From: Porphyromonas sp. COT-290 OH3588 | GTDB taxonomy: Bacteria > Bacteroidota > Bacteroidia > Bacteroidales > Porphyromonadaceae | Assembly: GCF_000769075.1 (NCBI RefSeq) | Contig: NZ_JRFC01000042.1 | Location: 19,147 to 64,124 of the forward strand | Direction: 5' to 3' | DNA: 44,978 bases | The notes under the pieces: model-generated | What the model saw: only the letters and a program-made list of their open reading frames with translations | Database searches by the model: none | Told to the model about the DNA's origin: nothing | Shown: one piece after another, positions 1 through 44,978 of the stretch | How positions within the stretch are numbered: position 1 is the first letter of the stretch | Layout: every line of letters starts with the position of its first letter | Program-made: the position numbers and the translations under genes

Positions 1-473
1 ACGGCTTTTAGGTCCTCGGGTGACATACCCTTGATCCTGATGCGTCCACCCTCTCCCTGCTCTAGTGTCACTGGATAGCGCTTGATCTCAACGGGCTTTT
101 TGCGGAATATGGCTCGTACCGTGGTATGCGCTTCTACTCGGAATCGCTTGCTCTCCGTGATGTCTTTGCCGCTAGCTGTGAGCCTCTCTAGCTCGTAGCC
201 CTCCTTTGGTGCCACCAGTACGGTGAGCTCGGTGCCGTCCTCTACTGCGTTGAGGTCTTCGGTGCTCTTGCCTTCAATAGAGATGGTACCGCCCTCTCCC
301 TGCTCGAGAGTAATCTTATATGTGCGCTTTCTGAAGGTTGCCTTGACAACCGTAGCTTCTCGTACGACGGCTTTTAGGTCCTCGGGTGACATACCCTTGA
401 TCCTGATGCGTCCACCCTCTCCCTGCTCTAGTGTCACTGGATAGCGCTTGATCTCAACGGGCTTCTTGCGGAA
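1..473 (-). repeat. 366-bp (122-codon) direct repeat inside the LRR protein gene
   Basis: Bases 1-107 match bases 367-473 with a single mismatch (position 99 against 465). The offset of 366 bp is 122 codons, so the frame is kept. The match stops abruptly after base 107, where the next bases differ. Near-identity at the DNA level suggests recent duplication or gene conversion of the InlB-B-like module. Further copies may lie beyond the left edge. Confidence 0.9.
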
Positions 474-1985
474 GGTAGCCACGACTTTGGTATCGCCTTG
501 TACAGTGAATTTGCGGCTCTGTGCAATATCCTTGCCATTGGCTGTGAGCGTCGCGAGTTCATAACCCGTATTGGGCTCTACGGTAACGCTTACCTCTGTG
601 TTTGCTCGAACATGAGTAGGGTCTGTAACAGACAACCTAATCTGTCCTTCGCTGCGATCAAACTCAGTTGTGATCGTGTAGAACACGACTTCTTCTGGGT
701 CGCCATCGTAGTTGTCTTGGAAGCCATTTTCTCCATAAAAACCGATAATCCAACCCTTGTCCTTAGCTTGCTTTACAAGCGACTTGCTAATCCGATTGCC
801 TTCGGGGATTGGTTCTATTGTAGCTCTTATATAGATGCGTCCATTCGTTTCGTGGTCGAAGTCATCTATATCACTGCCCGGGGTGTAGCGTGGTAAGCTC
901 CCAATAAATCTAGTCATGGCATCTAGACTGAGGCTGTTGAAGATAAAAGATGCCGAGTACATGCTGCTGTTGGGGTTGAGCTTAACCTCATTTAGCTTAT
1001 TGATATGAGCGGATATAAATTTTGCTGCCGAGGTTGTGGATAGATCTAATGCAGCTAGCTGGTTGTTTGTTATCTCTAGCGTTTTGTATCTTATAGATCC
1101 TGCTGTGAAACGGGTCAATTGGTTGTGGCTGGCATTCAATCTTATTCCATAGTCCCCTGTATTATTGACTCGGCTCATATCGAGGTTGCTCAATTTATTG
1201 TTGTTGAGCTCCAAACGCCATAATTCGGGTGTTTCTTCTACCTCAAACTGCGTTAATCCTATATTGGGCACCTCTACCTCTCTCAACTTTGGGCAACGCC
1301 TTAGACTCAGGCTCCCAATCTCGCTCTGCGAACACTTGATGACGGATAGTTTAGCTAAATCGGCGACCTCTAGACGAGGCAATTTCACTCCTTCTAGGTC
1401 GATCATAAAAAGCTCATTCTGGCTGGCAACGTCCAAAGATGGTAAGGAGATATTTTGTAGGTTTAGTGAAATAAGAGGGGAGTTGGGACTGAGATTAAGT
1501 CCCGTAATCCCAACTTGACTAAGAGATATGACAGATAGCTTATTATTGCTAGATAGATCGAGTACTTGGTTTAGTCTAGGGGCATCGGTGATAGTCAAAG
1601 AAACCATGTTAGGGCTGTTGGATACATCGAGGCCGACTAGGGACTCGACATTTTCAATGCCAAGACTGTACGTTCGGTAAATACGGATCTTGCGATCTTT
1701 GAGGCGTAGATAAAACCATGGATTGGTACCTATGGCGCCTTCTTCTTGTCTGACTAACTCTGCTCCCTCGAAAACGGGCTTGCGTGATCCCGGTCCGGTA
1801 CCAAGACGAATGGCAACCTCCGAGTTTATTGGGCTGTCAAAAGTTAGCACGCTGTATTCGTGGTCGTTGGATTGGGCTAAAGCATTTAGATTCGTCAATA
1901 CGAGTAGGCATAGAAGCAATTTCCAGCCCTGCCATAGGAATTGCAAAGCCTGCGTTCGGCTTCGCCATAGTAATTGTTCGTTCAT
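1..1985 (-). CDS. Leucine-rich-repeat surface protein with InlB-B-like repeats, 5' part only
   Basis: The frame is open from an ATG at 1985 to the left edge, at least 661 codons, so the C-terminus is missing. Residues 1-37 form a signal peptide ending ALA before Q38. About residues 100-370 are irregular leucine-rich repeats of the BspA kind, with units such as LELNNNKLSNLDMS and LEITNNQLAALDLS. From about residue 460 there are divergent InlB-B/Flg_new_2 type repeats (GYELATLTANGKDI, then ATFRKK) and LEQGEGGRIRIKG segments. The last part visible repeats with a period of 122 residues. I expect an exported adhesin or host-interaction protein. Related Porphyromonas proteins end in a T9SS sorting domain, but that part lies outside the window. 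Exact ligand and function are unknown. Confidence 0.85.
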   Translation of the reverse strand, partial: MNEQLLWRSRTQALQFLWQGWKLLLCLLVLTNLNALAQSNDHEYSVLTFDSPINSEVAIRLGTGPGSRKPVFEGAELVRQEEGAIGTNPWFYLRLKDRKIRIYRTYSLGIENVESLVGLDVSNSPNMVSLTITDAPRLNQVLDLSSNNKLSVISLSQVGITGLNLSPNSPLISLNLQNISLPSLDVASQNELFMIDLEGVKLPRLEVADLAKLSVIKCSQSEIGSLSLRRCPKLREVEVPNIGLTQFEVEETPELWRLELNNNKLSNLDMSRVNNTGDYGIRLNASHNQLTRFTAGSIRYKTLEITNNQLAALDLSTTSAAKFISAHINKLNEVKLNPNSSMYSASFIFNSLSLDAMTRFIGSLPRYTPGSDIDDFDHETNGRIYIRATIEPIPEGNRISKSLVKQAKDKGWIIGFYGENGFQDNYDGDPEEVVFYTITTEFDRSEGQIRLSVTDPTHVRANTEVSVTVEPNTGYELATLTANGKDIAQSRKFTVQGDTKVVATFRKKPVEIKRYPVTLEQGEGGRIRIKGMSPEDLKAVVREATVVKATFRKRTYKITLEQGEGGTISIEGKSTEDLNAVEDGTELTVLVAPKEGYELERLTASGKDITESKRFRVEAHTTVRAIFRKKPVEIKRYPVTLEQGEGGRIRIKGMSPEDLKA

Positions 1986-2226
1986 AGATCTTGGGATATT
2001 TGATATTATATGAGTGAGTATTCTATTGCCCTTGATATGAAAAATGCAACCTCTCCCTCATAATAGCCTATGCGACGAGGAGGAAACCCTATTCTGTTTG
2101 TCGTAGAGGGTTCTTCTTTTGCTTGGTCGAAAGGTGTACAGTCTATCTAAGGGTTGCGCTTGCGCCTAGGCTAAGGGATTTCTAGAGAGCCAATCGATTG
2201 TTGTCGTTATATTGTTAGTCGCTCTA

Positions 2227-2234
2227 CAAATGTA
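2227..2234 (-). promoter_or_regulatory. Possible -7 box for the LRR protein gene
   Basis: On the minus strand this reads TACATTTG, a match to the Bacteroidetes -7 consensus TAnnTTTG. No good -33 TTTG is seen at the usual distance and the leader would be about 240 nt, so the assignment is weak. Confidence 0.3.
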
Positions 2235-2510
2235 ATTGTTTTCTTTGATTTATGATTTAAGTGTTCGAGAAGGTAGGTTCTTATATCTTAGTTAGTTCTA
2301 TCGTGTGGCATCGCTGTATGTAGGGTGGATATGTATGCTCTGTACATGCGTTTCGCCTTGGCAGTGGCAGGCAGCCCATAGCGCCATCACAAGCTCGGTG
2401 TATTTGCGGAGTGATCTTTGCACTTTTTGTGTTAAGGACTGTAAATGATTTTCCCTCGAATTTGGGCCGAGGTTCGGGGGCATTGAGGGCAACTGTCCAG
2501 ACTTGCAATC

Positions 2511-2837
2511 AAATTGATGGGAACATTTTTTGGGATCGGTGGGATAATCCGCTATGATGTGTCCTACAATACCCCGAGATTGATGGGAAGAAAATCAGGC
2601 TATGGCGACACGAAAGTCTAGAAGTGTAGTACTATTATGTTTTATATTGTTGATAATTAGTGGCTTGCCTTTGGCTTGTTTTAGGTGACGATTTTCATGC
2701 CACTAGTAAGGAGGTCCCCAAAAAGAGGTTGGACGCAACCTAGAGCCTGCTAGGAGGCAAATACGAGGTCTCTGCTTTTGGGTAGCTACCTCCAGTGTTT
2801 CCCCATAAACATTTTGAAAAGTGAACGAAAATATAAA
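2511..2837 (-). repeat. Composite intergenic element, copy 1
   Basis: Module A, read on the minus strand, starts with TTCCCATCAATCT at 2589 and has a second TTCCCATCAATTT exactly 66 bp further on. Module B lies at 2756-2837 on the plus strand. It starts GGCAAATACGAGGTCT and ends GAAAATATAAA, 82 bp in all. The gap between modules is 166 bp. The central hairpin of module A is partly degraded here, with mismatches in the middle of the stem. Confidence 0.8.
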
Positions 2838-3081
2838 TTTGGCGGTATCGCCCAACTCGTCATCATAATGTGTAAATTGCAGGGGCAAACCATTATGATG
2901 TTCACTCGGTTGCGTGGACCTCTACCATGCAGCAAAGAGGGAGTACATCGGATAAGATAAGGCAATGTTTCGGCACTGTAAAGCGTTGTAGAGGCAAACC
3001 CTCGACTGTTTGGTATGGTTTTTGATAAGAGTTATACGCAGATCATGCGTGACAATAAATAGATAAGTTTCGACGTAAAAG

Positions 3082-5619
3082 ATGACATACAACTATACAA
3101 ACACCCTCCGTCTAGCTCTAGAGCTCACATACGCAGAGGCTCGACGGCTCGGGCGAGAGGAGATCAATCCCGACTTGCTTGTTTGGGGGATCCTCAAGCA
3201 GGGGCAAAATCGAGGCGCCAGTCTACTCAGAGATAGTGGGCTGGATCTGGAGGATTTGCTCGGCAAGATTAGCCATAGGCTCGAGGCTGACGATGAGGCC
3301 AATGGGCATTGGGAGCAGGAGCCCTCTCTGAGCCAGCTCTCACGCCGAGCGATTGCCCTATCTACTCGCCTAAGTCAAGAGCTTAGTGAGCAGGCTGTCA
3401 GTCCCTTGCATTTGTTGTTGGCAGTCCTCAGGACGGACAAGCACAGCTATCTCAATGAGGTGTTTATGTCCAAGTCTATCGACATACAGAGTCTACTAGC
3501 CCCTATTATGCGCTTCGATCAAGACGACTTCGACGAGGACGAAGACGAGCAAGAGGGAGAGAGTAGGGAGGTGTCGTCTACGACCTCGGCACCCGAGGCA
3601 CCGAGCAAGGGCAAGAGGCGAGGCGGAGATACCCCTACGCTCAACTCCTTTAGTCGAGATCTGACGGCTCTCGCAGAGGCAGGCAAGCTAGACCCCGTAG
3701 TTGGTCGTACAGCCGAGATCGAGCGTATGGTGCAGATCCTCTCTCGGCGTAAGAAGAGCAATCCCGCTCTGATTGGTGAGCCCGGTGTGGGTAAGACGAG
3801 CCTTGTGGAGGGACTGGCCCAGCGCATCATCGCTAGAGCTGTACCAACTAAGCTCCTCGGCCGCCGTATCCTAGAGCTGGATTTGGCCGCCATGCTCGCT
3901 GGCACCAAGTATCGTGGTCAGTTTGAAGAGCGCCTCAAAGCAATGATGAAGGAGCTGGAGGCTCACCCCGAGATCATCTTGTTTATTGACGAGATCCATA
4001 CGATGATGGGGGCTGGTGGTGGTGGCGGCACTATGGACGCTGCCAATATGCTCAAGCCCGCCCTCTCTCGTGGCGAGATCCAGTGCATCGGCGCCACTAC
4101 CCTAGGAGAGTACCGCAAGCATATAGAGAAAGATGGGGCTATGGAGCGACGATTCCAGAAGCTGATCGTGGAGCCCAATACTGCTACCGAGACACTCGAG
4201 ATACTCAAACAGCTACGTCCTCGGTACGAGGAGCACCACGGAGTGCACTATACCGATGAGGCGCTGGAGGTAATGGTAGACTTGGCGCAGCGCTATCTGA
4301 CAGATAGGGCCTTCCCCGACAAGGCAATCGACCTGATGGACGAGGCGGGGGCAAAGCTAAGCCAGACGATACTGCCTCCCAATAGTGAACTAGAGCAGCT
4401 GGAGCAGTCCAAGAAGCAAGCCATAGAGAGCAAGCTAGAGGCTATACGAGAGCAGAAGTTTGAGCTCGCCGCTAGCTACCGCAATCGTGAGCGTGAGCTG
4501 GAGGTGGCTATTGAGGCTGCACGAGATCAGTGGCGACGAGAGCTCTCCCAGATGCAGACCGATGTGACGGGCGAGCATATCGCCAGCGTCGTGTCTACGA
4601 TGACAGGTATCCCAGCAGAGCGTGTGAGTGGTGGCGAGCTAGAGCGTCTGAGGATACTAGAGCAGAAGCTCAAGGCCAGTGTCGTGGGGCAAGATGTAGC
4701 CATTGCCAAACTTAGTAAGGCTATCAGACGTAGCCGTCTGGGGCTAAGAGATGAGCATCGCCCTATTGGTAGCTTCCTGCTCCTTGGCCCTACTGGAGTG
4801 GGTAAGACCTATCTGGCCAAAAAGCTTAGCGAGGAGCTATTCGGTTCGAGCGAAGCGATGATACGTGTGGATATGAGCGAGTATATGGAGAAGTTCGCCG
4901 CTAGCCGTTTGGTGGGGGCGCCTCCCGGCTATGTCGGCTATGACGAGGGTGGTCAGCTCACCGAGCAAGTACGCCGTCGCCCCTACTCGGTGGTGCTTTT
5001 TGATGAGATTGAGAAGGCTCACCCAGATGTTTTCAATCTATTGCTACAAGTGATGGACGAGGGTGTCCTTACCGACAACGAGGGGCGTAAGATAGACTTC
5101 CGCAATACGGTAGTCCTTATTACCTCCAACGCCGGCTCTCGTGAGGCTAGAGCTTTCGGCCGTGCTATAGGGTATCAAGACGAACACGCCTCGACCAACC
5201 GCTCTGGCGATATTATGCGCAAGGCGCTTAGCAAGACCTTCAGCCCAGAGTTTCTCAATCGCTTGGACGATATTATTGAGTTCTCGGCACTTGACAAGGC
5301 TGCCATTCGTCAGATCGTCCAGCTTGAGCTCGATAAGGTGCGCAAGCGCCTCATTCATGCGGGCTATGATGTGCGAGCCGACGAAGCAGCCCTCGATGCG
5401 CTCGGTAGACTTGGTTATCAACCCGAGTATGGAGCTAGGCCACTGCGCCGCATCATACAGCAGGAGGTAGAGGACAAGCTGACCGACCTCATCTTAGATG
5501 GCGGAGCTACTTATGGCGATGTACTAGAGTTGAGCGTAGATGAGGCGGGAGGTATCGTCCATAGTATAAGTAAGTCAAGTAAATCTGCTCCCTGCGATGA
5601 AACAACCTCTGGTGAGTGA
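3082..5619 (+). CDS. clpC: ClpC-type AAA+ ATPase, Clp protease ATP-binding subunit
   Basis: This 845-residue protein has the ClpC layout. A double Clp N domain covers about 1-145 and an acidic linker about 148-165. AAA domain 1 has Walker [10 protein letters not shown] near 233 and Walker B LFIDEIH near 300. A UVR-like helical segment ([17 protein letters not shown]) lies near 455-475, and AAA domain 2 has GPTGVGKTY near 569. The UVR-like middle and short spacer favour ClpC over ClpB. In domain 2 an IGY sequence near 695 sits where ClpC proteins carry the IGF/VGF loop that docks ClpP, so partnership with ClpP is likely. It would unfold substrates for degradation in the cytoplasm. The 3' end overlaps the next gene by 23 bp, suggesting co-transcription with the ECF sigma factor. 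Confidence 0.92.
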
Positions 5620-6169
5620 AGAGCAACTACAGGAGATGCTTGCTGCCCTAGATACTAGGCGGCAAGCATTCTCTATGATAGTACAGATGTATAGCCAGCA
5701 GATCTACTGGCAACTCAGGCGTATGGTTTATAGTCATGAGGATGCCAATGATTTGGTGCAGAACACTTTTTTCAAGGCTTGGGAGGCGATAGACGGGTTC
5801 CGTGGAGATGCCAAAGTGTCTACATGGCTCTACCGCATTGCGCACTATGAGGCACTTAACTTCCTCAAGAAGCAGAACCGAGAGGGTGAGTGCTTCGTCG
5901 ATCTAAGCGATGAGGAGCGGGCTCGCTTCCTTATGGCTCGCCTACAGGCCGATCCTTACTTCGATGGCGACGAGTATGAGCAAGCCTTCCAGAGGGCTTT
6001 GGTGAGCTTGCCAGAGAAGCAGCAACTGGTCTTTCGCTTACGCTACTACGATGAGATGCCTTACGAGGAGATCGCTAGGATTACGGGTACGAGCCAAGGC
6101 GCACTCAAGGCCTCGTATCATCACGCCAGTCGCAAGATATCTGAGATGCTATCGAGGGAGGATCTTTAG
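5597..6169 (+). CDS. ECF-family RNA polymerase sigma factor
   Basis: This is a 190-residue sigma-70 family protein of the extracytoplasmic function type. Region 2 is seen in DLVQNTFFKAWEAIDGF and in the stretch ending VSTWLYRIAHYEALNFLKK. Region 4 is a helix-turn-helix with LPEKQQLVFRLRYYDEMPYE and IARITGTSQGALKASYHHA. There is no region 3, as expected for the family. The start lies inside the 3' end of clpC, in another frame, so the two are probably translated from one message. The two following genes encode a small membrane protein and a periplasmic protein, the usual neighbours of an envelope-stress sigma factor. The signal it answers is unknown. Confidence 0.9.
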   Translation: MKQPLVSEEQLQEMLAALDTRRQAFSMIVQMYSQQIYWQLRRMVYSHEDANDLVQNTFFKAWEAIDGFRGDAKVSTWLYRIAHYEALNFLKKQNREGECFVDLSDEERARFLMARLQADPYFDGDEYEQAFQRALVSLPEKQQLVFRLRYYDEMPYEEIARITGTSQGALKASYHHASRKISEMLSREDL

Positions 6170-6253
6170 CTTTGTAGTTAGTTGGTTAAACCTTGCTTCG
6201 TCTAGGTTGTCTATCCTAGTACAAACCCAATAGGAGCATTGAGCACTAGAGTA

Positions 6254-6646
6254 ATGGATATAAAAGAACAAAGTCATAAGCAGTACGATCTGCCCGAGGC
6301 CAAAGCCTCTCAAAAGCACTACACTACCCCAGACGGATATCTAGATGGTCTGGCGCAGCAGATTATGGCTGCTCTGCCAGAGCAAGAGGTGAGGCCTGCA
6401 CAGCGCGTCGGCTGGTGGGTCAAAGCCAAGCCAATCATCTATCTAGCGGCGAGCTTCGTAGGGCTGTACTACGGCTTCAAGGCAGTCAATTCATTTACCC
6501 CCGAGGCTCGAGTAGAGCAAGTCGCCCAGCAAGTGGCAGACGCAGGAGTACAGACAGAGGACGATTATTGGCTCTATCTACAAGACTACAGCGAGTCGCT
6601 CGGAGAACTTGAGTTCGAACCCACCCTTGAGGGCGAGCTAGACTAA
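6254..6646 (+). CDS. Small single-pass membrane protein, possible anti-sigma factor
   Basis: This 130-residue protein has a soluble charged N-terminal half, one hydrophobic segment near 60-80 (PIIYLAASFVGLYYGF) and an acidic C-terminal tail. I chose the ATG at 6254. The frame can also start at a TTG at 6239, five codons upstream, but AGGAG at 6232-6236 is too close to serve that codon. It resembles no family I can name with certainty. Its position directly after an ECF sigma gene and before a periplasmic protein gene suggests an anti-sigma role with a cytoplasmic N-terminus, but it has no recognisable anti-sigma motif. Confidence 0.7.
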   Translation: MDIKEQSHKQYDLPEAKASQKHYTTPDGYLDGLAQQIMAALPEQEVRPAQRVGWWVKAKPIIYLAASFVGLYYGFKAVNSFTPEARVEQVAQQVADAGVQTEDDYWLYLQDYSESLGELEFEPTLEGELD

Positions 6647-6676
6647 CGGAAAATCAACCACCAAAAACGAAAAGTA

Positions 6677-7225
6677 ATGAAACAGACACTGTGGATCATA
6701 TCCGTCTGCCTCTTCTTGTGTATAGGCAGCGCCTCGGCTCAGGACGACAAAAGACCCAGCCGAGAGGAGATAGCCAAGGCTAAGAGAGCCTACCTTGTCG
6801 AGCAGCTTTCGCTCGATGACAAGCAGGCCGATGGACTGATGGAGGTACTCAATGAGCTAGATGAGTTGCGCTTCAAGCTATGGCAGGAGGAGCGTGAGGT
6901 AAGGCTCCGTATTCATCGCCGAGATACGACGCTCACCGATGACGAAATGCGCCTGCACTTTGAGCGTAGCCTAGATAATCGTGTACGTGAGGCAGAGCTA
7001 GAACGTGTGTACTACAAGAAGTGTGCTGCCGTCCTCCCTATTGAGAAACTCGTTCGACTCGAGCGGCTCAATAAGCGATTTACACGCAACTACTTCAAAC
7101 ATCATAAGGCTAGCCGTGCTCAAGCGAAGGCACTACGAGGCCATCGGGACGTTCAGATCCAGAAAGCGAGGCAAAGACGAGCCGCTGATAGGGAGCTAGA
7201 GCGCAGGCATCAAAACCAACACTAG
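6677..7225 (+). CDS. Periplasmic helical protein of Spy/CpxP-like character
   Basis: This 182-residue protein has a clear signal peptide ending SASA before QDDK. The rest is strongly charged and predicted mostly helical. The stretch around LSLDDKQADGLMEVLNELDE resembles the LTxxQ-containing periplasmic proteins (Spy, CpxP and metal-sensing relatives). The C-terminal third is rich in Lys, Arg and Gln. It follows the putative anti-sigma gene by 30 bp, and sigma factor, membrane protein and periplasmic helical protein form a common stress-sensing set in Bacteroidetes. A role as envelope stress sensor or chaperone is inferred from context rather than from a firm domain match. Confidence 0.7.
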   Translation: MKQTLWIISVCLFLCIGSASAQDDKRPSREEIAKAKRAYLVEQLSLDDKQADGLMEVLNELDELRFKLWQEEREVRLRIHRRDTTLTDDEMRLHFERSLDNRVREAELERVYYKKCAAVLPIEKLVRLERLNKRFTRNYFKHHKASRAQAKALRGHRDVQIQKARQRRAADRELERRHQNQH

Positions 7226-7236
7226 GCCTTTTTTGT

Positions 7237-7244
7237 TATCTTTG
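7237..7244 (+). promoter_or_regulatory. Possible -7 box for slyD
   Basis: TATCTTTG fits the Bacteroidetes -7 consensus and lies about 40 nt before the slyD start codon. No clear -33 TTTG is seen. Confidence 0.45.
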
Positions 7245-7285
7245 AGCGACAACAAATAATTATTTATAAACAGAAAACTAACCTA

Positions 7286-7870
7286 ATGAGTATTTCAGCA
7301 AACAAGTTCGTAGCTTGCACCTACGAGCTATACGTAGGCGACGATAACGAGCGTGAGCTCATGGAGGAGGCAACTCTAGAGCGTCCACTCGAGTATATCC
7401 ACGGTATGGGTATGATGCTTCCAGAGTTTGAGAAGAATCTATTCGGCCTTAACGCAGGTGATAGCTTTGACTTCGTCCTAACGAGCGAGCAGGCTTATGG
7501 CGATCATAGCGAAGAGAACATCATGGATCTGCCTAAGGAAATCTTCACCAATGAAGACGGAGAATTCGATTCTGTACGTGTTGTAGAGGGCAATACCCTC
7601 CCTCTCTACACTCCAGAAGGTCAGACTGTGATGGGGACTGTCGTGGAGATCAAGGACGAAACGGTCGTTATGGACTTCAACCACCCTCTAGCTGGCGAGA
7701 CGCTACACTTCATCGGTAAGATCGTAGAGGAACACGAAGCGACTAGCGAGGAGATCGAGAAGTTCTTCGGTGGACAAACTGGTGGCGGCTGCGGTGGTGG
7801 CTGTGGCTGCGGAAGCAAGGACGAGGAAACAAGTGGTGGTGGATGCTGCGGTGGCGGTTGTAGCTGCTAA
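7286..7870 (+). CDS. slyD: SlyD-type FKBP peptidyl-prolyl isomerase with Cys/Gly-rich tail
   Basis: This 194-residue protein has the split FKBP domain of SlyD. The N-terminal half includes YIHGMGMMLPEFEKNLFGL and EQAYGD, an insert-in-flap region lies near 75-120, and the second FKBP part includes MDFNHPLAGETLHF. The last 40 residues are very rich in Gly and Cys (GGGCGGGCGCG, then GGGCCGGGCSC), like the metal-binding tails of SlyD proteins that handle nickel or other soft metals. It probably catalyses prolyl isomerisation, acts as a chaperone and binds metal in the cytoplasm. It has its own promoter-like box and is followed by a strong terminator, so it is probably monocistronic. Confidence 0.92.
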   Translation: MSISANKFVACTYELYVGDDNERELMEEATLERPLEYIHGMGMMLPEFEKNLFGLNAGDSFDFVLTSEQAYGDHSEENIMDLPKEIFTNEDGEFDSVRVVEGNTLPLYTPEGQTVMGTVVEIKDETVVMDFNHPLAGETLHFIGKIVEEHEATSEEIEKFFGGQTGGGCGGGCGCGSKDEETSGGGCCGGGCSC

Positions 7871-7895
7871 AGCAATCTCCTAACTCATACGATAC

Positions 7896-7946
7896 AATAA
7901 GAGCTACGCCAGAGGTTGAGATAAGGCCTCTGGCGTAGCTCTTATT
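7896..7946. terminator. Bidirectional terminator between slyD and the export operon
   Basis: A perfect 20-bp stem (7896-7915 with 7927-7946) encloses an 11-nt loop. An A/T-rich flank lies on each side. It sits between the converging 3' ends of slyD and the last permease gene and could stop transcription from both. Confidence 0.85.
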
Positions 7947-7980
7947 TATATATTCAGTACGGTTGGTAGGGGTGAGTGGA

Positions 7981-9204
7981 TTACTCTGCCTGCATCTCAA
8001 GTGCTCTGCTACGGCTACGGGAGATGTTGATGTAGTACACCCAGCAGGTTGCTATGAAGTACACACCGGCTTGTATCCATAGAGCCTTAAACTCGAATGC
8101 CACCTCCGAGAGCGTTGCGCCCATGTTGTTCATCTTGACGAAGCCGTTGATCCCCAAGGTTGATGGGAATAGATAGGAAACATACTTCCAGAATGGAGCA
8201 ATAGCTGCCCCCGGCCAAGAAATACCAGAGATGAAAAGTAGCGGAACGGAGGTGAATACAAACAGCAGCATACAGGTCTCTCGGTTGCGTACTAGGGCAG
8301 AAGCTGCCATAGCAAAGAAGATGCAAGCCAAGAGATAAGGCAAGGCGAAAAGCAAGAGGTCGCTTGCTTGTCCGATCTGTACCAAGCTAAATATCCGAGG
8401 TACTACCCCCAATACATAGAATGAAACAAGCATATAGACGAGGAAGTAGCACAGAGATTTGCCGAGTACTACTCTCAGCGTCCCAGAGTAGTGGTCGTCT
8501 ATGGGCACTAGATCGTGGTGCTTGCTCCGCTCTCTGGCCGTCCCTGCCGAGAGGCCTACACCGAGCAGCAGAGTTTGCTGGATAATCAGTATCAGTACCG
8601 CTGGTAGGAGGAATGAGGCAAAACCACCCGAGGGGTTGAAAATGGGCACTTCTTCGTAGGCAATAGGGTAAGCGGTCAGTTCGTCCTGACGGGCGGTGGT
8701 GTTGCTACTTCGCTCTATTTTGATTTCACTATTCATCTCAAGTGATACGGCGGTATTGGCCAATACGATGCTCTTGTAGTACAGCAAGCCGCTCATGTCG
8801 CAGTAGAGGCTGATTGTAGCTTGACGCCCCAAGGCGAGCTGTGCATCGAAATCTCGAGGAATGTAGATGATACCGTATGCATCGCCTCTGCGAAGACTCC
8901 GCTGTGCCTCTTGCATATCGGCACATTGAGCCACGATCTCTACATCTGGCGTAGCATCTACTCGTCGCAGATAGTCACGGCTAGTGGCACTTAGGGACTC
9001 ATCGACCACGACGGCTGGCACCTCCCGAACTACTTCGTTGTTGTAGATGTAGCTATATAGTAACGGATAGAGCAGAGGTACGACCACGAAAAATATCATT
9101 ACCCCCATGTCCTTGTAGGTCATCTTGGCTTCTGCGACGAATACGTGGAGCAGATCTCGTAATCCCTGTACGGCTCTTTGCCATAGGTTCCTATTATCTT
9201 TCAT
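7981..9204 (-). CDS. ABC-2 type transporter permease (second of pair)
   Basis: This 407-residue membrane protein has one N-terminal membrane segment (VMIFFVVVPLLYPLLYSYIY). A periplasmic domain of about 150 residues follows, then five or so membrane segments in the C-terminal half. This is the layout of ABC2_membrane_3 permeases (YbhR/YhhJ type). The start codon overlaps the upstream permease stop in a TAATG, indicating translational coupling. Both permeases follow tolC and hlyD genes, so they probably form the inner-membrane part of an export system. Substrate unknown. No nucleotide-binding protein is encoded in the operon. Confidence 0.88.
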   Translation of the reverse strand: MKDNRNLWQRAVQGLRDLLHVFVAEAKMTYKDMGVMIFFVVVPLLYPLLYSYIYNNEVVREVPAVVVDESLSATSRDYLRRVDATPDVEIVAQCADMQEAQRSLRRGDAYGIIYIPRDFDAQLALGRQATISLYCDMSGLLYYKSIVLANTAVSLEMNSEIKIERSSNTTARQDELTAYPIAYEEVPIFNPSGGFASFLLPAVLILIIQQTLLLGVGLSAGTARERSKHHDLVPIDDHYSGTLRVVLGKSLCYFLVYMLVSFYVLGVVPRIFSLVQIGQASDLLLFALPYLLACIFFAMAASALVRNRETCMLLFVFTSVPLLFISGISWPGAAIAPFWKYVSYLFPSTLGINGFVKMNNMGATLSEVAFEFKALWIQAGVYFIATCWVYYINISRSRSRALEMQAE

Positions 9205-10382
9205 TATGGCGTATATCTATAGTGGAGTAATGCTGTTTTAAGTCGCCCAAGTATAAGCAGTGGCAACAGAAGGAATAGCAAGAGTGCGACGTAGTGAGGC
9301 CACGAATAGGCGAAGCCATAGCCATGCAATGCCTCGTCTACATAGATGAGGAAGTAATGGCGAAGAGGAAAAAGTATGCTGAGGGCCTGAATAGCGCCCG
9401 GCATAGCCATCACAGGAAACGAAAAACCAGATATGGATATTGAGATCATCCCCCATAGCGAAGCCAGACTGAGGCCAAGGCGTAGGGTAGGGAAGATCGC
9501 AATCATGACGATACCCAAGGCTTGTGAGGCTAAAATGAGGCATAGGGTAGCTAGAAGCATGGGGACAATGCCACTCTGGCAGGGAAAGCCTAGATAACCA
9601 TATAGGTAAACATTGTAGAGTATCCCCATGAGCATAAAGACAGCCGTCTGCGGGAGGAGCTTACCCGTGAGGGCTGTCGCGATGGAGCCATTGCTCGCCT
9701 CGAGCCAAGCCTTAGCCGTCCCTCCCTTGATCTCCATACCAATACCTGCCACAGTCACCATCATGATCAAGAGGCATAGCACTGCTGGTAGCAAGATGTT
9801 GGATAGATAGATCGAGTAGTTGAGCCACGGATTGCCTAATGCGTGCGTATCTATAACGATCGGGCGTAGATATGCCATAGCTTCGTCCTCGCTAGCCCCC
9901 TTGGCATAGAGTACTGACCGACTTGCAGCACCGGAGGTCAATTCTCCAAGCATCTTCATATCTCGGAAGAGCAGTGAGCCTGCGATGAGGTATGAGTAGT
10001 TGGTGTAGAAAGATACCGTTGGTTGCTTCTGCGTCTGTACCTCTGCGGATAGTCCCTCTGGCAGGAGGAAAAAGCCGTATATCTCCCCTCGCTGTACAGC
10101 TCTGCGAGCCTCGCTTACATTGGCGTAGTGTGCGATGACTTCGGTCTGTGGCATCGCATCTAGGTTGCGTGCCACACGTCTAGAGAGAGCAGTGTCGTCT
10201 AGGTCTACGATGCCTGCTGGCAAATTCTGCGGTAGCCCTTCGTCCATCAGTGTGGTGAAGAAGACGTAGCAGAATAGCGGAGCGATCACCATGCAGAATA
10301 GATACAGCGGCCGTGAGGTGAGAATCCTCCATTCACGCTGCATAACCTGCCATAGTGAGCTCCGAGTCTTGGTCGTGGACAT
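9204..10382 (-). CDS. ABC-2 type transporter permease (first of pair)
   Basis: This 392-residue protein is built like its neighbour, with an N-terminal membrane helix (YLFCMVIAPLFCYVFFTTL), a periplasmic region and a C-terminal block of membrane helices. The two are clearly related (both contain AVVVD or AGIVD-like segments followed by DAT/DAM PxxEV/TEV motifs) but diverged, suggesting a heterodimeric channel. It starts two bases after the hlyD stop and ends in the TAATG junction with the second permease. It is probably part of a drug or metabolite exporter related to YbhFSR; the specificity cannot be read from the sequence. Confidence 0.88.
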   Translation of the reverse strand: MSTTKTRSSLWQVMQREWRILTSRPLYLFCMVIAPLFCYVFFTTLMDEGLPQNLPAGIVDLDDTALSRRVARNLDAMPQTEVIAHYANVSEARRAVQRGEIYGFFLLPEGLSAEVQTQKQPTVSFYTNYSYLIAGSLLFRDMKMLGELTSGAASRSVLYAKGASEDEAMAYLRPIVIDTHALGNPWLNYSIYLSNILLPAVLCLLIMMVTVAGIGMEIKGGTAKAWLEASNGSIATALTGKLLPQTAVFMLMGILYNVYLYGYLGFPCQSGIVPMLLATLCLILASQALGIVMIAIFPTLRLGLSLASLWGMISISISGFSFPVMAMPGAIQALSILFPLRHYFLIYVDEALHGYGFAYSWPHYVALLLFLLLPLLILGRLKTALLHYRYTP

Positions 10383-10384
10383 TG

Positions 10385-11374
10385 CTAGCGATTGATGATG
10401 ACAGACATTCCGGGTCGAAGATCCTTGATCTGATGCATAGGAGTAGCCCGCACCTCGAAGGTCTTGAGGTCAAACTGACCCGTTGTCTTGGTTGCCTTCC
10501 AAGTGGCATAGCTGCCTAGATCCTTGATGTAGTGTACACGTAGCTTCACTTCTTGCAGCCCCAGTGCTGGGATATGGGCATCGAACTCGGCACCCATCTT
10601 GAGGTCTCGGAGCAGATCTTCGCGTACGTTGAAAGTTACCCACTGTTTCTCTAGCTGAGCTATATTCATGATTGGCGCACCTGTGCCGACGAGCTCGCCG
10701 ACTTTGGGGAAGATCTCTGACACCTCACCCGAGGCTTGTGCGATGAGATAGGTTTCTCTGATGTACGACTCTACCTCTGCTACGGCTCCCTTGGCACGGC
10801 TAACTAGTGCCGAGGCAGCGAGCTTGTCCTCTCGCTCGGCTCCATTGTAGGCCATCTTGTACTGCGCCTCGGCGGCACGCTCGGTAGCAAGTGCTGCATC
10901 ACGTTGGGCGATGATCTCGTCGAGCTTCTGTGCCGCTACGACTCCCTCGGCGTGTAGTTTGCTGATGCGTTGGTAGCTCTTCTCCATAATGTCGGCGCCG
11001 GCCTTGGCTTTCTGCCACATCTCATAGGCTGCTTGTATCTGTTCGCTACGTGCGCCCTTCAGGGCTTTGGCATTCTGTGCCTCGGCCGCTGTCTGGGCAG
11101 CTCGGGCTTGTTCCATCTTGGCTTGTACCTCTGGGGCCTCAAGTATGGCCAGTGTATCTCCGGCCTGCACCTGCTGCCCCTCCTCTACTCGAAACTCAAG
11201 GATACGCCCCGGTACCTTGCTCGATACTCTGTACTCATTGACCTCGGCTTGTCCTTGGATACTGTCGCTCTCCTTGCCGAGCATCAAGAAGCCAACAAGT
11301 GCTACAAGTGCTATGGTAGCTAGTAGTGATAGGAATGCCAGCAGTGTGTTGCGGCTCTGTGTCTGTGATGTCAT
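10385..11374 (-). CDS. HlyD-family periplasmic adaptor (membrane fusion protein)
   Basis: This 329-residue protein has an N-terminal membrane anchor near 10-32 (LAFLSLLATIALVALVGFLM). A lipoyl-like half motif (VPGRILEFRVEEGQQVQAGD) follows near 52-72, then a long alpha-helical hairpin near 80-190 rich in Ala, Gln and Glu, then the second half motif (IAQASGEVSEIFPKVGELV). The C-terminal beta-barrel region follows. This is the standard order for EmrA/HlyD adaptors linking inner-membrane transporters to TolC. The genes on either side, tolC and a permease pair, fit that role. Confidence 0.92.
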   Translation of the reverse strand: MTSQTQSRNTLLAFLSLLATIALVALVGFLMLGKESDSIQGQAEVNEYRVSSKVPGRILEFRVEEGQQVQAGDTLAILEAPEVQAKMEQARAAQTAAEAQNAKALKGARSEQIQAAYEMWQKAKAGADIMEKSYQRISKLHAEGVVAAQKLDEIIAQRDAALATERAAEAQYKMAYNGAEREDKLAASALVSRAKGAVAEVESYIRETYLIAQASGEVSEIFPKVGELVGTGAPIMNIAQLEKQWVTFNVREDLLRDLKMGAEFDAHIPALGLQEVKLRVHYIKDLGSYATWKATKTTGQFDLKTFEVRATPMHQIKDLRPGMSVIINR

Positions 11375-11417
11375 AACTATGTTTATGTCTATTATTTCGT
11401 CAATATTGCTGTTCTGT

Positions 11418-12899
11418 TTATAGTACTCCCAATACCTTCTGTAGATATACGTCCGTGAGTTTGACCTCGATTTGTGCGTCTATCTTGCTTGAGTGAGCCG
11501 ATAGCCAAGCGGTCTGAGCCTCGAGTACGTTGCTCGTGGGGATCATACCCTCTTGGAAGCCAAGATTGGCATAGCGTAGGTTCTCCTCTGCTCGCTCCAT
11601 ATTCTTTAGGGCTAGAACTAGGCGCTTGTTGGCTTCTTTGACCTTCGATGCCGATTGAGCTACCTGTAGCTCGATCTTATCTCGAGCGCCCGAGAGGCGT
11701 AGGTCTGCGATGCGTGCCTCTGCCTTGGCGGCTCTTACCTTGTAGTAGCCTTGTCCCCAGTGCCAGAGTGGCACTTTGAGCATGATGCCTACGTTCCACA
11801 TACCGTCAAACTTATTCTGGAAACCATTGAAAACCGAGGGGTTAATTACGATATAGTTGCCTACTAGTGCTAGCGATGGGAGATGCTCCGATCGGGCGAT
11901 ATTGACCTTTTGCTTGTAGATCTGTGTTGCCAGACTTAGGCTCTTGAGTTCCGATCTATTGGCTAGAGCTGTCTGCACGTTGATCTCGGTGTCGAAGCTG
12001 GAGAGGCGAATATCCTCCATATTTTCGTCTGCTAGGCGTATCGGACTGTCTAGGCTGATGCCACACAGCTGGCAGAGTAGCATACGTGATAGGCTAAGAC
12101 CGTCCTCTACCTTGGCCAGATTCATTTCGGCTTCATTGACCTTGACCTTGACGGAGAGCAAATCTGCCTTGGTTGCCACTCCCTCGGCTACTAGATGCGT
12201 TACGTCTTGCTCTAGTTTTTGTAGCAGTTTGTAGTAGTCCTCTGCCAACTTCTTCTTGTTGGATAGAGAGATAACCTGCCAGTAGGCCTGATCGGTACTG
12301 AGGATCACCTCTGCCATATCTGCCTTTTGCTGCTCGTGAGCAAGCGCCTCGGCGTAGCGTGTTATTTTGTTGTATGCACGTATCTTGCCTCCCATATATA
12401 TAGGCTGAGTCAGGGTAAGCACTCCTGCATATATGTTGCGTGTATCGGTGCGAGAGTCCTCGACGATCGAAGCCCCCAGCTGATTGAGCTCTGGGGCTAA
12501 TGCCCCTGCGATGAGCTGCTGTGCAGGGCCGAGTAGGGGCATTAGCTCCGGGTGCTTCATCAATATACCCTTGAGGCGTGGGTCGTGTGCCATTTGCCCC
12601 AGCCTGCCAGCTAGGGTAGTCCCTAGGGTTGATAGGTTGTGCTTCTGTTCGTGGCTGAGCAGTACCGTCTCCTTTTGGTTGTGCATGTACGAGCCAGTAG
12701 CCGTGAGGCTAGGGAGGTAGTTGGTCAGGGCTGCTTTGCGCTCATTGCGGGCGGCTTCGATTTTCTCCTTGGCGATGCTCAGCTCTTTGTTATGCTCGAG
12801 GGCTAGTTTTCGGCAACTATCGGCAGTTAGCTCTTGCTGGGCGTGGCCTATCGAAGCTGTACATAGCCCAATCCCTAGGGCGATGATACTTCTTTTCAT
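11418..12899 (-). CDS. TolC-family outer-membrane efflux protein
   Basis: This 493-residue protein has a signal peptide (MKRSIIALGIGLCTASIGHA). Two related halves of the outer-membrane efflux family follow, each with long Ala/Glu/Lys-rich helices (LALEHNKELSIAKEKIEAA at the start, NLRYANLGFQEGMIPTSNVL towards the end). A GVLTLTQPIYMGGKI strand marks the first beta section. It leads the operon tolC-hlyD-permease-permease and would form the outer-membrane duct. A possible promoter and palindromic operator lie about 100 bp upstream. Confidence 0.92.
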   Translation of the reverse strand: MKRSIIALGIGLCTASIGHAQQELTADSCRKLALEHNKELSIAKEKIEAARNERKAALTNYLPSLTATGSYMHNQKETVLLSHEQKHNLSTLGTTLAGRLGQMAHDPRLKGILMKHPELMPLLGPAQQLIAGALAPELNQLGASIVEDSRTDTRNIYAGVLTLTQPIYMGGKIRAYNKITRYAEALAHEQQKADMAEVILSTDQAYWQVISLSNKKKLAEDYYKLLQKLEQDVTHLVAEGVATKADLLSVKVKVNEAEMNLAKVEDGLSLSRMLLCQLCGISLDSPIRLADENMEDIRLSSFDTEINVQTALANRSELKSLSLATQIYKQKVNIARSEHLPSLALVGNYIVINPSVFNGFQNKFDGMWNVGIMLKVPLWHWGQGYYKVRAAKAEARIADLRLSGARDKIELQVAQSASKVKEANKRLVLALKNMERAEENLRYANLGFQEGMIPTSNVLEAQTAWLSAHSSKIDAQIEVKLTDVYLQKVLGVL

Positions 12900-12987
12900 A
12901 CGTTCTGTATTTATTTCGTTTTTTCTATTCCACGGACTCTTAGGTCCTTAATACAAAGGAAAAACAGGCTAATCAGAAAGACTGCCT

Positions 12988-13007
12988 GCACACGTGTGCA
13001 AATTTAG
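12988..13007 (-). promoter_or_regulatory. Promoter -7 box with overlapping 14-bp palindrome, export operon
   Basis: On the minus strand TAAATTTG (13007 to 13000) fits the Bacteroidetes -7 consensus. Directly downstream, and sharing two bases with it, is the perfect palindrome TGCACACGTGTGCA (12988-13001). A palindrome across the transcription start is where a dimeric repressor would bind. No regulator gene is adjacent. No convincing -33 element was seen. Confidence 0.5.
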
Positions 13008-13337
13008 GTGGTTTTTACGGAATAAAAAACTTTTTTGTATTTATGTGCATCTCTCTTCTTCCCCTAGTAGCTTATCTTGGGGGAGGGGCATTAGTGCTAT
13101 GTCCCCTAGATCGCCTTGTGTGGGTTGAGGGTGCAAGGGACCAAGGTGGGCGTTTGGGAGCCAATAGCTCTCTTGAGCGCTGTGCCTAAACGAGTAAATA
13201 CTTGCAGCCTACAAGCCCCTATCCCTATAATCTAAGTGCTATAATATCCCTCCGAGCCTATACAAGTTTAGATAAAATTTACCCTGATATGGTATGTCTT
13301 TGGAGGTAAAACTATGCGGTATTTGTGTATGGCTGGA

Positions 13338-13664
13338 TTTATATTTTAGACCAGTTTTCAGAATGTTGATGGAGTAGTTCCAAATTGACAGAGCAAATAA
13401 GGGTAGGCGTCGCATTTGCCCCCTAGGAGGCTCCGTATTGCCCTCTAGGTGGTTTGCGCACTTAGCCCTCGTTTGGCCTAGATCGCTTGATGTGGAGGTT
13501 CTTTTTAATGTTTTGATTTTCAGTGTTATGTAGTTGGTTCTTGGGGTGAGTACCTGCATTGATGGCTCAATTTTGCATTTTTCTTCCCATCGATCTTCTA
13601 GGATTGGTGGGCACACCCTTGGAGATTAACCCATCAATCTCCAAAAATCTTCCCATCAATCTTG
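13338..13664 (+). repeat. Composite intergenic element, copy 2
   Basis: Module B runs on the minus strand at 13338-13420 (83 bp, with rc start GGCAAATGCG and end AAAATATAAA). After a 163-bp spacer, module A runs on the plus strand from 13584. TTCCCATCGATCT at 13584 and TTCCCATCAATCT at 13650 are 66 bp apart. The hairpin arms at 13602-13611 and 13630-13639 pair over 10 bp with one G-T wobble. This is the best-preserved copy. Confidence 0.85.
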
Positions 13665-13828
13665 TTTGCTTGTCAGGTTTGGCTAATATACTCTTCCGCT
13701 CTTTGCATTCAATTCTTAGGTGATACGTTTACAGACCTTAACATTATTGGAGTAGGGTCGGAAGGAGGGATTGGATTTTAATTTTGTGTATATGATGCGC
13801 TTTTGTAGTGTATTTTTAATGTTTTTGA

Positions 13829-13861
13829 TTTGCAGTTTGTTGGTTTTAATTTATATATTTG
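13829..13861 (+). promoter_or_regulatory. Promoter of the Omp28-like gene
   Basis: TTTG at 13829-13832 and TATATTTG at 13854-13861 are separated by 21 bp and match the Bacteroidetes primary promoter. It overlaps the longest possible reading frame (from 13830), so the start codon must lie downstream, at 13899, giving a leader of about 30 nt. Confidence 0.65.
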
Positions 13862-13898
13862 TCCTGTTTTAGTTACTAATATTAATTCTTTGGCTATT

Positions 13899-15839
13899 AT
13901 GAAGAGAATCTTTACTAGCTTTCTGGCGCTGTTCCTTGCATCTAGTGCAGCTTTTGCGCAGAAGCAGAGCGTTAATAGCTCTGATGGGTTTGAGCTCAAG
14001 GCTCAAAATGTCAAGATCCCCGTTGTTACACAAGCGGCTGGGGAGCGTTATTTCGGTTATGCAGACGCAGATGTTGCCGATATTGCATACGTAGGTACTG
14101 GTCGGCCTATGGTTATCGCTGAGGCGATTAAAATCTCAGCGATGGGAGGGAATCAACTCAAGAAGATTCGTTTCAATAGCGGTCAAGAAGTTGATGGTAC
14201 TATTTTCGTCCTATCTGCTAGTACGAACCAGCTCAAGTATGTCGAGAAACTTGCAGTCAAGAAAGGCTGGAATGATGTTGCTTTGAGTACGCCATTCACA
14301 ATGGCTAACAATGAAGAGTACTACATCGGCTACCAAGTCAATGCAGCTGCCGATCCAAGACCTCTTGCCTTTGACAATAAAGTAGATCAGACCGCTCCCG
14401 GAGCTAATGTGATCATTTTCAGTAATGGCCTCTTTGACATGGCTACACCTCTTGTTGGTAGAGATGCCTTGCTTGATCTAGATGCAGCTGGTCTGAATTT
14501 TGGTAATGCCATGATTTTCCTTGAGATTGATGACAAGGTATCGGCGCTAGACAATGTTGCTTATGTGACCAAGCTTTCTCTTATTTCATCTGGGGATTTA
14601 GCTCCTAATACAGAAGCCAAGATTAAAGCTACCGTACGCAACGTAGGGTTTAAGCCACTTACAAGTCTTACTTTTACTACCAAGAGAAGTGCCAAATCTC
14701 CAGAAGTAGAGCAAAAAATAGGAGGGCTAAACATTGCTAAGGCTTCTACCGCAGAGGTGGAACTAAAAATCAATACGGTAGCTCGTGGTATAGCTTTGGC
14801 ATCTGCTAAGCTAGTCAAAGCTAATGGCAAGCCTTCTTGGTTCAGCAATCAGCCTCTATTGCCTTATCGTGTTGTTACACCTAATGGTGAAGCCAAGAGA
14901 ACAACAATGCTTATCGAGCGTTTTACCACAGAGAAGTGCCCCAACTGTCCTAAAGTGGATCAGCCTCTTGCGGAGATGACACAGCAGCTACAAGGTTTCG
15001 GTATAGATGTCAGCTTCATTGCTCATCACTCTGGCTATCATACCGACTTCTTGACTGTCAATGAGTCTATAGAGCTCTTGCCATACGCTTTCAACAAGCA
15101 GAATCGTACGTACGCTCCTGCGTTCATGTTCAATCGTTTCCCAAGCCTTGACCCAACTAAGGACAATGGTGCCGAGCTAGCTTCTCTAGAAACTATGGAA
15201 GAGAGAGCTAATGCCGTACTTGCTTCTCCAGAACCCGTACAGTTTAGCCGTTATGCCAAGGTAGAGAAAGACGGTAAGGTCGCTCTCGAGGTAGAGGGCG
15301 TTACAGGTTATGTAGACCTAGACAACCTATATCTGACAGCTGTGATCACAGAGGACGGTATTACTGCTAAATCTCAAGCTGGTGCACCAGCTGGATATAT
15401 CCACGACGGTGCGGCTAGAGTATTCATGACACCTGCCCTAGGTAAAATGATTATTCCTAAAGCCGATGGTTCGTTCAAGATCACAACCGATGCAGTGGAA
15501 ATCGACTCCGAGTGGAAGACCGAGAAGATGAAGATCGTATTCTTCGTTCACAAGAATATGGCATCTCCTCTGATCAATCAGCGACAGGTATATTCGTCCA
15601 AGACTATGGCCTTCAACAACTCAGGCTCGGCCGAGCAGCTACTAGGTGCACAGGCTCCTCGTATCTACGATCACGACGGATATCTCGTGGTTGATACCGA
15701 TGTATCGGAGCTCGCTATCTATGACCTAGCTGGTCGCCTTGTAGGTAAGTCTGCGGACCGCAAACTAGCCAAGGGCGTGTATGTAGTTAAGGTAACCAAT
15801 ACCTATGGTACATTTACTCAGAAGGTAATCGTAGACTAG
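13899..15839 (+). CDS. Omp28-like thioredoxin-fold surface protein with T9SS sorting domain
   Basis: I place the start at 13899, giving 646 residues with a signal peptide (MKRIFTSFLALFLASSAAFA). The middle has an Omp28-type domain starting near 335 (MLIERFTTEKCPNCPKVDQP). Its CPNC motif (Cys347, Cys350) looks like a thioredoxin-like redox pair. The last 75 residues form a type A T9SS sorting domain, with a VVDTDVSELAIYDLAGRLVG region and a KGVYVVKV stretch ending KVIVD. The protein is therefore probably exported through the type IX system and fixed to the cell surface. The N-terminal 300 residues look like beta-sandwich modules. The promoter and downstream terminator indicate a single-gene unit. 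Its substrate or binding partner is unknown. Confidence 0.85.
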   Translation: MKRIFTSFLALFLASSAAFAQKQSVNSSDGFELKAQNVKIPVVTQAAGERYFGYADADVADIAYVGTGRPMVIAEAIKISAMGGNQLKKIRFNSGQEVDGTIFVLSASTNQLKYVEKLAVKKGWNDVALSTPFTMANNEEYYIGYQVNAAADPRPLAFDNKVDQTAPGANVIIFSNGLFDMATPLVGRDALLDLDAAGLNFGNAMIFLEIDDKVSALDNVAYVTKLSLISSGDLAPNTEAKIKATVRNVGFKPLTSLTFTTKRSAKSPEVEQKIGGLNIAKASTAEVELKINTVARGIALASAKLVKANGKPSWFSNQPLLPYRVVTPNGEAKRTTMLIERFTTEKCPNCPKVDQPLAEMTQQLQGFGIDVSFIAHHSGYHTDFLTVNESIELLPYAFNKQNRTYAPAFMFNRFPSLDPTKDNGAELASLETMEERANAVLASPEPVQFSRYAKVEKDGKVALEVEGVTGYVDLDNLYLTAVITEDGITAKSQAGAPAGYIHDGAARVFMTPALGKMIIPKADGSFKITTDAVEIDSEWKTEKMKIVFFVHKNMASPLINQRQVYSSKTMAFNNSGSAEQLLGAQAPRIYDHDGYLVVDTDVSELAIYDLAGRLVGKSADRKLAKGVYVVKVTNTYGTFTQKVIVD

Positions 15840-15918
15840 AACTTGCATAAGCTCTCTGGGGCCGCCTCTACAATCATTGAGATGTAAGGAAGGCGAGGAG
15901 AGTAGCGCAATGAATATA

Positions 15919-15957
15919 GGGGCTGTGGCAAATTAAATTTTGTTCACAGCCCCTTTT
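15919..15957 (+). terminator. Terminator of the Omp28-like gene
   Basis: A GGGGCTGTG stem (15919-15927) pairs with CACAGCCCC (15945-15953), with a 17-nt A/T-rich loop, followed by TTTT. It lies 80 bp after the stop codon. Confidence 0.8.
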
Positions 15958-16387
15958 CTGTGCATCAGAATGCTCAGAATACAAAGATTGTGTCCGTTGA
16001 GAGTAGAGCGGTGTTTGCTCTAGCTATGCCGAGGCGAGTAGTCGTATACAGAGCGTGGTAGGATCGAGCACAGCATACCCGAGTAGGTGTCACCTTGAGC
16101 CGAAGCCGAACTCCGTGCAGAGCTTGTGGTACAAGCAACTTGAGCCGTTGGGGTATTAGAGGTAGCGCCGTATTGACCTGAGCAGAGATGAGCAAGAGGC
16201 AGAGGATTGGTGTGGCATAACCTCTACCGACTACACCTATATGAGACTCATTGTGCAATAGTCTCTAGATTTAGAACACGTAGTCAACAACTTGAAAAAG
16301 AGCATAGGCTTACGCAGAACCTATCAGTAGTATTAGATAACAAATAACTAAAAACGAGCCAAACAACCCCAAATTCAGGAGTTAATT
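15958..16387. other. Intergenic region before the small-ORF/lipoprotein unit
   Basis: About 430 bp between a terminator and the next promoter. A minus-strand frame at 15974-16258 has no signal, no known motif and an unusual composition, so I do not call it. No tRNA fold or repeat family member was recognised. Confidence 0.6.
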
Positions 16388-16417
16388 TTTGGCGAGTAGT
16401 ATATTTTCTTACCTTTG
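16388..16417 (+). promoter_or_regulatory. Strong Bacteroidetes promoter for the small-ORF/lipoprotein unit
   Basis: TTTG at 16388-16391 and TACCTTTG at 16410-16417 have an 18-bp spacer. This is one of the best matches to TTTG-N19-TAnnTTTG in the window. Transcription would begin about 15 nt before the 46-codon ORF at 16439. Confidence 0.75.
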
Positions 16418-16438
16418 CAAAAAATATGCGTGCATAAT

Positions 16439-16579
16439 ATGAAAGAAAAAAAAGGAAATATGATTTATGGTGCTCCGTGTGCAGAGGTACTCTATTTCAA
16501 GAACCCTAAGAACATTTTAGCATCTCTGTCTGTAGTTGGAGAACTTGAGGATTTTGAAATTGGGGAGGATCTAGAATAA
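16439..16579 (+). CDS. 46-residue small protein upstream of the lipoprotein gene
   Basis: An ATG at 16439 opens a 46-codon frame ending TAA at 16577. It follows directly on a strong promoter and ends 26 bp before the lipoprotein start. The product begins with a Lys-rich stretch (MKEKKGNMIYGAPCAEVLYF), continues NPKNILASLS, and ends very acidic (GELEDFEIGEDLE). It has no signal peptide or membrane segment. The layout of Pro, an EVL(Y)F strand, an I-L-A-S element and an acidic tail resembles short proteins I associate with Bacteroidales surface-protein and fimbrial loci, whose function I do not know. It could be a translated leader, a precursor peptide or a small partner of the lipoprotein. Confidence 0.65.
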   Translation: MKEKKGNMIYGAPCAEVLYFKNPKNILASLSVVGELEDFEIGEDLE

Positions 16580-16605
16580 TCATAAGGCATTAATTTTAAA
16601 GTTAC

Positions 16606-18756
16606 ATGAATAAACTATTTGGCTCAGTGTGTTTGGTCTTATTAGTGGCTACTTCTTGTGGTAAAAAAGACCAACCTTTCACTGAGAATACTAAAACTAT
16701 CTACACAGATAGGATTGTACTCAACTTAGAAGCCGATGTTGCTAGCGAATCAAATAAGGCTCGTGGTGTTGGTACTATAAAGTTTTTAGGCCAAGATGAA
16801 AACGGGAAGATATATCCGAAATTGCATGTTCCCGAAGGAGTTACATTTATCCCCGTTCACACCGCTATTGCCAATCTAAGGGGCACTATTTATGGGGCAA
16901 AAACACTTAATTGGGCATATACTCCTGCAAAAGACGGACAACCTGCGACACTGCGATGTCCGATAGATCAGGATATAGAATTACTTAGTGAATCTCAATT
17001 TATTCCTGGCAATGAAACATTTTATGTCACAGCGATTATTGAGGGGAATTTATTGAATCATAAAACACCTAACCAAAAAGTAGATTTTTCTGGAAATACA
17101 GACCTCAAAGGCATTGCCTCTGTTGGAGAGACAATTGCAGATCTCAAGGCTCCATTCGCGATGCCTTGGACCAAGCTAAAAATTTTCAAAGATAAGCAGA
17201 AGAACATCGGGACAAGTCGATTTTCTTCTCCTCAGGGAGGAGATAACTATCGTCCCCTATTCAAACCACAGGGTTCTTTTGTGGGCTTTAGGATAAAAAA
17301 TACTACTACAGGAACACTTACCCCTGAAGAAATTTATTTACGTACACAGCAATTCGGATTATCTGGTAGCTTTGATCTGCACAAACCCAACATAAGAAAT
17401 GGCCAAGGAGATTTTCCTACTTGGAACTTCAGCCCTTGTGCCCATACTATGACTTTCACTTTTAACAATGGCACAAATGCAGGGAATATAGCTCCTAATA
17501 AAATCAGTGACAAAGTCTTCTATACTTGGGTTATGGCTAACCCCTCTACTAGTAGTTCAACTGGTATCTCTTCAGCAACTATTTATGGGAGTAGCAGTGA
17601 TAAAACTAATGCTCCACTCAACAATTATTGGTCTACAAGTTTCACTGGGGGCAAAAAGCCACTTAATCACACCTCTCATCAAATTAAACTCCTTGTTAAA
17701 AATAATACAGGTGTTCGTATGCCGATTGAGGACTTTACGAATTACAACATTGCAGGTGGAGACGAGTATCGCAATTTACAATACAAATATGACCCCAATG
17801 TCCCTGGTGCGCTCAAGAACTGGAAGGGACGTTCGGGAGCCTATCGTCTAACCTCTGGAGATAAAGCTATTCACTCTGGAATGTACAATGGTTATATGGT
17901 ACGAGGGATACAAGAGAATTACTTTAATCCTATGGGACATGATCTTGAGCGACTTGAGATTAAGGAGATTGAAGAACTTCAACCTAATGGCACTTTGGTT
18001 TCCAAACGTGTTGGTCCGTATGCCTTGAATGAACAATACTATATCCCAGCGGATGAAGATTATTCTGGATTAATCCCTTACAACGCAATTAGTTGGAATA
18101 ACTCTCGTTTCATAGAACAGACTGATGAAAAAGTTCGTTTAGGAGGAGGATCAAGTCATCCAATGATTATTACCTCTAAAAGTGAATATAGTCCAATGAG
18201 GCAAAATACTCCCCGGAGTGAATATAAACGTTTCTATGGGATTCGGTTTAAAGATGCAACTACTAAGGTTGATAATTCGGATTGTCATGGGTATCAATTC
18301 AAAGTACGTTTGGCTTCAGCTTTCAGGTATACTTATGAATTTGTGCGGGGTGTTTCGGGTGTTCTTCGGGTTGAAGTCGTCTATTTGGGAAATGAAGCAG
18401 ATGGGCTAACATTAGAGCAACTTGAACGTATGCCTGAGAGTTTTTGGACGGAACAAAACAAGAAAGGGGATAATCAAAAAGGTGTATTCGTCCGATCTAT
18501 AAGATTTGCTGCGGTTGGTGATTTGCAGTCTGCTGGGTTTAGCAACTCTAGCGGTCCTAGTCCGTTTACTACATCAAGCCTTGAGCTATCTAAGCCTCAT
18601 GGTTATGATTTTGGTCACTACTATGCTAGGAGTGTGTCTCGTACAGATAATAACCAAACAACAGTTATTGACTGGGCAAATGGTTATTCAATTAAGATAG
18701 AGAAGAATCAGCATTATAAGGGAATGCCAGTACGAGTATTCAAGAAAAATGAATAA
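16606..18756 (+). CDS. Large predicted lipoprotein, function unknown
   Basis: This 716-residue protein begins with a lipoprotein signal (LVLLVATSC, lipidated Cys18) followed by GKKDQ, so it should be anchored in the outer membrane and probably face outwards. The rest is rich in Asn, Thr, Gly and aromatic residues and looks beta-rich, with no catalytic motif I recognise. An N-terminal part with TVYVTAIIEG-like strands (FYVTAIIEG near 145) recalls fimbrillin-like and Mfa-like lipoproteins, but I cannot assign a family. The codons are more A/T-rich than in flanking genes, which fits a variable or acquired surface antigen. It is expressed with the preceding 46-codon ORF and ends at a very long hairpin. 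Confidence 0.75.
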   Translation: MNKLFGSVCLVLLVATSCGKKDQPFTENTKTIYTDRIVLNLEADVASESNKARGVGTIKFLGQDENGKIYPKLHVPEGVTFIPVHTAIANLRGTIYGAKTLNWAYTPAKDGQPATLRCPIDQDIELLSESQFIPGNETFYVTAIIEGNLLNHKTPNQKVDFSGNTDLKGIASVGETIADLKAPFAMPWTKLKIFKDKQKNIGTSRFSSPQGGDNYRPLFKPQGSFVGFRIKNTTTGTLTPEEIYLRTQQFGLSGSFDLHKPNIRNGQGDFPTWNFSPCAHTMTFTFNNGTNAGNIAPNKISDKVFYTWVMANPSTSSSTGISSATIYGSSSDKTNAPLNNYWSTSFTGGKKPLNHTSHQIKLLVKNNTGVRMPIEDFTNYNIAGGDEYRNLQYKYDPNVPGALKNWKGRSGAYRLTSGDKAIHSGMYNGYMVRGIQENYFNPMGHDLERLEIKEIEELQPNGTLVSKRVGPYALNEQYYIPADEDYSGLIPYNAISWNNSRFIEQTDEKVRLGGGSSHPMIITSKSEYSPMRQNTPRSEYKRFYGIRFKDATTKVDNSDCHGYQFKVRLASAFRYTYEFVRGVSGVLRVEVVYLGNEADGLTLEQLERMPESFWTEQNKKGDNQKGVFVRSIRFAAVGDLQSAGFSNSSGPSPFTTSSLELSKPHGYDFGHYYARSVSRTDNNQTTVIDWANGYSIKIEKNQHYKGMPVRVFKKNE

Positions 18757-18760
18757 TTTA

Positions 18761-18827
18761 ATTGATAATCACCAAGAAAAAAGGAGAGCTCTTTTCGAGC
18801 TCTCCTTTTTTCTTGGTGATTATCAAT
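18761..18827. terminator. 31-bp perfect inverted repeat after the lipoprotein gene
   Basis: Bases 18761-18791 and 18797-18827 are perfect reverse complements with a 5-nt TTTTC loop. It starts four bases after the stop codon and probably ends transcription. Runs of A and T lie inside the stem rather than after it, and the stem is unusually long for a simple terminator. Confidence 0.75.
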
Positions 18828-18962
18828 ACTATACTATTCTGAGTTCATTACGCAATGGACTCGGAGGCGGGAATGTTTTTCGCTTACCCAAGGCCGAGTA
18901 GGATTTCACTTCTGGCAAGCACAATAGCAGGGGCTAAGTATAGTTTTTCATCGGGAAAACTT

Positions 18963-19193
18963 CTATCTTTGTGAGAACCTCAAAGAGGCAGTGTGCCATA
19001 ATGCCCCCTCGAAGAGGAGATATCTGGGGCAAATTTGGCACGCCTCCACTGGAGCTAGTTCGTCAAGGCTCCCTCGGCTAGAGTAGAACTCAACAGAGGA
19101 GATTGAGAGCACCTCAACCGAGATTGAAGGCTCCACTACAGCAATAGCGAGGATCTGAGCACATGCCGCAAGCATAGCAAGTATCCTCATCAT
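18963..19193 (-). CDS. Doubtful 76-residue ORF with signal-like N-terminus
   Basis: The frame opens with a hydrophobic stretch (MMRILAMLAACAQILAIAVV) that resembles a signal peptide, but the remainder has no known motif. It lies opposite the presumed leader of recJ and overlaps its -7 box. I list it because the N-terminus is suggestive, but it is more likely chance. Confidence 0.22.
   Translation of the reverse strand: MMRILAMLAACAQILAIAVVEPSISVEVLSISSVEFYSSRGSLDELAPVEACQICPRYLLFEGALWHTASLRFSQR
18964..18971 (+). promoter_or_regulatory. Possible -7 box for recJ-recQ
   Basis: TATCTTTG matches the -7 consensus and points towards recJ, whose start is about 250 nt further on. No clear -33 TTTG was found. 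Confidence 0.4.
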
Positions 19194-19224
19194 TATTTTC
19201 TAGACAAAAAAATGAAACAATATA

Positions 19225-20964
19225 ATGACAACCCAATGGAACATCGCTCAGCCCTCAATCGAGGACCAAGCCTTAGCTCAGGAGCTCTGCCAGTCACTTG
19301 AGCTGAGCCCCGTACTTGGCAGGCTGCTGGTAGGGCGAGGGGTACGTAGCCTAGAGGAAGCACGTGCCTTTCTTGAGCCAACTCTAGAATCTCTCCACAA
19401 CCCCTATCTAATAGAAGATATGGAGGTGGCTGTGCGCCGCTTGAGCCAAGCAATAGAGGGATGTGAACGCATTCTGATATATGGGGACTATGATGTAGAC
19501 GGGACTACAGCAGTTTCGCTAGTCTACACCGCCCTTAGGGATCATCTATGCCCAGCAGATAGACTCTGCTACTATATTCCAGACAGATATGACGAGGGAT
19601 ATGGTATTAGTATACAAAGCATCGACCATGCCCACCGCTGGGGGGCAGGGCTGATTATTGCTCTAGACTGTGGCATCAAAGCACACGAACAGATTGCCTA
19701 CGCCCGATCTCTAGGTATTGACTTCATCATCTGTGACCACCACCAACCCGACGAAGCGCTTCCGGACGCCGTCGCTATCCTAGACCCCAAAAGACCCGGG
19801 AACTTATATCCCAACGAGGAGCTTAGCGGCTGTGGTGTAGGATTTAAGTTGATGCAGGCTATGCTCTCCACTTGGGGGCACCCCGAGAACACCGTCTACG
19901 AATACCTAGATCTAGTAGCCGTGAGCATCGCTGCGGATATAGTACCTGTCGTGGGCGAAAATCGAGTACTTGCCTATCACGGCCTAAAGAAGCTCAACAG
20001 TTCACCCTCGCTAGGGCTTAAAGAAATCATTCGGACCTGTAACCTAGAGGGAGAGATCATTGATATGAACAGCATCGTATTTAAGATTGGGCCTCGTATC
20101 AATGCTTCGGGACGCATGATGAGCGGTACTGTCGCCGTAGACCTGCTCACTGCTGACAACGTAACGAAAGCACAGCAATGCAGCGCGCTGCTAGATCAGT
20201 ACAACAACCAAAGGCGTGAGCTAGACCAAATCGTAACCCAGCAAGCCATTGATTTGATCAAGCGAGAGGGCGGACTAGCCAATAGGCGTATCTTGATTCT
20301 ATACCAACCAGACTGGCACAAGGGAGTGCTCGGCATCGTGGCATCACGGCTAACTGAGCGATATAATCGCCCGACCATCATACTTACCCAATCAGCAGAT
20401 GATCTAGTTGGCTCTGGCAGATCGATGAGAAGTGTCGATCTATATAGTGCCCTAGAGGCGTGCCGAGAGTATTTGGTTAACTTCGGAGGCCACACACATG
20501 CGGCAGGAATCACAATCCGAGAAGAAAATTTAGACGCATTCCGCCTCGCCATGGAGGTTTACTTCGAGCGCAATGTGGAGCCCGTACATCTGACCAAACA
20601 GATACACGTAGACATCGAGCTCAAAATCGAAGATGTACAGCCTACCCTACTAGACGACATACGCAGACTTGCTCCTTTTGGCTTGCAAAACGAGCCCCCA
20701 ACTTTCGTCACCCATAGGCTCCGAGATGCTGGCGGTAGCCGTGTCGTGGGGCGTGACAGCCGCCACATCAAGCTACGCATGACCGACCGCTACTGCAAAA
20801 ATCGGCCGCTACACGGCATCGCTCTAGGACAAGCTCGCCATGCTAGCTGGATTATGAACCAGCAGGCTTTCGGCATCTGCTACACCATTGAAGACAATAG
20901 ATTCTATGGCTCTGGGTTTATGCAGCTGCAAGTTAAAGACATCCATACCACAGAGAAGGACTAG
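19225..20964 (+). CDS. recJ: Single-stranded-DNA-specific exonuclease RecJ
   Basis: This 579-residue DHH-family nuclease shows the family motifs in order. These are YGDYDVDGTTA near 86-96, a GCGVGF-adjacent region, ICDHHQPDEALP near 169-180 with the DHH triad, and the DHHA1 segment NFGGHTHAAGITI near 416-428. The C-terminal OB-like domain follows. RecJ digests single-stranded DNA 5' to 3' in recombination and mismatch repair. It precedes recQ by only five bases, so helicase and exonuclease are made together, matching their known cooperation at RecF-pathway gaps and ends. Confidence 0.96.
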   Translation: MTTQWNIAQPSIEDQALAQELCQSLELSPVLGRLLVGRGVRSLEEARAFLEPTLESLHNPYLIEDMEVAVRRLSQAIEGCERILIYGDYDVDGTTAVSLVYTALRDHLCPADRLCYYIPDRYDEGYGISIQSIDHAHRWGAGLIIALDCGIKAHEQIAYARSLGIDFIICDHHQPDEALPDAVAILDPKRPGNLYPNEELSGCGVGFKLMQAMLSTWGHPENTVYEYLDLVAVSIAADIVPVVGENRVLAYHGLKKLNSSPSLGLKEIIRTCNLEGEIIDMNSIVFKIGPRINASGRMMSGTVAVDLLTADNVTKAQQCSALLDQYNNQRRELDQIVTQQAIDLIKREGGLANRRILILYQPDWHKGVLGIVASRLTERYNRPTIILTQSADDLVGSGRSMRSVDLYSALEACREYLVNFGGHTHAAGITIREENLDAFRLAMEVYFERNVEPVHLTKQIHVDIELKIEDVQPTLLDDIRRLAPFGLQNEPPTFVTHRLRDAGGSRVVGRDSRHIKLRMTDRYCKNRPLHGIALGQARHASWIMNQQAFGICYTIEDNRFYGSGFMQLQVKDIHTTEKD

Positions 20965-20969
20965 AAGCG

Positions 20970-23036
20970 ATGTCACAAGAGGAGGACATGTGGATAGAGC
21001 CATCTGCTCAAGGGTGCGATCTTGGCACAAACGAAGCCAACGAAGAGCTACACCTATGGCCAGAAGAATGGGCTGCCGAACTGGCTGATATCCCATCGCC
21101 CCTCAAATTACCAGATACAATCGACTGCTCGGGGTTAACTCCTGAGGCTGTACTTAAGCACTATTGGGGATACGATGAGTTTCGTCCCCTACAAAGTGAT
21201 ATCGTCCTCTCGGTTCTAGAAGGACACGATACCCTTGGTCTTTTGCCTACGGGTGGAGGGAAGAGTATCACCTTCCAAGTACCGGGACTAATGCTCCCAG
21301 GGCTTACCCTTGTGGTCACTCCACTGATCTCTCTGATGAAGGATCAAGTCGATCACCTCAGACACCGAGGGATCAAAGCCGCAGCCATACACTCAGGAAT
21401 GCATAGCAACCGCATCAGCCAAACGTTAGACAATTGTATCTATGGAAGATACAAGTTCCTTTACGTTTCGCCCGAGCGACTTGCCTCATCTGACTTCAAA
21501 GCTAAACTAGAGGCCTTGGATATTAGCCTGCTCGTGGTGGACGAGTGCCACTGCATCTGCCAGTGGGGTTACGACTTCCGTCCCTCATATCTCAATATCC
21601 TAGAGCTAAGGTCGCTCGTACCAGATGTGCCTATCATCGCCCTGACAGCCACTGCCACTCCCGATGTAGTAGCAGAGGTCCGTCGTGTACTTGGTTTTGG
21701 AAGTGATAGCCGTACCTATCAGAAAAGTTTCTTTCGCCCCAACCTCTCCTACTCCATTCGCTACAGCCCGGACAAAGAGCAGATGATGCTCCATATTCTT
21801 AGTCGTGTAGCCGGCTCGGCTATAGTCTATTGTCGCAGCCGAGATCTCTGCCGCAGCATCGCTAAGTTCCTCAACGAACATGGACACTCGGCAACATTCT
21901 TCCACGCAGGACTTACGCATACCGAGAGAGCACTCAGACAGAGCAGATGGATGAAGGGAGAGATCAGGGTAATGGTCGCAACGAATGCCTTCGGAATGGG
22001 TATAGACAAACCTGATGTGCGTCTAGTCCTCCATCTAGCGATGCCGACCTCTCCCGAAGAATACTTCCAAGAGGCGGGCCGAGCAGGCCGAGATGGAGAA
22101 CAAGCCTATGCTGTGGCGATAGTCAGCCAGACGGACGAAAATACACTACGCAGGCGCTTGGCAGATGCTTTCCCTGAGCGCTCCTATATCCTCAAGGTGT
22201 ACGACTCGCTATGCAACTACTTGGGCATTGGCGAGGGCGAGGGCTTCCAAAGAAGCTACAACCTCGAGATTGATCAGTTCGTCCGACGCTTCAGAATGCG
22301 CCCTATTCAAACTCGATCTGCCATTGAGATCATGCAAATCGCAGGTTGGCTCTCCTATCATGAGGACGATACTCGCTCTCGTCTAATGATCCTCTATACA
22401 CGAGAACAACTCTATCAAGAGCACGTGGGGCATGATGGTCTGTTTCGGGCTTTACTCAGGCTGTACACAGGGCTATTCTCCGACTACGTCTACATCTCCG
22501 AGTCTGATCTAGCCAAACAAATGGGGTGCGGAGCCGATGACGTATATACGATGCTCGTAGCCCTGAGCAGACAAAATATCATTCATTACATACCTCTCAA
22601 AAATATCCCACGAATTGTCTTCCACATCAGACGTGAAGACACCCAATACCTACGCATACCTCGATCCGCCTACGAGGAGCGACGTGACCGCATGCAGGAG
22701 CGCACGGACGCCAGTCTTCGCTATATTAGTAGCAGGGATACGTGTAGATCTCGACTACTCCTAAGCTACTTCGGCGAGCAGTCTACCCAGTCGTGCGGCA
22801 TGTGTGATGTCTGCCTACGTCGTGAGAGTGAAGGACTGCACCACTATATTATAGAAGATACTGAGCGCATGATGCAGCAAATGTTTGCCGAGCAGAGCGA
22901 GGGTAAGCCTATCCGCCTGCACGATCTATTCCATAACCTGCCCTATATTCCTGTCGATGTAGCACTAGCTCTACGCTATCTGGCAAGCGAGACAATGAAG
23001 TATCGCCTAGCAGGCGAACTTATCTATCTGCGCTAG
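20970..23036 (+). CDS. recQ: ATP-dependent DNA helicase RecQ
   Basis: This 688-residue superfamily 2 helicase has Walker A LLPTGGGKS near 90 and a DECH box (VVDECHCICQWGYDFR) near 191. Motif VI (QEAGRAGRDG) follows, and the zinc-binding domain with SCGMCDVC lies near 610. It extends about 60 residues N-terminal to the usual family start (residues 1-55 have no known domain). No HRDC domain is evident at the C-terminus, which carries a winged-helix region instead. RecQ unwinds DNA 3' to 5' and here is coupled to recJ five bases upstream. Confidence 0.95.
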   Translation: MSQEEDMWIEPSAQGCDLGTNEANEELHLWPEEWAAELADIPSPLKLPDTIDCSGLTPEAVLKHYWGYDEFRPLQSDIVLSVLEGHDTLGLLPTGGGKSITFQVPGLMLPGLTLVVTPLISLMKDQVDHLRHRGIKAAAIHSGMHSNRISQTLDNCIYGRYKFLYVSPERLASSDFKAKLEALDISLLVVDECHCICQWGYDFRPSYLNILELRSLVPDVPIIALTATATPDVVAEVRRVLGFGSDSRTYQKSFFRPNLSYSIRYSPDKEQMMLHILSRVAGSAIVYCRSRDLCRSIAKFLNEHGHSATFFHAGLTHTERALRQSRWMKGEIRVMVATNAFGMGIDKPDVRLVLHLAMPTSPEEYFQEAGRAGRDGEQAYAVAIVSQTDENTLRRRLADAFPERSYILKVYDSLCNYLGIGEGEGFQRSYNLEIDQFVRRFRMRPIQTRSAIEIMQIAGWLSYHEDDTRSRLMILYTREQLYQEHVGHDGLFRALLRLYTGLFSDYVYISESDLAKQMGCGADDVYTMLVALSRQNIIHYIPLKNIPRIVFHIRREDTQYLRIPRSAYEERRDRMQERTDASLRYISSRDTCRSRLLLSYFGEQSTQSCGMCDVCLRRESEGLHHYIIEDTERMMQQMFAEQSEGKPIRLHDLFHNLPYIPVDVALALRYLASETMKYRLAGELIYLR

Positions 23037-23091
23037 CCTACAGATCTATGCACAGAAGCAGGATAAAGACACTGATTTATCCTAAGTTAGC

Positions 23092-23122
23092 CTTGTTATT
23101 TGAAAAGAATTAGCTATCTTTG
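23092..23122 (+). promoter_or_regulatory. Promoter of rpsA
   Basis: CTTG at 23092-23095 and TATCTTTG at 23115-23122 have a 19-bp spacer. This fits the primary promoter class, and the leader would be about 70 nt. Confidence 0.6.
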
Positions 23123-23197
23123 TGCCGTTTTTGTGAGAGATTATTCATATAATGTCTAACCCATTAGCAAAAAGCTTTAAGTATTAATTAATTAAGA

Positions 23198-24991
23198 ATG
23201 GACAACCTAAAAAACATTCAGCCCGTTGCAGACTTCAACTGGGATGAGTTCGAAAAAGGACAGAGCATTTGCCCTGTATCTATCGAAGAACAGGCTAAGG
23301 CCTACGAAGGTACGCTGAGCAACGTCAAGGAAAACGAAGTTGCTATCGGTACTGTAACTAAGATCGGTAAGCGTGAGGTACTCGTGAACGTTGGCTTCAA
23401 GAGCGAAGGTTCTATCTCAGCTTCTGAGTTCCGCTACAACCCAGACCTGAAGGTGGGTGACGAAGTAGAAGTATTCGTCGAAAGTCAGGAAGACAAGAAA
23501 GGTCAGCTAATCCTAAGCCACCGCAAGGCTCGTGCTGCTCGCTCTTGGGATCGCATCAACGAAGCCCTTGAAAAGGACGAAGTTATCAAGGGTTACGTTA
23601 AGTGCCGCACGAAGGGTGGTATGATCGTAGACGTATTCGGCATCGAAGCATTCCTCCCCGGTTCACAAATCGACGTTCGTCCTATCCGCGACTACGATGC
23701 TTATGTAGACAAGACTATGGAGTTCAAGATCGTGAAGATCAACCACGAGTTCCGTAACGTAGTCGTTTCTCACAAGATCTTGATCGAGGCAGAGCTAGAA
23801 GCTCAGAAGGCCGAGATCATTGGCAAGCTCGAGAAGGGTCAAGTTCTCGAGGGTGTCGTTAAGAACATCACAAGCTATGGTGTATTCATTGACCTTGGCG
23901 GCGTAGATGGTCTTGTACACATCACAGATCTCTCTTGGGGACGTGTAGGCCACCCAAGCGAAGTGGTAGAGCTAGACCAGAAGCTCAACGTGGTTATCCT
24001 AGAGTTCGACGAAAACAAGAAGCGTATCGCTCTTGGTCTGAAGCAGCTCATGCCACATCCATGGGATGCCCTAGATCCTAACCTCAAGGTTGGAGACAAA
24101 ATCAAGGGTAAGGTAGTGGTTATGGCTGACTACGGCGCATTCGTAGAGGTAGCACCCGGTGTAGAAGGTCTAGTACACGTGTCTGAGATGTCTTGGACGC
24201 AGCACCTACGTACCGCTCAGGACTTCCTACATGTTGGTGACGAAATCGAAACTGTAATCCTAACACTTGACCGCGAAGATCGCAAGATGAGCCTAGGCCT
24301 CAAGCAGCTCAAGGAAGATCCATGGGCTGGTATTGAGGAGCGCTTCCCAGTTGGTTCACGCCACAAGGGCCGTGTACGCAACTTCACCAACTTCGGTGTA
24401 TTCGTAGAGATCGAGGAAGGTGTGGATGGTCTTGTACACATCAGCGACCTCTCTTGGACGAAGAAGATCAAGCACCCTGGAGAGTTTACAGAAGTTGGTG
24501 CAGAGATGGAGATCCAAGTTCTTGAGATCGACAAGGAAAACCGTCGCCTAAGCCTTGGTCACAAGCAGTGTGAAGAGAACCCATGGGATGTATTCGAAAC
24601 TATCTTCAAGACTGGTTCTGTCCACGAGGGTACAATCATTGAGCTCCTAGAGAAAGGAGCTGTGGTAGCACTTCCTTATGGTGTAGAAGGCTTTGCAACG
24701 CCTAAGCACCTCGTTAAGCAAGACGGTACTCAGGCGGCTCAGGGCGAGCAGCTCGAGTTCAAGGTAATCGAATTCAACAAGGACTCTAAGCGTATCATCG
24801 TTTCTCACAGCCGTGTATTCGAAGATGCTCAGAAGGCCGAGAGCCGTGCAGCTGAACGTGCTGAGCGTGGCGAAGCTAAGCGCAAGGAAAGCAACACTGC
24901 AAGCGCTGTAGCTAGCAACAACGCTTCTAGCGAAAAGGCTACACTTGGTGACCTCGATGCTCTGGCAGCACTCAAGGAGAAGCTCTCTTAG
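23198..24991 (+). CDS. rpsA: 30S ribosomal protein S1
   Basis: This 597-residue protein consists of six S1-type RNA-binding domains in tandem. Their recurring signatures include VKNITSYGVFIDLGGVDGLV, MADYGAFVEVAPGVEGLVH and RNFTNFGVFVEIEEGVDGLV. The N-terminal two are more divergent, and the final 45 residues form a charged Ala/Glu/Lys/Ser tail. S1 binds mRNA at the small subunit. In this phylum, where Shine-Dalgarno sites are weak or absent, S1 is thought to matter strongly for start-site selection. It is flanked by its own promoter and terminator. Confidence 0.96.
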   Translation: MDNLKNIQPVADFNWDEFEKGQSICPVSIEEQAKAYEGTLSNVKENEVAIGTVTKIGKREVLVNVGFKSEGSISASEFRYNPDLKVGDEVEVFVESQEDKKGQLILSHRKARAARSWDRINEALEKDEVIKGYVKCRTKGGMIVDVFGIEAFLPGSQIDVRPIRDYDAYVDKTMEFKIVKINHEFRNVVVSHKILIEAELEAQKAEIIGKLEKGQVLEGVVKNITSYGVFIDLGGVDGLVHITDLSWGRVGHPSEVVELDQKLNVVILEFDENKKRIALGLKQLMPHPWDALDPNLKVGDKIKGKVVVMADYGAFVEVAPGVEGLVHVSEMSWTQHLRTAQDFLHVGDEIETVILTLDREDRKMSLGLKQLKEDPWAGIEERFPVGSRHKGRVRNFTNFGVFVEIEEGVDGLVHISDLSWTKKIKHPGEFTEVGAEMEIQVLEIDKENRRLSLGHKQCEENPWDVFETIFKTGSVHEGTIIELLEKGAVVALPYGVEGFATPKHLVKQDGTQAAQGEQLEFKVIEFNKDSKRIIVSHSRVFEDAQKAESRAAERAERGEAKRKESNTASAVASNNASSEKATLGDLDALAALKEKLS

Positions 24992-25017
24992 CAGACCTCT
25001 AATAGCTTAAAAATAGC

Positions 25018-25057
25018 AGAGGCAGTGCCATAGGAAATCGGCACTGCCTCTCTTTTT
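25018..25057 (+). terminator. Terminator of rpsA
   Basis: A perfect 12-bp stem (25018-25029 with 25040-25051) with a 10-nt loop is followed by CTTTTT. Confidence 0.88.
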
Positions 25058-25418
25058 ATCTCCCTCTCCCCCGATCTATACTCTACACTCCTATCAAGCG
25101 CCGCATACTACATTCACGTGCGGCATATCACAGAGTTTTACTAGTAGATGATACGTTTGATCGTACTCGAAATCTCAAATCTCGATAACCTACTCCAACA
25201 CAAAGCATCTCGGATGAACCAAAACTAATCCTCTAACACAGAAAATTTCACACCACATATCTAAGTAAAATACTCACACATAAGATCATTAAATTGCGGT
25301 TTAATCAAGCTAAAGAGCAAGGAGAATTTCATCTTTTATGTTAATATTCGCAAACGAACTCTCCTCTAATCGGGGGACAAAAGAAGGCAATAATCTAGGA
25401 TTACTCCACGCAGGGAAT

Positions 25419-25743
25419 GAAATTGGGGGAGAGATTTTTTCTAATCCTAGGACTAATCTACTAAGATCTACCCACCAATACGGAGAAATTGAAGGAGAGA
25501 AATACTCGAGAATACTCTTCAAACATGTAAAACCATCTAGACAAACTACCTAAACTACTCTATACAAACGACTTACAAAAACCTCTTCTAGAGAGATATT
25601 TTGGCCCGACTGGGGCTAACAGCCCAAACTTGGGTAGAGGTGCTAGAAGGCCTCTAAAAGGGCAAATACGAGGTCTGCTATTTTTCAACCACTCCCGCCT
25701 AGATCTTCTCATCAACATTCTGAAATGTGAGCTAAAATATAAA
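25419..25743 (-). repeat. Composite intergenic element, copy 3
   Basis: Module B on the plus strand at 25661-25743 is well preserved (83 bp, GGCAAATACGAGGTCT to AAAATATAAA). Module A on the minus strand is degraded but keeps the spacing: AAATTGGGGGAGA at 25420 and AAATTGAAGGAGA at 25486 are again exactly 66 bp apart, and the gap to module B is about 164 bp. The hairpin of module A has lost its pairing. Confidence 0.65.
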
Positions 25744-25854
25744 CTACGAGTCTTTGAGCTCAGCCCCGCTAGATAAGCAAATATCTTCGCAGTACCTCCT
25801 ATTTCGAAACACTATCTGGACGACTTGCGCCCCATGTTTTTGTACTAAAGATAG

Positions 25855-25862
25855 TACCTTTG
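25855..25862 (+). promoter_or_regulatory. -7 box for the nucleobase uptake cluster
   Basis: TACCTTTG is a perfect match to TAnnTTTG and lies 37 nt before the uraA start. The -33 region is poor. Confidence 0.5.
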
Positions 25863-25899
25863 TCTGTCGGTAAAGTACAATCAAACCTAAATTACTTCT

Positions 25900-27099
25900 A
25901 TGACTCAAGTCAATGACCTAACCCCGGGCCGTAAAGCGATTGTAGGGGTTCAGTATCTATTCGTTGCGTTTGGCGCAACAGTACTCGTACCTCTACTGGT
26001 GGGTCTAGACCCATCAACAGCACTTTTCTCCGCCGGTATCGGCACACTCATCTTTCATCTAGTTACCAAGGGGAAAGTCCCTATCTTCCTTGGCAGTAGC
26101 TTTGCCTTCATCGCTCCCATCAAGAGTGCGACCGAGCTGTACGGTCTGAGTGGTGCTCTATTCGGCATACTCGGAGTAGCACTGGTTTATATATTGATGT
26201 CCCTGCTGATTAGATCGTTTGGGATTAAGTTCATCACACGACTCTTCCCTCCCGTAGTCATCGGGCCAATCATTATGCTTATCGGGCTATCGCTCTCTAG
26301 TGCGGCTGTCGGTATGGCAGCCTCCAACTGGGTTCTGGCCATCATTGCCCTCTCCGTGGCAATCGCTGTGACTCTCTACGCTCGAGGTATCCTCAAGCTC
26401 ATACCTATCTTCTGTGGTATCATCGCAGGCTATTTGGCCGATCTGATCTTCTTCGACGTAGACCTTTCGCCTATCGCTGCGGCCGAATGGTTCTCTCTCC
26501 CTCAGCTCATCTTGCCCGAACGTCTGATGTGGGAGCCAATTCTCTTCATGATCCCCGTGGCCATAGCCCCCGTCATCGAGCACATCGGTGATGTGTATGT
26601 CGTCAATAGTGTCGCACACCGCAACTTCGTACAAGACCCGGGGCTACACCGCACCATGCTAGGTGATGGGCTGGCGTGTCTATTCGCATCTCTCATCGGT
26701 GCTCCTCCCGTGACGACTTACTCCGAGGTTACGGGAGCTATGTCATTAACCAAGGTTACGGACCCAGTGGTGCTACGCATCGCAGCTATCACGGGGATTG
26801 TCTTCTCGATGGTAGGTAAGGTTAGTGCCCTACTCAAAAGTATTGACCCTGCCGTACTCGGCGGTATTATGCTACTTCTTTTCGGGACAATCGCTGGGGC
26901 AGGTATCAACAACTTACTACACAGCAAGGTCAATCTTGGCAGCTCACGCAACGTGGTAATCATATCCGTTACCCTAACAACCGGTATCGGTGGTGCTGTA
27001 CTGCAGATGGGGAACTTCACGCTCGCTGGCATTGGGCTCTCAGCCATCGTAGCGGTCCTACTCAACCTCATTTTACCTCAACCCAATGAAGAAGCATAA
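25900..27099 (+). CDS. uraA: Uracil/xanthine permease of the NCS2 family
   Basis: This 399-residue protein has about 12-14 membrane segments and the NCS2 nucleobase-cation symport signatures. These include an N-terminal QYLFVAFGATVLVPLLVG, the FLGSSFAFIAPI segment and VIEHIGDV, whose His and Glu line the nucleobase site in UraA. A PPVTTYSEVTGAM element near 267 corresponds to the second half of the binding site. It would import uracil with protons across the inner membrane. It leads a three-gene set with an outer-membrane channel and a purine permease. Confidence 0.9.
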   Translation: MTQVNDLTPGRKAIVGVQYLFVAFGATVLVPLLVGLDPSTALFSAGIGTLIFHLVTKGKVPIFLGSSFAFIAPIKSATELYGLSGALFGILGVALVYILMSLLIRSFGIKFITRLFPPVVIGPIIMLIGLSLSSAAVGMAASNWVLAIIALSVAIAVTLYARGILKLIPIFCGIIAGYLADLIFFDVDLSPIAAAEWFSLPQLILPERLMWEPILFMIPVAIAPVIEHIGDVYVVNSVAHRNFVQDPGLHRTMLGDGLACLFASLIGAPPVTTYSEVTGAMSLTKVTDPVVLRIAAITGIVFSMVGKVSALLKSIDPAVLGGIMLLLFGTIAGAGINNLLHSKVNLGSSRNVVIISVTLTTGIGGAVLQMGNFTLAGIGLSAIVAVLLNLILPQPNEEA

Positions 27100-27157
27100 G
27101 TCTATCGACACATGCCTAATCATTTACACTACAAACCCTCTAAACATTAAATAAATA

Positions 27158-27859
27158 ATGAAACGTTTTTACTTTCTTCTGCTGGCTTGCCTAGCTCTGG
27201 TAAGCATCGAAGCACAGAACGTGCAACTACACTATGACTTCGGGAGTAAGATGGGCGATGCGCACAAAGGACGCCCTAGTCTGACCACGACAATCGAGCA
27301 GTTTCGGCCAGACAAATGGGGGAATACCTTCTACTTTGTCGATATGGACTATCAGGACTCTGGTATCCGCTCGGCATACTGGGAGATCTCTCGTGAGCTA
27401 CGCTTCTGGAGAGCACCCCTGCTCCTGCATCTAGAGTACAATGGCGGCTTGAGCAACCAGGTCTCCTACAAGGACGCCTACCTCTTTGGTGCCACGTACG
27501 CCTACCACAACAAGGACTACACCTTCGGCATCAACATTACTCCGATGTACAAGTACCTAGCCAAACAAGAGTACCCACACTCGGCACAGCTTACTGCCGT
27601 GTGGTACTGGCACTTCATCGAGGACGCCTTCACCTTCAACGGCTTTATGGACATCTGGGGTGACCGCAACTTCGAGGGAAAGAATATGACGGTCTTCCTC
27701 TGCGAGCCTCAGTTCTGGGTAAATCTTAATCGCTTCGAGGGCTTCTCCGACAAGTTCAATCTAAGCATTGGGGGCGAGGTGGAGATTAGCTACAACTTCC
27801 CCGTACAGAACAACAAGCTCCACGTAATCCCTACCCTTGCGGCGAAGTGGACATTCTAG
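27158..27859 (+). CDS. Tsx-like nucleoside channel (DUF5020 family) outer-membrane protein
   Basis: This 233-residue protein has a signal peptide (MKRFYFLLLACLALVSIEA before QNVQL). It then shows repeated amphipathic beta strands with an aromatic-rich pattern (FYFVDMDYQDSG, YAYHNKDYTFGINITPMYKYL) and ends in a hydrophobic strand, KWTF, typical of outer-membrane barrels. The motif LHYDFG near the N-terminus and TIEQFRPDKWGNTFYFVDMD match my recollection of DUF5020, related to the Tsx nucleoside channel. Placed between two nucleobase permeases, it probably provides outer-membrane passage for nucleosides or bases. Confidence 0.82.
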   Translation: MKRFYFLLLACLALVSIEAQNVQLHYDFGSKMGDAHKGRPSLTTTIEQFRPDKWGNTFYFVDMDYQDSGIRSAYWEISRELRFWRAPLLLHLEYNGGLSNQVSYKDAYLFGATYAYHNKDYTFGINITPMYKYLAKQEYPHSAQLTAVWYWHFIEDAFTFNGFMDIWGDRNFEGKNMTVFLCEPQFWVNLNRFEGFSDKFNLSIGGEVEISYNFPVQNNKLHVIPTLAAKWTF

Positions 27860-27912
27860 GATATTAGATTTATTCATCAAATACTACTCTACTCAGGAAC
27901 ACGCTACCTAAT

Positions 27913-29211
27913 ATGAATTTATACAAAGCCTTAGGGTTCGACCCCAGTAAGCACAGCGTGCGTACAGAGATTACTGCTGGGCTGACCACATTCCTCACGA
28001 TGAGCTATATCCTCGCTGTGAACCCCGATATCCTGAGCTCCACGGGTATGGACAAAGGGGCTGTCTTCACGGCTACTGCGCTCGCATCTGCTCTCGGTAC
28101 TATACTTATCGCTTTCCTTGCTAAGCTCCCCTTCGCCCAAGCTCCAAGTATGGGCATCAATGCCTTCTTTGCCTTCACGCTTGTAGGGGCTATGGGCTAC
28201 AGCTGGGAGGCGGCACTAGCTGCGGTATTCGTCGAGGGGATTATTTTCATTCTGCTGACTATCTTCAATATCAGAGAGCAGATAGTACGCTCAATCCCGA
28301 AGAACTTGCGCTTCGCCATATCGGCTGGTATCGGTATGTTCATTGCCTTCATCGGGCTGAAGAATGCGGGCATCATCGTGTCTAACCCCGCCACATTTGT
28401 CGCCCTAGGTAAGTTCACCCCCACAGCCTTACTTGCCTGCATCGGTATCCTCATCAGTGGTACACTCGTCGTACTCAAGGTGCGTGGTGCACTCTTCTAT
28501 GGGATTGTCTTCTGCACGATCATTGGCATTCCCCTCGGAGTGACTACAATCCCAGAGAACTTCTTCCCTATCTCGATGCCACAGTCGCTTGAGACGACCT
28601 TCTTCAAGTTCGACTTCAAGGCACTGCTCAATATGGATATGGCTTTGACGATCTTTGCCCTCGTCTTCATGGATATCTTCAATACTGTCGGTACGCTCAT
28701 CGGGGCAGCTGCAAAGACCGAAATGATGGACAAAGACGGCAATGTGAAGAATATCAAGCCCGCCATGATGGCTGACGCACTCGCCACATCGGCTGGTGCA
28801 GTACTGGGCACCTCGACTGTGACAACCTTCGTAGAGAGTGCCTCTGGTATCTCGGAGGGCGGACGCACGGGTATGACTGCGCTGACCTCGGCTTCGCTCT
28901 TCTTACTTGCACTTTTCCTCTCGCCACTCTTCTTACTTGTCCCCTCTGCAGCCACAACGGGGGCACTCGTTCTAGTTGGGGTATTCATGCTCGAGGCAAT
29001 ACAGGAGATTGATCTGTCGGATATGTCCGAGGCACTTCCCTCTTTTGTCACCATGCTGACCATGGTGCTAACCTACAACATAGCCGAAGGTATGGCACTG
29101 GGATTAATCAGTTACACGATCGTCAAGCTACTAAGTAGCCAGTGTAAGCAGGTTAGCCTAACACTCTACATCGTGACTGCTCTACTGCTCTTGCGCTACA
29201 TCTTCCAGTAA
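27913..29211 (+). CDS. NCS2-family purine (adenine/guanine/hypoxanthine) permease
   Basis: This 432-residue permease belongs to the AzgA/PbuG branch. It has the N-terminal TEITAGLTTFLTMSYILAVN, the APSMGINAFFAFTLV motif near 75-90 and GTSTVTTFVESASGISEGGR near 297-316, all typical of purine NCS2 carriers. About 12 or more membrane segments can be drawn. It lies 53 bp after the Tsx-like gene and completes a probable salvage-uptake operon: pyrimidine permease, outer-membrane channel, purine permease. Confidence 0.92.
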   Translation: MNLYKALGFDPSKHSVRTEITAGLTTFLTMSYILAVNPDILSSTGMDKGAVFTATALASALGTILIAFLAKLPFAQAPSMGINAFFAFTLVGAMGYSWEAALAAVFVEGIIFILLTIFNIREQIVRSIPKNLRFAISAGIGMFIAFIGLKNAGIIVSNPATFVALGKFTPTALLACIGILISGTLVVLKVRGALFYGIVFCTIIGIPLGVTTIPENFFPISMPQSLETTFFKFDFKALLNMDMALTIFALVFMDIFNTVGTLIGAAAKTEMMDKDGNVKNIKPAMMADALATSAGAVLGTSTVTTFVESASGISEGGRTGMTALTSASLFLLALFLSPLFLLVPSAATTGALVLVGVFMLEAIQEIDLSDMSEALPSFVTMLTMVLTYNIAEGMALGLISYTIVKLLSSQCKQVSLTLYIVTALLLLRYIFQ

Positions 29212-29235
29212 GTGTAGAGAGCTCTTTACAAAACA

Positions 29236-29277
29236 TAATCGCCTGTGTAGCCGATACTACACAGGCGATTACGTTTT
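29236..29277 (+). terminator. Terminator of the nucleobase uptake cluster
   Basis: A perfect 15-bp stem (29236-29250 with 29257-29271) with a 6-nt loop is followed by a T-rich run (CGTTTTAT). Confidence 0.85.
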
Positions 29278-29331
29278 ATAGGAGGACAGTCTATTTAATC
29301 AGGTTGCCGAACTTGCTCTGTCGCCCTTAGA

Positions 29332-30996
29332 CTAATGCTGTTCCTTGGGACCTTTGATCTGCACGTTCTCCCCATGAGTCTTAGCAATAGCCTCGTAGTA
29401 CTCCTTGCTATAGCCGGGGAAATTGGGCATCTCAGATAGGCCATTGCCATTGTCTAGGAAACGACCATCTTTTTCCTTCTTCTCATTGCCGTCCATATAC
29501 TTGACTAGGAGGTATTCGCCGAGTTGCTTCCAGCGTGCTGTAGCTCCGTTGGCAGCATCTGCACAGTAGTTATTGAGGAATGCAACGGCCTTAGCTGGCG
29601 ATTCCTTGTACAGACGAAGTGCCTCAGCGTCGATAGCTTTCTGTGCGGCATCGAAGCCATTCTCTAGACGCTCCTGCACGGGGCGAATATCACGGATCAT
29701 AGGTTCGTAGCGATTGTACGCCATATTAGCAACCCAGTTGTGAATCCAGAAAGCTGATGTCCAAGAGAAGTGCATCATATCACCATTGCCCTGACGGTAG
29801 CACTCTGGGATCGCTGTAATGCTTGTGTACATCGGAGTAAATACAGCCGTATTGGCATCGTCTACGCCGAACCAAAGTACCCCACCGATTGCATCGGGGA
29901 GCCAAGAGCGTAGCTGAGCCACAAGGACGAAGCCAGTCTGCTGTGTCGCGATGGCACGTTCGTTCATATACTCCTTGCCATCAACCTCGAAGGTCATGGG
30001 GCGCCAGCGATAGGGAGACTTGTATGGGCCTGCACCAACGTCCTCGGTCATAGACATGGACGTACCTTCGTAGTGGTTGCGCATAGCCTTACGCACATCG
30101 GCCACAGAGATTTTGCGCTCGGGGATTACATACAGAGGCATTGGCTCGGCCTCTACATCTCCTCTGACATGCGCTTCGTACTTCTGAGTTCCTTTGTTAA
30201 ACTCACGGAAGAAACTCCACACTCTAGCCTCGCAGCCACGTAGACCGCTGAAGGTGTATGGATTGTATGCCTTCTGGAAGTCGAAATCTTTGTCCTTACC
30301 CTTGAAGTATCCCATCTCACGAGCTAGGTTCACCACGTCCTTTTCGTACATACAGTTTTCCTTGTCGTCGAAAGGAATTTGGTGGATACGTGCCTGATTG
30401 GCATGAGCCGAAATAGCGTTGTCGGGGATACGAATAGCCACCCAAACAGCCCCTTTCTTTTTCGGCCCTTTACCGATCATCTCCATAACCCAGACTTCAT
30501 TCTTATCGGCAATGGTAAAAGACTCTCCACTGCTGTGGTAACCATAGTCACGCACGAGGTCTGTCATCACCTTAATGGCTTCTCTTGCAGACTTACTACG
30601 CTGTAGAGCCACATAGATCAGACTACCGTAGTCCATGATGCCTTTGGGGTCATGGAGCTCCTTGCGTCCGCCCCACGTACTCTCGGTGATCGCCACCTGA
30701 TGTTCGTTCATATTCCCCACTACGTTGTAGGTCTGTAGTACCTCGGGGATATACCCTAGGTGCTTGTTGGTATCCCACTCACGGATCTCACGCATCGTAC
30801 CTTGCGCCCAGCTCTTGGCGGGCCAGTGGTAGAGCTCTCCGTAGAGCGTGTGCGAGTCTGCAGAGTAACTGATGATCACAGAGCCATCGACAGAGGCTCC
30901 CTTACCCACGATTAGGTCGGAGCAAGCGTCGGCTGAAGCCACACTTGCAGCCATAGCGACGGTCGCTGCGGCTGTAAGCAAAAGATTTCTCTTCAT
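29332..30996 (-). CDS. C69-family dipeptidase, secreted
   Basis: I use the ATG at 30996 (an ATG two codons upstream at 31002 is also possible), giving 554 residues. A signal peptide ends near ASVASA. Cys25 follows in DACSDLIVGK, the N-terminal nucleophile of the Ntn-hydrolase family C69. Typical segments are MTDLVRDYGYHSSGESF, NEVWVMEMIGKGPKKKGAVW and the C-terminal WIHNWVANMAYNRY. Such enzymes release dipeptides or amino acids in the periplasm, which suits an asaccharolytic, peptide-fermenting life. The gene appears to be transcribed alone from the 250-bp region upstream. Confidence 0.9.
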   Translation of the reverse strand: MKRNLLLTAAATVAMAASVASADACSDLIVGKGASVDGSVIISYSADSHTLYGELYHWPAKSWAQGTMREIREWDTNKHLGYIPEVLQTYNVVGNMNEHQVAITESTWGGRKELHDPKGIMDYGSLIYVALQRSKSAREAIKVMTDLVRDYGYHSSGESFTIADKNEVWVMEMIGKGPKKKGAVWVAIRIPDNAISAHANQARIHQIPFDDKENCMYEKDVVNLAREMGYFKGKDKDFDFQKAYNPYTFSGLRGCEARVWSFFREFNKGTQKYEAHVRGDVEAEPMPLYVIPERKISVADVRKAMRNHYEGTSMSMTEDVGAGPYKSPYRWRPMTFEVDGKEYMNERAIATQQTGFVLVAQLRSWLPDAIGGVLWFGVDDANTAVFTPMYTSITAIPECYRQGNGDMMHFSWTSAFWIHNWVANMAYNRYEPMIRDIRPVQERLENGFDAAQKAIDAEALRLYKESPAKAVAFLNNYCADAANGATARWKQLGEYLLVKYMDGNEKKEKDGRFLDNGNGLSEMPNFPGYSKEYYEAIAKTHGENVQIKGPKEQH

Positions 30997-31067
30997 AAGC
31001 ATCGATTTTTATATAATGAATGTTTGCTAATAATTGACGTATAACAGCCCTAAAGATACAAAGAAAA

Positions 31068-31189
31068 GAGATGCGCTAGAGGTCATAAACGGCCGAACTC
31101 CCTCTAGCGTCAAGGCTATATCCTGCACAAAAGTACATTCCAGCAGCCTTCACCTTGAGAGTTGGCATATACGCCCCCTAGCGCATCTC
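31068..31189 (-). promoter_or_regulatory. Overlapping inverted repeats, possible attenuator or terminator
   Basis: On the minus strand there are three mutually related segments. The last, CTAGCGCATCTC (31079 to 31068), can pair with the first (GAGATGCGCTAG, 31189 to 31178) over 12 bp. An overlapping CCTCTAGCG (31082 to 31074) can pair with the middle CGCTAGAGG (31109 to 31101) over 9 bp. A T-rich run follows. It lies after the small barrel gene and before the dipeptidase gene. Confidence 0.4.
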
Positions 31190-31254
31190 AATTAAGTAGC
31201 CTCGCTGAATGTGGTAAGCGATACTACGATGATGCTTGAGATCTACTCTAGAGG

Positions 31255-31734
31255 CTAAAACTTTAGCCCCAGAGAAATCGAAATATTGTGCAAACGGTTA
31301 TTCCCTTCGTGAAATAGGAAATACTCATCTAATCCTATCCCCACATAGAACGGATCCATTAGCTTGAATTTAAGACCGCACTCAACCCTTAGATATGGAG
31401 CCTCAAGACGATTCCCTAACCAATATCCTGCCCCTAGATTGCTATACAAAGAATAGAAATGGTTATCTCCTTGAGGGAACTCATACCCGAAATATGCCCC
31501 GAGATGCGAAACATCTTCAAACCTCTGAACTCCGATAACCATACCCAGACGGTAGTTAGACTTAATCTTCCAGTCCGAAGACAGGAGATTATAGCTACCT
31601 CCTAAGGGAGAGTTATACAGAGAAGTTAAACGAACATCAAACTTCTTGACGGAAGAAGACGGATTAGCAGCTACGGCAGAACTCGAAAGGACAAGCATCG
31701 TAGCTAATAGCCACAGCAATACCTTATTTCTCAT
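31255..31734 (-). CDS. Small outer-membrane beta-barrel protein
   Basis: This 159-residue protein has a signal peptide (MRNKVLLWLLATMLVLSSSAVA). The rest alternates polar and aromatic residues in short beta strands (NYRLGMVIGVQRF, SHLGAYFGYEF, FYSLYSNLGAGYWLGNR). It ends with strand ISISLGLKF, whose terminal Phe is the usual signal for barrel assembly. About eight strands fit, as in OmpA/OmpW-size barrels. No specific family or ligand can be named. It stands alone between rimO and the dipeptidase gene. Confidence 0.75.
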   Translation of the reverse strand: MRNKVLLWLLATMLVLSSSAVAANPSSSVKKFDVRLTSLYNSPLGGSYNLLSSDWKIKSNYRLGMVIGVQRFEDVSHLGAYFGYEFPQGDNHFYSLYSNLGAGYWLGNRLEAPYLRVECGLKFKLMDPFYVGIGLDEYFLFHEGNNRLHNISISLGLKF

Positions 31735-31875
31735 AATTCTTTTTCTAGTTGAATTAAAGACGAAAGTTTAATGTGCATGCCTATTGAAAAGTACATTACC
31801 CACAAAACTCTACGGTCAAAATTAAACATAAAAAGCGAATTAGAGAAATAATAATCTGATACTGAAATTGAAAAC

Positions 31876-33189
31876 TTACCTATTAACCACTCGACCGTAT
31901 AGGTCGAAGATGTCGGCGGAAGTAATCTCGACGGGGTAGAACTCCCCTACTTGGAGCGTAGGTGTCCCGTCGGTATGCTTGATTAGTACCTCTTGATCGA
32001 CCTCTGGCGAGTCAAATTCGGTACGCCCAATGTAGTATTCGCCCTCTTGTCTATCAATTATGGTACGCAGAGTCTGCCCGATCTTCTGGGCATTAAGCTC
32101 TGTGGCGATGCCTTCCTGTACACGCATCAGCTCGTTGATACGCTCCTGCTTGACCTCTAGAGGGATATTATCCTCATAGTGCTTATAAGCATAGGTTCCC
32201 TCCTCGTGCGAGTAGACGAAAGCACCTAGACGATCGAAGCGAATATCACGGACGAAGTCGAGCAATTCGGCGAAGTCTTGCTCCGTTTCGCCGGGGTGCC
32301 CTACAATCAAGGTCGTACGCAGGTGCAGATTTGGGACCTCTGCCCTCATCAGGTGCAGCAGATCGTAGGTTTCGGCCTTAGTAGTACCACGGCGCATCGC
32401 CTTGAGCATTGGGTCACTGATGTGCTGCAAAGCGATATCCATATACTTACATACGTTCTCCCTCTCTCTGATGACGCGTAGAATATCTCTAGGGAAGGCA
32501 TTCGGGTAGGCGTAGTGCAAGCGAAGCCAATCCAAACCATTGATATCTGATAGACGCTCGACCAGCTCGGGTAGCTTATGCTCTTTGTATAGATCTAGCC
32601 CATAGTAGGTCAGATCTTGTGCAATGAGCTGAACCTCTCTGACGCCTCCGTCTACCAGAGTTTGTGCCTCCTTGATGATATCCTCGATGCTGCGTGAGCG
32701 ATGTTTACCCGTACTGATGGGGATAGCGCAGTAGGAGCAAGTGCGATCGCACCCCTCAGATATCTTGAGGTAGGTATAGTGACTAGGTGTGGTGATGCTT
32801 CTATTACCTCCCATAGGATCGTTGTAGTAGGCTTTACCAAGGTCGCTAATGAGCTTCTTCCAGTTAAACTTGCCATAGTAACCGTCTACCTCTGGGATCT
32901 CTGCCTTGAGTTCGTCCATGAAACGCTCGGTCAAGCAACCCATTACATACACTTGACCTACCTTGCCACGCTTCTTACTCTCAACGATATTCAAGATCAT
33001 ATTGATCGACTCCTCTTGTGCATCTTTGATGAAGCCACAAGTATTGATCACTACGATCTCTCCGTCTATAACATCGGCGTTGTGCTGTACTTTGTAACCA
33101 TTGGCCAAGAACTGGCGAATTAGGTGCTCGCTGTCTACCAAGTTTTTGGAGCAGCCGAGCGTAATCATATCTACTTGATTTTTTCTCAT
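31876..33189 (-). CDS. rimO: Ribosomal protein S12 methylthiotransferase RimO
   Basis: This 437-residue radical SAM enzyme has the methylthiotransferase N-domain. Its three cysteines lie in TLGCSKNLVDSE, NTCGFIKDA and VMGCLTERF. The radical SAM motif is EGCDRTCSYCAIP near 148. A GHPGETEQDF segment and a C-terminal TRAM domain ending FDLYGRVVNR follow. GCSKN and the TRAM sequence favour RimO over MiaB. It adds a methylthio group to the conserved aspartate of ribosomal protein S12. A separate -7 box lies about 75 nt upstream. Confidence 0.94.
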   Translation of the reverse strand: MRKNQVDMITLGCSKNLVDSEHLIRQFLANGYKVQHNADVIDGEIVVINTCGFIKDAQEESINMILNIVESKKRGKVGQVYVMGCLTERFMDELKAEIPEVDGYYGKFNWKKLISDLGKAYYNDPMGGNRSITTPSHYTYLKISEGCDRTCSYCAIPISTGKHRSRSIEDIIKEAQTLVDGGVREVQLIAQDLTYYGLDLYKEHKLPELVERLSDINGLDWLRLHYAYPNAFPRDILRVIRERENVCKYMDIALQHISDPMLKAMRRGTTKAETYDLLHLMRAEVPNLHLRTTLIVGHPGETEQDFAELLDFVRDIRFDRLGAFVYSHEEGTYAYKHYEDNIPLEVKQERINELMRVQEGIATELNAQKIGQTLRTIIDRQEGEYYIGRTEFDSPEVDQEVLIKHTDGTPTLQVGEFYPVEITSADIFDLYGRVVNR

Positions 33190-33261
33190 CTACCGTTATT
33201 GTGAAACAAAAGACCCAAATCGCTCCCGAAGCGACTCGGATCTTGCCATAAATATTAGGTG

Positions 33262-33269
33262 CAAAGATA
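33262..33269 (-). promoter_or_regulatory. -7 box for rimO
   Basis: On the minus strand it reads TATCTTTG, about 75 nt before the rimO start. The -33 region is poor. Confidence 0.4.
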
Positions 33270-33339
33270 TCATAAATCTACCAGAGCTAGGAGCTTTTTC
33301 CTATTCTGAGGAACAGCCACTCTGGGATTATCAACAAAA

Positions 33340-33666
33340 ATTTACACCTCTGATGATGTTTTGGCTCACTACAAATAGCTATCTCGAACTCTGCCGGCCA
33401 AAGAGCTCACTGCTTATTTGCCCTCTAGAAAGCCCTAGATTGCATTTACCTCTATTGAGGCCTCTTTCCTCAGCTAACCTCAAATAAAGGGCTTAAACGA
33501 GGCCTTTATAAATAGCTAATAACTAAACAAATACACTGAACAATCAGAGATGAGCATAGGCTTTCGGGGCAGTTTGGAGCATTTCTTCCCATCAATCCTC
33601 TCCGATTGTAGGACTAACCTCAAGCGATGTTACCTACGATCGCCAGAAGTCTTCCCTTCAATCTCA
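33340..33666 (+). repeat. Composite intergenic element, copy 4
   Basis: Module A is well preserved. TTCCCATCAATCC at 33586 and TTCCCTTCAATCT at 33652 are 66 bp apart. Hairpin arms at 33604-33612 and 33633-33641 pair over 9 bp with one wobble. Upstream, the end of a degraded module B (TTTGCC, 33417-33422) lies 163 bp away, exactly as in copy 2. The rest of module B is poorly conserved, so its left limit is uncertain. Confidence 0.7.
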
Positions 33667-33670
33667 AAGC

Positions 33671-33710
33671 ACGAGAGGCTACCTCCAAATGGAGATAGCC
33701 TCTCGTTTTG
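33671..33710 (+). terminator. Plus-strand terminator with no upstream plus-strand gene
   Basis: A 16-bp stem with one mismatch (33671-33686 with 33691-33706) and a 4-nt loop is followed by TTTTG on the plus strand. The minus strand has no T-run. The flanking genes are both on the minus strand, so it could end a plus-strand RNA coming out of the composite element. Confidence 0.55.
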
Positions 33711-33811
33711 CCGAAATTAGGCTCTAACATTTATCATATATTAACATTCATTTAGGTCTTTGGCTCACCACTTTCTATGCAGTATGGAGGAGGCCTAGTG
33801 AACTAAGAGCC

Positions 33812-34897
33812 TTACTTTTTCTTCTTTCTCTGTTTGCGCTTAACCCAATAAATGTAATAACCCGTAAGTGGCAGCGTAGCTCCAAGCAAGGCAACCAAGA
33901 AGGTAATACTTTTGATAAACCACCCTCCCCAAGAGCCCACATGCACAGCATAGATCCAACCTCGTACTTTCTGCAGGCGAGGCTGCTCGGTATAGGGTGT
34001 ATACTCGGTAATCTCGCCTGTGCGTTGATCAAATCGGTATTTCTCCGAGGCTCTAGGATTACCCCACGTAAACTGCTCGGCAACGCTTGCCTCTCCATTC
34101 TCTAGTGTAATCTGTCTATAGCTAGGGTGCTGGGCTTCGAGTCTACGGAACACCTCTTGCCAAGCCAAATAGTTAATCGACACAAGTTCCTTCTTCTCTT
34201 CGGTCTTACCCGATTTAGACGAATTAAATTGAGTGCCAAAGAGCCCATACAAACCGCTACGCCACCACGGGAAAGACCAGTTGAGCCCAGTGATACAAAG
34301 AATGAGCAGAGGGATAGCCAGATAGATCCCCAATGATCTGTGGCTATCGTACCACATACGCTGCCGGCTTGCCTTAGTCTTGATCTGGAAGTGCTGCTTG
34401 AGGTTTTTCACGGACTTAGGTACCCAAATAACTATACCAGAAATCAATATGAAGATAAACAGAAGTACTCCATAGCCAACTATGGCCTTCCCCCAAGTAC
34501 GGCTACCATCTAGCAGCCAGCGGTGTAGCCTCATGACATCTCCAAAGAAACCATCTCGCTTGCCTCTCTGGCCTGCCACTGTGGCCGTATAGGGATTGAC
34601 GTATAGACTCTTGTCCCCGCTCTGTAGCTGTACCACATAGTTTCTAGTGGTATCACTCGGTACAGTTATGCGAGCGACAGCATCGTCCTCTAAGGTGCGA
34701 TTAATACGCTCAGCCACTTCGCTAGGCTCTAACCTAGCTTGTGCCGGTGCGTCGGAAACGAAGTAGAGCTGCGGACTAGCTAGCTCGCGACACTCGTCCT
34801 CAAAGACTAGTATAGCCCCCGTTAGACAGATGAGAGAGATCAGTAGGCCAATAGCAAGGCCTAGAATCTGATGAATGCGAAAGAATACTTTTTTCAT
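33812..34897 (-). CDS. PepSY-domain membrane protein (PepSY_TM family)
   Basis: I start at the ATG at 34897, giving 361 residues (an ATG at 34918 lies seven codons upstream). The N-terminus is MKKVFFRIHQILGLAIGLLI followed by a membrane helix. A PepSY-like periplasmic domain follows near 45-125, then membrane helices near 145-170 (GYGVLLFIFILISGIVIWVP), a third near 200 (LAIPLLILCITGLNWSF) and a last pair near the C-terminus. It ends in a very basic KRKQRKKKK tail. Proteins of this family occur with iron uptake genes and are thought to act in reduction or handling of siderophore iron, but no such gene is adjacent. The function remains open. Confidence 0.85.
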   Translation of the reverse strand: MKKVFFRIHQILGLAIGLLISLICLTGAILVFEDECRELASPQLYFVSDAPAQARLEPSEVAERINRTLEDDAVARITVPSDTTRNYVVQLQSGDKSLYVNPYTATVAGQRGKRDGFFGDVMRLHRWLLDGSRTWGKAIVGYGVLLFIFILISGIVIWVPKSVKNLKQHFQIKTKASRQRMWYDSHRSLGIYLAIPLLILCITGLNWSFPWWRSGLYGLFGTQFNSSKSGKTEEKKELVSINYLAWQEVFRRLEAQHPSYRQITLENGEASVAEQFTWGNPRASEKYRFDQRTGEITEYTPYTEQPRLQKVRGWIYAVHVGSWGGWFIKSITFLVALLGATLPLTGYYIYWVKRKQRKKKK

Positions 34898-34980
34898 ATA
34901 TGGTCTAAGTTTGTACATACTACTAGGCCGTTGGACAACAGCCTAACTTCAAGGTTTAATCAAGGTGGATAGCAGGTAAC

Positions 34981-35017
34981 TAAAAAGCCCCCCGAGAGTA
35001 GTATATCTCGGAGAGCT
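34981..35017 (-). terminator. Terminator of rpoD
   Basis: Reading the minus strand, a 12-bp stem (35017-35006 with 34997-34986, including two G-U pairs) and an 8-nt loop are followed by TTTTT at 34985-34981. Confidence 0.85.
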
Positions 35018-35050
35018 TACGATGTCTAGTGCTGCAATCCTCTGCTACCT

Positions 35051-35914
35051 CTAGCCTAGATAAGGCTTGAGAGGCTGGCATTTGTCGCTTTGACGTAGGC
35101 GCTTGATGGCCTTCTCTTTGATCTGGCGGACACGTTCACGAGTCAGCCCAAACTGATCGCCAATCTCCTCGAGCGTCATCTCTTGATTGCCACCGATGCC
35201 GAAGAAGAGTTTCACGATCTCTGCCTCACGCTCTGTAAGCGTAGAGAGCACACGGTCGATCTCTCTAGCAAGAGATTCGTTCATTAGAGAGCGGTCTGCA
35301 TTGGGTGCATCGTCATTGACTAGCACATCTAGCAGACTATTGTCTTCGCCCTCTACGAATGGAGCATCTACAGAGATATGACGCCCAGACACTTTGAGAG
35401 TATCGGAGATCTTATCCTCTGCAATATCGAGCTCCTGAGCTAGCTCTGCGGACGATGGACGGCGCTCATTCTCCTGCTCAAACTTAGATAGAGCTTTGGT
35501 GATTTTGTTGAGCGTACCAACTTGGTTGAGGGGCAGACGCACAATACGTGATTGCTCGGCTAGAGCTTGTAGGATAGACTGACGAATCCACCAAACGGCA
35601 TAGGAGATGAACTTGAAACCACGAGTTTCGTCGAACTTCTCAGCCGCCTTGATCAGCCCGAGATTACCCTCATTGATCAAGTCAGGCAAGCTCAGCCCTT
35701 GGTTTTGGTACTGCTTGGCCACAGAAACGACGAAGCGCAAATTGGCACGTGTCATCTTCTCTAGAGCTTTACGATCGCCTCGCTTAATGGCTTGTGCCAG
35801 TTCGACTTCTTCCTCAATCGTGATGAGTTCCTCACGACCAATCTCTTGGAGGTATCGGTCGAGAGAGGCGCTCTCTCTGTTGGTTATCGACTTAGAAATT
35901 TTAAGTTGTCTCAT
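35051..35914 (-). CDS. rpoD: Primary RNA polymerase sigma factor RpoD
   Basis: I set the start at 35914 (287 residues) because the longer frame from 35959 begins inside the promoter. The product is the short Bacteroidetes primary sigma factor without the long region 1.1. It has region 1.2 ([20 protein letters not shown]) and region 2 with [35 protein letters not shown] and [18 protein letters not shown]. Region 3 follows, then region 4 with [14 protein letters not shown] and [18 protein letters not shown]. It directs transcription from TAnnTTTG promoters, several of which are visible here, including its own. Confidence 0.96.
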
Positions 35915-35948
35915 CTGAATCCTATAAATCTTTACACGTATAGAACCG

Positions 35949-35980
35949 CAAAGGTACACACTTTGTTTCGATGTGTCAAA
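35949..35980 (-). promoter_or_regulatory. Promoter of rpoD
   Basis: On the minus strand TTTG (35980 to 35977) and TACCTTTG (35956 to 35949) have a 20-bp spacer. The leader would be about 28 nt. It matches the sequence class that RpoD itself recognises. Confidence 0.75.
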
Positions 35981-36042
35981 TACTCACTATAAGTGATAAT
36001 CATAGTCACTAGAGGGCATTTACCCCATTTGTGTGGCAGGCA

Positions 36043-37038
36043 TCAAGACAATCTCAGCAGGTCTATCATGGTCGTCAAGGGTAGAGCTGGAGTCGCCCCT
36101 ATCTCCGAGGCACAGTAAAGCATTGCATGGCCAGCATAGGCCAACATGGGCAAGTCATTTGCCCCATCACCCACGACGAGCATCTGGTCTAGTGAAACAT
36201 AACGTTCTCTGGCGATTGTCTGTACTAACCGAGCCTTAGCCTCGGCATCTACTATCTCCCCCGAGAATTGCCCCGTCAGCTCCCCACCAGAGAAGCTCGG
36301 AGAGGAGGCGTAGTAATGGTCGTAAGTGAGGCGGTCTTGCAGAGCTTGGCAGAAGATATCGTAGTTGCTCGTCACGATATCGAGCGGCAAGCCACAATCC
36401 GCAAGCCAACGATAAAAGGCCTCAATGCCAAGGGCGAGTCGAGCTGACCGAGCTGTCGCCTCGAGCAGATCTCGCTTGGTTCCAGCGAGCATACGTGTAC
36501 GCTGACGAAAGCTATCCTCAAAATTGATTGCCCCTAACATAGCCTGCTGGGTAATCTTCTCAAAAGCTTGGCCTAGGCCTACCTGCCTAGCCAGCGACAC
36601 AAGCAACTCGTCCTGTAGAAGTGTACCATCAAGATCGGAAACAACATGGGCAATAGGGTGCTGCGCTTGGGCACTAGGGTAATAGACGACAGCTCCATAG
36701 CTACGCACGAGAGGCAATAGCTGCGTAAGACGGTCGAGACGCTGCCCAATGCTCTCTGGCGCTTCTCGCGGTAGTTGTAGCTCTAGAATCGAAATACACG
36801 TCTGGGGGGCGTGTGGTAGCTGTGGATCTAGCTCTGTAAGATGCCCAAACGATTGCTCTGGGTCAATAAAGCAACGTGTGATATAGACCAAGTCATCTCG
36901 ATCTATACCACACGTCCTCAAACATCTTTTGAGTATTGATGTGATCGCCTCTACCGATAGGCCTGAGGCTATGTATATATGCTCTCGAGAGAGTGTAGGA
37001 GAGAGCTCCAACCCGATACTAACGTCCCGTATGCCCAA
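36043..37038 (-). CDS. serB: SerB-like HAD phosphatase with possible RidA-like N-terminal domain
   Basis: This 331-residue protein has a clear phosphoserine phosphatase part from about residue 125. It shows HAD motif I (SDLDGTLL near 132), [14 protein letters not shown], the SerB segment [14 protein letters not shown] and motif [13 protein letters not shown]. The usual SGGF of motif II is replaced by TSNYD. The first 95 residues do not look like the ACT domains common in SerB. They resemble the YjgF/RidA fold in pattern ([11 protein letters not shown], then a helix, [25 protein letters not shown]), but the conserved RidA arginine is not obvious. It overlaps dut by 20 bp. Serine synthesis is the likely role, though another HAD substrate is possible. 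Confidence 0.75.
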
Positions 37039-37450
37039 ATCCGCCTGCTCCTCTATCGCTTGCCTCTAGAGCCTCCACCTCAAGCCACTCAGCCTGCTCA
37101 TGTTTGGCAATCACAAGCTGGGCGATACGCTCCCCGTCCTTGATTTCAAAGGCTTCACCAGAGAGATTAACCAAAATGATGCCGATCTCTCCCCTATAGT
37201 CTGCGTCAATCGTCCCCGGGCTATTGAGCACGGTAATGCCGTGCTTCAGCGCCAAGCCACTACGAGGCCTTACTTGTGCTTCGTAGCCCACGGGCAACTC
37301 TATGAACAGCCCAGTTGGGACTACTATACGAGCAAGCGGAGCGAGGACGATGCTCTGCTCTAGATTGGCACGCAGATCCATACCAGCTGCCGCATTGGTT
37401 GCATATTGTGGCAGTGCATGCCTCGAGCGATTGATGATTTTGACTATCAT
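37019..37450 (-). CDS. dut: Deoxyuridine 5'-triphosphate nucleotidohydrolase (dUTPase)
   Basis: This 143-residue trimeric-type dUTPase shows all five motifs in order. They are [44 protein letters not shown] and the C-terminal arm [10 protein letters not shown]. It hydrolyses dUTP to dUMP, keeping uracil out of DNA and feeding thymidylate synthesis. It starts 18 bp after ispG and overlaps the serB-like gene by 20 bp, so the three are probably co-transcribed. Confidence 0.96.
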
Positions 37451-37468
37451 GATCTGTCTATTTCTTGA

Positions 37469-39256
37469 TTATGGTTCCTGCCAGTCACCTTCTTCCTTAA
37501 TCAACTCAATGAGCTGATCCACGGCCTCGGCCTGATCAACACCTCGACGGATACAAGTCTGTCCCTTGTAGAGATCAATCTTGCCGGGAGCCGCTCCCAC
37601 ATAGCCATAGTCAGCATCTGCCATTTCGCCGGGGCCATTAACGATACAACCCATGATGCCTATCTTCAGACCCTTGAGGTGAGAAGTAGCAGCCTTCACA
37701 CGGGCGATTGTTTCTTGCAGATTGTAGAGTGTACGACCGCATCCGGGGCAGCTGATAAACTCTGTTTTGCTCATTCTTAGGCGAGTAGCCTGTAGAATGC
37801 CTAGCTGTGTCTTAGCCATATCTTCGTCCGATATGCCATCAGCCAAGAGGCACAGCCCATTACCCCAACCGTCTAGCAAGATCGTACCAGCATCTGCCGC
37901 GGCTTGCAAACGGAAGAGAGTGACATCATTGGTACGATAGTGGTGGCTCAACACAATAGGATTGTTCAGTCCGGCTCTTCTCAGTAGAGTAAAACCAAGA
38001 CGCCACTCGGCAGCCACGTTGGAGCCAGGGCTATCCAAGAGGACAATAGTCTTAGGATTATCTTTTAACTTCTGGATAAGCTCGTCTGTAATGCTATAAC
38101 AATCGGCCTTGATATAAGCTAACTCATCAACTTTAGCACCGTCTTTGCTGTACAGATACCCGTCAGTTCCGAGGCTATAGTCAGCTTGCACCAGCTCTGC
38201 TGAGGTATCAGACTTCAGTGCGTTGGGGCTAATCACAATGGGGAGATTGCCTCCGCCTACGAGTTTGCCTACGGCAATACTCTTGGCTCTTGCCTGATCA
38301 CGTAGCTGATTGTACTCCTCCCAAGAGGGCAGAACTTCCTCGGCTAAGCCAAGCGGCGTGCGTGAAACTATATAATCTACAAGAGCCTTCCCTACGGGAA
38401 TCTCGAACTCTGGGTCTTCGCTTAGAGATACTCGAATGGTATCCCCTATCCCATCAGCCAGAAGAGAACCAATACCTACTGCACTCTTGATTCGTCCATC
38501 TTCGCCCTCTCCAGCTTCCGTCACGCCTAAGTGCAAAGGGTAGGCAGGATAGCCACATTCGTCCAAGCGACGCACCAGCAAGCGCACGGCAGCCGTCATG
38601 ACGAGTGTATTGGAGGACTTCATCGAGATAACAATTCGATCGAAGTTGTGCGCACGACATACGTCTAGATACTCTAGGCAGCTCTGTACCATGCCCTCTG
38701 GCGTATCTCCGTAAAGCATCACCATGCGCTCGGAGAGTGAACCATGATTGACGCCAATGCGAATCGTGCGACCAAGCTCCTTGGCACGCTCAACGAATGC
38801 GCCAAAGCGCTGCTCTACCTTCTCATGCATCTGTCGATACAGCTCGTCCGTCCACTCACGAGGAGTAGCAGTCTTGGTATCAACATAGTTGCCGGGATTG
38901 ACCCGAACCTTCTCAATATGCTCTAGGGCTTCATCGGCGGCTGTAGGGTTGAAATGAATGTCAGCGATCAAAGGAGTACTATACCCTAGAGCATCGATAC
39001 CGGCACGTATATTGGCTAGGTTGGCTGCTTCCTTGCGCCCTTGGGCGGTGTAGCGAATGTAGTCTGCTCCTACCTCTATGATACGCTTTGCTTGAGCTAC
39101 GGCGGCTTCTGTGTCAAGCGTAGAAACATTAGCCATCGACTGCAGGCGAATAGGATTGTCTTTGCCCAGCGGACGAGTACCGATGAAGACCTCTACCGAT
39201 GGGCGACGTCGGTACACACAGGGAGTACTATAAGTGCTTGTATATAAATCTGACAT
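37469..39256 (-). CDS. ispG: 4-hydroxy-3-methylbut-2-enyl-diphosphate synthase, long form
   Basis: I start at the ATG at 39256 (595 residues), since the longer frame from 39319 would include the purE terminator hairpin. It is the long Bacteroidetes type with a roughly 200-residue insert between the TIM-barrel part and the iron-sulphur domain. The barrel starts RLQSMANVSTLDTEAA and includes GVNHGSLSERM. The C-terminal 4Fe-4S domain has SCPGCGRTLYNLQETIA and MGCIVNGPGEMADADYGYVG. It converts MEcPP to HMBPP in the non-mevalonate isoprenoid pathway. It probably forms an operon with dut and the serB-like gene. Confidence 0.95.
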   Translation of the reverse strand: MSDLYTSTYSTPCVYRRRPSVEVFIGTRPLGKDNPIRLQSMANVSTLDTEAAVAQAKRIIEVGADYIRYTAQGRKEAANLANIRAGIDALGYSTPLIADIHFNPTAADEALEHIEKVRVNPGNYVDTKTATPREWTDELYRQMHEKVEQRFGAFVERAKELGRTIRIGVNHGSLSERMVMLYGDTPEGMVQSCLEYLDVCRAHNFDRIVISMKSSNTLVMTAAVRLLVRRLDECGYPAYPLHLGVTEAGEGEDGRIKSAVGIGSLLADGIGDTIRVSLSEDPEFEIPVGKALVDYIVSRTPLGLAEEVLPSWEEYNQLRDQARAKSIAVGKLVGGGNLPIVISPNALKSDTSAELVQADYSLGTDGYLYSKDGAKVDELAYIKADCYSITDELIQKLKDNPKTIVLLDSPGSNVAAEWRLGFTLLRRAGLNNPIVLSHHYRTNDVTLFRLQAAADAGTILLDGWGNGLCLLADGISDEDMAKTQLGILQATRLRMSKTEFISCPGCGRTLYNLQETIARVKAATSHLKGLKIGIMGCIVNGPGEMADADYGYVGAAPGKIDLYKGQTCIRRGVDQAEAVDQLIELIKEEGDWQEP

Positions 39257-39276
39257 AATGAATGTTTTGTCTAAGT

Positions 39277-39317
39277 GAAAAGCCGAGGGGAGTCGCAACG
39301 ACTTCCCTCGGCTTTTC
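39277..39317 (-). terminator. Hairpin between purE and ispG
   Basis: A 19-bp stem with one G-T pair (39277-39295 with 39299-39317) and a 3-nt loop is followed on the minus strand by TTTTC. It lies 19 bp after the purE stop and 20 bp before the ispG start. It probably ends the gcvH-purE message, or lets a fraction pass into ispG, as no other promoter is visible for ispG. Confidence 0.75.
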
Positions 39318-39335
39318 AACAGTCTTGCAGACCTA

Positions 39336-39842
39336 TTAGTTCGTTTTGTACTTGAACTGAACGGTCTTTAGCTCTTCGTTGGCCTTGATAACCTTGTTTT
39401 TGAGCGACTCCTTGAAGTTCTCAAGACGCTGATACAGATCGGGGTTATCCGTGGCCATCATCTGCACGGCAAGGATAGCTGCATTCTCTGCTCCATTGAT
39501 CCCCACAGTGGCTACGGGAATGCCCGGAGGCATCTGTACGATCGCCAGCAGAGCATCGATACCCTCTAGTGTAGACTTAACTGGAACACCGATTACTGGA
39601 ATCGAAGTCATCGAAGCAATCACACCACATAGGTGCGCAGCCATACCAGCCGCGGCGATGATCACCTTGATGCCTCTCTCCTTAGCACCCTTGGCAAAAT
39701 GCTCAACCTCCGCAGGTGTGCGGTGAGCCGAGAGGGCAAGGATCTCGAAAGGGATCTCTAGCGAATCCAGACGTGCAGCAGCTTTCTCCATGATTGGGAG
39801 ATCGCTCGTGCTACCCATGATAATGCTTACTACTGGCTTCAC
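39336..39842 (-). CDS. purE: N5-carboxyaminoimidazole ribonucleotide mutase
   Basis: This 168-residue protein is class I PurE. It begins KPVVSIIMGSTSDLPIMEKA, then has ALSAHRTPAEVEHFAKGA, the IIAAAGMAAHLCGVIAS segment and TSIPVIGVPV, all family hallmarks including the active-site Ser and His. It moves the carboxyl group within N5-CAIR in purine synthesis. It starts four bases after gcvH. The C-terminal 25 residues are Lys-rich. Confidence 0.96.
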   Translation of the reverse strand: MKPVVSIIMGSTSDLPIMEKAAARLDSLEIPFEILALSAHRTPAEVEHFAKGAKERGIKVIIAAAGMAAHLCGVIASMTSIPVIGVPVKSTLEGIDALLAIVQMPPGIPVATVGINGAENAAILAVQMMATDNPDLYQRLENFKESLKNKVIKANEELKTVQFKYKTN

Positions 39843-39846
39843 GTGA

Positions 39847-40227
39847 TTATCCTCCGATTAGCTTGATATAGTCGTCTGCCGAGAGTAGACCGTCCAGATC
39901 CTCAATGTTGGCAGGCTTGAGCTTGATGATCCAACCCTTACCGTAGGGATCTTCGTTCACTAGCTCTGGGTGCTCCTCTAGCTCAGCGTTGAGTTCTAGG
40001 ACTTCTCCCTCTAGAGGTAGCATCAGATCCGATACAGTCTTCACGGCTTCAATAGAGCCGAAGACTTCTTCTGCGTTTAGCGTTTCGCCTTCTGTGGTTA
40101 CGTCTACGTAAACGATTTCGCCGAGTTCACCCTGAGCGTAGTCGGTGATACCAATGTAGACCACATCGCCCTCGGCGCGTGCCCACTCATGATCTTTGGT
40201 GTACTTCAGTTCCTTAGGAGTATTCAT
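39847..40227 (-). CDS. gcvH: Glycine cleavage system H protein
   Basis: This 126-residue protein is a lipoyl carrier with start [20 protein letters not shown] and the lipoylation site Lys in [18 protein letters not shown] near residue 60. The C-terminus has [16 protein letters not shown] protein shuttles the aminomethyl group in glycine cleavage, whose product also feeds one-carbon units into purine synthesis, in keeping with its coupling to purE four bases downstream. Confidence 0.96.
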
Positions 40228-40273
40228 ACAACACGTTTATAAAGGTTGATAATTGATGAAAAATTGTCTACAG

Positions 40274-40303
40274 CAAAGATAAGCAAGTTTTTTGATCAAC
40301 AAG
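40274..40303 (-). promoter_or_regulatory. Promoter of gcvH-purE
   Basis: On the minus strand CTTG (40303 to 40300) and TATCTTTG (40281 to 40274) have an 18-bp spacer. The leader would be about 40 nt. Confidence 0.6.
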
Positions 40304-40369
40304 CCAATCTTTGGAGCTATTCTACCTCGTGTAGAGCCACCTAGTGAAAGCATTTGAGCATGAAAACTC

Positions 40370-41272
40370 CTAAGAGAGGCATGAACCCTCAACATAATTA
40401 ATAATCTCGTCTAGCTCGCTGGGGGCAAACCATCTAATCTCGGCATCTCTCTGCCACCATGTGAGCTGCTTGCGCGCGTAAATCCTACTATTGCGCTGAA
40501 TCTGTCGCTTAGCTTCGCCCAAGTCAATCGCCCCATCGAAGTAGGCGAATAGCTCTTTGTAACCAACCGTATTGAGAGCATTGAGCTGGCGATAGGGGTA
40601 GACAGCCCTAGCCTCCTGATCCAACCCCGAGGCGAACATCTGCTCCACACGCAGGTTGATGCGCTCGTAGAGATCTTCTCTCGGGCGATTGAGCCCAATC
40701 TTGATGATTTCGAAGGGGCGCTCTCGCCTCTGCCCCGTATGGTAGGAGCTAAAAGGTCGGCCCGTAGACAAACAAACCTCTAGGCCATGCAAGACACGTT
40801 TGTAGTTCTGTTTGTCCACACGATCGTAATAAACAGGGTCAAGCTCCCTAAGCTGCGCCAAAATTGGCTCTAGACCCTCCTCCTCATAGCGCCGATACAC
40901 CATGTCTCTAACCTCTGGATCGACATCAGGCATATCGTCTATCCCATGGCAAACAGCATCGATATACATCATCGAGCCGCCACTCAAGATCACATACTCG
41001 TGAGAGGAGAAGAGCTGCTCGAGTAGAGCCAGTGCCTCTTGCTCATAGAGGCTAGCACTATAAGGCTGATGAATGCTGCGTGCACCTATAAGAAAATGCT
41101 CAGCTGCACCAAGCTCCTCGGAGCTTGGTGCAGCTGTACCTATCGGGATCTCTCTATAGATCTGGCGAGAGTCTGCCGACACTATGGGCGCAGAGAAGTG
41201 CCCAGCAAGGCGTAGACTGAGCTCTGTTTTGCCCACACCTGTAGGCCCCAGCAAGACGATCAGTTTACCCAC
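40370..41272 (-). CDS. miaA: tRNA dimethylallyltransferase
   Basis: This 300-residue protein has the MiaA P-loop at its N-terminus ([20 protein letters not shown]). SADSRQIYREIPIGTA, HFLIGARS, LSGGSMMYIDAVCHG and the C-terminal QRNSRIYARKQLTWWQRD follow. It adds the dimethylallyl group to A37 of tRNAs reading codons that begin with U. The donor comes from the isoprenoid pathway to which IspG, about 1 kb away, belongs. It follows the pRiA4b-ORF3-like gene by 15 bp and is probably translated from the same message. Confidence 0.95.
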   Translation of the reverse strand: MGKLIVLLGPTGVGKTELSLRLAGHFSAPIVSADSRQIYREIPIGTAAPSSEELGAAEHFLIGARSIHQPYSASLYEQEALALLEQLFSSHEYVILSGGSMMYIDAVCHGIDDMPDVDPEVRDMVYRRYEEEGLEPILAQLRELDPVYYDRVDKQNYKRVLHGLEVCLSTGRPFSSYHTGQRRERPFEIIKIGLNRPREDLYERINLRVEQMFASGLDQEARAVYPYRQLNALNTVGYKELFAYFDGAIDLGEAKRQIQRNSRIYARKQLTWWQRDAEIRWFAPSELDEIINYVEGSCLS

Positions 41273-41287
41273 AGCGGCAAAGAGGCT

Positions 41288-41851
41288 CTAGTATAGCGAC
41301 TCGGCATCGGGCACATCTAGCCCATCAAACCCCTCTGGGTCTAGCTCATCTAGGTCAATCTCTCCGTCGCCAAAGAGATCATCATCTAGAGCAAATGGCG
41401 AGTTGGCAGCTCCCCCAATGCTTCTTGTCTCGGCAAACTCTAGGCTTGAGGTTTGCTCTGGTGCTTTACCTTCGGATAGAGTAACGACAGGTTTATCGAG
41501 CGTTTCGCCGGGAATCAACTCTGCCAGCTCCATAAAGAATGCACGCTCGGAAAGCATATCAAAAACGAATAGCAGCCTCTGCCCCTTATCCTCGAGTAGC
41601 TCATCTAGCTTAGTCTCACCCATCAGGTAGGTATCGTACTCCGATCCCATACCCATATCCATTAGGGTAATCTCCTGCCCCTTATTCCAATCCTCATCAC
41701 AGAGGTAGAAAGTCGTCATCTCGGACGGGCTATACCCCACAGATTTGAGGATAAAATCGTTAAGCTCCAAGAAAGTAGCCTCGGAGTCGATCTGTATTTC
41801 TCTGCGGAAAAAGTCATTCTCGTCCGAGAGCATCAAAAAGCGGTAAATCAT
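41288..41851 (-). CDS. pRiA4b ORF-3-like protein
   Basis: This 187-residue protein starts MIYRFLMLSDENDFFRREIQ. It has the pattern of the plasmid pRiA4b ORF-3 family (also listed as IS1096 passenger TnpR-like): an N-terminal strand, a helix FLELNDFILKSVGYS, FYLCDEDWNKGQ, and LLFVFDMLSERAFFMEL. The last third is acidic and low in complexity (DDDLFGDGEIDLDELDPEGF). The role of this family in chromosomes is unknown. It heads a probable two-gene unit with miaA, with a good promoter about 55 nt upstream. Confidence 0.65.
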   Translation of the reverse strand: MIYRFLMLSDENDFFRREIQIDSEATFLELNDFILKSVGYSPSEMTTFYLCDEDWNKGQEITLMDMGMGSEYDTYLMGETKLDELLEDKGQRLLFVFDMLSERAFFMELAELIPGETLDKPVVTLSEGKAPEQTSSLEFAETRSIGGAANSPFALDDDLFGDGEIDLDELDPEGFDGLDVPDAESLY

Positions 41852-41906
41852 ATCTCTTAATTATTGCACTACTACCGAGTGCTTAGTTTATGTTCCGAAT
41901 GTAGGA

Positions 41907-41935
41907 CAAAGATAAGAAAGTGTCTTTACCCAAAT
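41907..41935 (-). promoter_or_regulatory. Promoter of the pRiA4b-ORF3-like gene and miaA
   Basis: On the minus strand TTTG (41935 to 41932) and TATCTTTG (41914 to 41907) have a 17-bp spacer. Confidence 0.6.
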
Positions 41936-41977
41936 ATGGGTTAAGGAGAATTGAGCCAGAGAGCTTAGCCTCGAGGT

Positions 41978-42451
41978 CTAACGCTTCATCGCACGATCCA
42001 TCTCTCGGCGATCGTCACGCTCCTTCATCGAGGCTCGTTTGTCGTACTGCTTCTTACCTCTAGCGGGGGCAATCTCTATCTTGGCTAGACCTCGCTCGTT
42101 GATGAAGATCTTGGTGGGCACAATCGTTACACCGGGAGTCTGTACATACTCTTGTAGACGTTTGAGTTCCTTACGATTGAGTAGGAGCTTGCGCTCTCGA
42201 GTAGCCTTATGGTTGTTGTACGAGCCATACGAATACTCTGTGATGCTTGCATTCTTGAGCCAAAGCTCTCCATTGTGGAAGTAACAGAATGCCTCCACCA
42301 AGCTAGCCTTACCCTGACGAATGGATTTAATCTCCGTGCCCACGAGTACCATACCCGCAGTATAGAAATCCAGCAGTTCATAGTCGAAGCTAGCTCTCTT
42401 ATTTTTGATGATGATATTCTTATTGATCTTATCTTTCTTATTAGTCTTCAT
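41978..42451 (-). CDS. smpB: SsrA-binding protein SmpB
   Basis: I place the start at 42451 (157 residues), 12 bp after the upstream gene's stop; the longer frame would run 29 codons into that gene. It has a Lys/Asn-rich N-terminus, then the SmpB core with [31 protein letters not shown] and [18 protein letters not shown]. The basic C-terminal tail ends [11 protein letters not shown], which reaches into the decoding centre. SmpB delivers tmRNA to stalled ribosomes. No tmRNA gene is visible here. Confidence 0.95.
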
Positions 42452-42462
42452 TGTCTTAGTCG

Positions 42463-43647
42463 TTATTGCGGAGCTTTGCGCCAGAGCGATAGCGCCAGCA
42501 AGATGAATACGAAGTTGGGGAGCCAAGCAGCCAACCAAGGAGGCATAGCTCCACTATTGGCATAGGTCGTAGAGATGGAGGAGAAGAGGATATAGCCCGC
42601 ACACATACCAATGCCGATAGCGATGTTAATCCCCATACCGTTCTTCACTTTCTTAGCCGAGAGCACCGCCCCAATGAAAGTTAGAATGAAAGCAGAGAAT
42701 ATAGCTGCGTAGCGCTTGTGTAGCTCGATGGCGAATAGCTTAGCATTGTCTACCCCTCGCTCACTCTGTCGCTCTACATATAGTGATAGCTCAGGGCTAG
42801 TCATCGTCTCGACGTCTTTCTCCGAAACAAGGAAGTCCGAGGGAGCTATGGGGATAATGGTATCCATCTCCGAACCGACCTTGGCCGTTTCTTTGCCGTC
42901 CTCAAAATCTCTAATTCGATAGCTATATATCGTCCACCGCCCAAGCGTATCGTAGTAAGCTCGCTGAGCCGTTAGGCGAGAGCGTAGCTCACGCCCCTCG
43001 AAGCGATCAAGTGCTAGGTCATAGCCCGTCTTATCATTGGCGTTGAAAGACTTGATAAAGAGGAAAACATCTTTCTCCACCTCTAGCTGTACACTCTCGG
43101 CATACTCAACTTTTTTATTCTTGACATAGGCATTCTCAAAGGCCTGTCGCTGCTTGGTACTGGGCGGAATAATGTAGTTGTTGAGCACAAACGTAACGGC
43201 AGCTATGACCGTGGCCGAAACGATATAAGGGCGTAGCAACCGCTTAAAGCTCATACCACTGGCGAGCATTGCGATAATCTCCGAGTTTTCCGCCAGCTTG
43301 GTGGTGAAGAAAATCACGGAGATGAAGACGAAAAGCGGACTAAAGAGATTGGCGTAGTAGGGAATGAAGTTGAGATAGTAATGAAACACAATCTCGTAGA
43401 GCGAAACCTCTGGCTTGAGAAAATCGTTGATCTTCTCATTGACATCGAAAACAATCGCAATGGAGAGTATGAGAGCAATACTGAAGACGAACGTACCCAA
43501 AAAGGTCTTGATGATATACCAATCGACACGCCCCAGCCAAGGCACACGTCCTGTGCGCTTGACCTGAGCAATGGGCTCGGGTGAGGCTACATCGTCGCAG
43601 CTCCTGACGTGCGTCTGCTCCTCTATCGGCATTTCGTTCTCGTACAT
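42463..43647 (-). CDS. LptF/LptG-family permease of lipopolysaccharide export
   Basis: This 394-residue protein belongs to the YjgP/YjgQ family. A cytoplasmic N-terminal extension of about 40 residues is followed by [19 protein letters not shown] (helix 1), [20 protein letters not shown] and the conserved [20 protein letters not shown] near 120. Next come a periplasmic beta-jellyroll domain (about 165-290) and C-terminal helices ([17 protein letters not shown], then [20 protein letters not shown]). It should work with LptB and a partner to move LPS towards the outer membrane. It lies between tgt and smpB, 15 and 11 bases from each. LptF and LptG cannot be told apart from sequence reading alone. 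Confidence 0.9.
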
Positions 43648-43662
43648 ATCTCAGCAATGGCT

Positions 43663-44796
43663 TTATAGTCGGTTGTCCATACGTCTGACCATGATCTCCT
43701 TCCACTGAAGGAAATCCCCCTGCAAGATATGCTCCCGTGCCTCACGCATCAGACGCAGATAGAAGGCCAGATTGTGGATTGAGGCAATCTGTAGCCCCAA
43801 GATCTCATCGGCTTTGATCAGATGGTGCAAATAGGCCAACGTGTACTGGCTATCGACAAACGAATAGCCCTCGGGGTCAATCGGGCTAAACTCTCGTGCC
43901 CACTTGGCATTGCGGATATTGATCGTGCCACGGCTGGTGAATAGCTGTCCGTTGCGTCCGTTGCGTGTAGGCATGATGCAGTCGAACATGTCCACACCAC
44001 GAGCGATATTCTCCAGCAGATTAATTGGTGTACCGACCCCCATCAAGTAGCGAGGGCGATCCTGAGGGAGTATGCTATTGGTCAGCTCCACCATCTCGTA
44101 CATCTTCTCTGTAGGCTCTCCCACTGCTAGGCCACCGATAGCATTACCCTCAGCCCCGAGCGAGGCAATATGCTCGGCCGCTCGGCGGCGCAAATCTGGG
44201 TAGACACAGCCCTGCACAATGGGGAATAGGCTCTGGTGATAGCCGTACTTGGGCTCCGTTTCTCGCACACGCTTGAGGCATCGAGCAAGCCATCTCTCGG
44301 TTAGTGCTAGTGACCGCTCTGCATACTTGTAGTCTGCATCTCCCGGGCAACACTCATCGAAAGCCATAATGATATCAGCCCCGATTGTGCGCTCTATATC
44401 CATCACACGCTCGGGAGTGAATAGATGCTTGGAGCCATCTATATGAGAGCGGAAGGTTACCCCCTCCTCCGTGATCTTGCGATTGTCTGCCAGACTAAAA
44501 ACCTGATAGCCCCCACTGTCGGTAAGGATAGGGCCGCTCCAGCTGTTGAATTTGTGCAGACCACCAGCTTGCTCCAGTATCTCTAGTCCCGGACGCAGGT
44601 ATAGGTGATAAGTATTGCCAAGTATAATTTGAGCCTTGATGTCGTCTTTGAGCTCTGGCATATGCACAGCCTTGACCGAGCCCACAGTACCCACGGGCAT
44701 AAATATAGGGGTCTGGATCACACCGTGATCCGTGGTGATCTCTCCTGCTCGTGCCGAGGAATTGGGGCAACAGTGTTGTACCTTGAAGGTAAGCAT
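43663..44796 (-). CDS. tgt: Queuine/preQ1 tRNA-ribosyltransferase
   Basis: This 377-residue protein has the Tgt barrel motifs. They are FMPVGTVGSVKAVHM, LTDSGGYQVFSLADNRKI, the AFDECCPGDADY segment, the IGGLAVGEPTE site and DCIMPTRNGRNGQLFTSRG. It exchanges G34 for preQ1 in tRNAs with GUN anticodons. The usual CxCxxC zinc motif is missing: at 43852-43869 the residues are G-Y-S-F-V-D where other bacterial Tgt proteins have C-x-C-x-x-C, although the nearby IHNL histidine is present. It heads the unit tgt-lptF/G-smpB. Confidence 0.94.
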   Translation of the reverse strand: MLTFKVQHCCPNSSARAGEITTDHGVIQTPIFMPVGTVGSVKAVHMPELKDDIKAQIILGNTYHLYLRPGLEILEQAGGLHKFNSWSGPILTDSGGYQVFSLADNRKITEEGVTFRSHIDGSKHLFTPERVMDIERTIGADIIMAFDECCPGDADYKYAERSLALTERWLARCLKRVRETEPKYGYHQSLFPIVQGCVYPDLRRRAAEHIASLGAEGNAIGGLAVGEPTEKMYEMVELTNSILPQDRPRYLMGVGTPINLLENIARGVDMFDCIMPTRNGRNGQLFTSRGTINIRNAKWAREFSPIDPEGYSFVDSQYTLAYLHHLIKADEILGLQIASIHNLAFYLRLMREAREHILQGDFLQWKEIMVRRMDNRL

Positions 44797-44837
44797 CTAA
44801 ATATCCTTATAATGAATGTCTATCTATAAACAATCTA

Positions 44838-44845
44838 CAAAGATA
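44838..44845 (-). promoter_or_regulatory. -7 box for tgt-lptF/G-smpB
   Basis: On the minus strand TATCTTTG lies about 40 nt before the tgt start. No -33 TTTG at the usual distance was found. Confidence 0.45.
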
Positions 44846-44978
44846 AACATTCGGACGCAATGCTATTCTCCAGCATAGCAAGTGCACATTCCTCCTTCCA
44901 GCGCAACAATGTTGATCTAAGTTAGTCCTAAAACTTGGCTTGGCGTTAGGTATCCTAGCCGTTTTCTGGGTCTTCGAT

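Follow-up and report, generated by a model that had tools for sequence, protein, structure and literature searches.

Three unrelated families of box arrays, in the Porphyromonas genomes G000, G020 and G011, are evenly spaced along the chromosome, and the first of them is an intergenic element with four copies in the window, the whole 44,978-nucleotide stretch of Porphyromonas sp. COT-290 OH3588 (G000) analysed here. The element could be a docking array for a candidate sequence-specific, chromosome-wide DNA-binding protein, a reading that we favour whilst holding it somewhat short of probable.

Copies and architecture of the element

The initial annotation had reported four copies of a composite element of about 325 bp, and all four are real and lie where it had placed them, with coordinates refined below. 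A profile built from 35 copies, the window's four included, scored copies 1–4 at 210.6, 178.7, 175.1 and 155.4 bits (E 1.8e-62 to 1.4e-45), copy 4 being the lowest of the four. The neighbouring genes are home-made calls (open-reading frame plus codon score) with approximate start codons, and they bear out the placing of the window copies outside genes; a mechanical open-reading frame at 13239-13616, overlapping copy 2, fails the codon-usage score. By eye, the left extension of copy 4 overlaps a terminator-like hairpin.

2414..2838 (+): copy 1, whole element; 237 and 210.6 bits in two profile searches, left extension from the 86-copy alignment
2511-2838 (+): copy 1, core
2511-2528, 2533-2550, 2555-2572, 2577-2594 (2511..2594) (+): copy 1, boxes at 22-bp steps
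2711..2838 (+): copy 1, right half, which takes in module B together with the right end AAAATATAAAT, from the alignment
13337..13759 (-): copy 2, whole element, flanked by the divergent genes 11418-12899 (-) and 13899-15839 (+)
13337-13662 (-): copy 2, core
13645-13662, 13623-13640, 13601-13618, 13579-13596 (13579..13662) (-): copy 2, boxes
25323..25744 (+): copy 3, whole element, flanked by the codirectional genes 23198-24991 (+) and 25900-27099 (+)
25420-25744 (+): copy 3, core
25420-25437, 25442-25459, 25464-25481, 25486-25503 (25420..25503) (+): copy 3, boxes, worn
33340..33761 (-): copy 4, whole element, worn, between genes 31876-33189 (-) and 33812-34918 (-)
33340-33664 (-): copy 4, core
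33647-33664, 33625-33642, 33603-33620, 33581-33598 (33581..33664) (-): copy 4, boxes

Searching the 2.29-Mb genome with the profile located the family at about 148 places, and all 150 of the 150 scored candidates were significant, an outcome that passes the refutation test set in the annotation and is as expected of the dispersed, multi-copy intergenic element described there. Overlap with a called open-reading frame occurred in two of 87 copies. Alignment of 86 copies gave a full element of about 424 bp, in which about 97 bp of conserved sequence extend the core of about 327 bp to the left, thus the original length of about 325 bp holds for the core and falls short of the whole. In the 64 of 87 copies that could be aligned at both ends the core spans 325–329 bp (326 bp in 30 copies, 327 in 18, 325 in 11, 328 in four and 329 in one), in keeping with the earlier observation that spacing is kept despite decay; in the remaining 23 the right end was too worn or cut for alignment.

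Module A consists of four boxes at 22-bp steps, with peaks of self-match across 87 copies at lags of 66, 22 and 44 bp (0.41, 0.38 and 0.59 at 22, 44 and 66 bp vs a mean of 0.26, same-copy controls reaching at most 0.35). The motif first described as repeated at 66 bp is real, and exceeds chance (three occurrences in the window vs none in 100 shuffles at up to three mismatches, the copy at 25420 having diverged beyond this search), but it represents boxes 1 and 4 of four 22-bp units rather than two motifs. In the window copies the boxes are weakly symmetric, one to six of nine pairs being palindromic, the averaged dyads of the element include off-plan peaks (69.0 and 35.5), and its conserved right half (201-327) departs from the 22-bp plan. 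The right end is sharply bounded in the copy alignment, and the flank beyond it carries no conservation. By eye only, the left end ATTTTTCT weakly resembles the right end on the other strand ATTTATATTTT. Bacteroidetes promoters have a -7 box; we rejected a promoter reading of both ends, as a consistent -33 partner was not seen by eye.

Spacing along the chromosome and arrays in other Porphyromonas

The 105 intervals between G000 arrays, which lie about 13 kb apart, have a coefficient of variation (CV) of 0.52 vs 0.95 for random placement (lowest of 10,000 simulations 0.71), and three of them are shorter than 5 kb vs 30.2 expected. A null model with random use of long non-convergent gaps gave a CV of 0.90 (lowest of 5,000, 0.66). 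The largest hole in the map, 68.5 kb, holds conjugative-transposon genes. The G020 family occupies at least 127 places, at a density of at least 3–8 per 100 kb around the whole chromosome, with a CV of 0.53 vs 0.99 (lowest of 20,000, 0.73) and, among the matches listed, five intervals below 5 kb vs 31.8 expected, whilst 15 intervals in 20-kb samples of G011 gave a CV of 0.40 vs 0.80 (P 0.0006). No repeat or binding-site family in the open papers searched, or otherwise known to us, has a single element placed so regularly over long distances around a bacterial chromosome.

Other Porphyromonas genomes have near-palindromic box arrays that are unrelated in sequence but follow the same 22-bp plan, with eight sites per array instead of four in one clade. 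The palindromes of the other-clade families are loopless, and the G011 and G020 boxes are symmetric. Intergenic palindrome pairs 21–23 bp apart were counted against shuffled sequence at 12 vs 0.1 in G020, 13 vs 0.2 in G003, 4 vs 0.2 in G009, 4 vs 0.0 in G041 (which we take to be P. gingivalis, and whose 22-bp arrays differ in sequence), 3 vs 0.3 in G011 and 3 vs 0.6 in G000. All three G000 pairs come from one different array, in locus L167, and none from the element described here; the element itself adds nothing to this test, and given its weak palindromes and off-plan dyads its possible kinship with the palindromic families is drawn from the 22-bp step. The lag test gave no 22-bp signal in G022, G002, G008 and G014, boxes in the last being seen by eye only, and in thin outgroup samples the 22-bp palindrome pairs numbered 1, 0 and 1 for three other families, a further genome having yielded no usable intergenic DNA. 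A single match to the G000 profile in G009 (20.8 bits, E 2.1e-4) was treated as chance. Unrelated families in the same gene neighbourhoods are only suggested by our counts (11/21 vs 11/40, P 0.051 pooled; G011 6, 4 vs 5, 14, P 0.085; G020 5, 6 vs 6, 15, P 0.28); a looser count of 7/27 vs 5/101 was set aside, as it included low-identity paralogues.

In the sister species G023, 12 of 21 distinct loci examined have a syntenic G000 copy, a comparison made with the flanks of 87 of the ~148 G000 copies and in which two of the 12 matches rest on flank matches below 150 bp. Boxes are 72.9% identical within G000 and 82.1% within G023; between the two, identity is 67.5% for orthologues and 65.4% for non-orthologues, the box consensus of G023 differing from that of G000 as a set.

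Mobile-element, regulon and RNA readings

The alternative that survives best, which we consider unlikely, takes the elements as remnants of a mobile, non-autonomous element that is subject to target immunity, the boxes being transposase sites at one end. It would account for multiple intergenic copies in both orientations with a sharp right end and no conserved flank; hard-core spacing is the expectation under transposition immunity, and the weak symmetry of the G000 boxes would fit asymmetric sites. However, a target duplication was present in at best three of 64 copies at any boundary tested, unrelated families recur at similar density and evenness, two of them with symmetric boxes (G011 and G020), and positions are common with G023 though the boxes changed as a set, which new insertion leaves unexplained. 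The missing duplications and the common positions also led us to reject a simple MITE. The mobile element suggested in the initial annotation is thus weakened, and survives in the form of spacing by transposition immunity. A search for DDE transposases with the Mu C-terminal domain (Mu-transpos_C) was silent in all 26 Porphyromonas genomes, and equally silent in the 14 control genomes. At the right end of Tn7, four 22-bp sites for the transposase occupy about 90 bp, and Tn7 shows target immunity, which would space copies; the element resembles it in its four 22-bp sites, but differs in the target duplications not found (64 copies), the positions common between species and the symmetric boxes of other clades. 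BrickBuilt, a P. gingivalis MITE with 19 copies, IS5-type terminal inverted repeats and a 23-nt repeat unit (PMC4596501), is likewise an intergenic Porphyromonas element of similar repeat-unit length (23 nt vs 22 bp). Its brick consensus, AGAYCATARTATCCTCTCRTRTG, has no match in the window at up to three mismatches, and BrickBuilt was rejected for that reason.

Rather improbable, in our estimate, is one large regulon, in which each array would be a set of four operator sites ahead of gene starts, through which a global transcription factor acts on ~150 operons. Gene context agrees with this: most adjacent genes have their start towards the element (150 5′-adjacent vs 40 3′-adjacent), which in G000 occupies 9 of 22 divergent gaps, 7 of 194 codirectional gaps and none of 28 convergent gaps, the first fraction also ruling out an element in every divergent gap. 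A regulon does not, however, predict even spacing around the chromosome, the genes beside the window copies differ widely in function (AAA/Clp ATPase, outer-membrane efflux protein, S1-domain protein, permease and radical-SAM enzyme), and the distance between the right end and the following gene start varies from <100 to >1,000 bp. Elsewhere, convergent gaps are used by arrays at 4/23 in G011, where there is no avoidance, and 2/29 in G020. Of the regulators first suggested, protein-binding sites stand as the closest reading, with the even spacing suggesting a chromosome-scale role over an ordinary regulon.

A family of dispersed structured RNAs or untranslated leaders, proposed earlier as functional RNA, is very improbable: constant length, an orientation bias towards gene starts and the conserved right half would suit it, but no Rfam 15 covariance model matched the window at gathering threshold or the elements in eight loci (E up to 5), the consensus fold of 35 copies has seven pairs, none compensated, at -2.1 kcal/mol, and the sister-family palindromes lack a loop.

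Known systems and a possible chromosome-scale role

As in the initial annotation, no match to a known family was found. REP/BIME arrays with their RAYT transposases occur in enterobacteria and pseudomonads, and are similar in being extragenic and in many copies, with palindromic units in short arrays and clade-specific sequence, the G000 units being extragenic arrays, yet weakly palindromic. They differ in the 22-bp boxes, loopless in other clades, in the even spacing and in the avoidance of convergent gaps by G000 copies; moreover, G000 and G023 have no Y1/RAYT transposase gene (PF01797), and REP/RAYT identity was rejected on this ground. PF01797 was positive in 3 of 26 Porphyromonas genomes (G020, G011 and G012) and 5 of 14 control genomes, and with Y1 genes present the G020 and G011 families may be REP-like in origin. 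BOX elements of Streptococcus pneumoniae are also modular, with ~100 or more intergenic copies, but vary in middle-module number, and we know of no even spacing amongst them. Noc, SlmA, MatP and parS rely on dispersed palindromic dimer sites and act on chromosome architecture or division; their sites are likewise spread over the chromosome, whereas here the arrays are fixed at four or eight sites at 22 bp, evenly spaced at 7–17 kb, with the box sequence replaced between clades. G000 has one ParB_N match (PF02195) and no second ParB-family protein, therefore no Noc-like candidate, and ParB-paralogue sites were rejected; amongst the 26 genomes, 24 have one PF02195 match, G016 none and G017 four.

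For the element as a docking array, we infer protein binding, one protein family for all box families, and the role itself. Four sites (eight in one clade) phased at 22 bp, close to two turns of the helix, would seat protein units on nearly the same helix face, where they could nucleate a larger complex. With ~150 arrays at intervals of about 13 kb, mostly in long gaps where genes start, the chromosome would gain evenly placed points for anchoring or loading, such as boundaries of supercoiled loops or sites from which a protein spreads. Drift in the specificity of the protein would change the boxes together at many positions, leaving every clade with a box sequence of its own but an unchanged 22-bp plan. 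It is conceivable, though we regard it as doubtful, that Porphyromonas chromosomes in general are tiled every ~7–17 kb by 22-bp-phased sites for a rapidly drifting architectural protein, with positions and geometry inherited and the recognition sequence replaced jointly. The likeness would be to the centromere with its rapidly evolving sequence, here with the recognition sequence replaced across a whole bacterial chromosome.

Bacterial chromosome domains are on a scale of roughly 10 kb, and arrays that marked loading sites or the borders of loops would give a sequence-defined handle on the long-standing question of what sets that scale. This could be tested in P. gingivalis, which has 22-bp arrays of a different sequence, and the arrays would serve as a natural experiment on whether and how the specificity of a protein could shift jointly with ~150 of its sites.

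Copy number and anatomy of the element

The four copies noted in the window are real, and the search of the same genome proposed in the initial annotation recovered many more. Copy 1 used as a BLAST query gave at least 53 matches (40 of 157 first-look candidates scored), whilst a profile of sequence only, built from 35 copies, found all 150 scored candidates significant (E 1.9e-75 to 2.1e-12; the best 150 of 634 candidates). Because two matches on contig C32 directly adjoin another match and repeat its model positions (partly doubled box modules), we set the count at ~148 places, a few of which are fragments at contig ends. A local nhmmer search of 385 kb of contiguous sequence (the window and 17 stretches of 20 kb) detected 16 copies, every one already in the genome list, so the list looks near complete within this sample. 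On C32, two elements (~100.85-101.26 kb and ~111.41-111.82 kb) carry a doubled left box module, from which it appears that box arrays can expand locally. Elsewhere in this genome, near-identical repeated stretches, one containing an N (stretch L165, 2367-7069), are possibly repeats collapsed in the assembly.

The spacing is kept despite sequence decay, as had been claimed from the window copies: mean column identity is 70% (35 copies), yet the core spans 325-329 bp in the 64 of 87 copies alignable at both ends, the right end being too worn or cut to align in the other 23. A further ~97 bp is conserved left of the core, giving an element of ~424 bp, and the right end is sharp, with no conservation past it. 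The first 84-88 bp (element orientation) consist of four units of 22 bp. Across positions 1-88 of 87 copies, self-match peaked at lags of 66 (0.594), 22 (0.413), 70 (0.408) and 44 bp (0.382), against a mean of 0.263; neither of two control segments taken from these copies exceeded 0.347. Averaged dyad symmetry was raised near the four box centres (10.0, 31.5, 53.5 and 76.5) and also half-way between boxes (42.5 and 64.5), which suggests an 11-bp phasing; off-plan peaks at 69.0 and 35.5 do not fit it. Palindromic symmetry of individual boxes in the window copies is weak (1-6 of 9 pairs), and by eye box 3 is inverted relative to the others. The right half (201-327), with a further inverted motif copy near its end, is conserved as well, and the 22-bp plan does not account for it.

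Gene context and spacing

Of the gaps in the 385-kb sample, the element was present in 9 of the 22 divergent and 7 of the 194 codirectional ones, and in none of the 28 convergent ones (divergent vs. convergent, P 0.0002); restricted to gaps >300 bp, the figures were 9 of 18 divergent vs. 0 of 10 convergent (P 0.007). Sampled copies with both neighbours called (n = 93, at least one place lying in two overlapping stretches) were 55 divergent, 36 codirectional and 2 convergent. A random 40, drawn from places >100 bits among the 107 outside the first 43 copies, were likewise mostly divergent (25; a further 12 were codirectional and 1 convergent, and 2 lacked one neighbour), so the preference is no artefact of the first 43. 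One copy lies ~1 kb from a Bacteroidales small SRP RNA (L003, 2792-2973) directly followed by a tRNA.

Copies >80 bits were separated by a mean of 14.1 kb (median 12.8 kb, minimum 3.5 kb; 121 within-contig intervals). On nine contigs (105 intervals) the coefficient of variation (CV) was 0.52, where random placement gives 0.95 and never less than 0.71 in 10,000 simulations. Three intervals were <5 kb vs. 30.2 expected, and copies missing from the scored list would lower this apparent evenness, not raise it. Random use of long non-convergent gaps (54 available in 385 kb) gave a CV of 0.90 (lowest of 5,000: 0.66) and 27% of intervals <5 kb. The even spacing shows that some process prevents arrays from lying close together and distributes them well. 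The map has one large hole, 68.5 kb on contig C6, of which the 60 kb read (466-526 kb, L158-L160) holds a Bacteroides-type conjugative transfer operon with TraG, TraJ, TraM and TraN above cut-offs, a ParA-like gene scoring below cut-off and, in L159, a weak, below-cut-off match to a defence-type DNA methyltransferase model.

Other repeats also occur in these genomes:
Window 18761-18827: terminator-like inverted repeat of 31 bp, perfectly matched around a 5-bp loop, immediately past a gene ending at 18756.
Window 15918-15962, also L161, L162, L165, L166 and L170-L172: dispersed intergenic hairpin family GGGGCTGTGnCAAAA..TTTTGnCACAGCCCC, resembling a common terminator or a small repeat.
L182-L185 (genome G022) and L148, L154 (genome G020): MITE-like family of conventional type whose ends are GAGACTGTTGCAAAAGTC, alike in both species and not an array family.

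The sister species and other box families

The proposed search of other Porphyromonas genomes succeeded in the sister species (G023) alone: of 26 genus genomes, G023 and the window's genome carry the family (63 of 63 scored candidates matched in each), a single 20.8-bit match in G009 was treated as chance, and stricter filters gave no match in 16 genomes belonging to other families within the order. The 23 sister-species loci comprise 21 distinct ones (two locus pairs are identical), 12 of which have the element in the syntenic place, two of these resting on flank matches <150 bp. As flanks of 87 of ~148 copies were used, the number roughly equals that expected if positions were almost completely conserved. 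For the G023 element in L080, one flank matches one element locus of the window's genome and the opposite flank matches a different one (L037 and L015), which places a rearrangement border at or near this element.

Aligned flanking DNA is 73-93% identical between the species. Alignments of orthologous elements contain few gaps: per 100 columns, boxes have 4.5 gap columns and the remaining core 8.5-9.6, rising to 16.8 for the left extension and 34-39 for flanks. Their sequence identity, by contrast, was low, at 64.6% across the boxes, 61.2% across the middle and 76.9% across the right part. Box identity reached 72.9% within the window's genome and 82.1% within G023, vs. 67.5% for orthologues (10 pairs), 65.4% for non-orthologues and a shuffled baseline of 60% with many gaps; boxes are thus more alike within each genome than between orthologues, and the G023 sample, being best-scoring or pattern-matching copies, may inflate its internal identity. 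In the right part, orthologues (79.6%) exceeded the paralogues of the window's genome (69.5%) but not those of G023 (81.6%). Over the whole core, orthologues ranked 10, 1, 2, 3, 49, 4, 34, 12, 11 and 47 among 62-65 copies, so a degree of vertical descent is still visible. Taken as a set, the box consensus is not the same in the window's genome (87 copies) and in G023 (20 copies): AAATTGAtGGGaAGA vs. AAAAaCTCT.AGaG in box 1 and AGATTGATGGGAAGAAA vs. AGATTAGTGCAGAGAAA in box 4.

Two genomes lacking the family, G011 and G020, were each blindly sampled in 10 pieces of 20 kb. G011 carries ~90-bp arrays of four boxes with core GAGGGATATCCCTC at ~22-bp steps (24 arrays in 200 kb), and G020 eight-box arrays, also at ~22 bp, of three CCACGTGG, two TTCCTCCGAAG and three CCACGTGG (11 in 200 kb; at least 127 distinct places genome-wide among the matches listed). 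With 101 candidates scored per genome and both-strand repeats counted, the G020 family gave at least 104 matches in G018, 108 in G012, 120 in G001 and 107 in G017; G015 had two weak ones, and the remaining 20 genus genomes had none. It is spaced as evenly as the window's element (CV 0.53 vs. 0.99; 5 intervals <5 kb vs. 31.8 expected), at 3-8 per 100 kb everywhere (127 places among the matches listed); the G011 samples gave a CV of 0.40 vs. 0.80 (15 intervals, P 0.0006). Gene context is less strict than for the window's element (G020, n = 29: 17 divergent, 10 codirectional, 2 convergent; G011, n = 23: 7, 12 and 4).

By eye, sampled arrays carry other boxes in G003 (GACCAGTACTGGTC), G009 (ATCTATATATAGAT), G014 (GACCTACGGTAGGTC) and G041 (TATATA-centred), and in G041 a three-box TATATAC pattern (up to 3 mismatches) had 185 matches vs. 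29 for its reversed control. A sequence-blind test, measuring how far apart the centres of intergenic palindromes lie, found a 21-23 bp excess in G020, G003, G009 and G041, a weak one in G011 and the window's genome, and none in G022, G002, G008 and G014; odd centres gave the same picture. All three palindrome pairs of the window's genome came from a separate array in L167 (~9874-9958; C13 ~134.9 kb), in which four palindromes centred on AGACGTCT recur at steps of exactly 22 bp and do not resemble the element's boxes, hence the element's own 22-bp plan rests on self-match lags and dyad symmetry. Several array types exist within this one genome. GTATATAC-type boxes at ~22 bp, similar to some in G041, occur in its stretches L162 (~3798-4054) and L163 (~3566-3804).

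Readings of the arrays

Among open PMC full texts on repeats and MITEs of Porphyromonas, repeats of 22 bp, palindromes at even intervals and nucleoid proteins, no title or abstract start described such arrays. The main text of PMC5771137 gives intergenic repeats as BrickBuilt/MITEs, dispersed repeats >500 bp and CRISPRs, the word 'tandem' being absent from it, and excerpts of PMC12306157 do not mention Porphyromonas. BrickBuilt, as set out in parts of PMC4596501, was tested and not matched.

A mobile family spaced by immunity is rather unlikely. The suggested target duplications did not materialise at the element ends (best score 3 of 64 copies), which speaks against an ordinary MITE; a RAYT-driven REP system was rejected for the window's genome (Y1 genes are present in G020, G011 and G012), and in a Mu/Tn7 transposase search the control genomes were themselves silent. 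A large regulon is quite unlikely. The functional RNA raised in the initial annotation is very improbable, no known RNA having matched and no covariation having been found. Sites of a second ParB were rejected also.

A cooperative DNA-binding protein would be expected to have sites of this kind, four or eight boxes spaced by two helical turns. As the simplest joint reading of the arrays, we tentatively favour sites at which a chromosome protein docks or loads. The change of boxes at fixed positions could reflect a drift in the specificity of such a protein, or else conversion among the copies. We infer that one protein family may serve all box families.
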